A stretch of 64,000 nt of DNA from Flavivirga amylovorans (lineage in GTDB: Bacteria; Bacteroidota; Bacteroidia; Flavobacteriales; Flavobacteriaceae). Shown piece after piece: positions 1-64,000 of this stretch. The notes below the pieces were generated by a model that searched no databases, was not told the origin of the DNA, and worked only from the letters and a program-made list of their open reading frames with translations. The stretch spans positions 124,001-188,000 of the forward strand of contig NZ_JAUOEM010000003.1 of the NCBI RefSeq assembly GCF_030540875.1. Direction: 5' to 3'. The translations under genes were made by a program, and so were the position numbers. The first letter of the stretch is position 1. Each line of letters begins with the position of its first letter.

Positions 1-1151
1 TTCATGATAAAATTTTCACACCATTAAGCATGAATGAATCTGGTTACGATAATCATGGTGAAATTTTAAAAAATAGGGCTACAGGTTACGAAAAAAGAGG
101 TGGTAAGTTTATAAATTCAAATTATTTAGACATGTCTATTCCATATGCTGCAGGCTCCATGTATTCAACTGTGGAAGATTTATATAAATGGGATCAAGCA
201 CTATATACCAATACGATATTGTCAAAAGAATACATGGATTTATATTTTAAACCTTATATCTCTGCTTTTGGAAACAGTCATTATGCCTATGGTTGGGGTG
301 TTGGCTATAATAAAATCGGTAAGTCTTCCGATAGTATATACACCATAGGTCATGGCGGTGGTATTAATGGATTTAATACCAATATTTCCAGAGCACCGTC
401 TGATAAATCTTTGGTTGTACTTTTAAATAATACAGGACGTGCACCACTTAATCAAATGACCAGAGCTATTAGGGGTATTATATATGGTAAGGATTATAAA
501 ATGCCTAAAAAATCGGTAGCCAATGAGGTATTAGCCGTTATAGAAAACAAAGGTGTTGATGCAGGAATTGCACATTATAATACCATAAAGGATTCTAAAG
601 ATTATGATTTAAGAGAAAATGAAATGAATGGCATTGGTTACCAACTTATGGGGTCTGGTAAGGTGGATGAAGCAGTAAAAGTGTTTAAGCTAAATGTTGA
701 GGCATTCCCAAAATCATCAAATGTTTATGATAGCTATGGAGAAGCACTTATGAATTCAGGAAAGAACGATTTGGCTATTGAGAATTATAAGAAATCTGTT
801 GAGATAAACCCTAATAATTTAGCAGGTATTGAGGCTTTAAAAAAATTAGGAGCAGATGTAAGCGATATAGAAAAAGAAGTCGTTGTACCGGATGATATTT
901 TGGAAACCTATGTAGGTAAGTTTGAACTCATGCCTAGTTTTATTATTACTATAACAAAAGAAGGCAGTCAATTAAAAGCACAGGCCACAGGACAAGCAAA
1001 ATTTGATATATTTCCTAAATCTGAAAATGTATTCTATTTAAAAGTGGTGAATGCACAATTGACTTTTAATAAGAATGAAGCTGATAAAGTAGATAGTGCA
1101 ACATTATTACAAAACGGACAAGAAGTAACTGGTAAACGTATTGAAGAATAA
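1..1151 (+). CDS. Serine hydrolase (beta-lactamase-related), C-terminal part, with TPR tail
   Basis: The reading frame is open to the left edge of the window, so the gene is cut at its 5' end; an ATG at 30 is internal. The visible part covers the end of a class C beta-lactamase/penicillin-binding-like domain. The motif GHGGGINGF, at about residue 108 counting from the ATG at 30, corresponds to the KTG-box region (HxG in class C relatives). It is followed by two tetratricopeptide-like repeats (about residues 200-275) and a beta-rich C-terminal extension. The catalytic SxxK serine would lie upstream of the window. Such proteins are usually periplasmic peptidases or esterases, and the substrate cannot be told. 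It ends in a convergent intergenic region facing the next gene. Confidence 0.8.
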   Translation, partial: HDKIFTPLSMNESGYDNHGEILKNRATGYEKRGGKFINSNYLDMSIPYAAGSMYSTVEDLYKWDQALYTNTILSKEYMDLYFKPYISAFGNSHYAYGWGVGYNKIGKSSDSIYTIGHGGGINGFNTNISRAPSDKSLVVLLNNTGRAPLNQMTRAIRGIIYGKDYKMPKKSVANEVLAVIENKGVDAGIAHYNTIKDSKDYDLRENEMNGIGYQLMGSGKVDEAVKVFKLNVEAFPKSSNVYDSYGEALMNSGKNDLAIENYKKSVEINPNNLAGIEALKKLGADVSDIEKEVVVPDDILETYVGKFELMPSFIITITKEGSQLKAQATGQAKFDIFPKSENVFYLKVVNAQLTFNKNEADKVDSATLLQNGQEVTGKRIEE

Positions 1152-1234
1152 TAATTATGTAAACTTAATTTATTATTTGTTGAGATTAGATAAACACTTT
1201 TCATGTATTACCTACTTACTAGAGCATACGTTTT

Positions 1235-1313
1235 TTGTCATTACTGTCTTTCAGCTTAGCCTGTTTTGGGCAGAGTCATAAGCTTTAATGATAAACTACA
1301 GCAGGAATGACAA
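1235..1313. repeat. Imperfect inverted repeat between convergent genes (REP-like)
   Basis: The arms TTGTCATTACTG (1235-1246) and CAGGAATGACAA (1302-1313) pair with one mismatch around a roughly 55-nt centre. The TTGTCATT end recurs at 20504 in another intergenic hairpin. It looks like a dispersed palindromic element placed between two converging genes, and could also act as a bidirectional terminator. Confidence 0.45.
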
Positions 1314-1314
1314 T

Positions 1315-1950
1315 TTAAACTAAATCATTTATAATATCTACATTAACTTCATGTACACCTTCAAAGGGGATGATGTTTACATGACTTCCAAATAATTCAA
1401 TGGCTCTTTTAGTTTCAAGTGCCATACGGTCTTTACTTAAAAAAGTATCATTAGTTCCATAGACTAGTGATACTTTAGCTTTTAAAAATTTTAAATCATC
1501 AACAATTAATTCTTTAGGAATACCTCCAGAATGTAGTATTAATTGATCGCATTGTAATTTTCTTTTAACTACATAACGTGCCGCAATACTCACACCTTGC
1601 GAATACCCAAAAACGATTAGTTTTTTATCTTTTGGAATATTTTCAGCTTCTAGAACAGCATCTAAATAGCTTAAGATATTCTTGGTCTCTGCTATTGTAT
1701 TTTCTTTAGTTAACCAACTAGCACCAACATGTTTAAACTTAGAACCTAAATAATATTTGCTACTTGCCTGCGGTGCGATAATATAATTCTCTTCAGCATT
1801 TATTTGTTTAAAATATTTTAAAAAATAACGGCTCAGATATCCCATACCATGGCATACCAGCCAAACATGTTTTGTTTTACTGCTTAATATATTTAAAGTA
1901 GAATACGTATTTGTTGTTTGATATGATATTTCTTTTTCGCTAGAATTCAT
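1315..1950 (-). CDS. Alpha/beta hydrolase (predicted esterase)
   Basis: This 211-residue protein has the alpha/beta-hydrolase layout. VCHGMG near residue 33 is the oxyanion-region loop. The nucleophile elbow GYSQG (about residues 118-122) supplies the serine. An acidic residue follows in YGTNDTF, and the histidine is in GVHEV close to the C terminus. The size and order match small carboxylesterase/phospholipase-like cytosolic hydrolases. No signal peptide is visible. It is divergent from the thioesterase-menF operon and they share a short intergenic region. The substrate is unknown. Confidence 0.8.
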   Translation of the reverse strand: MNSSEKEISYQTTNTYSTLNILSSKTKHVWLVCHGMGYLSRYFLKYFKQINAEENYIIAPQASSKYYLGSKFKHVGASWLTKENTIAETKNILSYLDAVLEAENIPKDKKLIVFGYSQGVSIAARYVVKRKLQCDQLILHSGGIPKELIVDDLKFLKAKVSLVYGTNDTFLSKDRMALETKRAIELFGSHVNIIPFEGVHEVNVDIINDLV

Positions 1951-1967
1951 TTGTTAAACTGGTTTTG

Positions 1968-1975
1968 TACTTTTG
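1968..1975 (+). promoter_or_regulatory. -7 box for the thioesterase-menF operon
   Basis: TACTTTTG matches the Bacteroidota -7 consensus TAnnTTTG and lies 26 nt before the ATG at 2002. A -33 TTTG exists at 1950, but its 14-nt spacer is short. The box lies inside the N-terminal extension implied by a TTG at 1951, which argues for the ATG at 2002. Confidence 0.5.
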
Positions 1976-2001
1976 TTTCGTCATTAAAAATAAATTATTA
2001 T

Positions 2002-2430
2002 ATGCAATTATCTAAGGAAAAAGTATTGGCTAAAGCTAATTCAGCTTGTAAAGATACTTTAATGGAAACCTTGAACATTGAAGTTGTAGATTTTGGCGAT
2101 AATTTTTTAGTGGCCAGGATGCCTGTGAATTCTAGGGTATATCAACCAGATGGAGTGTTACATGGTGGTGCTACAGCTGCTTTAGCGGAAAGTGTTGGCA
2201 GTTTTGCAACGCATATTTTTATAGATACAGAAAAATTCTTTGTACGTGGTATAGAAATTACAGCAAACCATTTAAAGAGTGTAAAAGAAGGGTTTGTTTA
2301 TGCAAAGGCTACCTTTTTACATAAAGGCAGAACTACACAATTATTAGACATACGAGTAACGGACGAAGCCGATAATTTAATATCAATTTGTAAATTGTCT
2401 ACTATAGCTTTACCAAAAAGAAATAGTTAA
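2002..2430 (+). CDS. PaaI-type hotdog thioesterase, probably DHNA-CoA thioesterase
   Basis: This 142-residue hotdog-fold acyl-CoA thioesterase contains the motif LHGGATAALAES (about residues 52-63), the family's catalytic and CoA-binding segment. A longer frame from a TTG at 1951 exists, but it would include the promoter, so the ATG at 2002 is preferred. The stop codon overlaps the menF start by one base (TAATG), which implies translational coupling. A PaaI-like thioesterase co-transcribed with menF and followed by menD fits hydrolysis of 1,4-dihydroxy-2-naphthoyl-CoA in menaquinone synthesis. The exact substrate is inferred from context. Confidence 0.8.
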   Translation: MQLSKEKVLAKANSACKDTLMETLNIEVVDFGDNFLVARMPVNSRVYQPDGVLHGGATAALAESVGSFATHIFIDTEKFFVRGIEITANHLKSVKEGFVYAKATFLHKGRTTQLLDIRVTDEADNLISICKLSTIALPKRNS

Positions 2431-3557
2431 TGGTGCTGGACTTTTTTAAACGTATTGAAACCCAATACAACAGTAAATCACCCTTTGTAGCTTACAGAAA
2501 GCCAAATGAGAAGAAGGTGAGTTCCTTATTGCAAGAAACAAACGATTTACATTTTACAAACGATTTTACGGAAAAAGGATTTGTTTTTTCTCCATTTGAT
2601 GATGCAGAAAAAACAGTTTTAATACCCTTTGGAGGCTCTGAATCTATTGAAGTAGATATAGATTTAGAAGATCATAGAGCGTTTATAAAAGAAAAAGAAT
2701 TCGATATAGTTAAAGCGGAAGCATTAAATGAAAAGCAACAACACATCAATCTAATTAAAAAAGGAATTGAAGCTATTTCTAATGGTGGATTTAAAAAAGT
2801 AGTGCTGTCCAGACAAGAATCGGTTAACATTTCAGAACCAAATCCAATAACTATTTTTAAAAACCTTTTACATACTTATAAATCTGCATTTGTGTATTGT
2901 TGGTATCATCCAAAGGTAGGACTGTGGCTAGGAGCAACACCAGAAACATTAATAAAGATTGAAGGGAGTAGATTTTCAATCATGGCATTGGCTGGTACAC
3001 AAGATTACCAAGGTACTTTAGATGTGGTTTGGCAGGATAAAGAAAAACAAGAACAACAATTCGTTACCGATTTTATAGTAGATAACTTAAAATCTTCAGT
3101 AGAGAATTTTAAAGTATCTGATGTAGAAACAGTAAAAGCTGGTAACTTACTACATTTAAGAACGATGATTTCTGCTCGGTTAAAATCGGAATCAAATTTA
3201 AAACAAGTCATTTCTCTGCTACACCCAACACCAGCCGTTTGTGGTCTGCCCAAGCTTGAAGCAAAAGCGTTTATTTTAAATAATGAAGACTATGACAGAG
3301 CTTTTTACACAGGGTTTTTAGGTGAGTTAAATATGGAAACTCAATTACAATCCAGGTCTGCAAAACGCAATATTGAAAATAGGGCTTATACCATCAATAA
3401 AAAAAGCACAAGACTTTATGTAAACTTAAGATGTATGCAATTAAAAAATGCCAAAGCGTTTATTTATGTTGGTGGAGGTATAACGAAACATTCTAACCCA
3501 GAAAGGGAATGGGAGGAAACTGTATCTAAAACTTTAGTAATTAAAAACGTTTTGTAG
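2430..3557 (+). CDS. menF: Isochorismate synthase MenF
   Basis: This 375-residue chorismate-binding enzyme converts chorismate to isochorismate, the entry step of menaquinone synthesis. Family signatures are LGATPETL in the middle, HPTPAVCGLPK, YTGFLGEL, and the C-terminal YVGGGITKHSNP segment that holds metal and chorismate ligands. The N-terminal part is divergent, as is normal for MenF/EntC proteins. The start overlaps the thioesterase stop and menD follows 47 nt later. The first position of the usual HPTPAVGG glycine pair is Cys here, a conservative variant. Confidence 0.92.
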   Translation: MVLDFFKRIETQYNSKSPFVAYRKPNEKKVSSLLQETNDLHFTNDFTEKGFVFSPFDDAEKTVLIPFGGSESIEVDIDLEDHRAFIKEKEFDIVKAEALNEKQQHINLIKKGIEAISNGGFKKVVLSRQESVNISEPNPITIFKNLLHTYKSAFVYCWYHPKVGLWLGATPETLIKIEGSRFSIMALAGTQDYQGTLDVVWQDKEKQEQQFVTDFIVDNLKSSVENFKVSDVETVKAGNLLHLRTMISARLKSESNLKQVISLLHPTPAVCGLPKLEAKAFILNNEDYDRAFYTGFLGELNMETQLQSRSAKRNIENRAYTINKKSTRLYVNLRCMQLKNAKAFIYVGGGITKHSNPEREWEETVSKTLVIKNVL

Positions 3558-3579
3558 TTAGGTATTTGGACCTATTTCT

Positions 3580-3587
3580 TATTTTTG
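3580..3587 (+). promoter_or_regulatory. Possible -7 box for menD
   Basis: TATTTTTG matches TAnnTTTG, 17 nt before the menD ATG. Candidate -33 TTTG elements at 3551 and 3565 are poorly spaced (25 and 11 nt), so menD may have its own promoter or may simply be read through from menF. Confidence 0.4.
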
Positions 3588-3604
3588 TACTAGATTATTA
3601 ATCC

Positions 3605-5362
3605 ATGATTTATCCAAAAATTCCATTGGCGCAAACTGTTGTACAGTTATGTAAAGCAAAAGGTGTCAAACATATTGTTATCTCTCCAGGTAGTAGAAAT
3701 GCACCATTGACCATTGGTTTTTCTAACGACGATTATTTTAAGTGTTATAGTATTGTAGACGAACGTTGTGCCGCTTTTTTTGCCTTAGGAATTGCTCAAC
3801 AATTACAAGAACCAGCGGTAGTAGTTTGTACGTCTGGTAGTGCATTGTTGAATTATTACCCTGCCGTTGCCGAAGCTTTTTATAGTGATATTCCTTTAAT
3901 TGTATTATCGGCAGACAGACCAAAGCATTTAATAGGTATTGGCGATGGACAAACCATTAATCAGAAAAATGTGTTTGAAAACCATGTACTGTATTCTTCA
4001 AATTTAAAACTCGATTTAAAAGAGAAAGATACTCATGGAGTAGAAGAGGAGCTGCCTATTTTTAAAAACATGGAGAATAAGGTTGAAACGTTACTAGGAT
4101 TAAAGAAAACCATTCAGCAGTATAATGAAGAAGAGATTGATAAGGCCATAAATATGACACTTCTTGAAAATGGTCCTGTACATATTAACGTTCCGTTTGA
4201 TGAACCATTATATGATATGGTTGAGGAGTTATATGTAAAACCAAAGTCAACAAATCCTGAAAATAAGCCGTTACAAATTGATGATTATATTTTAGGAGAT
4301 TGTATAAAAAATTGGAATGCAGCCTCAAAAAAAATGGTACTTGTGGGGGTTAATCAGCCCAATCAAATAGAGCAACGCTGGTTAGACACTTTAGCAGCAG
4401 ACGAAAGTGTTATTGTATTTACGGAAACCACATCCAATTTACATCACGATACATTTTTTCCAAGCATCGATAAGCTAATAGCTCCTTTAACAGGTGACCA
4501 TTTTAAAAAATTACAACCAGATATTTTACTCACATTTGGAGGCTTGATCGTTTCAAAAAAAGTAAAAGCATTTTTAAGAGCATATAAGCCCCAACAACAT
4601 TGGCACATAGATGAAAAGAAAGCAAATGACACATTTTTTAGTTTGAATAATTTTGTGAAAACAACACCAAATTATTTCTTTTCTAAATTTTTACCTCAAA
4701 CAAGATTGGTTACAAGTAATTACAAGTCATATTGGAGTCATTTGAAAGCGTTGAGACTCGTTAAGCATAATGATTATTTAAACAGCATAGATTTTAGCGA
4801 TTTAAAAGCTTTTGATACCATATTGAGAGCAATACCAAACGATACCTGTTTGCAGTTAGGAAACAGTTCTACAGTGCGCTACGCACAATTATTCGACTTA
4901 AATAAAACATTAAGGGTATTTTGTAATCGCGGTACTAGCGGTATTGACGGCTGTACAGCTACAGCTATTGGCTGTGCTGTGGTAAACAATAAGCAAACTA
5001 CTTTAATAACTGGTGATTTAAGCTTTATTTACGATAGTAATGCCTTGTGGAATAATTACATTCCTAATAATTTTAGAATCATTGTTATTAATAATCAAGG
5101 AGGTGGTATTTTTAGAATTCTTCCTGGTCATAAAAACACTGAAAATTTTGATACTTATTTTGAAACAAACCATCAATTAACAGCAGAACATTTGTGTAAT
5201 ATGTATGGATTTAACTATGAATCTGTTTCATCTGAAACAGCCTTGAAAGCATCATTAAAATCATTTTATTCAGATGGAGATCACCCTAAATTATTAGAAA
5301 TTTTTACACCAAAAAACCTTAATGATGAGGTACTTCTAAATTACTTCAAGTTTATTGGCTAA
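3605..5362 (+). CDS. menD: 2-succinyl-5-enolpyruvyl-6-hydroxy-3-cyclohexene-1-carboxylate synthase MenD
   Basis: This thiamine-diphosphate enzyme joins isochorismate and 2-oxoglutarate in menaquinone synthesis. At 585 residues it has full family length. The N-terminal SPGSRNAPL motif is diagnostic of MenD, and the early E of the VDERCAAFFALG segment matches the ThDP-activating region. The C-terminal GDLSFIYDSNALWNN segment is the ThDP/Mg-binding GD...N motif. It follows menF on the same strand, so the thioesterase, menF and menD form a partial menaquinone cluster. The remaining men genes are not in this window. Confidence 0.95.
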   Translation: MIYPKIPLAQTVVQLCKAKGVKHIVISPGSRNAPLTIGFSNDDYFKCYSIVDERCAAFFALGIAQQLQEPAVVVCTSGSALLNYYPAVAEAFYSDIPLIVLSADRPKHLIGIGDGQTINQKNVFENHVLYSSNLKLDLKEKDTHGVEEELPIFKNMENKVETLLGLKKTIQQYNEEEIDKAINMTLLENGPVHINVPFDEPLYDMVEELYVKPKSTNPENKPLQIDDYILGDCIKNWNAASKKMVLVGVNQPNQIEQRWLDTLAADESVIVFTETTSNLHHDTFFPSIDKLIAPLTGDHFKKLQPDILLTFGGLIVSKKVKAFLRAYKPQQHWHIDEKKANDTFFSLNNFVKTTPNYFFSKFLPQTRLVTSNYKSYWSHLKALRLVKHNDYLNSIDFSDLKAFDTILRAIPNDTCLQLGNSSTVRYAQLFDLNKTLRVFCNRGTSGIDGCTATAIGCAVVNNKQTTLITGDLSFIYDSNALWNNYIPNNFRIIVINNQGGGIFRILPGHKNTENFDTYFETNHQLTAEHLCNMYGFNYESVSSETALKASLKSFYSDGDHPKLLEIFTPKNLNDEVLLNYFKFIG

Positions 5363-5464
5363 AACAATATGTAACTTTTTCTTACTTTTTGTCTTTAAAA
5401 ATTGGTTACCTTTAAAACAGTTATTAAGACAAGTATTTTACAAACACATTAAAAACACATTATT

Positions 5465-5803
5465 ATGAGTAAAAGAGATGAACTTATTGCAAAGTATGCT
5501 GCAGATTTAAAAGACAAATGCGGTGTTAATGCAGACATGGATTTATTAACCAAAGTGGCTATTGGATGTGGTCCATCAATTTACAATGCTGATTCTTCAA
5601 CCGTTTCTGGTTCGGACGAATCTGAATTAGCTACAGTAAAGAATAATTTTTTAATTAAAAAATTAGGGTTAAATGATAGTGCTGATTTAGATAAAGGTAT
5701 TACAATTGTGATGGATAAGTATGGTCAATCTAATCGTAATAAGTATAGAGTCGTCGTGTATTATTTATTAACGAAGCATTTTAAAAAAGAATCTGTTTAT
5801 TAA
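5465..5803 (+). CDS. DUF2853 family protein
   Basis: This small acidic cytosolic protein of 112 residues resembles the DUF2853 family: an N-terminal MSKRDELIAKYAADL helix, a central GPSIYNADSSTVSGSD segment, and a C-terminal basic YYLLTKHF helix. The family has no established function. It stands alone, about 100 nt after menD, and is closed by a strong terminator. No signal peptide or membrane segment is seen. Confidence 0.8.
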   Translation: MSKRDELIAKYAADLKDKCGVNADMDLLTKVAIGCGPSIYNADSSTVSGSDESELATVKNNFLIKKLGLNDSADLDKGITIVMDKYGQSNRNKYRVVVYYLLTKHFKKESVY

Positions 5804-5829
5804 TAGGTCTTCTCTTATATAGAAATAAT

Positions 5830-5862
5830 GAGCGCTACTATTTTTTTGTAGCGCTTTTTTTT
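5830..5862 (+). terminator. Intrinsic terminator after the DUF2853 gene
   Basis: A perfect 8-bp stem AGCGCTAC/GTAGCGCT (5831-5838 and 5848-5855) has a 9-nt T-rich loop and is followed by a run of T. Confidence 0.88.
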
Positions 5863-5933
5863 ACTCATAACCTTGAGCTTATTTTATTTATAAATCGTTT
5901 AGATTCAAATAAAAATACTCAGCCTAATATTAT

Positions 5934-5941
5934 TACCTTTG
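5934..5941 (+). promoter_or_regulatory. -7 box directly before the CvfB-like gene
   Basis: TACCTTTG matches TAnnTTTG exactly and ends only 4 nt before the ATG at 5946. The transcript should start at or within a few bases of the start codon. No convincing -33 element was found. Confidence 0.6.
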
Positions 5942-5945
5942 TCGC

Positions 5946-6776
5946 ATGATACATTTAGGACAGATAAATACATTAGAAATACTTCGTGAAACAGATCATG
6001 GTGTGTATTTAATTGATGATGAAGACAATGAAGTGTTATTACCAAATAGGTATGTACCAGATACGTTTAAAATTTGGGAGAAATTAGAGGTTTTTGTGTA
6101 TTTGGATAACGAAGAACGCCCTGTTGCTTCTACGGATATGCCCTATATTAAGCGCGATGATTTTGCTTTATTGCGTTGTAATCAAGTAACTGATTATGGA
6201 GCGTTTTTAGATTGGGGGCTAGTTAAAGAATTGTTTTGCCCGTTTAAAGAACAAGCTTTTAAAATGAAACCCGGAGGTTGGTACTTGGTGCATTGTTATT
6301 TGGACGAAAAAACAGATAGGTTAGTAGCTTCTAGTAAAACAAATCGTTTTTTAGATAATAAAGAACTGACTGTAAAGGTGTTTGATGAAGTTGATTTAAT
6401 TGTATCGCATCCATCGGATATAGGAATGAATGTTATAGTAAATAAAACACATGCTGGTTTAATTTATAAAGATGCCATTTTTTCAGACCTTAGTGTTGGT
6501 GATAAATTAAAAGGTATCGTTAAGAAAATCCGCCCAGGGAATAAGTTAGATATTACTTTAGGACAAATAGGGTATAGGAATATCGAGCCTAATGCAGAAC
6601 GTATTATGCATGAACTTCATGATAATAGTGGATATTTAAAACTTACAGACAAATCTAGTCCAGAAGTTATTAAAGAAACATTGCAAATGAGTAAGAAAAA
6701 TTTCAAAAAGGCAGTAGGTACGTTATATAAGCAACGCCAAATCGAAATAAAACCTGATGGTATTTATTTAGTTTAA
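5946..6776 (+). CDS. CvfB-like S1 RNA-binding protein
   Basis: This 276-residue protein has the CvfB/YitL layout: several tandem S1-like OB folds followed by a C-terminal winged helix. The first S1-like unit holds LPNRYVP (about residues 31-37). A second has VTDYGAFLDWG (about 81-91), the classical S1 strand motif, and a third has GDKLKGIVKKIRPGNKLDITL (about 187-207). The C-terminal KKNFKKAVGTLYKQRQIEI segment fits the winged helix. Family members are RNA-binding regulators. The gene is almost leaderless and overlaps the 3' end of the convergent gene by 9 nt. Confidence 0.85.
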   Translation: MIHLGQINTLEILRETDHGVYLIDDEDNEVLLPNRYVPDTFKIWEKLEVFVYLDNEERPVASTDMPYIKRDDFALLRCNQVTDYGAFLDWGLVKELFCPFKEQAFKMKPGGWYLVHCYLDEKTDRLVASSKTNRFLDNKELTVKVFDEVDLIVSHPSDIGMNVIVNKTHAGLIYKDAIFSDLSVGDKLKGIVKKIRPGNKLDITLGQIGYRNIEPNAERIMHELHDNSGYLKLTDKSSPEVIKETLQMSKKNFKKAVGTLYKQRQIEIKPDGIYLV

Positions 6777-7196
6777 TGTGTGCATAAGTTGCTGTTTTAC
6801 TTTATTGTAAACACTATCAATAGCTTCATATAAATTATCATAATCAATGTTATCAGAAAGACAGAAATTGTTTTCAATTTTTGCATTCATTTTACTTGCT
6901 GGATTATGCCCTACAACTCCATAAGCACATAAGTTCTTTGCTTGATTTCTAAATAAATCAGCATCCATTAGCTTTACAGAATATGAGTATATTCTATTAG
7001 CAATAACACCAAATGGTCTTGAATTTCCAAAATATGATTTAAACTCATCAAAAAAACCAATGGAGTTATTAATATCAATATCGACCCCTTCATTAAATTC
7101 AATTACAGCGATATGGTTGAAAAAAAAGATGGTTCCTAGTTCTTTTTTTTTAGTTTTTATAATATGGTTAGAAATTTCAGACTCAATTATTTTCAT
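6768..7196 (-). CDS. Conserved small protein of unknown function, paralog A
   Basis: This 142-residue protein is not assigned to a named family. It aligns without gaps to the gene at 7691-8119, with roughly two thirds of residues identical by eye. Shared blocks are IFFF.HIAVIEFNEGV, SRPFGVIANRI.SYSVKL, and VVGHN.ASKMNA.IEN.FC. The alternating strand and helix pattern resembles STAS/SpoIIAA-like single-domain proteins, but no diagnostic motif was found. No signal peptide or membrane segment is visible. It has its own upstream -7 box and its tail overlaps the convergent CvfB-like gene by 9 nt. Confidence 0.75.
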   Translation of the reverse strand: MKIIESEISNHIIKTKKKELGTIFFFNHIAVIEFNEGVDIDINNSIGFFDEFKSYFGNSRPFGVIANRIYSYSVKLMDADLFRNQAKNLCAYGVVGHNPASKMNAKIENNFCLSDNIDYDNLYEAIDSVYNKVKQQLMHTLN

Positions 7197-7690
7197 ATCC
7201 TTTAATTTATTATATCCTTCTTTTTTAATTTTAATTATTCAAATTGAAGTTATAATGATTTGATTATTAATAAATAACCTTTTATGCGTGCTGAATTTTT
7301 TCAGCTTGCAAATATACAATGCTTGCATAATATATTTACATCTGTTTAATATTATTATGTAAATTTTATTCCTAGATTAAATAAGTTAACTATTCTGTAA
7401 GTGGTTGACTATGTTATTGTTAATAGTTTAATTAATTGAGAAAAGTTTTGAATATTATCTATTATGTTATTAGTGAAATAGTATGGAAGCAAACATTAAA
7501 CTTGGTCTAAAAGTACTTTTTTACATTAAGCTTGAAGATTACAATACTTTTTCAATTTGCTAAAAAATTGCTGTTTTCAGCTCTGTTTTATCTTTTTTTC
7601 CTTCCGTAGCTCTACTATGCAACTCAAAAAAGTCTTCAACATAGGCAAAAACTTCTAATTTTCGTTTAAATCCAAAAAGTCTAAATGAGT
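7197..7690. other. Intergenic region between the two paralogs
   Basis: This region holds the minus-strand -7 box of paralog A and, at 7560-7712, a start-less coding-like stretch on the minus strand, both listed separately. The rest is AT-rich with no other recognisable element. Confidence 0.6.
7309..7316 (-). promoter_or_regulatory. -7 box for paralog A
   Basis: Minus-strand TATATTTG is an exact TAnnTTTG match. It leaves a leader of about 105 nt before the start codon at 7196. The -33 element is unclear. Confidence 0.5.
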
Positions 7691-7712
7691 TCAGTGTAAA
7701 GAAAGCAGAATG
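7560..7712 (-). pseudogene. Start-less coding-like remnant
   Basis: The minus strand is open for about 50 codons ending in TAG, with protein-like composition (FGFKRKLEVFAYVEDFFELH near the middle). No ATG, GTG or TTG start lies between the upstream in-frame stop and this segment, and it runs into the 3' end of paralog B in another frame. It looks like the tail of a decayed gene. The parent family is not recognised. Confidence 0.25.
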
Positions 7713-8119
7713 TCATTTTTTACCTTACTGTAAATACTGTTCATGGCTTCATGAATGGTATTGTAATTGATTTTATTCCTATCACAGAACCTATTCTCAA
7801 TTTCAGCATTCATTTTACTGGCATTATTATGACCAACTACCGCATAATAACATAAGTTACTAATCTTTTTCCTAAATAAATCTGCATCCATTAGCTTTAC
7901 AGAATAAGAGTTTATTCTATTAGCTATGACTCCAAATGGTCTGGAGTGACCATAATAGCTTATTAGCTCATCAAAAAATTCAGATGAATTATTTATATCA
8001 ATATGTACACCTTCGTTAAATTCTATAACAGCTATGTGTTTAAAAAAGAAGATGTTTCCTAATTCTTTTTGTACAGATTCAACAATGTGAGTTGAGAAGT
8101 CAGATTCGGCAATTTTCAT
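7691..8119 (-). CDS. Conserved small protein of unknown function, paralog B
   Basis: This 142-residue tandem duplicate of the gene at 6768-7196 has the same length and an ungapped alignment. Conserved are the IFFFKHIAVIEFNEGVHIDI block, the SRPFGVIANRINSYSVKL block, and the C-terminal VVGHNNASKMNAEIENRFC block with its cysteine. The N and C termini are the most divergent parts. It is transcribed in the same direction as paralog A but separated by almost 500 nt, so the two are probably independent transcripts. Function is unknown. A STAS/SEC14-like fold is possible but unproven. Confidence 0.72.
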   Translation of the reverse strand: MKIAESDFSTHIVESVQKELGNIFFFKHIAVIEFNEGVHIDINNSSEFFDELISYYGHSRPFGVIANRINSYSVKLMDADLFRKKISNLCYYAVVGHNNASKMNAEIENRFCDRNKINYNTIHEAMNSIYSKVKNDILLSLH

Positions 8120-8483
8120 ATGCTATTATATCTTCTTTTTTTAGGGTTGAGAGTATGGAAGTTATAATTTCTGTTAATTTATATCAGAAGACTATAAAAT
8201 GACAGAACGTAAATATACTATGAGCGAATATTATAGTCAAGATTAAATACAAGCCAATCATATTATTATGAATAATTCTTTATTTTTTGTTTTGCATTAT
8301 TTAATTGTTAAGATTTTGTTTAAAATGTTAATAAATGTTTATCTTTTCTTGTTTTATTATTCTGTATTTAAGAATCAAGAATTAATTCTATTCTTTTGTT
8401 ATGTGAAAATTCTTAATCAATAACGCGCGTTTTGTGGTTTAACTTATAGGCATTAAGATTATCAAATTTAGTATTTTTGCAAA
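8120..8483. other. Divergent intergenic region upstream of mnmE and paralog B
   Basis: This region contains the mnmE -7 box and a perfect 12-bp palindrome AGAATTAATTCT (8378-8389), flanked by AAGAAT (8370-8375) and ATTCTT (8390-8395), which extend it as an interrupted hairpin. A weak minus-strand near-match to a -7 box (TATATTTA, 8208-8215) may serve paralog B. Confidence 0.5.
8472..8479 (+). promoter_or_regulatory. -7 box directly before mnmE
   Basis: TATTTTTG fits TAnnTTTG and lies only 4 nt before the mnmE ATG at 8484, so the transcript is predicted to be leaderless or nearly so. Confidence 0.6.
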
Positions 8484-9908
8484 ATGATTAATCAGGACAC
8501 CATAGTAGCTTTAGCAACACCATCTGGAGCTGGAGCTATTGCTATTATAAGATTATCTGGAAAAGATGCTATAGACTTTGTAGAAAGCCAATTTAAATCT
8601 GTTTCGGGAAAGAAGCTAAGTAAACAAACTACTCATACAATTCATTTGGGTCATATTGTAGATGGTAATAGAACCATAGATGAAGTATTAGTATCGGTTT
8701 TTAAAAATCCCAATTCTTATACAGGTGAAAATGTTGTTGAGATTTCATGTCATGGTTCCAATTATATTCAGCAAGAAATTATTCAATTGTTTTTGCGTCA
8801 AGGCTGCAGAATGGCTACAGCTGGTGAGTTTACCTTGCGTGCCTTTTTAAATGGTAAATTAGATTTAAGCCAGGCAGAAGCTGTGGCAGATTTAATTTCT
8901 AGTGATAATGAAGCGTCGCATCAAATTGCCATGCAGCAAATGCGTGGTGGTTTTTCATCAGAAATAGCAAAACTTCGTGAAGAGCTTTTAAACTTTGCAT
9001 CTTTAATAGAATTAGAACTTGATTTTGCCGAAGAAGATGTTGAGTTTGCAGATAGAACACAATTTAAAGATTTAATCGAACGTATTACGTTTGTTCTTAA
9101 GCGTTTAATAGATTCATTTGCTGTTGGAAATGTTATTAAAAATGGTATTCCAGTTGCGATAGTAGGAGAACCAAATGTTGGAAAATCGACACTTTTAAAT
9201 GCACTTTTAAATGAAGAACGCGCTATTGTAAGCGAAATAGCAGGGACTACCAGAGATACTATTGAAGATGAAATATCTATTGGAGGGATAGGTTTCAGAT
9301 TTATCGATACCGCAGGAATAAGAGATACTAAAGATGTAGTAGAAAGTATAGGGATAAAAAAGACCTTTGAAAAAATAGAACAGGCGCAAGTTGTTGTATA
9401 TCTTTTTGAGTCTAATGTTATTTCAAATACTAATGAGAAGTCTCAAAATATTAAGATAGAGATAGAAAAGATTAAGAACAAATACCCTCAAAAACCATTG
9501 GTAGTAATTGCCAATAAAGTTGATAAGCTTTCAGAAAATGAAGTTGCTATTTTAAATGATGAGCTCTATGTCATTTCCAGCGCTAGCGAGAAATCCCATA
9601 TTCAGTTACTATCAGCAAAAAAAGGTATAGGCGTAGAGGAGTTAAAAAACAAACTTTTAAGTTTTGTAAATACTGGCGCTCTAAGAAATAATGATACGAT
9701 TGTTACAAACTCGCGACATTACGATTCTCTTTTAAAAGCGTTTGAAGAAATTGATAAAGTTAAATCTGGATTGGATTCTGGCTTATCCGGAGATCTTTTA
9801 GCTATAGATATTCGTCAAGCATTATTTCATTTTGGAGAGATTACAGGAGAAATCACAAATGATGATCTATTGGGGAATATCTTTGCTAATTTTTGTATCG
9901 GGAAGTAG
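8484..9908 (+). CDS. mnmE: tRNA modification GTPase MnmE (TrmE)
   Basis: This GTPase works with MnmG to install the carboxymethylaminomethyl group on wobble uridine 34 of certain tRNAs. At 474 residues it has full length. The N-terminal folate-binding domain starts DTIVALATPSGAGAIAIIRLSG. The inserted G domain holds GEPNVGKST (G1), GTTRD (G2), DTAG (G3), NKVD (G4) and SAKKG (G5). The C-terminal FCIGK carries the catalytic cysteine typical of the family. It appears monocistronic with a near-leaderless promoter. Confidence 0.97.
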   Translation: MINQDTIVALATPSGAGAIAIIRLSGKDAIDFVESQFKSVSGKKLSKQTTHTIHLGHIVDGNRTIDEVLVSVFKNPNSYTGENVVEISCHGSNYIQQEIIQLFLRQGCRMATAGEFTLRAFLNGKLDLSQAEAVADLISSDNEASHQIAMQQMRGGFSSEIAKLREELLNFASLIELELDFAEEDVEFADRTQFKDLIERITFVLKRLIDSFAVGNVIKNGIPVAIVGEPNVGKSTLLNALLNEERAIVSEIAGTTRDTIEDEISIGGIGFRFIDTAGIRDTKDVVESIGIKKTFEKIEQAQVVVYLFESNVISNTNEKSQNIKIEIEKIKNKYPQKPLVVIANKVDKLSENEVAILNDELYVISSASEKSHIQLLSAKKGIGVEELKNKLLSFVNTGALRNNDTIVTNSRHYDSLLKAFEEIDKVKSGLDSGLSGDLLAIDIRQALFHFGEITGEITNDDLLGNIFANFCIGK

Positions 9909-10043
9909 ATTTCAATTTTTTAGTATGATTAGATTCCATGGTTGATGTATAGTTGAGAATAGCTTATAAAGGATAAATAGTTTAAGGGTTTATATGATTT
10001 TACAGTATTATAGTTAGATATAATATTTCACAGTACATTCTAC

Positions 10044-11249
10044 ATGACAAAAAATCAATTAACTTACTCTTTATTGTTTACTTTAATATTAACCGCTTCT
10101 TGTCGTCAATCTAAAAATATTGAAATTAAAGACACCCAAATCCAATTAGATTCACCTCTTAATATAAGATTTGGTAAACTGGTTACCTATCCAGCAGATT
10201 CATCATCCATCCCGAGAAGTATCGATTTAGAATCTGGAAAAGAAAAAACCACATCGTCTAGAACTTGGACAAGTGGTTTCTTTGCAGGTAATTTATGGTA
10301 TTTATATGTGCTTACTCATAATGAGCTATATAAAACCAAAGCTATTGAATGGACTGAATTTATTGAAAGAGAAAAAAATAATGATACCGACCATGATATT
10401 GGTTTCAAGGTCTTTAATAGTTTTGGTAATGCATATAAAATAACAAATAATGATTCTTATGCTGAAATAATTGCAGAAAGTGCAAAAACGTTGATAACAA
10501 GGTATGATGCTAACATAAAAGCCATTAAATCTTGGGAATCAAAAGAGGGGAAATGGGAATATCCAGTTATTATAGATAATATGATGAATTTAGAACTCCT
10601 GTTCGAAGCATCCCTAATAACAAAAGACAGCATATATTACCATATAGCAGTAGAGCACGCAAATACGACATTAAAAAATCATTTTCGTAAAGACAATAGC
10701 ACCTATCATGTTGTTGATTATAATGCAACAGGAAAAGTTAAAGCGAAAATGACTCATCAAGGACTTCATAACGAATCTGCGTGGGCTAGAGGACAAGCAT
10801 GGGCTATTTATGGATATACTATGGCTTACAGATTTACTAAAGATGAAGCATATTTAAATCAGGCAGTACAAGCAGCAGCGTTTTATTTAAACCATAAAAA
10901 ATTGTCATCCGATGGCATCCCGTTTTGGGATTTTAATGATCCCAATATACCGAATGCCCCTAAAGATGTGTCTTCCGCTACTATTATAGCCTCTGCCTTT
11001 TTTGAATTAGCTGAATACACAAAGAATAGCTTATATCTGAATTATGCCAATAAAATTTTGGAGACTTTAAAACAACCTCAATATTTGTTGGGTAAAACAA
11101 TAAACGCTCCCTTTATTCTGAATAGAAGTACAGGTAATTACAATAAAAACAGTGAAATAGATTGCCCTATTGTATATGCCGATTATTACTTTTTAGAAGC
11201 TTTAATCAGGCAGCAAAGCGGCCTTTTTTTAATCCAAACAAAAGAATAA
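10044..11249 (+). CDS. GH88 unsaturated uronyl hydrolase, lipoprotein
   Basis: This 401-residue lipoprotein (lipobox LTASC, Cys20) matches glycoside hydrolase family 88. These enzymes hydrate and release 4,5-unsaturated uronic acids from oligosaccharides made by polysaccharide lyases. The two family aspartates are visible as HDIGF (Asp118) and IIDNMMNL (Asp178), within an (alpha/alpha)6-barrel pattern. It converges on the sigma factor gene, 142 nt away. With the lyase-like protein at 18.4 kb, it points to an eliminative route for a uronate-containing glycan. Glucuronyl versus galacturonyl specificity cannot be decided here. Confidence 0.9.
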   Translation: MTKNQLTYSLLFTLILTASCRQSKNIEIKDTQIQLDSPLNIRFGKLVTYPADSSSIPRSIDLESGKEKTTSSRTWTSGFFAGNLWYLYVLTHNELYKTKAIEWTEFIEREKNNDTDHDIGFKVFNSFGNAYKITNNDSYAEIIAESAKTLITRYDANIKAIKSWESKEGKWEYPVIIDNMMNLELLFEASLITKDSIYYHIAVEHANTTLKNHFRKDNSTYHVVDYNATGKVKAKMTHQGLHNESAWARGQAWAIYGYTMAYRFTKDEAYLNQAVQAAAFYLNHKKLSSDGIPFWDFNDPNIPNAPKDVSSATIIASAFFELAEYTKNSLYLNYANKILETLKQPQYLLGKTINAPFILNRSTGNYNKNSEIDCPIVYADYYFLEALIRQQSGLFLIQTKE

Positions 11250-11391
11250 GTCTAAAAAAGAAGTTATAATCTGGTTTTTTATTTTAGAACGCATCTGGAC
11301 TTTTTAAACTAACATTTAAAGTCGGCTATACATAAAATAGCAATATTGAATGAAATTTATCTTAATAGTAAACCACTATTTATGTTTTGAT

Positions 11392-11997
11392 TTAATCAGA
11401 GGGTAAATTATCTTTAAAATAATAGCTTTGTTTAATAAAACCCCGACCAAATAAGAGAAAGAAATACGAATCCTCTTCAAACCCCTCTCTAATCTTCTTA
11501 AAAGCTATTCTCATTTGAGATTCAACCGTTTTTATTGAAATACCCAAACTTACAGCTATATCTTTGTATTTTAAACCTTCAATTTTGTTGAGTAAAATAA
11601 TTTTTTTGCACTTTGGAGGCAAATTTACTAATATTTGGTTCATTTTTTTTAGTCTTTTTTCCAATACAAAATCATCTTCTTCAATAACACTTTCTAAAGA
11701 CCTTTTCCATATTTCGCTTAGATAAAGCTGCTCTTTTTTATTTTTATTAATAGTATCTATAAATCTGTTTAAGGTAATGGAATATAAATAACTTTTTGGA
11801 CTTTTATTTGGATCTAATTTAGCCCTGTTTTTCCAGAAATTAATAAAAGCATCTTGTACAATATCTTCAGCTTTTTCTTTGTCGTTATTAAAAGTAACAA
11901 TATATGCGACTAAACGATTGTAATATTTATCAAAAAAAAAGTTGAAACCTTCCTCTTCACCCTTTTTTAATTTTAATACAGCCTCTAGTTCATTCAT
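11392..11997 (-). CDS. ECF-type RNA polymerase sigma factor
   Basis: This 201-residue sigma-70 family protein has region 2 in the N-terminal half (AEDIVQDAFINFWKNR) and a region 4 helix-turn-helix in the C-terminal half (GLKYKDIAVSLGISIKTVESQ). It lacks regions 1 and 3, as ECF sigmas do. It is divergent from a FecR-type anti-sigma gene and next to an STN-containing SusC. That is the standard Bacteroidota module in which substrate binding to the receptor releases the sigma factor. It is expected to drive the downstream PUL. Confidence 0.93.
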   Translation of the reverse strand: MNELEAVLKLKKGEEEGFNFFFDKYYNRLVAYIVTFNNDKEKAEDIVQDAFINFWKNRAKLDPNKSPKSYLYSITLNRFIDTINKNKKEQLYLSEIWKRSLESVIEEDDFVLEKRLKKMNQILVNLPPKCKKIILLNKIEGLKYKDIAVSLGISIKTVESQMRIAFKKIREGFEEDSYFFLLFGRGFIKQSYYFKDNLPSD

Positions 11998-12118
11998 AAA
12001 ATTTAAATATACTCTTTGTTAAATCAACAAAATTTCTGAATTATTTTCAAAAATATAAATTTTTATTAAGGGTTTTTTTAAAAATATAGTAATAGTAGTG
12101 TAATTTAAACATATACAA

Positions 12119-13252
12119 TTGAATAAACTTGTTATAAAATTAATTGTTGGAACTATAACTAAAGAAGAAATTATAGAACTTCAGAGGTTATCAAAAGAGT
12201 CTAAAAACAAAAAGAAGTTAGAATCTATTTTAAGGAAGTATCATGACCTTAATCTTTCTCTTTTAGAAAATGATCTTGATAAAGCACATCAAAAAATCAT
12301 AAAGGGTATAAGAGTTAATGATAGAAAAGTTAGAAAACCGTATTTCTACTGGACCAAGTATGCCGCAGTTTTTTTAATCTTACTAAGTATTGCTTGGGTT
12401 TTTAAAGATAGTTTTCTTAAAACGAATACAAATGAAACAAATTTATTTCCCAAAGATGAAATTATTACACTAGAACTAAGTAACGGAGACATATTACCTA
12501 TTAATATATTTGAAAGCCAAAAGATAAAAAACACAGATGGAAAAATAGTTAGTTATCAAAATGCAGATAGTTTAAATTATACGTTTGAAAATGCTGAAAC
12601 AAAACTTACCTATAATACACTTAATATCCCAAACGGCAAACAATTTAAATTAAGGCTCTCAGATGGTACCATGGTGCATTTAAATTCGGGTTCTTCATTA
12701 AAATATCCAGTGTCATTTTTTAGTAGCGGTAGTAGAGAGGTCTTTTTAGAAGGAGAAGCTTATTTTGATGTTGATCATGATAAAAACAGACCATTTTTAG
12801 TAAATACCAATAATTTAAATATTAATGTTTTAGGTACTAAATTTAATGTAAGCTCTTATAATGAAGATGCGTTTACTGAGGTTGTTTTGGTTGAAGGTTC
12901 TGTTGCACTTCAAGACTTTAAAAACTTAGATACTAGTATCGTATTAGAGCCTAAGCAAAAAGGAATTCTTAAAAATAACTCGCAAAATATCGAAGTTTCA
13001 TTAGTAAATACGGCATTTTATACGGCATGGATTGATGGTAAATTAGTGTTTAGAAATATGTCTTTTAATACCATTATTAAAAAGTTAGAACGGCACTATA
13101 GTGTACAAATTGAAAATAACAACAAAATTTTAGGTGAAGAAATTTTCAATGCCAGTTTTGATCCTATGACCATTGAAGAAGTTTTAAGTTCTTTTAAAGA
13201 AACCCACAAAATAAATTATACAATTAAAAACAATAAAGTACTAATTAATTAA
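12119..13252 (+). CDS. FecR-type anti-sigma factor
   Basis: This 377-residue inner-membrane anti-sigma factor has a short cytoplasmic N-terminal sigma-binding part, one membrane helix (about residues 80-97, AAVFLILLSIAWVF), and a periplasmic FecR domain (about 165-280, LRLSDGTMVHLNSGSSLKYP and FLEGEAYFDV). A C-terminal DUF4974-like domain ends in KINYTIKNNKVLIN. No ATG lies early in the frame, so translation must use the TTG at 12119. It should receive a signal from the STN domain of the next SusC and control the divergent ECF sigma factor. Confidence 0.92.
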   Translation: MNKLVIKLIVGTITKEEIIELQRLSKESKNKKKLESILRKYHDLNLSLLENDLDKAHQKIIKGIRVNDRKVRKPYFYWTKYAAVFLILLSIAWVFKDSFLKTNTNETNLFPKDEIITLELSNGDILPINIFESQKIKNTDGKIVSYQNADSLNYTFENAETKLTYNTLNIPNGKQFKLRLSDGTMVHLNSGSSLKYPVSFFSSGSREVFLEGEAYFDVDHDKNRPFLVNTNNLNINVLGTKFNVSSYNEDAFTEVVLVEGSVALQDFKNLDTSIVLEPKQKGILKNNSQNIEVSLVNTAFYTAWIDGKLVFRNMSFNTIIKKLERHYSVQIENNNKILGEEIFNASFDPMTIEEVLSSFKETHKINYTIKNNKVLIN

Positions 13253-13290
13253 TTCTAAAAAATAATTATAAGAATAAATAAAATTAAAAA

Positions 13291-13318
13291 TCCGGAAGGT
13301 ATTGCAGTACCTCCCGGA
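13291..13318 (+). other. Hairpin between fecR and susC
   Basis: The arms TCCGGAAGGTA (13291-13301) and TACCTCCCGGA (13308-13318) form an 11-bp stem with one mismatch and a 6-nt loop. No T run follows, so it is not a standard terminator. An RNA-processing or stability element that allows higher susC expression is possible. Confidence 0.55.
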
Positions 13319-13369
13319 AATAATAAGTGATTAAACTAATTGAGTAACCACCTTTAAACATTCAAATTT

Positions 13370-16300
13370 ATGAAAAAACTCAAAACAAGAGTTAAAAACG
13401 CAGATAATTCTCTATGTCCTAATTTTAAAATCAAGATGAGATTGACAATTTTATTTATGTTTTCGTTGATTTTTGGGCTTCAAGCTAATAATAGTTATTC
13501 TCAAAAAACTAAGATTACTATTAATATTGAAAATAGCTCTGTTGCTGAAGTGATTGATCATATTGAGCTTACAACCGATTTTAGATTTGTTTACAAAATT
13601 AAATTTGTTGATATTAAACGCAATATTTCAATAAAGGCAGAGCAGAAAACGATACATGAAATTCTTGACATTTTATTTAAAGACACGAATACTGATTACA
13701 TTATAAAAGATACCCTGATTGTTCTCAAACAAAGAGAAACAATTAAACCTGCTCAAAAAGAAAGGCAAATTCAAGATAAAATTAAAATCACGGGTAAAGT
13801 ACTTGATCAAAGTAATGTTCCTTTGCCTGGGGCGTCAGTTTTAGAATTAGGAACAGCAAATGGTGCCCAAACTAATTTTGATGGAGCATTTACACTAGAG
13901 GTAACCAACCCAAATACAATTCTTAAAATTTCGTATTTAGGATATACAAGTGTAGAGGTGCCATTAAACGGGCAAATAAATATAGTTGTTAACTTAAAAG
14001 AGAGTTCTGAGAGTTTAAGTGAAATTGTTGTTGTTGGTTATGGTACGCAAAGAAAAAGTGATATTACGGGTTCGGTAAGTTCAGTTTCAAGAAACCGTTT
14101 AGAACAAGTTCCTAATACAAATTTTACCCAAGCCATACAAGGTGCTGTACCTGGTGTTAATATACAAACAACAGGGTCTTCTGCAGATGGTGATGAAATA
14201 AACATATTAATAAGAGGAAGAAATTCTTTTAGTAATTCAAGAAATACCCCTTTAATTGTTTTAGATGGTGTACCGTATAACGGAAATATGTCTGATATAA
14301 ACCCTACGGATATTGCCTCTATTGATATTTTAAAAGACGCATCATCTGCTGCTATATATGGTTCTAGAGCTGCTAACGGTGTTATTTTAATAACCTCAAA
14401 AAAGGGCGTAAAAGGGCAAGTAAGGTTTTCTTATGACGGGTTATACGGTACAGAGGCTTTAACTGAGTTTCCAAAACCAATGTCTCCAGCCGAATTTTAT
14501 AATTTTAAACGTATTCGCGATGCCAGCTTATTAACAGATTCTGAGATAGAACTTTTTGAAAATGGCGGAGGAACAGATTGGTTAGACTTAGCTACAAGAA
14601 CAGGAACACGACAACAACATACATTATCTGCTTCTGGAGGTGGAGAAAAAACCAAGTATTACATATCAGGAAGTTATTTAGATGTACAAGGTGTAGCCGT
14701 TAATGATCAATTTAAAAGAACAACATTACGAGTTAATCTTGATACAGAACTAACAGATTGGCTAAAATTAGGAACCAATACACAAATGTCTTTCTCAGAG
14801 CGCGATGGCCAAAATGCAAGTTTTGGCTTAGCCTACAGAGTTAATCCTTTAACAACAGCTTTTGACGAAGATGGAAATTTAACTCTAGATCCTTGGCCCG
14901 AAGATATTCAATCACAAAACCCCCTTCACAACCTACTATATAAAGACAATTACGATACCTATAAAGTTTTTACTAACAACTATTTAGATGTTACGCTGCC
15001 TTTTATAAAAGGATTATCATATAGAATAAATACGGGTGTGGAATTTACATCAATTAACAGACAACAATATCAAGGTAGAGATACAAAAAATGGCTTTAGA
15101 GACCAAGGGCGAGCTGAATTAGAAGATAATATAAGCACTAATGTTTTAGTTGAAAACCTACTAAACTATAATAATAAATTTGGTAAAAATACTATTGGAG
15201 TAACAGCACTATATAGTTATCAAAAAATCAAGGCAGAAATTAGAACACTTCAGTCCAGGGGATTTCCAAGCGATGATTTAACCTGGTATCAGGCTGAGTT
15301 GGGAGCGGTAGTGGAACCAGGTTATAGTTTTTCAGAACAGATTACGTTATCTTCAATGTTAAGGATAAATTATAATTATGACGATAGATTTTTGCTAACA
15401 TTTACAGGCAGGCGTGATGGTTATTCAGGATTTGGTGAAAACAATAAATGGGGTGATTTTTTGTCAGGAGCATTAGGTTGGAATATACATAATGAAGCAT
15501 TTATGAAAAATTCCATATTTAATACACTTAAAGTTAGAAGCTCTTATGGTTTAAATGGAAATCAAGCCATTGGACCCTACCAAACCTTAACAACATTAGA
15601 CAACAGGCCTTACTTAAATGGATCTGAAACAGCAATAGGATTTATTCCAGATGATATTGGTAACCCAAACTTAAAATGGGAATCTACGCTAATGGCGAAT
15701 ATTGGTTTGGAATATGCTTTATTAAATAATAGAATAAGTGGTTCTATTGAATATTACTCCTCAAAAACTAAAGACCTTCTGCTTAATCGGACCATTTCAT
15801 CAGTATCTGGAGATAATGCTATCATAGATAACATAGGAGAGCTTACAAATACAGGTCTTGAATTGATGATTTCAGGAGATATTATTAGTAATGACGATTT
15901 TCGTTGGAACGTATCGGCCAACGCCACATGGACAAAAAATGAAATCACTGAACTTTATGGTGATGGTACCGATGATCTGGAAAACCAGTGGTTTATAGGT
16001 AGGCCTATAAATGTTGCTTTTGATTTAGAATTCGATGGTGTTTACCAAATAGGTGAAGATATTGCATCATCCGCTCAACCAAATGCCCAACCCGGATTTG
16101 CAAAAATTGTCGATCAGAATAATGATGGCGTCATTGATGATGAAGATCGGGCGATTTTGGGTAACGAAGATCCAAATTTCTTTGCTGGTTTTAATACCAC
16201 TATAACTTACAAAGATTTTTCTTTAAATATATTTTCACAAGGTGCATTTGGAGCTATAAAAGAAAATGATTTATTAAAGGATGATGTTAACAGTGATATT

Positions 16301-16621
16301 AGAAGGAATACGATACCTAAAAATTGGTGGACTCCAGACAATCCTACAAATGAGTTTTGGGCCAACAATATAGATGCTAATCTTAGAAGTGTAGATATTT
16401 ATGAAAGTATAGATTATTGGAGAATAAAGGATATTACACTATCCTACGTGCTTCCAAAAATTGTTTCAGAAAATATAGGAATAGATAATTTGAGATTATA
16501 TGTAACAGGTCGGAACCTGTTTACAATAACTAACTATACTGGTTTAGACCCAGAACTCACGGGTTCTAGAGACATACCCCTTTCAAAATCCTATGTTTTT
16601 GGGGTTAACTTAAGTTTTTAA
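13370..16621 (+). CDS. SusC-like TonB-dependent receptor with STN signalling domain
   Basis: This 1083-residue outer-membrane oligosaccharide transporter starts with a signal region ending near NNSYSQ. An STN domain follows (about residues 48-120) and talks to FecR. A carboxypeptidase-regulatory-like domain comes next (about 140-210, GKVLDQSNVPLPGASV). The plug carries VVGYGTQRKSDITGSV, SSAAIYGSRAANGVI and the SusC-type LIVLDGVPYNG, and a long beta-barrel ends in SYVFGVNLSF. It is followed 32 nt later by its SusD partner. The STN domain marks it as regulated through the adjacent sigma/anti-sigma pair. Confidence 0.95.
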   Translation: MKKLKTRVKNADNSLCPNFKIKMRLTILFMFSLIFGLQANNSYSQKTKITINIENSSVAEVIDHIELTTDFRFVYKIKFVDIKRNISIKAEQKTIHEILDILFKDTNTDYIIKDTLIVLKQRETIKPAQKERQIQDKIKITGKVLDQSNVPLPGASVLELGTANGAQTNFDGAFTLEVTNPNTILKISYLGYTSVEVPLNGQINIVVNLKESSESLSEIVVVGYGTQRKSDITGSVSSVSRNRLEQVPNTNFTQAIQGAVPGVNIQTTGSSADGDEINILIRGRNSFSNSRNTPLIVLDGVPYNGNMSDINPTDIASIDILKDASSAAIYGSRAANGVILITSKKGVKGQVRFSYDGLYGTEALTEFPKPMSPAEFYNFKRIRDASLLTDSEIELFENGGGTDWLDLATRTGTRQQHTLSASGGGEKTKYYISGSYLDVQGVAVNDQFKRTTLRVNLDTELTDWLKLGTNTQMSFSERDGQNASFGLAYRVNPLTTAFDEDGNLTLDPWPEDIQSQNPLHNLLYKDNYDTYKVFTNNYLDVTLPFIKGLSYRINTGVEFTSINRQQYQGRDTKNGFRDQGRAELEDNISTNVLVENLLNYNNKFGKNTIGVTALYSYQKIKAEIRTLQSRGFPSDDLTWYQAELGAVVEPGYSFSEQITLSSMLRINYNYDDRFLLTFTGRRDGYSGFGENNKWGDFLSGALGWNIHNEAFMKNSIFNTLKVRSSYGLNGNQAIGPYQTLTTLDNRPYLNGSETAIGFIPDDIGNPNLKWESTLMANIGLEYALLNNRISGSIEYYSSKTKDLLLNRTISSVSGDNAIIDNIGELTNTGLELMISGDIISNDDFRWNVSANATWTKNEITELYGDGTDDLENQWFIGRPINVAFDLEFDGVYQIGEDIASSAQPNAQPGFAKIVDQNNDGVIDDEDRAILGNEDPNFFAGFNTTITYKDFSLNIFSQGAFGAIKENDLLKDDVNSDIRRNTIPKNWWTPDNPTNEFWANNIDANLRSVDIYESIDYWRIKDITLSYVLPKIVSENIGIDNLRLYVTGRNLFTITNYTGLDPELTGSRDIPLSKSYVFGVNLSF

Positions 16622-16653
16622 ATCAGTTATAATTATTTTAAAATATACATGTT

Positions 16654-18285
16654 ATGAAAAATTATAAATTCATAAAATCAATCATATTAAGCTTAATTTT
16701 ATTAACCCTTTGTAATTGTTCTGAAAATGAGCTAATTGAAAATCCGCCAAATGTTATAGCACCCATATCGCTTTATAAAGATTTGGCAGGCTTTGAAAAT
16801 GGACTTAACGGGCTATATGCTCAATGGGCCAGAGAACGAAGCGGGACTAGCTATGGCGATCCTAACAACTTAATGATAGACCCTTCAGTTGTAGGTGCGG
16901 ATAATATGTATGGAAATAGACGCGCAGGTTGGAGTGCTGACGTTGCAAACCGTTTTGATAACAATACCTCTTTAAATGGTTTTTCTCGCGCCTTTTTTAA
17001 TTGGTTATACGACATTATTAATGCGAGCAATACTTTAATTGGAGCGTCTCAAACTGCCGCTGGAGGTGCATTAGATGATCAAGACAGAAACCGTATTGTT
17101 GCAGAAGCTAAACTTTTTAGAGCGTGGGCTTACCGACACTTAACGTATTCGTTTGGTGATGTGCCGTTAGCATTGAATAATGGTACGCAAGGCACTCCGT
17201 TGAGAGATGATTGGACGAGACAATCTCTAGCAGAGGTGAGAAGTCAAATGCTGGAAGATCTTTTATTTGCAGAAGAAAACTTACCCGAAACTTCTCCAAA
17301 TCCAGGGAAATTAGTTAAAGGAGTGGCCACCCATTACTTGGCAGAACTTTATTTAGAATTAGACGCAGAAAAAGCAGTTACTAAAGCAAAAAGCCTAATT
17401 GATAACGGACCATATAGTTTAGTAACACAGCGATATGGTGTAAATGCAAATAAACCAGGAACACCGTTTACCGATATGTTTTTGGATGGTAACTCTAACA
17501 AAGCAGAAGGAAATACAGAAGCGTTATGGGTCATGCAACACGAACCACTTACCATTGGAGGCGATTATAACATGATGCGTCGCTGGTATAGAAATAGATC
17601 GCAAGATGTTAGAGTAGACGGAAGATCCGGAACTATTATTTTTTCTATAGAAAATGGCGGTCGTGGTTTAGGAAGAAATGGGCCAACACGATATGCTATG
17701 GAACTATACGAAGATTCTGATCACAGGGGAGGTAGGTTCGCATGGAGAGATTACGAAGTACTCAATAATCCTGATAATGTACCGGGTTCAAGACAACTTG
17801 GAGATACGATCTTTTTTGACTGGAGAAATAAAGACGAAAAGATAAGGGATCCTTATTGGCCAAGTACCAGAAAATGGGACTATGCAGATCCTAACGACCT
17901 TTCAGGAACTACAAATTACAATGATCAAGTTTATCTAAGACTGGCAGAGACCTATCTGGTTTTAGCAGAGGCACAATTGCTAACAGGAGATATTAGTGGT
18001 GCCGTTCTTACGCTAAATACATTGAGGCGCAGATCTAATGCCAGCGATATAAACGGTGATGACGTAGATATTGACTTTATTTTAGATGAACGATCTAGAG
18101 AATTATGGTCAGAAGAACACAGAAGGTATAGCTTATCAAGAGCAGGAAAATGGTATGAAAGGGTAAGTCAATTTAATAAAGTAGGTGGACCAACTGCCAC
18201 CGAAGGTAGAGATGAATTGTTACCAATCCCGCAATCTGTTATAGATGTAAATACTGTTGAATTTCCTCAAAATCCAGGGTATTAG
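16654..18285 (+). CDS. SusD/RagB-family glycan-binding lipoprotein
   Basis: This 543-residue surface lipoprotein (lipobox region LCNCSEN) has the SusD pattern. The N-terminal TPR-like part includes RIVAEAKLFRAWAYRHLTYSFGD. The late segments LRLAETYLVLAEA and FILDERSRELWSEEHRRYSL are SusD signatures, and the C terminus is the typical PQNPGY. It is paired with the preceding SusC and binds the oligosaccharide at the cell surface. Several tryptophan-rich segments in the middle (MMRRWYRNRS, FAWRDYEV) may form the binding platform. Confidence 0.95.
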   Translation: MKNYKFIKSIILSLILLTLCNCSENELIENPPNVIAPISLYKDLAGFENGLNGLYAQWARERSGTSYGDPNNLMIDPSVVGADNMYGNRRAGWSADVANRFDNNTSLNGFSRAFFNWLYDIINASNTLIGASQTAAGGALDDQDRNRIVAEAKLFRAWAYRHLTYSFGDVPLALNNGTQGTPLRDDWTRQSLAEVRSQMLEDLLFAEENLPETSPNPGKLVKGVATHYLAELYLELDAEKAVTKAKSLIDNGPYSLVTQRYGVNANKPGTPFTDMFLDGNSNKAEGNTEALWVMQHEPLTIGGDYNMMRRWYRNRSQDVRVDGRSGTIIFSIENGGRGLGRNGPTRYAMELYEDSDHRGGRFAWRDYEVLNNPDNVPGSRQLGDTIFFDWRNKDEKIRDPYWPSTRKWDYADPNDLSGTTNYNDQVYLRLAETYLVLAEAQLLTGDISGAVLTLNTLRRRSNASDINGDDVDIDFILDERSRELWSEEHRRYSLSRAGKWYERVSQFNKVGGPTATEGRDELLPIPQSVIDVNTVEFPQNPGY

Positions 18286-18408
18286 TTAGAGTTAGTTTAT
18301 TTAGTTGTTTAGTTATAGTGAGGTTTTGGTAGATGAATGCTATTCAGGCCTCCTATAATTAAAACACGTCTAAACTTCATTAATACGTATAATTTAAAAA
18401 AACTAGTT

Positions 18409-19242
18409 ATGATTAAGAAAGCATTATTAATGTTAATACTTTGCTTATATATCTCATGTAATAGTAGTGAGAATGAAGAACAAGAACCTGGGGCTGTAAA
18501 TCCTCCTAACGAAGAGGTAGTAAGGTTTAAAGATGGTTTTGAAGGTGTTTATAACCCAGATCCTTCCAACTTGGCTTATAATGTTTGGTATCAATCTCAC
18601 CGGGGTGAAAGTACAGTAAAACCAACCTCAGAAATTCAAGCAAGAACAGGTGAAAAATGTTTAGCAGTAAACTTAGTAGCTAACGAAAATGGATTAAGCA
18701 GGTCTGAAATAGGAGTAAATCTAAGAAACTCCCTCGGAGACTACTGGTACGGATTTAGCATTTTTATTCCATCTGAATACGACATTAGTAAAATGGTGTT
18801 GGATAGAGACAACTTTGTTACAGTTTTAGCCCAATGGGGCGTTTGGGAAAACAATCCGGGGTTACCAGATTTTGCGCTTAGATTAGGTCGTGAAGATGGT
18901 CAAAATAAATTTTTTCTTACCTACGAGCCATCTACAAAATTAGAATACCTCTGGGATGCACCACTAATTCAGGGCGAATGGGTCGATTGGGTCATTCATA
19001 TCAAATGGGCAAAAGACAATACGGGCCTTATTGAAGTTTGGCAGAACAAAAACCTGGTATTTAGCAAGTACAATTTTCAATCTACCGATGGTGATGGTTC
19101 AGAGGTAAAAAGCAAAATAGGCTTGTATTACTCATCCTGGGGGGATCGTACTCGTGGTTATAATGAAATAAAGGTGTATTACGATAACTACACTATTGGC
19201 AAAGGAGAAGATATGTTCGATTTGGTAGACCCAGGTAAATAA
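18409..19242 (+). CDS. Lipoprotein resembling heparin-lyase-I/PL20-type polysaccharide lyases
   Basis: The start is placed at the ATG at 18409 (277 residues), because this gives a normal lipoprotein signal (MLILCLYISC). A longer frame from 18337 would add 24 residues before it. The mature part is a jelly-roll-type polysaccharide lyase domain. GLSRSEIGV, about 80 residues in, recalls the SRSE(I/L) catalytic-strand motif of alginate- and glucuronan-lyase-like folds, and later strands include WVDWVIHIKWAKDN and GYNEIKVYYDNYTIG. Its place between SusD and GH28, with GH88 nearby, supports an eliminase of a uronan. Exact family and substrate are unproven. Confidence 0.7.
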   Translation: MIKKALLMLILCLYISCNSSENEEQEPGAVNPPNEEVVRFKDGFEGVYNPDPSNLAYNVWYQSHRGESTVKPTSEIQARTGEKCLAVNLVANENGLSRSEIGVNLRNSLGDYWYGFSIFIPSEYDISKMVLDRDNFVTVLAQWGVWENNPGLPDFALRLGREDGQNKFFLTYEPSTKLEYLWDAPLIQGEWVDWVIHIKWAKDNTGLIEVWQNKNLVFSKYNFQSTDGDGSEVKSKIGLYYSSWGDRTRGYNEIKVYYDNYTIGKGEDMFDLVDPGK

Positions 19243-19278
19243 CACATTAAAATTAATTAATCTAAAAACTATATTACA

Positions 19279-20262
19279 ATGAAAACTTTTTACTTTTTAT
19301 TCTTATTCGTTGTGTCTTTGTGCTCGGGACAAACAACACTAAACCCCGGAGAAATTATGATTACCGGATATTACGGTGACTCATTTGATGTTGAAGATGG
19401 TTGTGGAGATTCATTTGCGTTTGTGAGCTATGTACCTTTATTACCAGGAACAACCATACGTTTTTCTGAAGAAGATTTCGATCAATGGGCCACTGGTAAT
19501 GAAGGCGATTTGGTTTGGGAAAATAATACAGGTAACACAATAGCAGCTTTGACAAACATAAATATTATAACCAGTAATCAAGAGCTAACTTGTGGAGCGA
19601 ACCCTATTGCTAGCATTGGCTTAGCGCAATATGAAGAAGCAATTACTGGTGCTTTTTGGTCGTTAAGTACTTCAAATGAAGAAATAATAGTTTTTCAAGG
19701 CACAGCTGCAAGAACAATTGGAACAGCAATTTCAGTTTTTTTAACAGATGGTGAGGCCGATGCAACAAGTGTGCCTCCTTCTTTATTGGGTACCAATTTT
19801 ATTACCAATTTTAATAATATTGATGATGATTTGGATGTCGCTGTTTATGATGCTAAAACAACATTCAATGATTTTAACGATTTTGTAACATTCCTTACTA
19901 ATGCAGGAAGTACCTGGGCAACTCAAGATGAAGGAGGCGGAGTAGACAATGGTAAAGATGGCATTTTTCCTGATTATCCGGACGACTTACCAGAATTTGC
20001 AGGAAATCTATCTACAATTAGTTTTGATGGCGAAGTCCTTATTAATGCCTATCCCAATCCGGTAAAAAACAAGCTTGTATTGCAATCAAAAAAAAATATT
20101 TCTAGTGTGATAATACATAATAGTTTAGGTAAAGAGGTCTATAAAAACAGATCAAGTAGTATAAATAGTAATATCGATATGTCTGATTTTCAGTCTGGCA
20201 TTTATTTTATTAAAGTATTTATCAATGATCTTTCAGGCACTATTAAAGTGGTTAAAATTTAA
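19279..20262 (+). CDS. Secreted T9SS cargo protein of unknown function
   Basis: This 327-residue protein has a signal peptide (FLFVVSLCSGQ) and a C-terminal type IX sorting domain of type A: NAYPNPVKNKL (about 255-265) followed by the SGIYFIKV strand and a basic end. The central region, from PGEIMITGYYGDSF to about residue 215, looks like a beta-sandwich seen in other flavobacterial T9SS proteins, but I cannot name a catalytic motif. It sits inside the PUL, 36 nt after the lyase gene. It may be a surface glycan-binding or structural accessory. Confidence 0.75.
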   Translation: MKTFYFLFLFVVSLCSGQTTLNPGEIMITGYYGDSFDVEDGCGDSFAFVSYVPLLPGTTIRFSEEDFDQWATGNEGDLVWENNTGNTIAALTNINIITSNQELTCGANPIASIGLAQYEEAITGAFWSLSTSNEEIIVFQGTAARTIGTAISVFLTDGEADATSVPPSLLGTNFITNFNNIDDDLDVAVYDAKTTFNDFNDFVTFLTNAGSTWATQDEGGGVDNGKDGIFPDYPDDLPEFAGNLSTISFDGEVLINAYPNPVKNKLVLQSKKNISSVIIHNSLGKEVYKNRSSSINSNIDMSDFQSGIYFIKVFINDLSGTIKVVKI

Positions 20263-20403
20263 ATTGCCTAACGGCTTATCAAGATGAGTTCTATTTCAAA
20301 ATAAACAGAAATTGCAGCATAGTAAAACCACATTAGTTATTATGTCCATTACAGATTTGTTGTTAGATGATGGCTAATAGTATATATCATGCTATCCTAT
20401 ATA

Positions 20404-20457
20404 AACCCGTTGTGCTATTAAGATTCTACTCTAACCTTAGTAGCACACCAACGGGTT
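20404..20457. repeat. Long inverted repeat
   Basis: Fourteen bases, AACCCGTTGTGCTA, pair with the right arm across a 3-nt bulge, enclosing a 23-nt loop. There is no trailing T run. It could be a dispersed palindrome or an RNA 3'-end stabiliser. Confidence 0.55.
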
Positions 20458-20470
20458 AATCGAAAAGAAT

Positions 20471-20551
20471 TCCTCGACGCTTTGCGTCGGGTTTCCGATG
20501 AAATTGTCATTCCCATGCCTGTGCTGAACAGGTTTCAGTAAAAATGGGAAT
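20471..20551. repeat. REP-like composite palindrome
   Basis: A CGACGC-TTT-GCGTCG hairpin is followed by nested arms ATTCCCAT/ATGGGAAT (20509-20516, 20544-20551) around CCTGT-GCTGA-ACAGG (20518-20532). The TTGTCATT entry at 20504 is shared with the element at 1235. This is typical of dispersed intergenic palindromes of flavobacterial genomes. Confidence 0.5.
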
Positions 20552-20603
20552 CTAAAGATGCAACCAACTTACAGAACAAATAAAATTAACGTAATACTAA
20601 TAC

Positions 20604-21986
20604 ATGATGAACTTCCGATTTTTATTTTTCACCATTTTGAGTCTCTATGTTAGCGGAACATATTCGCAAGTTAATTGGGACATGGCGGATACAATTGTAT
20701 CACATATAGTGCCTGTTAGTTTTCCAGATAAAAACTATTCCATTTTATATTTTGGTGCCCTTGGTGATGGTAAAACGTTTTGCAAAGAGGCTTTTGATAA
20801 AGCAATAATGCATTGTAGTGAAAATGGAGGAGGCAAGATAATTGTCCCCAAAGGCAATTATTACATGAACGGCCCTTTAGTTTTTAAATCCAACGTACAT
20901 ATAGAATTGGAAGCAGGAGCCATTCTTAATTTTAGCCATAACGAGAACGATTATCTACCAGCAGTGCTTGTTAGGTGGGAAGGAACAGAAGCCTATAATT
21001 ATTCTCCGCTTATTTATGCGTATCATGTCAAGAACATTGCACTAACAGGAAAAGGAACTATAAATGGCAACGGTTCCAAAAATTTCTCAAAATGGAAAAA
21101 AATACAAAATACAGATAAAGAAACTCTAAGAAAAATGGGGCGCGAGAACCTACCTGTTTATAGACGGGTTTTTGGGGACGGTTTTAAGTTAAGACCTAGT
21201 TTTTTTCAGCCTTATGGATGTACAAGTGTACTTTTAGAAGGTATAACCATTGAAGACTCACCTTTTTGGGTTATACACCCTACATTTTGTGATAATGTTA
21301 TTATACGAGGCGTAACAGTTAATAGTTATAACACAAATAATGATGGTTGCGACCCTGAGTCATGCAGTAATGTACTTATAGAAGGTTGTACTTTTTCAAC
21401 AGGTGACGATTCTATCGCTATTAAAGCTGGTCGTGATAATGATGCATGGCGTATAGGTCGCCCTACAGAAAACGTGGTCATTCGTAATTGTAACTTTCAA
21501 TCAAAAATAAACGGCGTGTGTATTGGTAGTGAAATGTCGGGAGGCGTTCGTAACGTATTTATTGAGAACATAAAAATTCCAAAATCATCCAATGCGTTGT
21601 ATTTTAAATCCAATCTGGATCGGGGAGGCTATATTAAAAATGTGTTTGTTAGAAATATACAGGCAGATAGTGTAAGAACATCGCTTATACGATTTGAACC
21701 TAATTACAAAGGAGAGAAATCGTCATTTAACCCCACTGTTTTTGATAATTTTCACATAGAAAACGTTTACTGTACCCAATCAAAAGAAGTAGGGCTTTAT
21801 TTATCTGGAATAAAAAACCACCCTATTAAAAATATCAATTTAAAAAATATTACTATTAATAATACCCCACAACCTTATGTTTTGGAGCATGCCAAAGATA
21901 TCTTTTTTGAAAAAGTTAAAATAAATGGAAAATTCCTGAACCAATACCCTAAACCAATCAAATTAATACCATTAAAAACATTATAA
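20604..21986 (+). CDS. GH28 polygalacturonase-like glycosidase, probably exo-acting
   Basis: This 460-residue secreted right-handed beta-helix enzyme has a signal peptide ending near GTYSQ. The GH28 aspartates are in NNDGCDP (Asp247) and TGDDSIAIKAG (Asp268/269). The usual GHG histidine block is replaced by IGSEMSGGVRNV, a form I associate with exo-acting or rhamnogalacturonan-type GH28 enzymes. It should hydrolyse a terminal galacturonic acid or related uronic linkage. A hairpin region upstream and a terminator downstream make it a short transcription unit before the GH2 gene. Confidence 0.88.
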   Translation: MMNFRFLFFTILSLYVSGTYSQVNWDMADTIVSHIVPVSFPDKNYSILYFGALGDGKTFCKEAFDKAIMHCSENGGGKIIVPKGNYYMNGPLVFKSNVHIELEAGAILNFSHNENDYLPAVLVRWEGTEAYNYSPLIYAYHVKNIALTGKGTINGNGSKNFSKWKKIQNTDKETLRKMGRENLPVYRRVFGDGFKLRPSFFQPYGCTSVLLEGITIEDSPFWVIHPTFCDNVIIRGVTVNSYNTNNDGCDPESCSNVLIEGCTFSTGDDSIAIKAGRDNDAWRIGRPTENVVIRNCNFQSKINGVCIGSEMSGGVRNVFIENIKIPKSSNALYFKSNLDRGGYIKNVFVRNIQADSVRTSLIRFEPNYKGEKSSFNPTVFDNFHIENVYCTQSKEVGLYLSGIKNHPIKNINLKNITINNTPQPYVLEHAKDIFFEKVKINGKFLNQYPKPIKLIPLKTL

Positions 21987-22019
21987 AACCTAATCGTAAA
22001 CAAGTGCTTTTAGGTTTTT
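21985..22019 (+). terminator. Intrinsic terminator after GH28
   Basis: The stem AAAACCTAA (21985-21993)/TTAGGTTTT (22010-22018) has a 16-nt loop and a short T run, and begins at the GH28 stop codon. Confidence 0.65.
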
Positions 22020-22069
22020 CTAGATCATTTAAATACTAATATTATTACTATAATTTAATACTTCATCAT

Positions 22070-23917
22070 ATGATTAATCTTTTTTCTTCAAAAAGAAATT
22101 TATTTATAAAATTTAGTTGTATTACCCTCCAACTTCTATTTTTCAATGTACTTAGTGCACAAAAAAACAATGAATTGGATTCTCGAATAATCCAAAATAT
22201 TGATTCGAGAGACAAAATAAGTTTGAATGGTTTATGGCAGACCATTATTGATCCATTAGAAAATGGATACTACAACCATCAATATGGTTTACGCACAAAG
22301 AAAGCTTTCTACAAAAATAGAAAAATGAAATCTCCTTCAGACTTAATAGAATATGATTTTGACTCGGATTACCAATTAACAGTACCAGGCGATTGGAATA
22401 CACAAATGGAGAAATTATATTATTATGAGGGTACAATCTGGTATAAGAAATCGTTTGATTTTAAAAAGAAAACAAATTCAAAAGTGCTATTGTACTTTGA
22501 AGCCGTTAATTACCAATCAATAGTTTACTTAAATGGCAAAAAGTTAGGGGCTCATGTAGGTGGGTTTACGCCCTTTCAGTTTGATGTTACGGACCATTTG
22601 ATAGAAGGTGAAAATTTTATTATCGTGAAGGTGGATAACCAAAGGAAAAAAGATGGCATACCAACATTAAACATGGATTGGTGGAATTATGGAGGCATAA
22701 CACGATCCGTTCATTTAATAAACGTTCCCAATAGCTATATTTCAGATTATAATCTTCAAATCAACAAGCAAAATTCAAAATATATTGAAGGTTGGGTAGC
22801 CATAGAAGGTGCTGAAGACGGCGAACAAGTGGTGGTTGAAATCCCAGAACTTAAAAAACAGATTAGCGTATTTACTACAAATGGATTGGCAAAGTTTAAA
22901 ATTAAGGCCTCACCAAAACTTTGGACACCTGGTAATCCTAAATTATATAAAGTAACTCTTAAAAGTAAATCAGATAAGGTTAATGATGACATAGGTTTTA
23001 GAACCATTGAAACCAAAGGCAGTAAAATCTTATTAAACGGTTCCGAGATTTTTTTAAAGGGGATAAGCATTCACGAGGAAGCACCATTTGGTTTGGGTAG
23101 AGTATCTTCAAAGGAAGAATGCTTAATATTATTGAATTGGGCCAAAGAACTGGGCTGTAATTTTATACGTCTGGCACATTATCCCCACAGTGAAACAATG
23201 ATTAAAGAGGCTGAAAAAATGGGCTTTTTAATTTGGTCAGAAATTCCAGTGTATTGGTCTGTTGCTTTTGATAATCAGGAAACCTTCGCTAATGCAGTCA
23301 TGCAACTTGAAGATATGATATCTCGTGACAAAAATAGAGCGGCTATTATCTTATGGTCTGTGGCCAATGAAACCGCAGAGGGAGCATCCAGAAATATTTT
23401 TCTAAAAAAACTAACCGATAAAGCACGTAAAGCAGATGCATCAAGATTGATTACTGCTGCTTTAAATTCTCAAACAAATAAAGGAAATGAAATAGCCATT
23501 GAAGATAAACTCGGAGCCTATGTGGATGTTATAGGAATAAACAATTATTGTGGATGGTATGGAGGTAAACCGAGTTCTTGTGCAGATATTAAATGGACTA
23601 ATAATTATGATAAGCCAATGATTATGAGTGAAGTTGGAGCGGGAGCCCTTCAAGGCTTACATGGGGAAAAGAATGAAAGATGGACAGAAGAGTACCAACA
23701 AGCGGTTTACGAGAACAATATAAAAATGATGAAAAATATTGATTTTCTTAGTGGATCTACACCTTGGATATTAATGGATTTTCGTTCACCCCGAAGACAT
23801 TTAAGACGGATTCAGAATGACTATAACAGAAAAGGAATTATTTCAGAACAGGGTATAAAGAAAAAGGCATTTTTCACACTAAAAGATTTTTATTTATCGC
23901 AAGATATAAAGGATTAG
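22070..23917 (+). CDS. GH2 beta-glucuronidase-like glycosidase
   Basis: This 615-residue secreted GH2 enzyme has a signal peptide ending near VLSAQ. A sugar-binding jelly roll follows (about 50-215), then an immunoglobulin-like domain, and a TIM barrel from about 310. The acid/base is Glu434 in SVANE and the nucleophile is Glu521 in SEVGAGA. Near the end, NRKGI (Asn586-x-Lys588) matches the NxK motif that binds the uronate carboxylate in beta-glucuronidases and galacturonidases. With GH88, the lyase-like protein and GH28 in the same locus, a uronic acid-specific exo-hydrolase is the best call. Confidence 0.88.
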   Translation: MINLFSSKRNLFIKFSCITLQLLFFNVLSAQKNNELDSRIIQNIDSRDKISLNGLWQTIIDPLENGYYNHQYGLRTKKAFYKNRKMKSPSDLIEYDFDSDYQLTVPGDWNTQMEKLYYYEGTIWYKKSFDFKKKTNSKVLLYFEAVNYQSIVYLNGKKLGAHVGGFTPFQFDVTDHLIEGENFIIVKVDNQRKKDGIPTLNMDWWNYGGITRSVHLINVPNSYISDYNLQINKQNSKYIEGWVAIEGAEDGEQVVVEIPELKKQISVFTTNGLAKFKIKASPKLWTPGNPKLYKVTLKSKSDKVNDDIGFRTIETKGSKILLNGSEIFLKGISIHEEAPFGLGRVSSKEECLILLNWAKELGCNFIRLAHYPHSETMIKEAEKMGFLIWSEIPVYWSVAFDNQETFANAVMQLEDMISRDKNRAAIILWSVANETAEGASRNIFLKKLTDKARKADASRLITAALNSQTNKGNEIAIEDKLGAYVDVIGINNYCGWYGGKPSSCADIKWTNNYDKPMIMSEVGAGALQGLHGEKNERWTEEYQQAVYENNIKMMKNIDFLSGSTPWILMDFRSPRRHLRRIQNDYNRKGIISEQGIKKKAFFTLKDFYLSQDIKD

Positions 23918-24251
23918 GGTTTTGAAAATCAGGAAAATGAGCTAAGTGATTCTATAATTAGTTAAAAACATATTTGGCTGAATAATTCGTTAGTAACTAA
24001 ATAACTTACAAATCTTAAAAGTATAAACTTAAATACCAATAAAATATATTACTATTCAGCAAGATAGCTCAGAAATGTCTTCTTAATTTATTGTTTCATT
24101 TTATTTCATTTAGTTTCGATTTAATAAATAATTATTATATTTGAATTAAAATGTAAATAAAAATAATTATTTGTATAAAAATGGATCATATTAATAAATA
24201 ATAAAATTTATATGAATCAATCGTTTTTATCAAATCAAAAGTATTAAATCC
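23918..24251. other. Intergenic region upstream of the sulfatase
   Basis: This region contains the decamer repeat array and -7 box of the sulfatase (listed next). The first 170 nt show nothing recognisable. Confidence 0.7.
24094..24143 (+). promoter_or_regulatory. Sulfatase promoter with three 10-bp direct repeats
   Basis: Three consecutive decamers TTTCATTTTA, TTTCATTTAG and TTTCGATTTA (24094-24123) lie just upstream of the -7 box TATATTTG (24136-24143). The last repeat occupies the -33 position (18-nt spacer from its TTTC to the -7 box). The same repeat type precedes glpR and glpD, so the DeoR-family protein encoded at 25753-26505 probably binds here. Confidence 0.7.
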
Positions 24252-25739
24252 ATGTTTATGAAAGTCTTCATTCTACTATTGTTGTCTTTTTTAGGATTCT
24301 CATGTAATTCAAATGTAAAATCAAGTTCTAAAGAAGAGAAAAAAAAGCCTAATATTTTATTAATAGTGGTAGACGATCAAGGCTATGCAGATTTTTCGCC
24401 TTTTGAAAAGCATGATACCAGCGTTTCAACACCAAACATATCCCGTTTAGGGAAATCAGGGACTGTGTTTACCCAGGCTTATGTTACAGCACCAGTTTGT
24501 AGCCCGTCAAGAGCTGGAATATTAACGGGGAAAAATCAATTCAGATGGGATAAACCCGCAAGTTGGGGCCCTGGATTACCAGATAATATAAAAACCATTC
24601 CAGAGTATTTAAAAGAAGTTGGTTATGAAACTGCACGTATTGGTAAAAATGACCTGGGACGAAATTTTCATAAAAACAATGTTCGTGAATATCCATTAAA
24701 ACACGGATATGATGAGTTTTTAGGATTTAGTGCCCATGCCCATGATTATTGGTTGCATTCTAATGAAATTAAAGAGCGAACCCCGGATCCATATGGAACT
24801 AGTGCGCTTTTAGGACCACTGATGCATAATATGGGAGAGAAGAGTTATGATGAAGGCTATCTTACAGACATTTTAACAAATGAATCTATTGATTATATAA
24901 AAAGAAAAAGAGAAACCCCTTTTTTCTTGACCCTTTCTTATAATGCGGTGCATCATTTAATTCATGAAGTGCCAAAAAAGTATTTAGACAAATACAATGT
25001 TAGGGAAATCCCTAATTACGACCCAGATAGTTTATTGGCTTATGGTAAACATAAACCTGGAACATATTCTGCCTATTATGATAAATATTCTCGTGTTGGC
25101 GCTATTCAGCATAAAGATTTACGGAACTATTATTTGGCTAATCTTAATTGTTTAGACGATAATATAGGACGTGTTCTAGATGCTTTGAAAGAACACGGTC
25201 TTGATAAAAACACGGTTATAGTATTTATATCAGATAATGGTGGTTCTCCACTTACAGGCGCTAATAATTCGCCTTTAACAGGAGGTAAGTATTCCCTTTG
25301 GGAAGGTGGTATACGGGTGCCCATGTCTATAAGTTGGCCAAATAAAATAGAAACGGGTAAAGTTGAGACTCGTTATGTTTCGGCAACCGATATACTCCCA
25401 ACACTTGCAAATATAGCTGGAGTGGAAATTAATGATGATGCCATTGATGGTATCAACCTCTTAAAGCCAGAAGCAAATCGGTTATTGGTTTGGAAATGGC
25501 AAAAAACTTGGGCAGTAAGACAAGGTGATTGGAAATTAACTAATGCGAAGGAAAACCATTGGAAAAGTGAGCCGTCTTCACAGTATATTGCTCCAATAGT
25601 TGATAATATGGAATTAAAACTTTTCAATATAGCACAAGATCCTGGAGAACGTATGGATCTAGCTGAACAACATCCCGAAAAAGTAAAAACCCTAGAGGCT
25701 GCTTATAAAGATTGGATTGATAAGAATGTGAAAAAATAG
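24252..25739 (+). CDS. Type I (S1 family) sulfatase, lipoprotein
   Basis: This 495-residue sulfatase carries a lipobox (LGFSC, Cys18). The formylglycine signature CSPSRAGILTG (Cys83) is of the cysteine type and is matured by an anaerobic or FGE-type enzyme. The metal ligands are at VVDDQG (Asp41/42) and in the later SDNGG. It removes sulfate esters from a glycan. It lies between the uronate PUL and the glycerol operon, converges on glpR with 13 nt between them, and shares repeat operators with that regulator. The exact S1 subfamily and substrate are not decidable here. Confidence 0.92.
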   Translation: MFMKVFILLLLSFLGFSCNSNVKSSSKEEKKKPNILLIVVDDQGYADFSPFEKHDTSVSTPNISRLGKSGTVFTQAYVTAPVCSPSRAGILTGKNQFRWDKPASWGPGLPDNIKTIPEYLKEVGYETARIGKNDLGRNFHKNNVREYPLKHGYDEFLGFSAHAHDYWLHSNEIKERTPDPYGTSALLGPLMHNMGEKSYDEGYLTDILTNESIDYIKRKRETPFFLTLSYNAVHHLIHEVPKKYLDKYNVREIPNYDPDSLLAYGKHKPGTYSAYYDKYSRVGAIQHKDLRNYYLANLNCLDDNIGRVLDALKEHGLDKNTVIVFISDNGGSPLTGANNSPLTGGKYSLWEGGIRVPMSISWPNKIETGKVETRYVSATDILPTLANIAGVEINDDAIDGINLLKPEANRLLVWKWQKTWAVRQGDWKLTNAKENHWKSEPSSQYIAPIVDNMELKLFNIAQDPGERMDLAEQHPEKVKTLEAAYKDWIDKNVKK

Positions 25740-25752
25740 AGATAATATGACG

Positions 25753-26505
25753 TTAAATAATAGTGACTTCAACCCCTTTTTCTTCCAATTTTTTCTTGGT
25801 TAACGAAGATATTCCCTTATCGGTAATGATTTCATTTACAGCATCCAGATCACATATTTTTGCAAAACTTTTTTTACCAAATTTTGAAGAATCAGCTAAG
25901 ACAATTGTTCTTTGGGTCGATACTAGCATTTTCTGATTTAGTTGGGCTTCTTCTAAATTTGTGGTAGATAATCCATAATCTAAATCAATACCATCTACAC
26001 CTAAAAAAAGTTTACTACAAGAAACATTTTCCAAAATATGCGCAGCATAAGAACCTATTACAGAAGCAGAACTGTGACGTATATAACCTCCAAGTTGTAA
26101 AATTTCTATGTTTTTATCATGAATTAAATGCAAAACAGCATGTAAGGATGACGTGATAACGGTTAACTTGTTTTTTGGCTTTATAAATTTTGAAAGCGCT
26201 TGAATGGTAGTCCCCGATGCCATCATTATAGAATCATTTTCGTCAATACGTTTTGCAGCAGCTTGAGCAATGCCGTTTTTTTCTTCAACCGATATTTTTT
26301 CCTTTTCAATAACAGCCTTTTCATTTATATAAGGATTTTCTAAAGAGGCCCCGCCGTGTGTCCTAAAAAGTAAGCCTTTCTCTTCTAAGAGTTTTAAATC
26401 TTTTCTGATAGTAACAGCCGAAACATCTAGTTGTTTGCATAGATCTAAAACCTCAATATGTTTCTCTTTTGCTAATGTATTTAATATGATTTCATGTCTT
26501 TGCAT
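25753..26505 (-). CDS. glpR: DeoR-family transcriptional regulator (GlpR-like)
   Basis: The start is set at 26505 (250 residues). A longer frame from 26550 would contain the promoter, and the real protein begins MQRHEIILNTLAKEK, the usual DeoR start. The N-terminal helix-turn-helix is LCKQLDVSAVTIRKDLKLLEEKG followed by FRTHGGA. The C-terminal part is the DeoR sugar-phosphate sensor fold with LFLGVDGID and VLADSSKFGKKSF. It is divergent from glpD, so it is probably a glycerol-3-phosphate-responsive repressor of glpDKF, of itself, and of the sulfatase. The ligand is inferred from context. Confidence 0.88.
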   Translation of the reverse strand: MQRHEIILNTLAKEKHIEVLDLCKQLDVSAVTIRKDLKLLEEKGLLFRTHGGASLENPYINEKAVIEKEKISVEEKNGIAQAAAKRIDENDSIMMASGTTIQALSKFIKPKNKLTVITSSLHAVLHLIHDKNIEILQLGGYIRHSSASVIGSYAAHILENVSCSKLFLGVDGIDLDYGLSTTNLEEAQLNQKMLVSTQRTIVLADSSKFGKKSFAKICDLDAVNEIITDKGISSLTKKKLEEKGVEVTII

Positions 26506-26510
26506 AAGAA

Positions 26511-26540
26511 CAAATATAATGAAATGAAAGAAAATGAAGT
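26511..26540 (-). promoter_or_regulatory. glpR promoter with repeat operator
   Basis: On the minus strand, the TATATTTG -7 box (26511-26518) lies 5 nt before the start codon and is preceded by two TTCATTT(T/C) repeats 10 nt apart (26519-26540). The repeats resemble those at the sulfatase and glpD promoters and suggest autoregulation. Confidence 0.65.
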
Positions 26541-26579
26541 TAAATAGCACTTGTTTAACTTTTAAAAATAAAAATTATG

Positions 26580-26620
26580 TTTCATTTAGTTTCGTTTTAT
26601 TATTTTATTTAATACATTTG
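26580..26620 (+). promoter_or_regulatory. glpDKF promoter with repeat operator
   Basis: The decamers TTTCATTTAG (26580-26589) and TTTCGTTTTA (26590-26599) precede the -7 box TACATTTG (26613-26620). From the TTTCATTTAG repeat to the -7 box is 33 nt, against 32 nt at the sulfatase promoter. Confidence 0.7.
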
Positions 26621-26658
26621 AGATGAAATAAAATTAATCAAAACTAAAACAAATCGAT

Positions 26659-28221
26659 TTGTTTAATAGGAATACATTAATTAAGCAGTTAAAAGAGCAG
26701 CTTCAATGGGATGTCATCATCGTTGGAGGTGGTGCAACCGGTCTTGGAATTGCATTAGATAGTACATCTCGTGGCTATAAAACACTACTTTTAGAACAAG
26801 TAGATTTTGCAAAAGGAACATCGAGCCGAAGTACAAAATTAGTACATGGTGGCGTAAGATACTTGGCACAAGGAAATGTGGATCTGGTAAAAGAAGCGCT
26901 TTACGAAAGAGGATTAATGCTTAAAAATGCGTCTCATTTAGTGAGTAATCAGTCATTTATTATTCCGAATTACAAATGGTGGGATAACTTGTTTTATACT
27001 ATAGGATTAAAAATATATGATTTTTTAGCAGGAAAATTAAGTTTTGGGAAATCCATTAGAATCTCGAAAGAAGAGACCAAAACACGATTAGAAACCATAA
27101 AAGATGTAGATCTCAAAGGAGGTGTTGTATATCACGATGGTCAATTTGATGACTCAAGACTGGCCATAAATATAGCACAGAGTTCTATCGAATACGGCGC
27201 AACAGCTATAAACCACTTTAAAGTAGAGCAATTGTTAAAGGATGATGATGGTTCAGTAAACGGTTTAGTTGCCAGAGATGTAGAAACGAATTTAACTTAC
27301 AGGTTAAAAGCTAAAGTGGTTATTAACGCAACAGGTGTTTTTACAGATGAAGTCCTAAAAATGGATGACTCCACTGCTAAAAACAGAATTCGCCCTAGTC
27401 AAGGTGTGCATTTGGTCATAGACCAATCATTTTTGCCTGGAAAGGACGCAATTATGATTCCAAAGACAGATGATGGCAGGGTTTTGTTTTTAGTGCCTTG
27501 GCATAACAGAGTCGTAGTAGGTACTACAGATACCTTACTGGATAGTCATAGTTTAGAGCCAAAAGCACTAGATAAAGAAGTTGGTTTTATTTTATCAACC
27601 GCCAATAGGTATTTAACAAAAAAAGTCACTAAAGAAGATGTATTGAGCATATTTGCAGGGTTACGACCACTAGCAGCCCCAAAGCATAAATCGGAAAAAA
27701 CAAAAGAGATCTCCAGAAGTCATAAAATTATAGTATCAGACTCTGGTTTAATTACAATTACGGGTGGTAAATGGACCACGTATCGCCGCATGGCTCAGGA
27801 TACCTTGAATAAAGTGATTGAACTAGGTAAATTGCCCAATGCGACATGTAAAACTAAAAAATTGTTAATTCATGGAGCAAATGGCGTTGTAGACAAATCA
27901 GATCACTTGTATATTTATGGAACCGATAAAAAGGCTATTAAAGAACTCATTAAGGAATCCCCGGAATTAGGCGAAAAATTACATTCAAGATTAGAATTTT
28001 TAAAAGCGGAAGTGGTTTGGGCTATACGAAATGAAATGGCCAGAACGATTGAAGATATTTTGGCAAGACGTGTAAGAGTCTTGTTTTTAGATGCAAAAGC
28101 AGCTGTAGAAATTGCCCCTGTAGTAGCGAATCTATTAGCAAAAGAACTAAATAAAAATAAAGATTGGGAGCAAGAGCAAGTTTCTGATTTTACAAAAATA
28201 GCGAGTCATTACATCATTTAA
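26659..28221 (+). CDS. glpD: Glycerol-3-phosphate dehydrogenase (aerobic, FAD)
   Basis: GlpD oxidises sn-glycerol 3-phosphate to dihydroxyacetone phosphate and passes electrons to the quinone pool. The 520-residue protein has the FAD-binding VVGGGATGLGIALD segment near residue 20, then TSSRSTKLVHGGVRYL, and the family's GGKWTTYR motif near residue 372. No ATG is available upstream, so translation starts at the TTG at 26659, which gives the usual MFNRN-like beginning. It is the first gene of the glpD-glpK-glpF operon, divergent from glpR. Confidence 0.95.
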   Translation: MFNRNTLIKQLKEQLQWDVIIVGGGATGLGIALDSTSRGYKTLLLEQVDFAKGTSSRSTKLVHGGVRYLAQGNVDLVKEALYERGLMLKNASHLVSNQSFIIPNYKWWDNLFYTIGLKIYDFLAGKLSFGKSIRISKEETKTRLETIKDVDLKGGVVYHDGQFDDSRLAINIAQSSIEYGATAINHFKVEQLLKDDDGSVNGLVARDVETNLTYRLKAKVVINATGVFTDEVLKMDDSTAKNRIRPSQGVHLVIDQSFLPGKDAIMIPKTDDGRVLFLVPWHNRVVVGTTDTLLDSHSLEPKALDKEVGFILSTANRYLTKKVTKEDVLSIFAGLRPLAAPKHKSEKTKEISRSHKIIVSDSGLITITGGKWTTYRRMAQDTLNKVIELGKLPNATCKTKKLLIHGANGVVDKSDHLYIYGTDKKAIKELIKESPELGEKLHSRLEFLKAEVVWAIRNEMARTIEDILARRVRVLFLDAKAAVEIAPVVANLLAKELNKNKDWEQEQVSDFTKIASHYII

Positions 28222-29775
<1,554 letters not shown>

Positions 29776-29903
29776 TATCAATGTTAAGTCCAGACTTATA
29801 AAGTCATATTAAAACTAAAAAAACACAAATTTAAACGAGTATCAAGTCTCAATTGAAAATAACAAATCATTCGTATATCAATAATTGTAAATCTTAAATA
29901 GAA

Positions 29904-30632
29904 ATGACACCATTTATTGCAGAAATTATAGGAACAGCCATACTTATTTTATTAGGAGGTGGTGTTGTAGCGAATGTGGTATTAAAGAAAACCATAGGTA
30001 ATAATAGCGGTTGGATCGTTATAACTACAGGTTGGGCTTTAGCAGTTTATGTGGCAGTTGTTATTGCAGGACCTTATAGCGGTGCTCACATCAATCCAGC
30101 AGTTAGTATCAGTTTGGCAGTAGCTGGTAAATTCCCTTGGGAATCTTTACCATTATATGTTTTAGCACAAATGATTGGGGCTATGTTAGGAGCATCAATA
30201 GTTTGGCTATTCTATAAAAACCATTTTGATGTAACGGATGATGCCGATGCAAAAAAAGCAGTATTCTGTACAGCACCAGCCATAAAACACTCATTTTCTA
30301 ATTTTTTTAGTGAAGTAGTAGGTACCTTCGTACTCATATTTACTATTTTGTATTTTACTAATGCCACAATAAACGATACAGATACCATTATTGGTTTGGG
30401 GTCTCTAGGCGCATTGCCAGTTGCTTTCTTGGTATGGTCTATTGGTTTATCACTAGGAGGAACAACGGGATATGCGATAAATCCAGCCCGTGATCTAGGA
30501 CCAAGAATTGTACATGCTCTACTGCCAATTAAAAACAAAGCATCCAATGATTGGGGCTATGCCTGGATTCCCGTTTTAGGCCCTATAATTGGAGGAATGT
30601 TGGCAGCATTACTTATGCTGGCACTTTCTTAA
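29904..30632 (+). CDS. glpF: Glycerol facilitator (aquaglyceroporin)
   Basis: This 242-residue MIP channel has six predicted membrane helices and both pore motifs, GAHINPAV and YAINPARDLGPR. The Asp directly after the second NPAR is characteristic of glycerol-conducting aquaglyceroporins rather than water-only aquaporins. It brings glycerol into the cytoplasm for GlpK. It cannot move phosphorylated glycerol, which bears on the proposed need for a periplasmic phosphatase in the next locus. Confidence 0.95.
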   Translation: MTPFIAEIIGTAILILLGGGVVANVVLKKTIGNNSGWIVITTGWALAVYVAVVIAGPYSGAHINPAVSISLAVAGKFPWESLPLYVLAQMIGAMLGASIVWLFYKNHFDVTDDADAKKAVFCTAPAIKHSFSNFFSEVVGTFVLIFTILYFTNATINDTDTIIGLGSLGALPVAFLVWSIGLSLGGTTGYAINPARDLGPRIVHALLPIKNKASNDWGYAWIPVLGPIIGGMLAALLMLALS

Positions 30633-30741
30633 GGTTAAAAAAATGTTTCTTTAAGAGAAGTAACACGTGTCATTTTGTATATTCATTTTCTAGAAGTACT
30701 TTTATAAAGTGATCCTGTTATAGCATAAATTTTTACTAAAA

Positions 30742-33510
30742 TTGAAAACCTTACTGTTTGTTTTTCTAACACTGTTTAGCCTGATATCTTTTGGTCAGGA
30801 GTTACCGCCTATTGAAAAATTTACTACAGAAAGCTACAAGGGGGATAACCAAAACTGGATGATTTCACAGAGTGCCAACAATTATATTTACGTAGCCAAT
30901 AATAAAGGCTTACTGGAATACAATGGTGCTGAATGGACATTATATGCTTCGCCTAACAATACCATTATACGAGCGGTGAACGTTATTGGTAACAAAGTTT
31001 ATACAGGATGTTACGCAGAGTTTGGCTATTGGATAAAAAATAAATTTGGCACTTTAAAATATAGCTCCTTAAGATCCAAACTTGACAAAAACATGTTGGA
31101 GGATGAACAGATCTGGAATATCATCGATTACAATGAATGGGTTATTTTTCAATCTAACTCCAAAATTTATTTTTACAATACAGAAACCGAAAGCTTTAAA
31201 ATAATTCCAGCTACAAATACCATTTATAAAATTTTCAAAGTAAACAAACGGATCTATTATCACGTAGCAGATAAAGGTATTTATGTTATTGGAAGTGGTC
31301 AACCAAAATTAGTCATTGACAATCCTATTGTTAAATCTGAGCGGGTCATCAATATATTTGAAAATGGCGAACATCTCATCATCCTTACCCGAAATTCTGG
31401 ATTTTACAAGTTTTTAAACGGTAAAATACAAGCATGGAAAATACCTGCGGACACGTTTCTAAAAGGAACCAATGTGTTTAGCAGTATTCAGCTTGAAGAT
31501 GGCAGTTTTATTATGGGAACAATTTCTCATGGTATCCTACATTTAAATGAAGGTGGAGATATTGAATATCAAATTACTCAAAAAAACGGATTAAGTAATA
31601 ACACGGTCTTATCCTTATTTGAAGATGAAGCTAATAATGTTTGGGTTGGTCTGGATAATGGTATTAATTGTATTAATGTTACATCGGCCATAAAAACATT
31701 TTTTGATTATGAAGGTGTTCTAGGGACGGTTTATACGACACAGGTTTTTAAAAATATCTTGTACATAGGCTCTAATCAAGGATTGTTTTATAGGAAACGA
31801 CATGCGGTAAATGAACCTTTTAAGTTTATCGAAGGTACCGCAGGTCAAGTATGGGATTTGTTCAATTATAATGATGAATATTTGTTTTGTGGTCATCATT
31901 TAGGAACCTTTTTAATTGATGAAAATAAAGCCAGTAAAATAAGTGGCGAATTGGGTGCTTGGACATTTAAACAAATTCCAAAGAAAGAAAATTTGTTACT
32001 ACAAGGGAATTATAATGGGCTATTTGTTTTAGAGAAACATAATGGATCTTGGAAGATCAAGAATAAAATTGAAGGTTTTAAAAATTCATCCAGATATCTT
32101 GAAATTAATGATGCGAATCAAGTATGGGTAAGTCATGAATACAAAGGCGTTTTTAAATTAAAGTTAAATGATAGTTTAACAAAAGTTTTAAAACTGGATA
32201 TGGAAACGAGTTTGCCTTTAGGAAAAAAATCAAGTTTAAATAAATATAAGAATGAGATCCTTTATGCTTCAGAAGAAGGTATCTTTAAATATAATGAATC
32301 AGATAAAGGATTTCAAAGAGATTCAGTTTTAAGCAAAACTATTAAAAATAGTGAATACATTTCTGGTAAACTGGTTGTAGATAAGAATGAAAAACTTTGG
32401 ACATTTTCAAAAGACAATATAAGTTATATAGAAAACGACGATGTCACTAATAAACCAGTTATTCATGATATTCCAATTCCATCAAAATTAAGAAAAGGTG
32501 TTTTAGGATATGAAAACATTTCACTTACCAGCAAAAACACCTATGTTTTAGGCACAGCAAATGGGTATATAACGCTGGACCTATCAAAAATAAACAAGAT
32601 AAAAGATTATTCAATTCATCTAAACTCAGTCGCTTTACAAAATAAGGATGAAGAGATAAAAGAATATGCCGTTAGCGATGAAAGTGAATTTAATTATAAA
32701 GCAGGCATATTGCTATTTAAGTATTCGGTTCCAGAATATGATAATTATTTAGAAGTAAAATATCAGTACAAACTACAAGGGCATTTGAATAAATGGAGTA
32801 AATGGACTGAAAATACTCAAGTTACTTTTGAAAATTTGTCTTTTGGAGATTATATTTTTAATGTTAGAGCAAAGGTTGGTAATAAATTATCAAAAAACAC
32901 ACTGTCTTATAGTTTTATTGTACAAAGACCATGGTACATTTCTAATACAGCTTTAATTTTTTACGTATTAGTGCTTTTAATAATTATTTTAATTACCCAT
33001 AAAGCTTATAAACGTTTTTATGTAAAAAAGTTTGCTCGTGAACAAATGGAGAATAAACAAGTCATTATGCAAATTAAAAACGAAAAATTAAATCAAGATA
33101 TAGATAATAAAAATAGGGAGTTGGCAATTTCTACGATGAGTATTATTAAAAAGAATAGACTTTTAAATAAAATTAAAAAAGAGCTCAAAAAGAATAAAGA
33201 TGCAGATAATAATGTAGCCCTTAAATTAATTGAGAGTAACTTAAATGATGCCAAAGATTGGTCTTTTTTCGAACAAGCATTTAATAATGCAGATAAAGAT
33301 TTTTTGGATAAGATAAAAAAAAGACATCTAGATTTAACACCTAATGATTTACGTTTTTGTGCCTATTTACGCTTAAACTTATCTTCAAAAGAAATGGCAC
33401 CATTGCTAAATATATCTGTTAAAAGTGTTGAAACAAAGCGTTACAGATTGCGTAAGAAATTAGGTTTAGAACATGACAGCGGACTTGTTAACTATATCTT
33501 AAAGTTTTAG
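30742..33510 (+). CDS. Beta-propeller/Y_Y_Y sensor with C-terminal LuxR-type HTH
   Basis: This 922-residue membrane-spanning one-component regulator has a signal peptide (SLISFGQ) followed by a two-component-regulator-type beta-propeller with GLLEYNG- and GLFVLEK-like blades. A Y_Y_Y domain lies at about residues 650-730, a transmembrane helix at about 737-755, a coiled coil after it, and a C-terminal HTH with NLSSKEMAPLLNISVKSVETK. Translation must use the TTG at 30742. Such proteins sense oligosaccharides in the periplasm and activate adjacent susCD genes. It stands directly before the second SusC. Confidence 0.92.
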   Translation: MKTLLFVFLTLFSLISFGQELPPIEKFTTESYKGDNQNWMISQSANNYIYVANNKGLLEYNGAEWTLYASPNNTIIRAVNVIGNKVYTGCYAEFGYWIKNKFGTLKYSSLRSKLDKNMLEDEQIWNIIDYNEWVIFQSNSKIYFYNTETESFKIIPATNTIYKIFKVNKRIYYHVADKGIYVIGSGQPKLVIDNPIVKSERVINIFENGEHLIILTRNSGFYKFLNGKIQAWKIPADTFLKGTNVFSSIQLEDGSFIMGTISHGILHLNEGGDIEYQITQKNGLSNNTVLSLFEDEANNVWVGLDNGINCINVTSAIKTFFDYEGVLGTVYTTQVFKNILYIGSNQGLFYRKRHAVNEPFKFIEGTAGQVWDLFNYNDEYLFCGHHLGTFLIDENKASKISGELGAWTFKQIPKKENLLLQGNYNGLFVLEKHNGSWKIKNKIEGFKNSSRYLEINDANQVWVSHEYKGVFKLKLNDSLTKVLKLDMETSLPLGKKSSLNKYKNEILYASEEGIFKYNESDKGFQRDSVLSKTIKNSEYISGKLVVDKNEKLWTFSKDNISYIENDDVTNKPVIHDIPIPSKLRKGVLGYENISLTSKNTYVLGTANGYITLDLSKINKIKDYSIHLNSVALQNKDEEIKEYAVSDESEFNYKAGILLFKYSVPEYDNYLEVKYQYKLQGHLNKWSKWTENTQVTFENLSFGDYIFNVRAKVGNKLSKNTLSYSFIVQRPWYISNTALIFYVLVLLIIILITHKAYKRFYVKKFAREQMENKQVIMQIKNEKLNQDIDNKNRELAISTMSIIKKNRLLNKIKKELKKNKDADNNVALKLIESNLNDAKDWSFFEQAFNNADKDFLDKIKKRHLDLTPNDLRFCAYLRLNLSSKEMAPLLNISVKSVETKRYRLRKKLGLEHDSGLVNYILKF

Positions 33511-33773
33511 AAACACGACACACCCTCTTTTTACCACGACATTACCACTACAAACATGTTAATCCTAATGTTTTAAAGGGTTGACAAGTGATTTTTTTTG
33601 ATTTTTAACTTTCTAGTGTTTACAAGGTTTTTTAGTCGATAATTGAAATAGTTTCTTCTTTTTAAATACGATGTTCGTTTTTTATCGGCGTAAAAATTAT
33701 CAATTTCTCAGAGTTAGAGGTTAAGTTTACAAATACTTAATTCGAATTATTACCCAAAAATTAAATCAAGCTA

Positions 33774-33781
33774 TAATTTTG
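33774..33781 (+). promoter_or_regulatory. -7 box for the second susC
   Basis: TAATTTTG matches TAnnTTTG, 23 nt before the ATG at 33805. The intergenic region (33511-33804) also has a CACGACA...CCACGACATTACCAC stretch near 33515-33553 that might be a target of the preceding regulator. Confidence 0.5.
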
Positions 33782-33804
33782 AAACTAAACTAAATAACAC
33801 ACGT

Positions 33805-36800
33805 ATGAAATTAAAACTCTGTTATCAAAAAATTAAAGTGCTGTTTTTGTCATTACTTTTGTTTACTTCTTTAGGAGCATTAGCACAATCACAAAAAACA
33901 GTTACAGGAACTGTACTCTCAGCAGCTGATAATATGTCATTGCCCGGAGCTACGGTTATTGTAAAAGGAACCACCAATGGCACATCAACTGATTTTGATG
34001 GAAAATTTTCATTATCAGTTGACAGTAGTGGAACTACATTGGTTATATCTTATATAGGATATGTAACTAAAGAGGTTGCAATAACGACTGGTCCAATGAG
34101 CATATTATTGGAAGCAGATCAAAATATACTGGATGAAATAGTAGTGGTAGGTTATGGTACGCAAAGAAAAAGCGATATCGTTAATGCCGTTGCTACTACC
34201 GATATGAAGAAAGCCATACTATCACCAACCTCAGATGTTAATGAAATGTTGCGAGGTAGAATTGCTGGTTTACAAGTTGATGTGGGTGGCGGTACTTTAA
34301 GACCAGGAGGTACTTCAGAAATTCTTTTTAGAGGTCGTGGTTCTATTGAAGGTAATGTAAGTGCCATTTATGTGGTAGATGGTATTATTAGAGATGGTGG
34401 TATTGAAGACATCGATCCAGATGATATTGATTCTATTGAGTTCTTAAAAGATGCATCCGCACAAGCCATATATGGTTCTAGAGGTGCAAATGGCGTGGTG
34501 TTGATTACAACCAAACGTGGGAAATCTGGAAAAGTTAGTGTTAGTTATCACGGGTTTATAACCACGAAATCAATTGAAAGAAATTTTGATGTTTATAATG
34601 GTCAAGAATTTGCGCAATTGAGACGAGAGGCTTTTAGATCGACAAATGCGGATGATATGTATTTAGATGATGCAGATGTATTTTCGGAATTAGAACTTGA
34701 ATCAATCGCAGATAATCGTTTTGTAGATTGGGAAAATGAATTATTGCGAAATGGTTTTGTTAATAGTCAAGCCATGAGCATCAGTGGTGGTACAGATGTA
34801 ACTAAAGTGTTTGGTAGTATCAACTACTTTAAAGAAGATGGGCTTATTCCAACTTCAAGTTATACAAGAAAAACATTGCGTTTAAATATAGATCAAAAGA
34901 TTAGTGATAAATTTTCTATAAATTTTGATTTAAACCTTTTAAATGACGATACAGAACGCGCAGCTAATGTTAATGTAATTACAACATCACCATTGGGTAG
35001 AGCTTTTAATGACGATGGAAGTATAACTCGTTTCCCTAGTGGAGAAGAAGACACTGCTGTTAATCCGTTATGGAATCTTAGAGAACAAGACCATGATGAA
35101 AAAGGAAATGATTATGTAATTAATGTGACGCCTATCTGGCAAATCACTAAAGATTTACAATACCAATTAAAAACAAATTTAACACGAAGAACGTCTGAAA
35201 GAGGTCAGTATTTATCTTCATTAAGTTCTGCTGGTGATGACGTTAGAGGTATTGCAAGAATCGATAACCGATTGGAAGAGTCGTATTTATTGGAAAATAT
35301 TCTTACTTACGATAAAGTTTTGAATGATAATAATAAGTTTAATGTAACTTTAGTACAGTCTGCTCAAGAAATTCAGACATCACGAACGTTTACAGAAGGT
35401 CAAGGATTTACAAATGAAGATTTAGGGTATAACGGTATTACTAGTGCTATAAATAATGTTTTTGTAGAACGTGATGTAAATAGAAGAAGATACTTAGGTT
35501 ATATGGCTAGAGCACGTTATAGTTTATTTGATAGATATATGCTCGAGGGTACTATGAGAGCAGATGGAGCTTCGGTTAACGGAGAAGACAATAAGTGGCT
35601 TTACAATCCAGCAGGATCTTTTGCTTGGAAAATACATAATGAAAGCTTTTTAGAGGATGTAAGTGCAATACAAGAGTTGAAATTTAGAGCCAGTTACGGT
35701 TCTTTGGCAAATGATTTGGGACGTCCATATACATCACTGTTTACAGCAGATCCACAACCGTACATATTTGATTCTGAATCTGCATCTGGATTTTCACCCT
35801 CAACCACACTGCCAAACCCAGGTTTAAAGTCTGAAAGAATAACAACATTAAACTTTGGTTTGGATTTCTCTTTATTCAATAGATTATTAATAGGTAATAT
35901 TAACTGGTATGATGCAAGAACTAATGATCTATTACTGAGAAGAGGCGTGCCTTCAATCACTGGGTTTACGGATACTTTTTTTAATGCAGGAGAAATGCAA
36001 AATTCAGGTTTAGAAATTGGTTTAACCGCTAATATTATCAATACGGAAGATTTTAGATGGTCAGTTTCTACCAATTGGTCTAATAACAGAAATAAAATAT
36101 TGGAACTTTACAATGATGGAGACGGAATAGCTATTACAGAAGACAATACGTTTAATTACTATGTAGATCAACCCGTAGGTGTTATTTATCAATATGATTT
36201 TGATGGTATTTGGCAAGAAGGCGATGATTTTGCAAATGCACCGCAAGCTAATCCAGATTCCGCATTTCCACAAGCAGATTTAAGACCTGGTGATATTAGG
36301 GTTAGAGATACAAATGGTGTAGATGATGATGGTAATATGACGGGTGTACCTGATGGTAAAATTACTCAAGAAGACCGCGTCTTTAAAGATCCTAATCCAG
36401 ATTGGTTTGGTTCTTTATCTACAACGTTGGCCTATAAAGGATTTGATTTATTTGTGGATTTTTATGCTGTAGAGGGGGCTACTAAAAGAAATCCTTTTTT
36501 ATCAGATTTTAATAATGGAGGCACACTATCTGGAAAATTAAATGGTGTAAAAGTACCTTACTACACACCAGAAAATCCGTCAACAACATTTCCCAGAGCT
36601 AATTTTGATGTAGCGCCTCTGTATTTAAATGCATTAGCAATTAAAGATGCGTCTTACATTAGATTAAGAACGGTGAGTTTGGGTTACACATTATCAGATA
36701 AGGTAATTTCTAAATTAAACTTTGATCAAATTAGATTATATGCTACCGCAACTAATGTATTCACAAATACAGATTATATTGGGTATAGCCCAGAAGTAAA

Positions 36801-36882
36801 TATTAGAAGCACCTTTTCTAATGCAGATACAGGTTATCCAGATGCGAGAGCATTTACTTTTGGAATAAGAGTTAAATTTTAA
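33805..36882 (+). CDS. SusC-like TonB-dependent receptor
   Basis: This 1025-residue outer-membrane receptor has a signal peptide ending near LGALAQS, a carboxypeptidase-regulatory-like domain (about 30-110, GTVLSAADNMSLPGATVIV), a plug with VVGYGTQRKSDIVNAV and ASAQAIYGSRGANGVV, and a barrel ending in FTFGIRVKF. It has no STN domain, so control is through the preceding LuxR-type sensor rather than a sigma factor. It pairs with the SusD 18 nt downstream. The substrate is inferred from the downstream GH16 and GH3 to be a beta-glucan. Confidence 0.95.
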   Translation: MKLKLCYQKIKVLFLSLLLFTSLGALAQSQKTVTGTVLSAADNMSLPGATVIVKGTTNGTSTDFDGKFSLSVDSSGTTLVISYIGYVTKEVAITTGPMSILLEADQNILDEIVVVGYGTQRKSDIVNAVATTDMKKAILSPTSDVNEMLRGRIAGLQVDVGGGTLRPGGTSEILFRGRGSIEGNVSAIYVVDGIIRDGGIEDIDPDDIDSIEFLKDASAQAIYGSRGANGVVLITTKRGKSGKVSVSYHGFITTKSIERNFDVYNGQEFAQLRREAFRSTNADDMYLDDADVFSELELESIADNRFVDWENELLRNGFVNSQAMSISGGTDVTKVFGSINYFKEDGLIPTSSYTRKTLRLNIDQKISDKFSINFDLNLLNDDTERAANVNVITTSPLGRAFNDDGSITRFPSGEEDTAVNPLWNLREQDHDEKGNDYVINVTPIWQITKDLQYQLKTNLTRRTSERGQYLSSLSSAGDDVRGIARIDNRLEESYLLENILTYDKVLNDNNKFNVTLVQSAQEIQTSRTFTEGQGFTNEDLGYNGITSAINNVFVERDVNRRRYLGYMARARYSLFDRYMLEGTMRADGASVNGEDNKWLYNPAGSFAWKIHNESFLEDVSAIQELKFRASYGSLANDLGRPYTSLFTADPQPYIFDSESASGFSPSTTLPNPGLKSERITTLNFGLDFSLFNRLLIGNINWYDARTNDLLLRRGVPSITGFTDTFFNAGEMQNSGLEIGLTANIINTEDFRWSVSTNWSNNRNKILELYNDGDGIAITEDNTFNYYVDQPVGVIYQYDFDGIWQEGDDFANAPQANPDSAFPQADLRPGDIRVRDTNGVDDDGNMTGVPDGKITQEDRVFKDPNPDWFGSLSTTLAYKGFDLFVDFYAVEGATKRNPFLSDFNNGGTLSGKLNGVKVPYYTPENPSTTFPRANFDVAPLYLNALAIKDASYIRLRTVSLGYTLSDKVISKLNFDQIRLYATATNVFTNTDYIGYSPEVNIRSTFSNADTGYPDARAFTFGIRVKF

Positions 36883-36900
36883 ATTTAAAAAAATAATATT

Positions 36901-38511
36901 ATGAAAGCGAAGTTTTTTTATTCAAAACTAAAAGGAGACTTATTGGTATGCATAGCGTTATTTTTCGTTGTGGTTTCTTGTGAAAATTACTTAGATGAGC
37001 AACCTAGTACATTAATTGACTCAGATTATATATTTACAACTGAAGAAGGCTTAAAATCTGGCGTAGTTAGCTTATACAAGTTTGACAGAGATAGATATGA
37101 CCGAAGAATAGAAGATTTTATGGGAGCGGTTTTAATGTCATCTAGAAGTGATTTGGCATTCAGTAGAACAGGTTATACAGGCTTAATGGGCAGATATCAA
37201 AGAGGTGTTTCCCCTGTAGATCAAGGTGCAAATTTTGTGTCTACTTTATTCTGGAAACATTTTTATAACATCACAAATAAAGCGACCGAAATCATAAATG
37301 CGGCAGAGGTTATAGAAGGTGTAGATGACGATACTAGAAATCAAATTATAGCAGAAGCGAAATTTTTTAGAGCTAACTCTTATTTCTATTTATATAGAAT
37401 GTTTAATAACATTTATGTAACTACTAAAACTGTAACTGTAGATAATGCATTTGATGTTATTAATGATAAATCCTCTAAAGAAGACATTTTTGCACTTTTA
37501 AACAGTGATTTAGATTTTGCGATTGAGCATTTAGAATGGACCGATACGTTTGGTCGTGTTACAAAAGGAACTGCAAAACATGTAAAAGCAAAAGTAGCCA
37601 TGTGGGAAGGTGATTGGGAAGAAGCTAAAAGTCAAGCTTTAGATGTTATAGAAGATCCAGATAGCCCTCACGGTTTAGTAGCCAATACAGGAGATGTTTT
37701 TAAAGGCGATAGAAACCATTCAGAATCATTATTTGTGATACAGTCTCAGGATGACTTATTAGGTGGCGGTGATAACACCATGATGAATGCTAATTATGTA
37801 ACACAATATTTTCAAATATCTGGCATAGAATCAAATATAGAACAAGGTGGGAGAGGCTTTTCTCGTGTATTACCAAACCTGTATTTGTTGGGTTTAATTT
37901 CTGAAGACCCCAATGACACTAGAGACGATGATACCTATTTCAGATTGAAATATTATTATACTTCAGGACCCAGAATTGGAGAAGAAGTAGATAACTATGC
38001 ACCAATTACAGATCTTAATAATCCCAGTAGTACCTATCAAAGGTATTATCAAAGACAACATCCTTCCTGTATAAAATTTGCCCAGGAGGATGACAATCCC
38101 GATTCGTATTTAAATAGAAGTAATATTATGGTATACAGACTCGCAGAGACTTATTTAATTGCTGCAGAAGCTATGATGCGGTCTACAGGCGATCCGCTAC
38201 CATACATAAATGCAGTAAGAACCAGAGCAAATGCAGCACCATTAACAAGTGTAGATGAGCAGGCTATTTTAGATGAACGTGCTCGTGAACTTGCTTTTGA
38301 AGGACAGCGATGGTTTACTTTAAAAAGAATGGGGCAAGCCGTTATAGACAGACAAATTACTAGTTACGCAGGTGATGGTGAATACTTCCCTGCTAATCTA
38401 GGTGTGAAAGACCCAAGAACCAATTGGCAACCACATTTTATTAATTTTCCTATTGCTCAAATAGATTTAGATTTATTAGGTGCAGGTTATCCACAAAATG
38501 ATGGGTACTAA
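36901..38511 (+). CDS. SusD/RagB-family lipoprotein
   Basis: This 536-residue surface glycan-binding lipoprotein has the lipobox VVSC followed by ENYLDEQPST, a typical SusD start. SusD signatures include NQIIAEAKFFRANSYFYLYRMF, YRLAETYLIAAEAM, ILDERARELAFEGQRW and the terminal YPQNDGY. It forms the transporter lid with the SusC encoded 18 nt upstream. A hairpin terminator follows, so the downstream enzymes may be expressed at a lower level. Confidence 0.95.
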   Translation: MKAKFFYSKLKGDLLVCIALFFVVVSCENYLDEQPSTLIDSDYIFTTEEGLKSGVVSLYKFDRDRYDRRIEDFMGAVLMSSRSDLAFSRTGYTGLMGRYQRGVSPVDQGANFVSTLFWKHFYNITNKATEIINAAEVIEGVDDDTRNQIIAEAKFFRANSYFYLYRMFNNIYVTTKTVTVDNAFDVINDKSSKEDIFALLNSDLDFAIEHLEWTDTFGRVTKGTAKHVKAKVAMWEGDWEEAKSQALDVIEDPDSPHGLVANTGDVFKGDRNHSESLFVIQSQDDLLGGGDNTMMNANYVTQYFQISGIESNIEQGGRGFSRVLPNLYLLGLISEDPNDTRDDDTYFRLKYYYTSGPRIGEEVDNYAPITDLNNPSSTYQRYYQRQHPSCIKFAQEDDNPDSYLNRSNIMVYRLAETYLIAAEAMMRSTGDPLPYINAVRTRANAAPLTSVDEQAILDERARELAFEGQRWFTLKRMGQAVIDRQITSYAGDGEYFPANLGVKDPRTNWQPHFINFPIAQIDLDLLGAGYPQNDGY

Positions 38512-38559
38512 TCTTAAGAATAGTTAGAGTTTTTTTAAATTGAGTTAGTTTGTTTTTTT

Positions 38560-38592
38560 AATCTAAGGGCAATATTATTGCTCTTAGATTTT
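38560..38592 (+). terminator. Hairpin terminator between susD and the GDPD-GH16 gene
   Basis: The arms AATCTAAGGGCAAT (38560-38573) and ATTGCTCTTAGATT (38577-38590) form a 14-bp stem with one mismatch and a 3-nt loop, ending in TTTT. It probably gives partial termination between transporter and enzyme genes. Confidence 0.75.
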
Positions 38593-38688
38593 AATAGTAT
38601 TTGGTAAATTATTGTGAATAATATTTAGGAGTGGATCCGTCATCCTATGTTTGTATAAAATTAGTTTTTAATAATAGTTCCCAGGTTT

Positions 38689-40269
38689 ATGATAAAAAGT
38701 ATGCGATATTTGTTTTTATTGACTGTTCTTACAGCTTCAATCGCTTGCAATAGTAATTCTAATAAAAATGAAATCAACTTTGCAGACAATGTGGTTATTG
38801 CTCATCGTGGTGCATGGAAACAAAAAAATCTTCCACAAAATTCTATAGCGTCTTTAAAACAAGCCATAGCCCTAAATTGTACAGGGTCTGAGTTTGATAT
38901 TAGAATGACTTCAGATAATGTACTTGTTGTAACACACGATAGAGATTATCACGGACTGGTTGTTGAAGCGTCAACATATAACGAATTGTCAAAATACAAG
39001 CTTTCAAACGGAGAAGCTCTCCCCACTTTAAAACAATATTTACTGGCAGGCATGCAAAATAATAGCACTACTGGTTTTGTATGTGAAATTAAACCTTCAA
39101 AAATCGAAGGCCGAAACAGTATGATTGCTAACAACGTATTAAGTTTAATAAAAGAACTAAAAGCAGAACCTTATATTTTATCATACATTAGTTTTAGTTA
39201 TGATATCTTAAAAAAGATTAAAGTGTTAGATTCCGAGGCTAAAACACAATATTTAGATGGTTCAAAAAAACCTGATTGCTTAAAAAATGATGGTATTTCC
39301 GGGTTGGATTATTTGGTTTACAAATACAAAAAACACCCCGAGTGGATTGAAGGTGCTAAAGAAAATGGGGTATTATTAAATGCCTGGGTAGCTAATAAAA
39401 CTGAAGATTTGGATTGGCTTTTGGCTAACGATTTCGATTATATTACTACAGATGAACCTGAATTGCTTTTTGAAAGAATAAAAAAGAGCCCTACCTATGA
39501 TGGTTACAAATTGGTTTGGAGCGATGAATTTAATTATCAAGGAAGGCCGGATAGTACAAAATGGGCTTTTGAATATGGTTTAAAAAGAAATCAAGAAAAA
39601 CAGTATTACGTTGATAGCTTAAAGAATGCTAGAGTAGAAAAAGGGTTACTGGTTTTAGAAACCCATAAAGAAACCATTAAAAACGAAGCCTTTGTTTCTA
39701 AAGATGCTAAAGGTTGGAAAAAGAATTGGGAATATGCAAATTATACGGCACCTAGCCTGACCACTAAAGGCATAGCCGAATGGACCTACGGACGTATCGA
39801 AATAAGAGCACAATTACCAAAGGGTGTTGGCTTATGGCCAGCATTTTGGATGATTGGCGCAAATTATGATGAAGTAAGGTGGCCGGAATGTGGCGAAATT
39901 GATATTATGGAACACGTTGGTTTTAATCCCGATTCTATCTTTGGAACCATTCATACAAAAGCTTATAATCACATGAAAGGCACAGAAAAGGGAAAGAAGA
40001 TATTCATCGATAAACCTTACGATTCTTTTCACGTATTCGCATTGGAATGGACACCCGAAAAAATGGACTTTATATTAGATGATACGGTCTATAATCATAT
40101 AGAAAACGAACATAAAACAACACACGAATGGCCATTTGATCAAGACTTTCATTTGAAGATAAATATCGCCGTGGGAGGTATGCTTGGTGGACAAAAAGGA
40201 ATTGATGATACTGTTTTTCCGCAGCAAATGCTCATAGATTACGTTAGGGTTTTTCAAAAAAAAGAATAA
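38689..40269 (+). CDS. Lipoprotein fusing a GDPD domain to a GH16 beta-glucanase
   Basis: This 526-residue lipoprotein (Cys20) has two catalytic domains. Residues 34-265 form a glycerophosphodiester phosphodiesterase: AHRG (His39, Arg40), PQN where most have PEN (Gln50, Asn51), EFD (Glu68, Asp70), THD (His83) and EIKP (Glu133). Residues about 272-525 form a GH16 laminarinase-type domain with WPAFWMIG and GEIDIMEHVG (Glu403, Asp405, Glu408). There is no long linker. The enzyme may cut both glycerophosphate substituents and beta-1,3-glucan backbones. It is first in a tight three-gene unit, with the next start 4 nt after its stop. Confidence 0.92.
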   Translation: MIKSMRYLFLLTVLTASIACNSNSNKNEINFADNVVIAHRGAWKQKNLPQNSIASLKQAIALNCTGSEFDIRMTSDNVLVVTHDRDYHGLVVEASTYNELSKYKLSNGEALPTLKQYLLAGMQNNSTTGFVCEIKPSKIEGRNSMIANNVLSLIKELKAEPYILSYISFSYDILKKIKVLDSEAKTQYLDGSKKPDCLKNDGISGLDYLVYKYKKHPEWIEGAKENGVLLNAWVANKTEDLDWLLANDFDYITTDEPELLFERIKKSPTYDGYKLVWSDEFNYQGRPDSTKWAFEYGLKRNQEKQYYVDSLKNARVEKGLLVLETHKETIKNEAFVSKDAKGWKKNWEYANYTAPSLTTKGIAEWTYGRIEIRAQLPKGVGLWPAFWMIGANYDEVRWPECGEIDIMEHVGFNPDSIFGTIHTKAYNHMKGTEKGKKIFIDKPYDSFHVFALEWTPEKMDFILDDTVYNHIENEHKTTHEWPFDQDFHLKINIAVGGMLGGQKGIDDTVFPQQMLIDYVRVFQKKE

Positions 40270-40273
40270 ATAC

Positions 40274-41140
40274 ATGACATATTATTCAGTAGTACTATTG
40301 GTGTTAAGCTTAGTTTTTACAAGTTGTAAAAGTGAAAACAAGAACCCAGACAATAATAAAAGTCAAAACCTGAGTGTAATGACTTATAACATTAGGTTAG
40401 ATGTAGCTTCAGATGGCGACAATGCATGGCCAAATAGAAGCCATTTTTTAAGTTCACAAGTACAATTCTATAGTCCAGATATTATGGGCGTTCAAGAAGC
40501 ACGACCCAATCAAATGGATGATTTAAAAGCAGCTTTAAAAGATTATGATGTTATTGGAACAGGAAGAGATGGTGGTAATAAAGGGGAGTTTTCAGCCATT
40601 TTTTACAATTCAAAAAAAGTAAAAGTTGAACAAGAAAATACCTTTTGGCTATCAAAAACACCAAACAAAATGTCTATGGGTTGGGATGCTGCATATCCAA
40701 GAATTTGTACTTACGGACTCTTTACATTACTTGAAAGCAATCAAAAGATATGGGTGTTTAATACGCATTTAGATCATGTTGGAGCGGAAGCGCAATTAGA
40801 AGGGATGGCGTTAATTCTCAAAAAAATAATAGCTTTAAATACTGCTAATCTTCCCGTAATTGTTATGGGCGATTTCAATGTAGAGCCGGATAGTCAGTTA
40901 ATTGAGAGTCTTAAGCAAAACATGAATGATTCAAAAGATATAGCGAAAATTGTTTTTGGTTCTAACGGAACGTTTAACGGTTTTAAGTTTGAAGAACCAG
41001 TGACTAGAAGAATTGATTATATCATGCTTTCTAAATCTAATCATATAGAAGTTGAAAAATATGGTGTTTTATCGAGTTCAATAGATTTAAAATATCCTTC
41101 AGATCATTTTCCTGTGTATATAGAATTAATCTTAAAGTAA
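40274..41140 (+). CDS. EEP-family phosphatase/phosphodiesterase, lipoprotein
   Basis: This 288-residue lipoprotein (lipobox FTSC, Cys18) has the endonuclease/exonuclease/phosphatase fold. All core motifs are present: MTYNIRLD, GVQEARP (metal Glu), NTHLDHVG, MGDFNVEPDS (Asp/Asn), RRIDYIM and PSDHFPVY (catalytic His pair partner). Members cleave phosphoesters of sugars, inositols, lipids or nucleic acids. The export signal and context make a nuclease less likely. Packed between GDPD-GH16 and GH3 (4-nt gaps on each side), it could dephosphorylate the glycerol phosphate that the GDPD domain releases. Confidence 0.88.
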   Translation: MTYYSVVLLVLSLVFTSCKSENKNPDNNKSQNLSVMTYNIRLDVASDGDNAWPNRSHFLSSQVQFYSPDIMGVQEARPNQMDDLKAALKDYDVIGTGRDGGNKGEFSAIFYNSKKVKVEQENTFWLSKTPNKMSMGWDAAYPRICTYGLFTLLESNQKIWVFNTHLDHVGAEAQLEGMALILKKIIALNTANLPVIVMGDFNVEPDSQLIESLKQNMNDSKDIAKIVFGSNGTFNGFKFEEPVTRRIDYIMLSKSNHIEVEKYGVLSSSIDLKYPSDHFPVYIELILK

Positions 41141-41144
41141 ATCC

Positions 41145-43472
41145 ATGTCAAAACAAATATCAGTTATAGCTTTAACGTTCGGTTTCATTTTTCTTATAAT
41201 TATTTTTGGTTGTGATAATAAAGCAAGTGAAACGACTCAAAATAGCAAATCAAATTTCAATAATAACATCGAAAGGAAAGTAGATTCTGTTTTAGGATTA
41301 ATGCATCTTAATGAAAAGATTGGACAACTGGTTCAATACAGTGGTAAATGGAATGCCACAGGCCCTTCATCTTCAAAAAACGATCAGCATAAATTAAACA
41401 AACTTAAAAAAGGCGAAGTCGGTTCTATGTTAAATGTTGTCTCAGTAGCTTCCGTTCGTGAGACCCAAAGAATAGTTATGGAGCATTCCCGTTTAAAAAT
41501 TCCATTAATTTTCGGGTATGATGTCATTCATGGATATAAAACGATGTTCCCTATTCCATTGGGAGAAACTGCGAGCTGGGATTTAGATATCATTAAAGCA
41601 TCTGCAGCAATAGCAGCTAAAGAATCAGCCGCTTCGGGTGTTAATTGGACTTTTGCTCCCATGATAGATGTATCAAGAGATGCACGTTGGGGAAGAGTTA
41701 TGGAAGGCGCTGGCGAAGACCCGTATCTAAACACGGTTGTAGGCGTGGCTCGTATAAAAGGATTTCAAGGTGATGATTTATCACAAACCAATACCATTGC
41801 AGCATGCGCAAAACATTTTGCGGGGTATGGTTTTGCCGAAGCAGGACGTGATTATAATACGGTAAATATTGGCGAGTACGAATTGCATAATACTATTTTG
41901 CCCCCTTTTAAGGCTGCTGCAAAAGCTGGTGTAGCTACTTTTATGAATGCCTTTAATGATATTGATGGTATTCCTGCAACAGGACATAAAGTGCTGCAAC
42001 GTGACATTTTAAAAAGAGAATGGGATTGGAATGGATTTGTCGTTTCAGATTGGGGTTCCATTGGTGAAATGATTGCTCATGGTTACGCTGAAGATAAAAG
42101 ACATGCTACTGAAATTGCTATGAATGCAGGGAGCGATATGGATATGGAATCCTATGCTTATGAAGCACATTTAGAGTCTTTACTCAAAGAAAATAAAGTG
42201 ACAATACATCAAATTGACGATGCAGTGAAGCGTGTACTGCGTTTAAAATTTCAACTAGGGCTTTTTGATGACCCTTTTAAATATTGCAATGAACAACGTG
42301 AAATGGATCATGTTTACACAGAAGAACATTTAGCAATATCTCGTGAGGTGGCAAAAAAATCAATAGTATTACTTAAAAACGAAAACAAATTATTGCCAAT
42401 TTCAAAAGACGTTAAAAGTATCGCTGTTATAGGGTCGTTAGCCCATGATAAAGATTCTCCACTTGGTAACTGGAGGGCGAAAGCAACATATAACTCAGCA
42501 GTATCATTATTAGAAGGCGTTAAAAACGCCATTGGAGAAAACACGAAAATACATTATGCAAAAGGTGTAGATCTAACCATACCGACATTAGAAGCCGGTG
42601 CTAACCAATTTTTATATCCTTTAAAATTTAATACTACAGATGATTCCGGAATAGCAGAAGCTGTAGAAGTTGCAAAAAAATCAGAAGTCGTATTATTGGC
42701 GATAGGAGAGAATGCATACCAAACAGGAGAGGGACGAAGCCAAACGAATATTGGTTTTTTAGGACTTCAAAACGACTTGTTAGAAGCCATTTATAAAGTG
42801 AATAAAAATATTGTTGTTGTTTTGATGAATGGACGACCTATGGCGCTTAGTAGAGTTTCTGAAATCACACCAGCTATATTAGAATGCTGGCATTTAGGGT
42901 CCGAATCTGGAAATGCCATTGCAGATGTGCTTTTTGGTGATTATAATCCGTCAGGAAAACTCCCAGTATCGTTTCCTCATCATGTAGGTCAGGAACCATT
43001 ATACTACAATCAGAAAAATACAGGACGTCCGTATAGTAATAAACACGTTACTTTTTCGAGCTATAGAGATGCACCTAAATCAGCATTATACCCTTTTGGT
43101 TTTGGGTTGAGTTATACGGTATTTAAATATGATAATTTGAATTTTGATAAAACCGAAATAGACAGAAATGGTCGTATTAAAGTATCTGTTGAGGTTTCAA
43201 ATAAAGGAGATAGAGATGGAGAAGAAGTTGTTCAATTGTACATTCGAGATTTAGTTGGTAGTTTGGTTAGACCTATTAAAGAACTTAAAGGATTTGAGAA
43301 AATAATGTTGAAATCAGGGGAAACAAAAACCGTATCGTTTACGATAGATGCTAAAATACTTCAGTTTTATACCGCAAGTAAAAAATGGGAAGTAGAGCCT
43401 GGTGATTTTGAAATTTTTGTAGGAGGTAATTCTAAAACAACTTTAAAATCTAGAATAACAGTTATTGAGTAA
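41145..43472 (+). CDS. GH3 beta-glucosidase, lipoprotein
   Basis: This 775-residue GH3 enzyme has lipobox IFGC (Cys23). The TIM-barrel domain includes FGYDVIHGYKTMFPIPLG and the catalytic nucleophile in GFVVSDWGS (about residue 304). The alpha/beta-sandwich domain has GENAYQTGEGRSQT, and a C-terminal fibronectin III-like domain follows the YPFGFGLSYT motif. The layout is that of BglX-type periplasmic beta-glucosidases, which release glucose from short beta-glucans. It closes the operon, and a GH16 plus GH3 pair matches laminarin-type glucan breakdown. Confidence 0.95.
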   Translation: MSKQISVIALTFGFIFLIIIFGCDNKASETTQNSKSNFNNNIERKVDSVLGLMHLNEKIGQLVQYSGKWNATGPSSSKNDQHKLNKLKKGEVGSMLNVVSVASVRETQRIVMEHSRLKIPLIFGYDVIHGYKTMFPIPLGETASWDLDIIKASAAIAAKESAASGVNWTFAPMIDVSRDARWGRVMEGAGEDPYLNTVVGVARIKGFQGDDLSQTNTIAACAKHFAGYGFAEAGRDYNTVNIGEYELHNTILPPFKAAAKAGVATFMNAFNDIDGIPATGHKVLQRDILKREWDWNGFVVSDWGSIGEMIAHGYAEDKRHATEIAMNAGSDMDMESYAYEAHLESLLKENKVTIHQIDDAVKRVLRLKFQLGLFDDPFKYCNEQREMDHVYTEEHLAISREVAKKSIVLLKNENKLLPISKDVKSIAVIGSLAHDKDSPLGNWRAKATYNSAVSLLEGVKNAIGENTKIHYAKGVDLTIPTLEAGANQFLYPLKFNTTDDSGIAEAVEVAKKSEVVLLAIGENAYQTGEGRSQTNIGFLGLQNDLLEAIYKVNKNIVVVLMNGRPMALSRVSEITPAILECWHLGSESGNAIADVLFGDYNPSGKLPVSFPHHVGQEPLYYNQKNTGRPYSNKHVTFSSYRDAPKSALYPFGFGLSYTVFKYDNLNFDKTEIDRNGRIKVSVEVSNKGDRDGEEVVQLYIRDLVGSLVRPIKELKGFEKIMLKSGETKTVSFTIDAKILQFYTASKKWEVEPGDFEIFVGGNSKTTLKSRITVIE

Positions 43473-43573
43473 AATATTTATACTTAATTTGGTATTATAT
43501 CCAATCTGATGAACGTTTCTTTTTTTTACAAGCATTAACTGCTAAGTAGAAATACGATTATATCTGCAAGAAC

Positions 43574-43669
43574 ATGCCACATTTCATACAAGAATTATCT
43601 CAAAAGGAGTTAGCTTCTTTTTTGGGTATAACCAGAGAAACATTGAGTAGAATTAGAAAGTACTCATAA
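43574..43669 (+). pseudogene. Relic of a Crp/Fnr-family regulator (C-terminal helix-turn-helix)
   Basis: A 31-codon frame reads MPHFIQELSQKELASFLGIT followed by RETLSRIRK and a stop. This is the DNA-binding helix-turn-helix of Crp/Fnr-type proteins of this phylum. The cNMP-binding N-terminal domain is missing and the upstream sequence is out of frame. The fragment lies about 110 bp before a Crp/Fnr-type palindrome. Confidence 0.6.
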
Positions 43670-43781
43670 TGAATTAAATACTTTACCAGCAGAAAACTTT
43701 CTTCAATTTATTGCTGTTAATAGAGGTTTAGTAACTCAACTCTCTTAAGATTTTACTGCAATTGATGTGATTTTGTCGTTA

Positions 43782-43825
43782 TTGACATATGTCACGGATA
43801 TCCATAATACTTCGATATAGCTTTG
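43782..43825 (+). promoter_or_regulatory. Efflux-operon promoter with Crp/Fnr-like palindrome
   Basis: The perfect palindrome TGACATATGTCA (43783-43794) lies exactly 23 nt upstream of the -7 box TAGCTTTG (43818-43825). The palindrome centre falls near -40, the class II activator position of Crp/Fnr proteins. The same arrangement occurs before nhaB. Confidence 0.7.
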
Positions 43826-43843
43826 TATCGAAAATAAATCATT

Positions 43844-44278
43844 ATGGAAACACAAAAACAGTTTTACCCTATTTTTAATAATAGTGCATTTTACCCAAAA
43901 ACCTTAAGTAGCGTTTTAAGCATCTTTTATGTTTCAAATCAAAAATACTTCACTGTTGCACAACTCAAAGAAGAGACTCAATTGAGCGAAACTGAAATAG
44001 AAGATGCTTTAAGTTTACTACACAGCTTGGGAGATGTAGGAGAGAAGAAGAATGCATTCTCTGAACGCCACTTCTTTGTAGATACCGATGGTAGTATAAA
44101 AAACATTAAAAATAGTATTAAACAAAGCAAGTGTTTACTCAATGTTTTAGAGAAAATTCTTGAAAAACGAAATAACACTAATGAGGCATTAAACACTTTT
44201 ATCAAAAAAGCCATCATGTTTTACAGTGAAACCTTAGATTTTATTTCCATAAAAACAGAAGAATATTTTAAGCACTAA
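43844..44278 (+). CDS. Small winged-helix-like protein of unknown function
   Basis: This 144-residue cytosolic protein is not assigned to a named family. The first 80 residues look like a winged helix: YFTVAQLKEETQLSETEIEDALSLL could be the recognition region, followed by a wing at VGEKKNAFSERHFFVDTDG. The C-terminal half is a long helical segment that could dimerise. It is the first gene of the efflux operon, and its stop is 4 nt before the next start, which fits a local transcriptional regulator or co-factor. No direct evidence of DNA binding beyond fold-like pattern. Confidence 0.65.
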   Translation: METQKQFYPIFNNSAFYPKTLSSVLSIFYVSNQKYFTVAQLKEETQLSETEIEDALSLLHSLGDVGEKKNAFSERHFFVDTDGSIKNIKNSIKQSKCLLNVLEKILEKRNNTNEALNTFIKKAIMFYSETLDFISIKTEEYFKH

Positions 44279-44282
44279 CATA

Positions 44283-46625
44283 ATGAGAACTACAAAAGAA
44301 CACCTTTTAGTACTAGTTTGTTTTTGGTTTCTACAGCTATCAGCCCAACAAAACACTTATCGTATAGGTATGTTATTAGATAGCAAAAACGAGCAAACAG
44401 TACCATTAATAGAACAGTTAAAAACAGAAATTAAGGCAACAGTAGGCGAAGATGCTACTATAGTTTTTTCTGAAAATATAACATTGGTTAATAACTATAG
44501 TATTGATATTGCCAAAAAACAATACGCACAACTTCTTGCCAATGATACTGATATACTACTTGTTTTAGGAGTTATAGCTAGTGAGGTTGTACGTGAACAA
44601 AAAAACTATACGAAACCTACTATTTTACTAGGAGCGGTAAATACCGATATGTATCGTATAGATTTTGATAAAAAGACTTCAGGTATTGAAAATTTCACCT
44701 ATCTGGTGGAACAAGATTCTTATAAAGATGATTTAGAAACATTGCAAAAAATTACCGATTTTAAAAAGGTAGGTGTCCTTATAGAACAAGCATTTATAGA
44801 TGTACTTCCTATAGAAGAAACTTTTAAAAATATTTCAAAATCATTGGATATTGATTGTAAAGTTATTCTTCTAGACAAGAGAACAAATTATGCCAAAATG
44901 CTTACTGATGTAGATGCATTATACATTGCTGGAGGTTTCTTTTTACCTAAAACTGAAATTAAAAGTATTGCCCAGATATGCATCGATAAAAAACTCCCTT
45001 CATTTACAATTAATAATAGAACACAAGTTGAAGCAGGTATTATGGCAACTCGTAGCACTAGCAATAATTTTAATCAAATCATTCGCAGATTAGCATTAAC
45101 TGTAGAGCGCTATGTAAATGGTGGTCAGCTATCAAAAATGCAAGTTCATGTTGCTTCAAAAAAACAATTGGTAATTAACTACAATACTACAGATGCCATA
45201 GGTGTTGGTATAAAATACAGCATGGTAAACGAAGCAGAGTTTGTTGGTGCATTTACTAATGCTAACCCAGTTACGACATATTCACTTAAACAGGCCATCG
45301 ATAAGGCCATAGGTAAGAATTTAGATTTACAAGCTGCTAAAAAGAATATTGAATTACAAGCACAAGAAGTTACAACTGCCAAAAATAATTATCTGCCTTT
45401 AGTAACAGCAAATGGTGAGGCAAATTATACAGATCCAGATATTGCAGCTTTAGGGTTTGGTCAAACACCAGAGTTTCAGACCTCTGGAAATATAAGTTTA
45501 GACCAGACTATTTTTTCAGAAGCTGCCAATGCTAATAAAACGATTCAAAAACAATTACAGGAAGCAGAACAAGAGCAGTACAAAGCAGAAAACCTAAATA
45601 CTATATTTAATGTAGCTGCTGCCTATTTTGAAATTTTAATACGAAAAACAAATGCCGAAATTTTAAGAAGTAATCTTCAAACTACAAAAAAGAATTACAT
45701 CATTGCCCAACAAAACTTTGAAGCAGGTATTTCTGGTAAATCAGATATGCTTCGTTTTAAAAGTGAAATTGCACAAAACACACAACTTTTAGTAGAAGCA
45801 TTTAATCAACTGGAACAAGGATATATAGGTTTAAACCAATTATTAAATAATCCTGTAAACACAAAAATTGATGTTGAAAATGTGCCTTTAGAATTGGGTT
45901 TATTAGAAACCGTACAATACACAGAGTTAAATGCATTAATAGATAATCCAGTAACTCGCGGACCGTTTATTGCATTTTTAACAGAAGAAGCTAAAAAGAA
46001 TGCGCCAGAATTGAAGGTATTGGGGCATAATCTAGAAGCTACCAAGCGCAGTGTTAAACTTAATAGTAGCGGACGCTTTTTACCTACTATAGGCTTACAA
46101 GCTCAATACAATACAGTGTTTAGTAGAGATGGTAAAGGCAGTACAACACTAGATGGTTTTATACTACCAGATAATACATATAATGTTGGTGTGCGTATGA
46201 CTATTCCTCTATTTAACAGGAACCAAACACGTACTAACCAGCAAACTGCCATTATTCAAAGAGAGCAATTAAACCTAACTATAGAAAATAGTGAGCTAGC
46301 TATTAGTAGCAATGTAAATAATGGTATTCTAAACGTTATTAACCAAATGACTAACATCGATCTGTCAAAGGTTTCTGAAAACACAGCCAAAGAAGCTTTA
46401 GAGCTTATTCAGGTATCTTATGCCGAAGGTGCTGTAAATATTGTCCAGCTTATTGATGCGCAACGTAATTATCTAAATGCTCAAATAAACAGAACAACAG
46501 CTATCTATAGCTACTTATTAAGCATTTTACAGGTTGAAAGATCTATAGGATATTTCTTTTTAATGAATTCAACTGAATCTAATGCAGCATTTATATCTAG
46601 GTTTTTAGATTATCAAAAGAAATAA
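44283..46625 (+). CDS. Periplasmic binding-protein/TolC outer-membrane factor fusion
   Basis: This 780-residue exported protein has a signal peptide near FLQLSAQQ. Residues about 25-315 look like an ABC-type substrate-binding protein of the ABC_sub_bind/TrpX kind, with ILLGAVNT and ALYIAGGFFLPKTEI. Residues about 335-770 form a TolC-type outer-membrane efflux protein with two helical hairpin repeats (YSLKQAIDKAIGKNLDLQAA start, VGVRMTIPLFNRNQ near the repeat boundary). A solute-binding domain joined to an exit duct is unusual. It is co-transcribed with an RND adaptor and pump (30 nt gap), so it is presumably the duct of that tripartite system. Confidence 0.85.
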   Translation: MRTTKEHLLVLVCFWFLQLSAQQNTYRIGMLLDSKNEQTVPLIEQLKTEIKATVGEDATIVFSENITLVNNYSIDIAKKQYAQLLANDTDILLVLGVIASEVVREQKNYTKPTILLGAVNTDMYRIDFDKKTSGIENFTYLVEQDSYKDDLETLQKITDFKKVGVLIEQAFIDVLPIEETFKNISKSLDIDCKVILLDKRTNYAKMLTDVDALYIAGGFFLPKTEIKSIAQICIDKKLPSFTINNRTQVEAGIMATRSTSNNFNQIIRRLALTVERYVNGGQLSKMQVHVASKKQLVINYNTTDAIGVGIKYSMVNEAEFVGAFTNANPVTTYSLKQAIDKAIGKNLDLQAAKKNIELQAQEVTTAKNNYLPLVTANGEANYTDPDIAALGFGQTPEFQTSGNISLDQTIFSEAANANKTIQKQLQEAEQEQYKAENLNTIFNVAAAYFEILIRKTNAEILRSNLQTTKKNYIIAQQNFEAGISGKSDMLRFKSEIAQNTQLLVEAFNQLEQGYIGLNQLLNNPVNTKIDVENVPLELGLLETVQYTELNALIDNPVTRGPFIAFLTEEAKKNAPELKVLGHNLEATKRSVKLNSSGRFLPTIGLQAQYNTVFSRDGKGSTTLDGFILPDNTYNVGVRMTIPLFNRNQTRTNQQTAIIQREQLNLTIENSELAISSNVNNGILNVINQMTNIDLSKVSENTAKEALELIQVSYAEGAVNIVQLIDAQRNYLNAQINRTTAIYSYLLSILQVERSIGYFFLMNSTESNAAFISRFLDYQKK

Positions 46626-46655
46626 GAATTAATAAATAATATAAATCAAGATACC

Positions 46656-47741
46656 ATGAAAAAGTTATTTCAAATCATAAGTCTAATAGTACTCGTCCTT
46701 TGCCAGTTATCGTGCTCTGATAAAGAGAAAACGACACAGCGCAAGCCTAAGTTGGTAAAATATAAGCAAATAGGGTTCAATAATCAAAATGCTAATTCTA
46801 GCTACAGTGGTATTACTCAACAGGAGTTGGTGATTAGTTTAAGCTTTAGAAATAGTGGTACAATAACTAAATTTAATATACAGTTAGGTCAAAAAGTAAG
46901 AAAAGGAGAATTATTGGCAACGCTAGACAATGTGTCTGCACGATTAGCGTATGAGCAAGCTGTAACCCAGAAAAATGCTGCAAAATCAAATTTCAATACC
47001 GCTAAACTAGCATTAGAAAGAGCAAGGAAACTTTATGAGAAAAGCGGTGCTTCATTAAGCGATTTTGAGCAGGCTAAAAATGCATTTCAAACGGCAAAAG
47101 AAAATTATGAAGCTTCTAAACGTACCGTTGCTATACAACAAGACCAAATTAATTATGGTTACATCTATGCGCCACAAGACGGAGTAATAGCAGCTGTTAA
47201 TGCAGAAATTAATGAAAACATTGCGGCAGGTCAATCTGTAGCAACTTTAAATGCAGGTAAAGGTATGGAGATTAAGGTAGGTGTCCCCGAAAATGTTATC
47301 AATACTATTAAAGAAGGTGATGTGACAGATGTTTTTCTGGTCTCATTAAAGGATCAAAAATTTACAGGAAAAGTAATTGAAGTAGCACCTGCACTCTCTC
47401 AAGAATCTGCCACCTATACAGTACGTGTAGTACTTGAAAATGTAACAGATACTGTAAAAAGTGGAATGGCTGCCGATGTATATTTCCGCAATAGCGAAAA
47501 AGGAAAAATAGCAAGTATGCTTATAGTACCACCACAAGCTGTGGGCGAAGACTATAATGGTAATTATGTCTTTTTGATACAAGAGAAAGATAGTGTTTTG
47601 ATAGTTAAAAAACATCCAATAACAGTAGGTAATCTTATGCAAAACGGATTTGAAGTGCAATCTGGTGTTCGTAAGGGAGATCGCATTGCTGTAGCTGGTC
47701 TTCATACATTATTAGATGGCCAAGTCATTCGATTAAAATAA
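46656..47741 (+). CDS. RND efflux periplasmic adaptor (MFP), lipoprotein
   Basis: This 361-residue membrane fusion protein has lipobox QLSC (Cys20). It has the adaptor order: a barrel-sandwich half-motif GTITKFNIQLGQKVRKGELL, an alpha-hairpin rich in Ala, Lys and Gln (about 95-150), the second lipoyl half IYAPQDGVIAAVNAEINENI, a beta-barrel, and a membrane-proximal domain. It links the TolC-fusion duct to the RND pump encoded 16 nt downstream. Substrate is unknown. Confidence 0.93.
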   Translation: MKKLFQIISLIVLVLCQLSCSDKEKTTQRKPKLVKYKQIGFNNQNANSSYSGITQQELVISLSFRNSGTITKFNIQLGQKVRKGELLATLDNVSARLAYEQAVTQKNAAKSNFNTAKLALERARKLYEKSGASLSDFEQAKNAFQTAKENYEASKRTVAIQQDQINYGYIYAPQDGVIAAVNAEINENIAAGQSVATLNAGKGMEIKVGVPENVINTIKEGDVTDVFLVSLKDQKFTGKVIEVAPALSQESATYTVRVVLENVTDTVKSGMAADVYFRNSEKGKIASMLIVPPQAVGEDYNGNYVFLIQEKDSVLIVKKHPITVGNLMQNGFEVQSGVRKGDRIAVAGLHTLLDGQVIRLK

Positions 47742-47757
47742 TAATACCATCCTTAAA

Positions 47758-50700
47758 ATGAATTTAGCAAAATTTTCCATTGAAAAGAATAGAATTACCC
47801 TAATGGTTTTGGGTACCATACTATTGATGGGTATTATCATTTATTCTAGTTTATCTAGAGATAGTATGCCTCCTTATACAGTACGTGTAGCAAATATTGT
47901 TACAGAATTCCCAGGGGCGAGTCCAGATAGGGTTGAACTTTTAGTAACAGATAAGGTAGAAAAAATTTCTCAGGAATTACCAGAACTCAAAGAAATGAAA
48001 AGTATTTCAAGAACAGGATTATCTGTAGTTACAGTAACCCTAAAAGAAGAAGTAGGACCTGATAATTTACAAAGTGTATGGAACCGTTTAAGACGGAAAT
48101 TAAATGGTATGGAAAATCTGCCAGAAGGCATTGCTCCTTTTCTTGATGACGACGGTATAGGTGATGTATATGGGATTGTGGTAGGCTTGGTATCTGATGG
48201 CTTTTCGTATGCCGAAATGAAAAGGTATGCAGACCCTATTAAAAATGAGTTCATCAAATTACCCGACGCAGCTAAAGTAGTACTGGGTGGTATTCAAAAA
48301 GAACGTGTATTTATTTCTTTTAATAACACGCGTTTAAAAAATTATGGACTTTCTGCACTAAAATTACAAGAGTTTATTGCAAGTACCAATATACTAACCT
48401 CTGGAGGAGAAATTAATCTAGGAGACGAACGTATTATTTTAGAACCTACAGGAAACTTCAATAATGTAGATGCTATTAAAAATATGTTGATTCCTGTAAG
48501 TTCGGGAGAAGTGCAATTAGTAAAGCTTGGAGATATAACATCTGTCACGAAAGGTTATGTAGACCCTTCAGAGCAACGCGTTCGTGTTAATGGAAATGAT
48601 GCTATTTCATTACATATCAATTTGAAAAAAAATGCAAATATCATTAGTTTAGGAGAAGAAGTGGATAAGGTAATTACACGTTGGCAAGATAAATTACCTG
48701 CCGGATTAGAACTGCAAAGAATATCATCTTTAGATACTTATATTGATAATAAGGTCAACAATTTCGTAAGTAATTTGCTGCAATCTATAGGCATTGTATT
48801 GGCAGTGATGTTGGTCTTTTTAGGGTTTAGAACAGGCATGGTGATTGCAAGTTTAATTCCCATAGTTACCATAATGACTTTATTGATTATGGGGCTTATG
48901 GATATAGGGCTTAATCAAGTCACATTAGCCGCGCTAATTATGGCATTAGGTATGCTGGTAGACAATGCCATTGTAGTAGCCGAAACTATTATGGTAAAAA
49001 TAGAAGCTGGTCAAAAACCCAAAGCAGCGGCTATTGCAGCCTGTTCTGAGTTGTTTGTTCCGCTATTGATTTCTACTTTAACAACGTCTGCTGCATTTTT
49101 AGCTTTTTATTTATCGCCTACTAACATGGGTGACATTGTTGGTCCTATATTTTTAGTTGTTAGCATAGCCTTGTTATCATCATGGGTTATAGCGCTAACT
49201 ATTGTAACCATGTTTTGCTACTTGTTTTTAAAAGTAACGCCAAAAGCAGGGAAAAAGCTAAGTGCTATTGATAAAGCGATTAATAATTTAAAGCGTACTT
49301 ATAAAAATATTATTGTTAAATCTTTATACCATAAATGGAAAGTGATAGGCGCTATTTCTATAGCCTTTATATTATCGTTAGTAGGCTTTTCTAAAATACC
49401 TTTTTTATTTTTTCCAGATAGTGACCGTAATATGTTCACGGTAGATATAAGTTTTCCGGAAGGTACTAAAATACAAACCACTTCAAATACTGTAGCATCT
49501 CTAGAAACATATATGAGAGACTCTTTACAAGTAAATACTGAAAGGGTAGAAGGTATCGTAGATTGGTCTTCTTACATAGGTCAGGGACCAGAGTCTTATG
49601 ATTTAGGATATACCCAAGAGGAGGCCAACTCAAACTATGCTCATATTTTGGTAAATACCTCTTCTTTTGAAGTAAACAATGCAATGATTTCAAAATTAGA
49701 TGCCTTTGCTTATGAAACGTTTTCTAATGCAGATGTTAAAGTAAAAGCATTAGCCGCAGGTACTGCTCTAGTACCAGTTGAAATAAAAATTATAGGAGAT
49801 AATCCTGATGAATTGGCCAAAATAGCAACGGTTGTAAAACGTAGATTATCCGAAATTCCAGGAACAAAAAATGTAAAGGATAACTGGGGGCCGAAAACTA
49901 AAAAGTTTGTCGTACAAATAGATCAGAAAAGAGCATTAGCAGCTGGTGTAAGTAGTCAAGATATCGCCTTGTCACTACAAACCAATTTAGATGGTTTTCA
50001 AACTGGTGAGTATAGAGAAGACAATAAGTCAATTCCTATATTAATGCGAGGTGAGGTAAATAAAGAACAATCACTAAGTTCATTGCAAACGCTTAATGTA
50101 TATGCACAAACAACAGGTAAAAGTGTACCATTACAACAAGTGGCTTCCATTGTGCCTTTTTGGCAATATGCTTCTATAAAACGCTATAACTTAAATAGGT
50201 CAATAAGTGTTACCAGCGAGCTGCATGCAGGAGGTAATGCTTCATCCATTACTGCAGAAATGAGCAATTGGTTAAGTGCCGAAGTTGCAAATTGGCCTGA
50301 AGACTATACCTATGAATTTGGTGGTGATGAAAAAGATACTGCCGAAAATATGGGTTCAGTTATTAAATACTTACCGCTTTCGGGCTTTATCATCGTGTTG
50401 TTACTAATTATACAGTTTAACTCTTTTAGAAAGATGGGTATGATTGTCGCTACCATTCCATTAGCTTTAATAGGCGTGGTTATAGGATTATTATGCTTTA
50501 GGGAACCTTTCGGGTTTATGCCCTTTTTGGGAACTATATCCTTAGCGGGAATCGTTATTAATAATGCCATTGTACTCATAGACCGTATGCAAATTGAAAC
50601 CAATGAGTTGGGGAGACCTATAAAAGATGCCATCATAACGGCTTGTTTACAACGCTTTAGGCCTATTGTGTTAGCTACCTGTACTACGGTGTTGGGTTTA

Positions 50701-50874
50701 GTTCCACTTTATATAAGTGGTGGCGAGATGTGGGAAGGTATGGCCGTAAGCATTATGGTAGGATTACTTTTTGGAACCGTAATAACACTGGTTTTTATAC
50801 CCGCATTCTATAGTATTCTCTTTAAAGTGAATTACAAAGGTTACGTTTTTGATGAAAAATTATTAGACGATTAA
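47758..50874 (+). CDS. RND-family efflux transporter (inner membrane pump)
   Basis: This 1038-residue protein has the AcrB-like duplicated layout: TM1, a large periplasmic loop, TM2-7 (with ALIMALGMLVDNAIVVAE, the proton-relay helix with Asp), a second loop, and TM8-12 with IVINNAIVLIDRM. Motif GASPDRVELLVTDKVE near residue 55 is a family signature of HAE1-type pumps. It is part of the operon with adaptor and TolC-fusion. Likely cargo is a hydrophobic or amphipathic compound, but this cannot be told from sequence. Confidence 0.94.
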   Translation: MNLAKFSIEKNRITLMVLGTILLMGIIIYSSLSRDSMPPYTVRVANIVTEFPGASPDRVELLVTDKVEKISQELPELKEMKSISRTGLSVVTVTLKEEVGPDNLQSVWNRLRRKLNGMENLPEGIAPFLDDDGIGDVYGIVVGLVSDGFSYAEMKRYADPIKNEFIKLPDAAKVVLGGIQKERVFISFNNTRLKNYGLSALKLQEFIASTNILTSGGEINLGDERIILEPTGNFNNVDAIKNMLIPVSSGEVQLVKLGDITSVTKGYVDPSEQRVRVNGNDAISLHINLKKNANIISLGEEVDKVITRWQDKLPAGLELQRISSLDTYIDNKVNNFVSNLLQSIGIVLAVMLVFLGFRTGMVIASLIPIVTIMTLLIMGLMDIGLNQVTLAALIMALGMLVDNAIVVAETIMVKIEAGQKPKAAAIAACSELFVPLLISTLTTSAAFLAFYLSPTNMGDIVGPIFLVVSIALLSSWVIALTIVTMFCYLFLKVTPKAGKKLSAIDKAINNLKRTYKNIIVKSLYHKWKVIGAISIAFILSLVGFSKIPFLFFPDSDRNMFTVDISFPEGTKIQTTSNTVASLETYMRDSLQVNTERVEGIVDWSSYIGQGPESYDLGYTQEEANSNYAHILVNTSSFEVNNAMISKLDAFAYETFSNADVKVKALAAGTALVPVEIKIIGDNPDELAKIATVVKRRLSEIPGTKNVKDNWGPKTKKFVVQIDQKRALAAGVSSQDIALSLQTNLDGFQTGEYREDNKSIPILMRGEVNKEQSLSSLQTLNVYAQTTGKSVPLQQVASIVPFWQYASIKRYNLNRSISVTSELHAGGNASSITAEMSNWLSAEVANWPEDYTYEFGGDEKDTAENMGSVIKYLPLSGFIIVLLLIIQFNSFRKMGMIVATIPLALIGVVIGLLCFREPFGFMPFLGTISLAGIVINNAIVLIDRMQIETNELGRPIKDAIITACLQRFRPIVLATCTTVLGLVPLYISGGEMWEGMAVSIMVGLLFGTVITLVFIPAFYSILFKVNYKGYVFDEKLLDD

Positions 50875-50908
50875 ATAAAAAGAATATTAATTTTTAAAAA
50901 AGAATATC

Positions 50909-51739
50909 ATGGATACTATAACAACATCTGAGAGAAAAAGTGCCCTTATTACGGGAGCTTGCGGAGACATAGGTTCGCGAGTTTCTAAAGATTTAGCTGA
51001 GAAAGGCTACCACCTTATTTTGGCAGATATAAATCAGGAAGCCAATGAGGCTTTAGTTGAAAGTTTACCAAGTGCAGAAGCTGTTACTATAGACCTTACC
51101 AATAGAGATGCACTGAGCAAATTTTGCGAAAAAATGCCAGAGTACAATCCGCATATTGTATTTATCAATGCAGGTATGGTACATCCTGGGGAAGTGGTAG
51201 ACATTAGTGAACGCATGGTTGATTTACAGCTCGAAATCAACTTACGAAGCGCCATTATATTAAATAGAGCTGCTGGTATTCATATGAAAATAAAAGGTGA
51301 GGGACATATTGTAAACACGGTTTCTATAGGTGGTGTTTTTGGTTTAAAATCTAGTTCAATTTATAGTGCAGCAAAATTTGGTTTACGCGGATTTTTAATG
51401 GCATTCCATTCAGAAATGAAATCTTTTGGAGTACACGTGGCAGGAATCTATTCAGCTGCAGTAGATACCCAAATGTTGCGTTACGAAGCCAATAATGGAG
51501 GTAGTGTTTTAAATTTTGTATGCACACCTACAACGGTAGAGCATATTTTAAAAGGGTTTAATAAAGCGATTGAGAAAAAGAAGTTAGAGGTGTATGTACC
51601 GTATTCAGACAGTATCTTTCCAAGACTGTTAGGAGGAGTTATGCCTGGATTGATTGACAGATTTTACCCAATGCTTGAACGCATGGGTAAAAAGGGGCGT
51701 AAAAAATATTTAGACCGATTAGCAGCAAAAGGACTTTAA
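50909..51739 (+). CDS. Short-chain dehydrogenase/reductase
   Basis: This 276-residue Rossmann oxidoreductase has the cofactor loop TGACGDIG (about 16-23), an acidic strand end LADIN suggesting NAD(H) use, INAG (about 89-92), the catalytic serine in NTVSIGG, and YSAAK (Tyr/Lys). The C-terminal region is longer and more basic than in the simplest members (RMGKKGRKKYLDRLAAKGL). It lies 34 nt after the RND pump and 19 nt before the cyclase gene, so it is probably in the same operon. Its substrate is unknown. Confidence 0.9.
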   Translation: MDTITTSERKSALITGACGDIGSRVSKDLAEKGYHLILADINQEANEALVESLPSAEAVTIDLTNRDALSKFCEKMPEYNPHIVFINAGMVHPGEVVDISERMVDLQLEINLRSAIILNRAAGIHMKIKGEGHIVNTVSIGGVFGLKSSSIYSAAKFGLRGFLMAFHSEMKSFGVHVAGIYSAAVDTQMLRYEANNGGSVLNFVCTPTTVEHILKGFNKAIEKKKLEVYVPYSDSIFPRLLGGVMPGLIDRFYPMLERMGKKGRKKYLDRLAAKGL

Positions 51740-51758
51740 AAAATGGCTTTATAAATTT

Positions 51759-52865
51759 ATGTGTATGAAACTAAGCAAGCGCATATTGCGGGAGTATAGG
51801 AACCACTTATGGAAGTCTACCTCATTTTGGACACTAGCTATGGCATTGTTTGGAATATTTAGATATTATGCTATAAGTGCGGAGGTAGGCATTCATATTG
51901 AGGATTCTTATGCTGGTGTATACGATATGAGGCAAGTTATGTTAGGCTTTACGGTAGTAGGGCTTTGCGTAGGTATCGTTTACGGAACAGTTGAATATTT
52001 CTTTGATAAATACGTACTTAGAAAAATAACATTAGGGATTAATATACTATTACAGGTAATTATTGTTTTTGTAGCCTTGATTTTTATTTCGGAATTGGTG
52101 ATTAACATTTCATATCGAATCAATGGTTACCAATTTCCTCTGGAAATAGGTTGGTGGTATAAAGACCGTTCATTTTGGCCTGTTTTACTATATGTTGCTT
52201 TTACATCATTTGTGTTTTCATTGGTGGTTATCGTATCTGAGAAATTTGGGAAAGGCATCTTTTTTAAACTGCTTATCGGTAAATATAAATACCCCAAAGA
52301 AGAACAACGCATTTTTATGTTTGTAGACCTAAAGAGTTCCACCTCTATTGCAGAACATTTAGGACACTTAAAGTATAGTCAGCTAATACAAGATTGTTTT
52401 TATGACCTTAATGAACTGGTAGACAAATATCAAGCCGAAATTTATCAATATGTAGGTGACGAAGCCGTAATCTCCTGGAACTTTCAAAATGGGTTGAATA
52501 ATAGAAACTGTATTGAGTTGTTTTTTGCGTTTCAGAAAAAATTAGATGACAAGCACAATTTTTATATGAATAAGTTTGGTGTAACACCCCAATTTAAGGC
52601 AGGCGTTCACGGTGGAAAGATTATGGTAGCCGAAGTTGGGGTCATCAAAAAAGAATTGGCGTATCATGGTGATGTGGTTAACACAACGTCTAGAATTCAA
52701 GGGGCTTGTAATCTGTATAAAGTACCATTATTAATTTCAGAAATGTTATTGGAAACTATGAGAGAACAACATAGCATAGTCTCTCATTTTTTCGGGGATG
52801 TAAAATTAAAAGGCAAACTAAAAGAAATTAAAATACACGGTATAATAGTTCAACAACAACATTAA
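51759..52865 (+). CDS. Membrane-bound class III adenylate/guanylate cyclase
   Basis: This 368-residue protein has four hydrophobic segments in its first 160 residues and a class III cyclase domain from about 183. The metal-binding aspartates are in FVDLKSSTS (Asp190) and YQYVGDEAVISW (Asp234), and the nucleotide segment YHGDVVNTTSRIQ is present, so the enzyme is likely active. It would make cAMP (or cGMP) in response to a membrane signal. The operon promoter and that of nhaB carry Crp/Fnr-like palindromes, so a cAMP loop is plausible. Either of the two early Met codons may be the start. Confidence 0.88.
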   Translation: MCMKLSKRILREYRNHLWKSTSFWTLAMALFGIFRYYAISAEVGIHIEDSYAGVYDMRQVMLGFTVVGLCVGIVYGTVEYFFDKYVLRKITLGINILLQVIIVFVALIFISELVINISYRINGYQFPLEIGWWYKDRSFWPVLLYVAFTSFVFSLVVIVSEKFGKGIFFKLLIGKYKYPKEEQRIFMFVDLKSSTSIAEHLGHLKYSQLIQDCFYDLNELVDKYQAEIYQYVGDEAVISWNFQNGLNNRNCIELFFAFQKKLDDKHNFYMNKFGVTPQFKAGVHGGKIMVAEVGVIKKELAYHGDVVNTTSRIQGACNLYKVPLLISEMLLETMREQHSIVSHFFGDVKLKGKLKEIKIHGIIVQQQH

Positions 52866-52883
52866 TTCATCAATTAAAAAATC

Positions 52884-54710
52884 ATGAAATTTAAAAAACC
52901 TGCAGTATTAAAAGTGATTAAACAGCTAGATGTAATCATTGAAAAAATTAAAGTTGAAGAAAGCAAGCAGGAAGCAACGCTTGAAGGTGTGGCTAAGCAA
53001 TATCGTAAAAGTGCCCAAAACTTATTGCATTATAATGTTTTGAGAACTTTCGATTTAAGAGAAATTCAAAAGCATCTTAAAAATTGGGGATTAACCCGAT
53101 TTTCTAATGATGAGGCACATATTATGGCGAGTCTTCAAAGTACACGCTACGTATTAGCTAATCTTATTGGAAAAGATAAAGGTAAATCTTTAAAAAAAAC
53201 ATGGTCTATAAAAAAAGGGAAACGTATGTTGGCAAAACATACCAAAGAACTTTTAGGATACAGGTCTAAAGGAAGGCGTGTTCGTATTATGGTAACACAA
53301 CCAAATACGGCTGCTAATGATTATGATATGGTGTATCAAATGATAAAACAAGGTATGAACTGTGCCAGAATTAATTGTGCTCATGATACTCCCGAAGTTT
53401 GGGAGGGAATTATTAAAAACGTTAAAGAGGCCTCTAAAAAATTAGGAAAAAATGTAAAAATAGCAATGGATCTATCTGGGCCAAAAATAAGAACAGGAAA
53501 AATGGCACCAGGGCCAAAAATTAGAAAATTTAAGCCAGAAAGAGATGTTACAGGTAATATTATAAAGCCTTCAGAAATACTATTAGTATCGAGCATAACA
53601 CCATCATCACCTATAAATAGCTTACCCATTTCCCAAGAAGCATTACGATTGCTTAAAAAAGATGATGAGTTTCAATTTATAGATTCTAGAAAAAAAATAA
53701 GAAAGCTTAAAATCATTGATGTTAGTTTTACACATGTTACATCACATTGTTACGACACCTCATACATTGGGACTGGTTGCGTATTAAAATGCCAAAATAG
53801 AACTTTTAAAGATGTTATTATAGGTGATTTACCACCTGTGGAACAATCTATAGTATTGAGAAAAGACGATACCTTAATTATTACCAGAGAGGACATTTTG
53901 GGGCAACCGGCTATTATAGATGAAGACGGTGCACTTACCAAGCCAGGAATAATATCCTGTCAACTTCCCGAAGTGTTCGATTATATTAAATCAGGCGAGA
54001 AAATACTATTTGATGATGGTAAAATAGAAGGAGTTATTATGGAAGCTAACGAAACAAAGTTTATAGTTAAAATAACCTTAGCTAAAGATACGGGTTCTAA
54101 TTTAAAAGCCTATAAAGGCATGAATTTTCCAGATACCAAGCTTGCTATTTCTGGACTCACTAAAAAGGATAAAATGGATTTACACTTTGTAGCGAAACAT
54201 GCCGATATTATTAATTTTTCATTTGTAAACAGTCCCGAAGATGTAAAAGAACTTTATCAAGAACTTGAAAAGCTGAACACATTAGATAAAATGGATATTA
54301 TTTTAAAAATAGAAACGAAATATGCATTCAATAACCTAGTGTCTATATTGCTCGAGGCCATGAAAATGCAACAAGTAGGGGTGATGATAGCTAGAGGTGA
54401 TTTAGCTGTAGAAACAGGTTGGGATAACATAGACAATATTCAACAAGAAATACTTGCTATTTGTGGTGCTGCGCATATACCAGTGATTTGGGCTACTCAG
54501 GTATTAGAAAGTTTAGCGAAGAAAGGGTTGCCGTCAAGATCTGAGATAACAGATGCCACCACCGCATTAAAAGCAGAATGTGTCATGTTAAATAAAGGGC
54601 CGTATATAAACGAAGCTATTCATTTATTGCATGTCATTCTTTCAAAAATGGAAGTTTCTCAAGATAAAAAAGAAACTATGCTGTCAAAAATGGATGTATT
54701 GACAGCATAG
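52884..54710 (+). CDS. Long pyruvate kinase-like protein with extra N-terminal domain
   Basis: This 608-residue protein has a helical N-terminal domain of about 130 residues that includes SAQNLLHYNVLRTFDLREIQ, followed by a pyruvate-kinase barrel. The catalytic region is recognisable but divergent: MVTQPN for the usual start, ARINCAHD (Arg162, Asn164), MDLSGPKIRTG (Asp196), KIETKYAFNN (Lys), ARGDLAVETG and ATQVLESLAKKG. The C-terminal allosteric domain of standard enzymes is missing. It may be a true glycolytic enzyme or a specialised phosphotransferase. It is the last gene before a strong terminator. Confidence 0.82.
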   Translation: MKFKKPAVLKVIKQLDVIIEKIKVEESKQEATLEGVAKQYRKSAQNLLHYNVLRTFDLREIQKHLKNWGLTRFSNDEAHIMASLQSTRYVLANLIGKDKGKSLKKTWSIKKGKRMLAKHTKELLGYRSKGRRVRIMVTQPNTAANDYDMVYQMIKQGMNCARINCAHDTPEVWEGIIKNVKEASKKLGKNVKIAMDLSGPKIRTGKMAPGPKIRKFKPERDVTGNIIKPSEILLVSSITPSSPINSLPISQEALRLLKKDDEFQFIDSRKKIRKLKIIDVSFTHVTSHCYDTSYIGTGCVLKCQNRTFKDVIIGDLPPVEQSIVLRKDDTLIITREDILGQPAIIDEDGALTKPGIISCQLPEVFDYIKSGEKILFDDGKIEGVIMEANETKFIVKITLAKDTGSNLKAYKGMNFPDTKLAISGLTKKDKMDLHFVAKHADIINFSFVNSPEDVKELYQELEKLNTLDKMDIILKIETKYAFNNLVSILLEAMKMQQVGVMIARGDLAVETGWDNIDNIQQEILAICGAAHIPVIWATQVLESLAKKGLPSRSEITDATTALKAECVMLNKGPYINEAIHLLHVILSKMEVSQDKKETMLSKMDVLTA

Positions 54711-54775
54711 AACGTTTGTTTATTTTCATAGTTAGTTTTGGTTGGTTAAGATATTCTATAGATAGAGTATCTGGT

Positions 54776-54810
54776 AAAAGCCCGTAATTATAGTTTGTTA
54801 CGGGCTTTTT
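54776..54810. terminator. Strong bidirectional-looking terminator
   Basis: A perfect 12-bp stem AAAAGCCCGTAA/TTACGGGCTTTT (54776-54787, 54798-54809) has a 10-nt loop. It ends the operon and isolates nhaB. Confidence 0.92.
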
Positions 54811-54904
54811 GCTATAATTATAAGGAACTCATTTAGATAAATGGATTCTACATCAGTAGTAACTTGGTTTACGGTTATAAAAAAATAGCTGTTCTCATTA
54901 TTAA

Positions 54905-54948
54905 TTGACATATATCACGCTTATCGTAGCAGTTGCTTTATAAGTTTG
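54905..54948 (+). promoter_or_regulatory. nhaB promoter with Crp/Fnr-like palindrome
   Basis: TGACATATATCA (54906-54917, one mismatch from a perfect palindrome) lies 23 nt before the -7 box TAAGTTTG (54941-54948). Spacing is identical to the efflux-operon promoter. The predicted start of transcription, about 54952, is downstream of a TTG at 54946, so that codon cannot be the nhaB start. Confidence 0.7.
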
Positions 54949-55002
54949 TTATCAAATAGAGTAAACATTTTTTCAAAAAATAACTTTTTAAAAATATATA
55001 AT

Positions 55003-56472
55003 ATGTTACGATACTTTTTAGGTGATAGCCCCAGATGGTTTAAAGCAGTAATGATAGGATTTTTTATATTCAATGTATTTTCGTATTACATTTTTGGGCC
55101 TTCTATAACCGCTTGGTTTATTATAGGTGAATTTATTTTCACCCTAGCAATGGCTCTAAAGTGTTATCCGTTACAATCAGGTGGCTTATTAACTATTCAA
55201 ATTTTATTACTTAGCCTTACTACACCTAAAAATGCGTTGAACGAGGTCATTCAAAATTTAGAGGTTGTGCTATTACTGGTCTTTATGGTTGCAGGTATTT
55301 ACTTTATGAAACCTCTATTGATGTATCTTTTTAGTAAGGTGTTTATAAAGGTGAAATCTAAAATATTGTTATCGGTACTTTTTGTATTTATTGCAGCTGT
55401 ATTATCGGCATTTTTAGATGCACTTACCGTTACTGCAGTACTTATTAGTGTTGCGGTAGGTTTCTATGGAGTGTACCATAAAATTCATTCGGGTAAAAGT
55501 GATTATGACCATAATGGCGTTTTAGATAAAAAAGAATTAAGCGGCAAGACTTTAGATCAATTTAGAAGCTTTTTACGAAGCTTAATTATGCATGGTGTAG
55601 TAGGTACCGCATTAGGTGGTGCTTGTACGCTGGTAGGAGAGCCACAAAATTTACTAATTGGTGAAAAATTAGGATGGGATTTTATAACCTTCTTTCTCAA
55701 AATGGCACCCATAACATTGCCTGTTTTAGCTGCCGGATTGTTAACTACATTTATATTAGAAAAGACAAAAATATTTGGTTTCGGTGCTCAATTGCCTGAA
55801 GAAGCTAGACGTATTATAGAGAATTATACAAAAGAAGAAGATACAAATAGATCTGTAAAAGCTAAATATGGTTTATTGGTACAAGGCATTGCTGCTTTAT
55901 TGCTTATTGCAGCTTTAGCGCTTCACCTAGCGCCTGTAGGTTTTATAGGTTTGACACTTATTATTGTACAAACTGCTTTTATGGGGATTACCGAAGAACA
56001 TCAGTTGGGAAAATCATTTGAAGAAGGCTTGCCTTTTACAGGGCTTATTGTAGTGTTTTTTATTATTGTTGCCATGATACACGATCAGCATCTGTTTAAA
56101 CCCATTATTAGTTGGGCTTTAACCTTAAATCCGGAAGATCAACCCGCTATGTTTTATGTTGCCAATGGGGTGTTGTCAATGATTAGCGACAATGTATTTG
56201 TAGCCACAGTCTACATAGGTGAAGTAAAACAAGCTTTTAATCAAGGGGCTATATCAAGATTACAATTAGAGCAACTTGCTGTTGCTATAAATACAGGAAC
56301 AAATTTACCTAGTGTAGCTACGCCAAATGGGCAAGCCGCATTTCTATTTTTGCTAACATCATCACTAGCTCCACTTATCGGTTTATCTTATATGAAGATG
56401 GTTAAAATGGCATTGCCATATACTATTGTTATGGGCTTGGTTGGATTAGCTGGTATTATTTATTTTTTGTAA
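55003..56472 (+). CDS. nhaB: Na+/H+ antiporter NhaB with an EF-hand-like insert
   Basis: The start is set at the ATG at 55003 (489 residues), because a TTG at 54946 lies inside the promoter. The protein has about 10 or more membrane segments and NhaB signatures such as MHGVVGTALGGACTLVGEPQ and LVVALNTGT-like INTGTNLPSVATPNGQAA near the end. A cytosolic loop holds a perfect EF-hand pattern at residues 167-178 (DYDHNGVLDKKE, with all D/D/N/D/E ligands). It exports sodium against protons, with the loop possibly sensing Ca2+. It has its own promoter matching that of the upstream operon. Confidence 0.92.
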   Translation: MLRYFLGDSPRWFKAVMIGFFIFNVFSYYIFGPSITAWFIIGEFIFTLAMALKCYPLQSGGLLTIQILLLSLTTPKNALNEVIQNLEVVLLLVFMVAGIYFMKPLLMYLFSKVFIKVKSKILLSVLFVFIAAVLSAFLDALTVTAVLISVAVGFYGVYHKIHSGKSDYDHNGVLDKKELSGKTLDQFRSFLRSLIMHGVVGTALGGACTLVGEPQNLLIGEKLGWDFITFFLKMAPITLPVLAAGLLTTFILEKTKIFGFGAQLPEEARRIIENYTKEEDTNRSVKAKYGLLVQGIAALLLIAALALHLAPVGFIGLTLIIVQTAFMGITEEHQLGKSFEEGLPFTGLIVVFFIIVAMIHDQHLFKPIISWALTLNPEDQPAMFYVANGVLSMISDNVFVATVYIGEVKQAFNQGAISRLQLEQLAVAINTGTNLPSVATPNGQAAFLFLLTSSLAPLIGLSYMKMVKMALPYTIVMGLVGLAGIIYFL

Positions 56473-56836
56473 AACAAATAGAATTTTTAAGATATAAACA
56501 ACATTTTCAGTTTTGGTTAGTAGTTAGTTTTTTTAGAAAAATCGTTCTAGTGATGGGGCGATTTTTCGCTTATAATACTATTTGCCATTTGAATTTATTG
56601 GAATAAAACACCCTTTATCCTTTCTGTTTTACCAGAAAAATAAAGCCATAGCTATGGCTGTGCCTTGATTTTGTGGCTTGCTTAAAGAAAAAATCATCAT
56701 CTTACTTTTTAGTCAATTCAAATGTATTCACAGATTACTGGATTATGATGAAAAACGGATATTTAATTAATTTGTATCTCTATATCAGGTGATAAGTACG
56801 ATAGTATTAATTTTTATAAAAATATACTTAGACTTC
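56473..56836. other. Convergent intergenic region
   Basis: This region holds the nhaB terminator and a perfect 16-bp palindrome AGCCATAGCTATGGCT (56644-56659). Nothing else is recognisable. Confidence 0.6.
56536..56566 (+). terminator. Terminator after nhaB
   Basis: The stem AAAAATCG/CGATTTTT (56537-56544, 56559-56566) has a 14-nt loop and A- and T-rich arms. Confidence 0.7.
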
Positions 56837-58300
56837 TTAATAACCATCATTTTGCTCTAAGTTGGGATTAAGGTCTATTTGTTCCTGAGGAAGTGGGTAA
56901 CGAATATGAAAAGTTTGAGCGGGTTTTCCCCTAGATATGGCACTCTCAATAAATTTCCCGTGTCGTATTAAATCGTCCCTTCTCAAGCTCTCTGTAAAAA
57001 ACTCTCGTGCTCTTTCTTCTAAAATATAGTCTCTTAAACTATCTTTATCGGCAAAATCAAATAAGTTAATAGATTCTACTGCTGCACGATTACGAACGAT
57101 ATTAATCAAATCGATACTCTCTTGATTTGGACCATTTATTTCATTCAATGCCTCAGCTTTTGCAAGAATAATATCGGCCAAACGTACTAAAGGGACATCG
57201 TTCCCGTTATATCGTCCTAAAGCATTGGGGTCAGGTACATATTTAAAGCTACGTACATTGTCTAGGGCATTGCCTTGTGTATCTCTGTCTAATAAGATTA
57301 ACTCACCTGTTGTTACAGAGGTATATTCTTTTATGAAAGATTGCTTTCGCACATCATTTAAATCAAAAGTTTCGAAAAATGCAGTATAAGTTCTGGCTTG
57401 AGCACCAAAATTTTCCCAATTGCTTTGAATGGGGTAGTTAGGTGGAAATGCCAATGGAATATATACATGTTGTTGATTGCTTCCCACTAGGTTTTCAAAT
57501 CTAAATATATATTCATTATTACTTTCACCATTTACTGAAAATAGATTTAGATAATCACCATAAAGGTCATATCCACCTTCAGATATTACTTTTTCAGCAG
57601 AAACTGATGCTTCTATCCATTGTTTATTATTGAGATAGAACTTGGTTAAAATAGACAAAGCGCTACCTTTGTTTGCTCTACTAGAAACACCTCCATAGGT
57701 TAAGTTGTCTGTAGCAAACCTCAAGTCCGATTGTACATAATCTCTATATTCGCTTTCAGTAGCTCTTGGTGTACTTCTAACGATGGTTTCTATTTCATCA
57801 ATTGTTGCATCTTTTGGGATTTCTATTATTTGGGTAGGTCCAAAAAAGCCATGTAGTATATAATAAGATGTTCCTCTTATAAATCTTGCTTCTGCTTGGA
57901 CTTGTAATTTAATAGCATCATTTAAATTATCAAGTTCTTCTATTTCCATAAGGACATTATTTGCTGTGGCAATTGCTTCGTAAAACTTATCAAATTGAGA
58001 AGCAAAATACGGATGCCCAGAATCCCATGTAAACTCAGTTAAAGGTAAGAGTAGTGCGTTAACTCCACCACCAGATCCCCATGTTATATCTGTATTTACT
58101 TCTTGTAGCCAAAAGTAATTATTGCCAGAGAAATTACTGATGGCAAATTTACTATAGGCTCCTGTAAGTAAAGCATTAACACCTTCTATATCTTTTAGAA
58201 AGGTAGAAGGGTCAATTTCTGTGAAAACCTCTTCTTCTAAAAAATTATCACAGCTAAGTATCGTTGAGATCGTAACAAAAACCAATATATATATTTTCAT
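56837..58300 (-). CDS. SusD/RagB-family lipoprotein
   Basis: This 487-residue surface lipoprotein has a lipobox ending in ILSC followed by DNFLEEEVFTEIDPS, a typical SusD start. Later SusD signatures include VQAEARFIRGTSYYILHGFFG, VRLADIILAKAEAL, ILEERAREFFTESLRRDD and the terminal NLEQNDGY. It follows its SusC by 15 nt. No carbohydrate-active enzyme gene lies between it and the terminator region next to nhaB, so any enzymes for this system are elsewhere. Confidence 0.95.
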   Translation of the reverse strand: MKIYILVFVTISTILSCDNFLEEEVFTEIDPSTFLKDIEGVNALLTGAYSKFAISNFSGNNYFWLQEVNTDITWGSGGGVNALLLPLTEFTWDSGHPYFASQFDKFYEAIATANNVLMEIEELDNLNDAIKLQVQAEARFIRGTSYYILHGFFGPTQIIEIPKDATIDEIETIVRSTPRATESEYRDYVQSDLRFATDNLTYGGVSSRANKGSALSILTKFYLNNKQWIEASVSAEKVISEGGYDLYGDYLNLFSVNGESNNEYIFRFENLVGSNQQHVYIPLAFPPNYPIQSNWENFGAQARTYTAFFETFDLNDVRKQSFIKEYTSVTTGELILLDRDTQGNALDNVRSFKYVPDPNALGRYNGNDVPLVRLADIILAKAEALNEINGPNQESIDLINIVRNRAAVESINLFDFADKDSLRDYILEERAREFFTESLRRDDLIRHGKFIESAISRGKPAQTFHIRYPLPQEQIDLNPNLEQNDGY

Positions 58301-58315
58301 AATATGTCTTTTGTT

Positions 58316-61504
<3,189 letters not shown>

Positions 61505-62004
61505 ATTCTAGATACCTATTAAAAATAAAACTATAATTCAAAAATACTCATCTCAAAAGACTTGCATAAAGAACAAAGGTTTTTATATAATTAAATAAAA
61601 AATGCTCTAATATTAAATCTAGTATGTCTATAAATGAGTTCATTGAGTATTTATTGTACATTTTAATTGTAAAATAACACGAAATTAATGAAACTTTACC
61701 TGAGCCACTTAATTAGCTTGTTAAAATACAACTATAGTGCAAACTTTAAAATTATATTAGTAGCAGTACGTTTTTCAATCTTTTTGTATTTTATGTTTAA
61801 TAGATAATGAGCTTAACATAGACGCTGAAGTATAATGTGGTGATATGATGATAAAAAATATAAACTTATTTATTGGCTTTTCCCTTAATCATTGTAAATT
61901 GCAATAAAGACCAATCATTAAGGTAGGAGAATTAAAAAAGAAATGCTATATGTATCGTAATTTTCAATTGATTGGATATTCAAATAGCAAAAATCAATGC
62001 ATTG
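61505..62004. other. Divergent intergenic region before susC and the kinase gene
   Basis: This region holds the susC -7 box at 61539-61546. No clear promoter was found for the kinase gene. A short stretch around 61856-61925 reads like a frame-shifted lipoprotein start, but it was not called. Confidence 0.5.
61539..61546 (-). promoter_or_regulatory. -7 box for the third susC
   Basis: Minus-strand TATTTTTG is a TAnnTTTG match, 34 nt before the start codon at 61504. Confidence 0.5.
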
Positions 62005-64000
62005 ATGGTATATTGTTTATTTCTAGATAACTTGCGGTCATTTTTTGAACTTAAGAAAAAAATATCCTTTTTCTTTCTACTTCTTCTTTTTCATAGTGGA
62101 TATACTCAAAGTAATAAACTTGCCAATACCTTAGAAAGCTTTAATTCATATGAGGAAAAATGGGACTTTTATTATTCGTCTGAAGTCCATCTTGATAGCA
62201 TATCACAAATGTTAGAAGAAAGAATTCCTGATAATGAGTTACTTGAATTATTGTTGTTTTACAAATATAAGAGTGGTGTTAAGAATGTTTCGAAAACAAA
62301 AATACAAACAGAAAAAGCTTTAAAAATAGCAAGGAACTTGCGGAAACCACTACAAGAGGCTATGGCGTTACGTTATCTTGCGCTTCCAGTTTCAGATAAA
62401 TCGTTCCAATATGCAGATGATGCTCTTAAAATAGCTAAGGCTATTGATGATCAGGTGTTAATAGCAGATATTTATAATAGTATGTTCTTTATTTATAAAC
62501 ACAGAGAAGATTATATTAAGGCTACCAATTATTTTCTAAAAAGTGTTGATCTTATTAATGAACATGGAGGGCATTCTATAAAAAATGTAAAATCAATGGC
62601 TATAGCCAATATATCATTGAAAAATGATAATTTACCCCTGGCAGATAAAACGATAAAACTTGTTGATTATAATGATTTAAATATAAGCTATAAAAAACTT
62701 TTTATGGAATTGAAGACCGAAATTCTTAGAAAGAAGAATGATGTCGATTCTCTTCAATTTTATTACAGTAAAATGCTATCTGAACTACCTTCTAATCAAA
62801 CATTTCAATTTATTGCAGACGAATCTCTACAGAGGGGAGACTTAAGTATGGCTCTGGATTTTTATCATAAAGCGGCAAAAATTAGATCTAATTCATCTGA
62901 ATATTCATTTAGAGTACATGGAAAAATTGCTGAGACCTACCAAAAAATGGGTGTTAAAGACAGCACAGAGCTTTTTTTAAAAAAGAGTCTTGAAGATGCT
63001 GTCCTGTTTAAAAGCACACATGATATACCTAAAGCTTATGCAGCCTTGTCATTATTTTATATTGAAGAAAAGCAGTACAATAAGGCTAAAGACTATGCTG
63101 TTAAGGGATATACGTTAGCTAAATCTAAAAGTCTTACAAAGTCTTTGGCTGAAATCACCCAAGTATTAAGTAGAATATATTCTTTGGAAGGTAAGTATGA
63201 TAAGGCTTATTTGTACTTAAAAGAAAATAAGTGGTATACAGAAAAGTTGACCATACAAGAAGCTTCAGAACTCTTACAGAAAACAGAAATAGATCGTGAA
63301 TTGAGAATGTGGTCAGAAATTCAAGAGCAAAAGATTGCCTTTGAAGTTGAGCAAAAAGATAAAGAAATTTCTATTCTAAAAACAGAGAGAAAACTCCAAG
63401 ATGTTGAGGCTAAACAACAACGAAACCTTAAAATAAACCTTATTATTGGAAGTCTTATGCTCATTGCTTTACTTCTAATTATTTGGAGTAGATTTAATAT
63501 TAAAAAGAAAGCTCTTAAGAAAATAAAGAGTAAGAATGATGAAAATCTTCTATTAATGAAAGAAATTCATCATAGGGTAAAAAATAATCTTCAGATTGTA
63601 CTAAGCCTTCTTAATGCGCAATCAAGTGCTTTTAATGATGATAAAGAGCTTAAGCTTGCATTTGTTGAAAGCCAAAATAAAATTAAGGCTATGGCTATTA
63701 TCCATCAAAATCTTTATAGTTCTAATAATTTTGTTCGTGTTCCTTCTATGAATTACCTAAATGAGCTCGTTGCGAATATTCAAGATTCATATAAAGGGAG
63801 TGATAAAAAAATTAGTTTTAATGTTAATATTGAAAATAGTGAGATTAATATGTCTATGGCGGTGCCATTAGGATTAATAGTTAATGAGCTTGTTACCAAT
63901 GCTTATAAATATGCTTTTATTTCAAGTGATAGTAACAATAAGATAACTATACATTTCGGTGAATTAGAAGAGAGTGAGGTTTATAAATTAGAGATTTCTG
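62005..64000 (+). CDS. TPR-containing sensor histidine kinase (HisKA_2 type), 3' end cut
   Basis: The frame is open to the window end, about 665 residues visible. The start is either the ATG at 62005 or the TTG at 62032, which would give the signal peptide FFFLLLLFHSGYTQS closer to the N terminus. TPR-like repeats cover about residues 40-430, followed by a coiled coil and a membrane helix (IIGSLMLIALLLIIW, about 480-495). The HisKA_2 phosphoacceptor is in EIHHRVKNNLQIVLSLLNAQ, and the ATPase domain begins with LIVNELVTNAYKYA. It is divergent from the third SusC/SusD pair and may regulate it. Confidence 0.9.
   Translation, partial: MVYCLFLDNLRSFFELKKKISFFFLLLLFHSGYTQSNKLANTLESFNSYEEKWDFYYSSEVHLDSISQMLEERIPDNELLELLLFYKYKSGVKNVSKTKIQTEKALKIARNLRKPLQEAMALRYLALPVSDKSFQYADDALKIAKAIDDQVLIADIYNSMFFIYKHREDYIKATNYFLKSVDLINEHGGHSIKNVKSMAIANISLKNDNLPLADKTIKLVDYNDLNISYKKLFMELKTEILRKKNDVDSLQFYYSKMLSELPSNQTFQFIADESLQRGDLSMALDFYHKAAKIRSNSSEYSFRVHGKIAETYQKMGVKDSTELFLKKSLEDAVLFKSTHDIPKAYAALSLFYIEEKQYNKAKDYAVKGYTLAKSKSLTKSLAEITQVLSRIYSLEGKYDKAYLYLKENKWYTEKLTIQEASELLQKTEIDRELRMWSEIQEQKIAFEVEQKDKEISILKTERKLQDVEAKQQRNLKINLIIGSLMLIALLLIIWSRFNIKKKALKKIKSKNDENLLLMKEIHHRVKNNLQIVLSLLNAQSSAFNDDKELKLAFVESQNKIKAMAIIHQNLYSSNNFVRVPSMNYLNELVANIQDSYKGSDKKISFNVNIENSEINMSMAVPLGLIVNELVTNAYKYAFISSDSNNKITIHFGELEESEVYKLEIS

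Follow-up and report, generated by a model that had tools for sequence, protein, structure and literature searches.

A proposed PUL variant with linked glycerol-use genes on accessory DNA of Flavivirga amylovorans

A sulfatase gene, a regulator gene, glycerol-use genes and a SusCD-based set of glycan enzymes lie next to each other in the window, the whole 64,000-nucleotide stretch of Flavivirga amylovorans DNA that was analysed. Pfam and NCBIfam profile searches confirmed the genes as real at the coordinates given here, in agreement with the gene families and positions that a preliminary description had assigned across 24252-43472.

24094..24111, plus strand: operator-like site upstream of the sulfatase gene, 0 mismatches (sequence scan)
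24252..25739, plus strand: S1-type sulfatase-family enzyme; CSPSR (formylglycine) motif, GKNDLG replacing GKWHLG
25753..26505, minus strand: DeoR-family regulator; listed ORF to 26550, start MQRHE at 26505
26522..26597, both strands: divergent operator-like pair in the deoR-glpD gap; 26522-26539 minus, 1 mismatch; 26580-26597 plus, 0 mismatches
26659..28221, plus strand: glpD, FAD glycerol-3-phosphate dehydrogenase; PRK12266 scores best among NCBIfam models, at 294 bits under a cut-off of 360
28279..29775, plus strand: glpK, glycerol kinase; score exceeds the NCBIfam GlpK cut-off; no second close copy in the genome
29904..30632, plus strand: glpF, aquaglyceroporin (MIP); both NPA boxes, RD after the second
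30742..33510, plus strand: membrane sensor-regulator with propeller and Y_Y_Y; C-terminal LuxR-like helix-turn-helix (HTH assigned by eye)
33805..36882, plus strand: SusC-type TonB-dependent transporter (profile match)
36901..38511, plus strand: SusD-type lipoprotein (profile match)
38689..40269, plus strand: GDPD-GH16 fusion; GDPD at residues about 39-258, GH16 at about 273-524
40274..41140, plus strand: EEP-family phosphatase/phosphodiesterase, predicted exported; lipobox-like signal peptide
41145..43472, plus strand: GH3 beta-glucosidase of BglX type, above the BglX cut-off; lipobox-like signal peptide

The deoR start was set at 26505 because homologues begin MKRHQ. ORFs in the scripts were longest-ORF picks, which in locus L140 chose an antisense ORF over glpK and in genome G209 placed the glpD start too far upstream. 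Positions 24252-43472 are the borders of a unit kept in the same order in three other genomes (G209, G134 and G244), and the 11-gene unit is found again, its order unchanged, in another genus. The preliminary description therefore had the coordinates of the locus right, but its text left the sulfatase and deoR inside them unmentioned. With an adjacent susC-susD pair, and with GH16, GH3, sulfatase and Y_Y_Y sensor genes co-located with it, the unit has the make-up of a PUL; relatives of the sensor gene likewise adjoin susC in related loci. The fusion protein and a close GlpK are missing from all 11 congeners, and synteny with congeners ends just past mnmE (9908) in the four that were mapped, so that the window consists mostly of accessory DNA. 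For a GlpT-type importer, the organism's own genome gave matches at the level of the MFS family.

The sulfatase sequence is carrageenan-sulfatase-like. CSPSR, which conforms to the CxPSR motif of S1 enzymes, is present in the window's protein and in all 13 related rows (from 12 genomes, since L078 repeats G070). The same proteins all carry GKNDLG at the place where 6prm has GKWHLG, so the Lys is kept and the His, which has a role in S1 sulfatases, is replaced. Upstream of the gene stands one of the only two exact copies of the operator-like sequence in the 4.86 Mb genome, the other lying before glpD. A similar site precedes the sulfatase gene in relatives as well, exact in G125 and G134 and with one mismatch in G209. 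Weight is placed only on exact matches because allowing up to one mismatch gave 18 matches in the own-genome scan vs. 13 for a reversed control. One-mismatch matches were also observed before the gene in the SusD position (G153, G335) and downstream of the unit (G133). A site preceding susC or the sensor gene was considered and rejected, the site scan of the window having found none, so the two halves of the unit may be under separate regulators. On sequence grounds, the sulfatase belongs to the glp-linked system, given its glp operator-like site, shared with glpD, and the recurrence of its relatives; the preliminary description had missed it as a system member. Its assignment to the upstream uronic-acid PUL (10044-23917) was rejected, because in other genomes its relatives turn up next to deoR or within the GDPD PUL, and because the gene has a glp operator-like site of its own. 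The upstream GH2 gene (22070) was also excluded from the unit: its nearest structures are of beta-galactosidase/glucuronidase and galacturonidase types, and its neighbours are a PL and GH28. GH2s related to it (~50% identical) do sit inside some GDPD PULs.

The GDPD, GH16 and EEP enzymes have intact active-site motifs. In the GDPD half, the metal and acid/base positions match those of 2pz0 (HRG, EFD, HD and EIK, in an alignment with 2pz0 and 3no3), and the His and acidic metal ligands recur as HRG, SEFD, HD and E[IL]K in every one of 41 related rows, some of which are repeat loci of one and the same genome. GEIDIMEH is present in the GH16 half, and the EEP enzyme has the motifs by which its family is known (QE, HLDH, GDFN and SDH). 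One of the two structures nearest to the latter is 4c1r (E 1e-50), named mannosyl-6-phosphatase and presumably a member of a yeast alpha-mannan PUL, whereas the window's EEP gene directly follows the GDPD gene and travels with glycerol genes. The fusion aligns over residues 30-524 with PDB 7wwc/7ww4, named 'beta-1,3(4)-glucanase', which has the same two-domain architecture.

How does the unit compare with known systems? Laminarin PULs of Flavobacteriia combine SusCD with GH16, GH3 and often GH17 or GH30, and the window likewise has a laminarinase-type GH16 and a GH3 beta-glucosidase. Judging from the accessible part of the source, SusCD and these two enzymes are common ground (PMC11345257), but the window unit has no GH17 or GH30 and adds a GDPD fused to GH16, an EEP, a sulfatase and glp genes. 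The available portion of PMC12448869 describes 7wwc/7ww4 as a Pedobacter terrae protein crystallised with laminarin and states no accompanying publication. In Flavobacterium, Pus loci also place a SusCD-type pair beside exported phosphodiesterases and phosphomonoesterases, much as GDPD and EEP stand beside SusCD here; they are induced by phosphate depletion and have no CAZy enzymes, according to the accessible text (PMC8115612), whereas the window unit adds GH16, GH3, the sulfatase and a route for glycerol carbon. For F. johnsoniae PafA, the part of PMC8812569 at hand describes an exported phosphatase that frees a carbon moiety which is then eaten, as proposed here, with growth on sugar phosphates and phosphoglycerol unusable as carbon; the window unit differs in carrying a glycerol route. 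A search of the open-access literature, a scope that leaves out most subscription papers and bioRxiv, found no publication on a PUL of the window's type. Genome comparison supports the unusual element, namely that glpDKF is coupled to a GDPD-GH16/EEP/GH3 PUL; a full-length GDPD-GH16 homologue is already known from the PDB.

This coupling recurs across the family. At least 25 of the 397 Flavobacteriaceae genomes searched have the window's GDPD type, 25 being the count among the matches listed in a search that scored up to three candidates per genome, and 11 of them have glpK within 20 kb. Since glpK falls that close by chance in ~1% of genomes, the binomial probability (p=0.01) is 7e-18, with kinship ignored. 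A GlpK at E<=1e-150 is present in 19 of the 25, 11 of which are linked; the GDPD PUL can nevertheless occur without glp, because in 14 of the 25 no glpK lies within 20 kb (in one of these, G047, the contig breaks off) and six have no GlpK at that threshold. Among full-length named loci, 7 of 11 have GlpK in the sequence stretch around the locus. The glp genes occur in three arrangements, namely on the upstream side following deoR, on the downstream side as part of the PUL operon, and immediately ahead of GDPD and GH16, with operon-like spacing (esterase-11 bp-glpD in G133, GH3-40 bp-glpD in Flaviramulus, glpF-12 bp-GDPD-12 bp-GH16 in G225). The preliminary description had proposed a coupling to glycerol catabolism and made it depend on co-occurrence of glpDKF with the GDPD-GH16/EEP/GH3 unit in relatives; the 11 linked genomes, the three arrangements and the spacing support it.

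One inherited glp-PUL gene order is disfavoured by the three arrangements and by the GDPD tree, in which the label (glp-linked or not) changes 10 times, at least 7 of them forced. Against the coupling, the label clusters only modestly along the tree, since 14 to 19 of 500 shuffles gave as low a value. That tree left out L078 and L079 (repeats), G143b and G269b (fragments), G289 and G317, labelled G047, L081 and L082 'no glp' though their contigs end nearby, and counted G373 and G094, which have no GH16, as linked. Repeated loss of an old linkage is a possible source of the pattern. In the GlpK tree, built from 25 of 60 background GlpK loci, the window and 11 others, with linked L083, L084, L085 and L095 left out, the other 12 linked GlpKs fall together in a supported clade to which the G225 GlpK does not belong, which suggests a separate origin; 7 of the 19 members of the main clade are unlinked. 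The 60 background regions come from the top of 183 matches in 178 genomes, with some rows skipped, and lie above the low-identity tail. Two same-genus pairs (G133/G322 and G134/G323) have the PUL in both members and linked glp in one only; the linked member has a close GlpK (91% and 88%), whereas the GlpK of its mate is distant and lies elsewhere in the genome (61%; E 6e-177).

The enzymes around this core vary. The fusion is found in at least 14 of the 397 family genomes searched and in other families too, and several related loci encode GDPD and GH16 separately. Outside Flavobacteriaceae, none of the seven fusion loci mapped (G544, G761, G575, G472, G524, and L081 and L082, both cut by contig ends) has glp, unlike the window's glp-linked fusion, and SusCD and EEP both adjoin the fusion in G544 and L082 alone. 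In G157 a glp-linked unit contains GDPD and EEP while GH16 and GH3 are both missing from it, which makes the beta-glucan part a variable one. G373, G336 and G257 combine SusCD, a calcineurin-like phosphoesterase, GDPD (of generic type in G257) and glpDKF, and in G094 SusC, GDPD and glp genes occur with a phosphoesterase that looks similar by eye; the logic of SusC, GDPD, exported phosphatase and glpDKF thus recurs with a phosphatase unrelated to EEP.

We would put at about even the chance that 24094-43472 is a PUL variant, close to the phosphate-utilisation (Pus) loci, for a hypothetical glycan with glycerol phosphodiesters, possibly sulfate, and a beta-glucan-type backbone. SusC/SusD would bind and import the glycan, the GH16 half would cut the backbone and GH3 would free glucose. 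GDPDs cut phosphodiesters, and this half would yield glycerol-3-phosphate and a free sugar hydroxyl, presumably ahead of EEP, which might take off the phosphate outside the cytoplasm, although its resemblance to a sugar-6-phosphatase counts against action on glycerol phosphate. Glycerol would then enter via GlpF and reach glycolysis through GlpK and GlpD. The DeoR regulator may govern the glycerol genes and the sulfatase jointly, and the Y_Y_Y/HTH sensor may govern the SusCD operon. Osmoregulated periplasmic glucans, cited in the preliminary description as a known natural substrate type, do not fit well, as E. coli-type ones have beta-1,2 linkages and we know of no GH16 that cuts these. Nor do we know of a marine polymer with all of the inferred features.

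Alternatively, though this is rather doubtful, two substrates could be scavenged from the same algal cells, with GH16 and GH3 acting on laminarin, GDPD, EEP and the sulfatase on lipid head groups or small glycerol esters, and glycerol being used while the glucan carries no glycerol phosphate. Deacylated phospholipids are the usual substrates of GDPD-family enzymes, and both the G157 unit and the loci with separate GDPD and GH16 genes would suit this. So would the crystallisation of 7wwc with laminarin (PMC12448869) and the scavenging of phosphodiesters by Pus loci with SusCD (PMC8115612), as far as the available text of each goes. However, the fusion is retained in those 14 or more family genomes and beyond the family, and a glycan-type SusCD should be unneeded for small glycerol esters. 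We consider it unlikely that the target is an oomycete-type beta-1,3-glucan with phosphate mono- or diesters on glucose, where EEP would be a sugar-6-phosphatase and the glycerol genes would be carried along for another need. Phosphorylated mycolaminarins exist, EEP is near 4c1r and some PULs have no linked glp, but the glp linkage is repeated, rearranged and operon-tight, and there are parallel glp-GDPD-SusC loci without GH16. That glpDKF and the PUL merely co-travel in a variable region with no common substrate is improbable: the accessory setting and the unlinked main-clade GlpKs are compatible with it, whereas the three arrangements, the likely separate origin in G225, the presence of glp in the PUL operon of G133 but not of its genus mate G322, and the operator-like site common to glp and the sulfatase argue against it. 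A teichoic-acid-like or bifidobacterial-type glycerophosphate polymer, with GH16 and GH3 (GH2 and GH31 in relatives) for its sugar parts, is highly improbable, for although bifidobacteria have a lipoglycan of beta-glucan and galactofuranan that bears glycerophosphate, and teichoic acid is a target of GlpQ-type GDPDs, the carrageenan-sulfatase-like enzyme and the hosts Mariniflexile, Formosa, Polaribacter and Lacinutrix, which we take to be marine, fit algal or sulfated glycans better.

Returning to the glycan with glycerol phosphodiesters, we tentatively propose 'glycerophosphoglycan utilisation loci' in Flavobacteriaceae, in which SusCD, GDPD, an exported phosphatase and glpDKF would be combined with glycan modules that can replace one another (GH16/GH3, GH2/GH31/esterases, GH97, or none). 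Such loci would point to a widespread, undescribed and probably marine glycan, from which, in the window's lineage, a sulfate-like ester would be removed by the altered sulfatase under the glycerol regulator. A member of this marine-type family has accessory genes for the binding and cleavage of a beta-glucan-like glycan, unusually with glycerol-use genes among them, which hints that an as yet undescribed polymer in nature bears glycerol phosphate. The unit supplies tools for finding and testing such a polymer, namely the two-domain enzyme, the phosphatase, the unusual sulfatase and the operator. If the proposal is true, the locus would report the make-up of an unseen polymer (beta-glucan-type sugar, glycerol phosphodiester and sulfate-like ester), would show a Bacteroidota route for eating glycerol phosphate via an exported phosphatase and a glycerol channel, and would tie the turnover of carbon to that of phosphorus within a single uptake system.

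The unit at 24094-43472 of the window is ordered sulfatase, deoR, glpD, glpK, glpF, sensor, susC, susD, fusion, EEP and GH3, the fusion being a GDPD-GH16 protein (38689-40269) and EEP an exported phosphatase-family protein. Every gene that the preliminary description listed for this locus was confirmed, and two genes absent from its text were added:

24252-25739, sulfatase-family gene
25753-26505, divergent, DeoR-family gene (start picked to match homologues)

Solved GDPDs align with the GDPD half of the fusion at catalytic positions, its GH16 half contains a GEIDIMEH motif, and the EEP carries its family motifs. A simple lipobox pattern is matched by SusD, EEP and GH3 and by neither the fusion nor the sulfatase, both of which end their hydrophobic leader in Cys. 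The 4.86 Mb genome has one glpK copy, the second-best match being 28% identical.

The coupling of glpDKF to GDPD-GH16, EEP and GH3 genes that had been proposed for this locus recurs in relatives. We searched 397 family genomes, including that of the window, with the fusion protein and with GlpK, and mapped the neighbourhoods. Among the matches listed, a GDPD half of at least 50% identity occurs in 25 genomes (14 full fusions and 11 GDPDs without fused GH16), and 11 of these 25 have glpK no more than 20 kb away, i.e. 8/14 fusions and 3/11 others (G157, G133 and G225). The 14 unlinked genomes among the same matches have GlpK elsewhere (eight, counting G047, in which a contig break adjoins the PUL) or none at E<=1e-150 (six). 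If genes were placed at random over 4 Mb, chance linkage would be ~1% per genome; for 11/19 linked, the binomial probability is 7e-18 with kinship ignored. A scan of named genomes gave 29 loci, of which 11 show a match along almost the entire fusion; GlpK is present in the fetched stretch of 7 of these 11, and one of the 7 (L078, Flaviramulus multivorans) is very likely the same genome as G070. Two pairs of genus mates (G133/G322 and G134/G323) have the PUL in all four genomes, and glp genes beside it in one per pair. These sequence comparisons give good support to the existence of the unit and to its connection with glycerol.

The genes are combined in three ways. In arrangement A, deoR and glpDKF lie upstream of sensor-susCD-fusion-EEP-GH3 (the window, G209, G134, G119 and G244), with variants lacking GH3 (G125), lacking sensor and GH3 (G314), or having GDPD and EEP without GH16 or GH3 (G157). 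Gelidibacter, Polaribacter and Lacinutrix also have glpK-glpF upstream, the fetched stretches starting at those genes. In arrangement B, glpDKF is downstream within the PUL operon (Flaviramulus, two Mariniflexile species, a Flavobacterium MAG and G133), and no deoR was found in these stretches as far as fetched. In arrangement C, seen in G225, glpK-glpF-GDPD-GH16 has no SusCD beside it. Spacing in B and C resembles that of an operon, at 40 bp for GH3-glpD in Flaviramulus, 11 bp for esterase-glpD in G133 and 12 bp for glpF-GDPD in G225.

In the GDPD phylogeny of 40 rows, linkage to glp must change state 10 times, by gain or loss, and well-supported branches force at least 7 of these changes. 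The mean for shuffled labels is 13.6 changes, with 14 to 19 of 500 shuffles as low as observed. The window (A) groups with the B loci of Flaviramulus and M. gromovii and with G323, which is unlinked (support 88/84); G134 (A) groups with the B-type Flavobacterium MAG (support 99/89). The GlpK tree has only 3 changes that supported branches make necessary, and it places 12/13 linked GlpKs in a single supported clade with 19 members. Since the G225 GlpK lies outside this clade, its phylogeny suggests a separate origin for that linkage.

A second glp context common in the family has mevalonate-pathway-like and TspO-like genes followed by glpK-glpF, an FAD oxidoreductase, a generic GDPD and maltose/GH65-like genes (stretches L122, L125, L126, L127, L129, L131, L133-L139 and others; names by eye, glp and GDPD excepted). 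The PUL-type GDPD and GH16 of G225 sit within such a block, and blocks without glpK have GH16 (G129) or GDPD (G080) there. A G047 contig (C5; L119 1-13700) starts with SASA-type esterase-like and PhoD-like genes (by eye), followed after 16 bp by glpD, glpK, glpF and GH3 pieces; this is possibly the remainder of the G047 PUL ending on contig C12.

All 11 congeneric genomes searched lack both a match to the fusion protein at E<=1e-60 and a close GlpK; in 5/11 there is a GlpK of 53-54% identity. G209, from another genus, has all 11 genes in identical order at 70-92% identity. Synteny with congeners stops just past mnmE at 9908 (4/4 mapped), and the unit is therefore accessory DNA. Between 9908 and 61504, where each of the four congeners has different genes after mnmE, the window looks like an integration hot spot. 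This region also holds a separate PUL (10044-23917) with FecR regulator, SusCD, polysaccharide lyase, GH88, GH28 and uronidase-type GH2, its target being uronic-acid/pectin-like; a 780-aa TolC-type outer membrane protein (44283-46625) before HlyD and AcrB genes, its first ~330 residues without Pfam match; and a 608-aa protein (52884-54710) with pyruvate-kinase barrel matches (best stretch 353-570), adjoining an adenylate/guanylate cyclase-like gene.

Alignment of the deoR-glpD gap in eight loci yielded a conserved TTTCRTTTNNTTTCRTTT, with exact matches at 24094 (before the sulfatase) and 26580 (before glpD) and no other exact match in the genome; exact matches occurred in 0/100 window shuffles. 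Both sites are exact in G125. G209 has an exact glpD site and a sulfatase site at one mismatch, G134 an exact sulfatase site and a glpD site beyond one mismatch, and G244 no sulfatase site at <=1 mismatch; in G157, deoR is followed by the sulfatase. We regard TTTCRTTTNNTTTCRTTT as a putative glycerol operator common to sulfatase and glp genes. Five B stretches (L077, L078, L085, L098 and L116) have no site at <=1 mismatch beside the unit, and 3/5 scanned B stretches have a sulfatase of the window type within the PUL operon alongside glp. The window's sulfatase is nearest to an exo-kappa-carrageenan S1 sulfatase. CSPSR and GKNDLG are present in 13/13 related rows (12 genomes), 6prm having GKWHLG there; specificity is likely altered, and a non-sulfate ester is a possible target.

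7wwc/7ww4 can be aligned with the fusion from end to end; PMC12448869 describes it as a glucanase of Pedobacter terrae that was crystallised with laminarin and has no paper of its own, and elsewhere assigns the code to a xylanase, apparently a slip. Among solved structures, 3mpr and 4c1r are closest to the EEP, and 4c1r bears the name mannosyl-6-phosphatase. Some relatives add GH2 (~50% identical to the window's own, of the uronidase/galactosidase kind), and G133 and G322 add GH31-, GDSL- and SASA-type genes (Pfam names checked for G133, which also has UxuA). As relatives add differing glycan enzymes, the glycan part varies.

Laminarin PULs combine GH16, GH3 and SusCD, and the fused enzyme is already represented in the PDB. 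Pus, as described in PMC8115612, pairs SusCD with exported phosphodiesterases; the unit has Pus-like SusCD and an exported phosphodiesterase, but adds glycerol catabolism. In F. johnsoniae, according to PMC8812569, an exported phosphatase frees sugars from sugar phosphates, and phosphoglycerol is unusable as carbon. No paper joining such a PUL to glycerol catabolism was found in the open-access library searched, from which most subscription journals are absent. What appears to be new is the combination with glycerol catabolism; SusCD/phosphodiesterase, GH16-GH3-SusCD and the fused enzyme were already known.

GlpF lets glycerol through, not glycerol phosphate. In G373, G336 and G257, glpDKF adjoins SusCD, a calcineurin-like phosphoesterase and GDPD (generic in G257), with GH97 also in G336; G094 has glp genes, SusC, GDPD and a similar phosphoesterase (judged by eye). 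These parallel loci would fill the glycerol-phosphate gap with a different phosphatase family. Stretches L130, L140, L166 and L167 have SusC/SusD-like genes, calcineurin-like phosphoesterases, GDPD and glpDKF without GH16, one of them with GH97, and may represent a wider class of glycerophospho-glycan loci.
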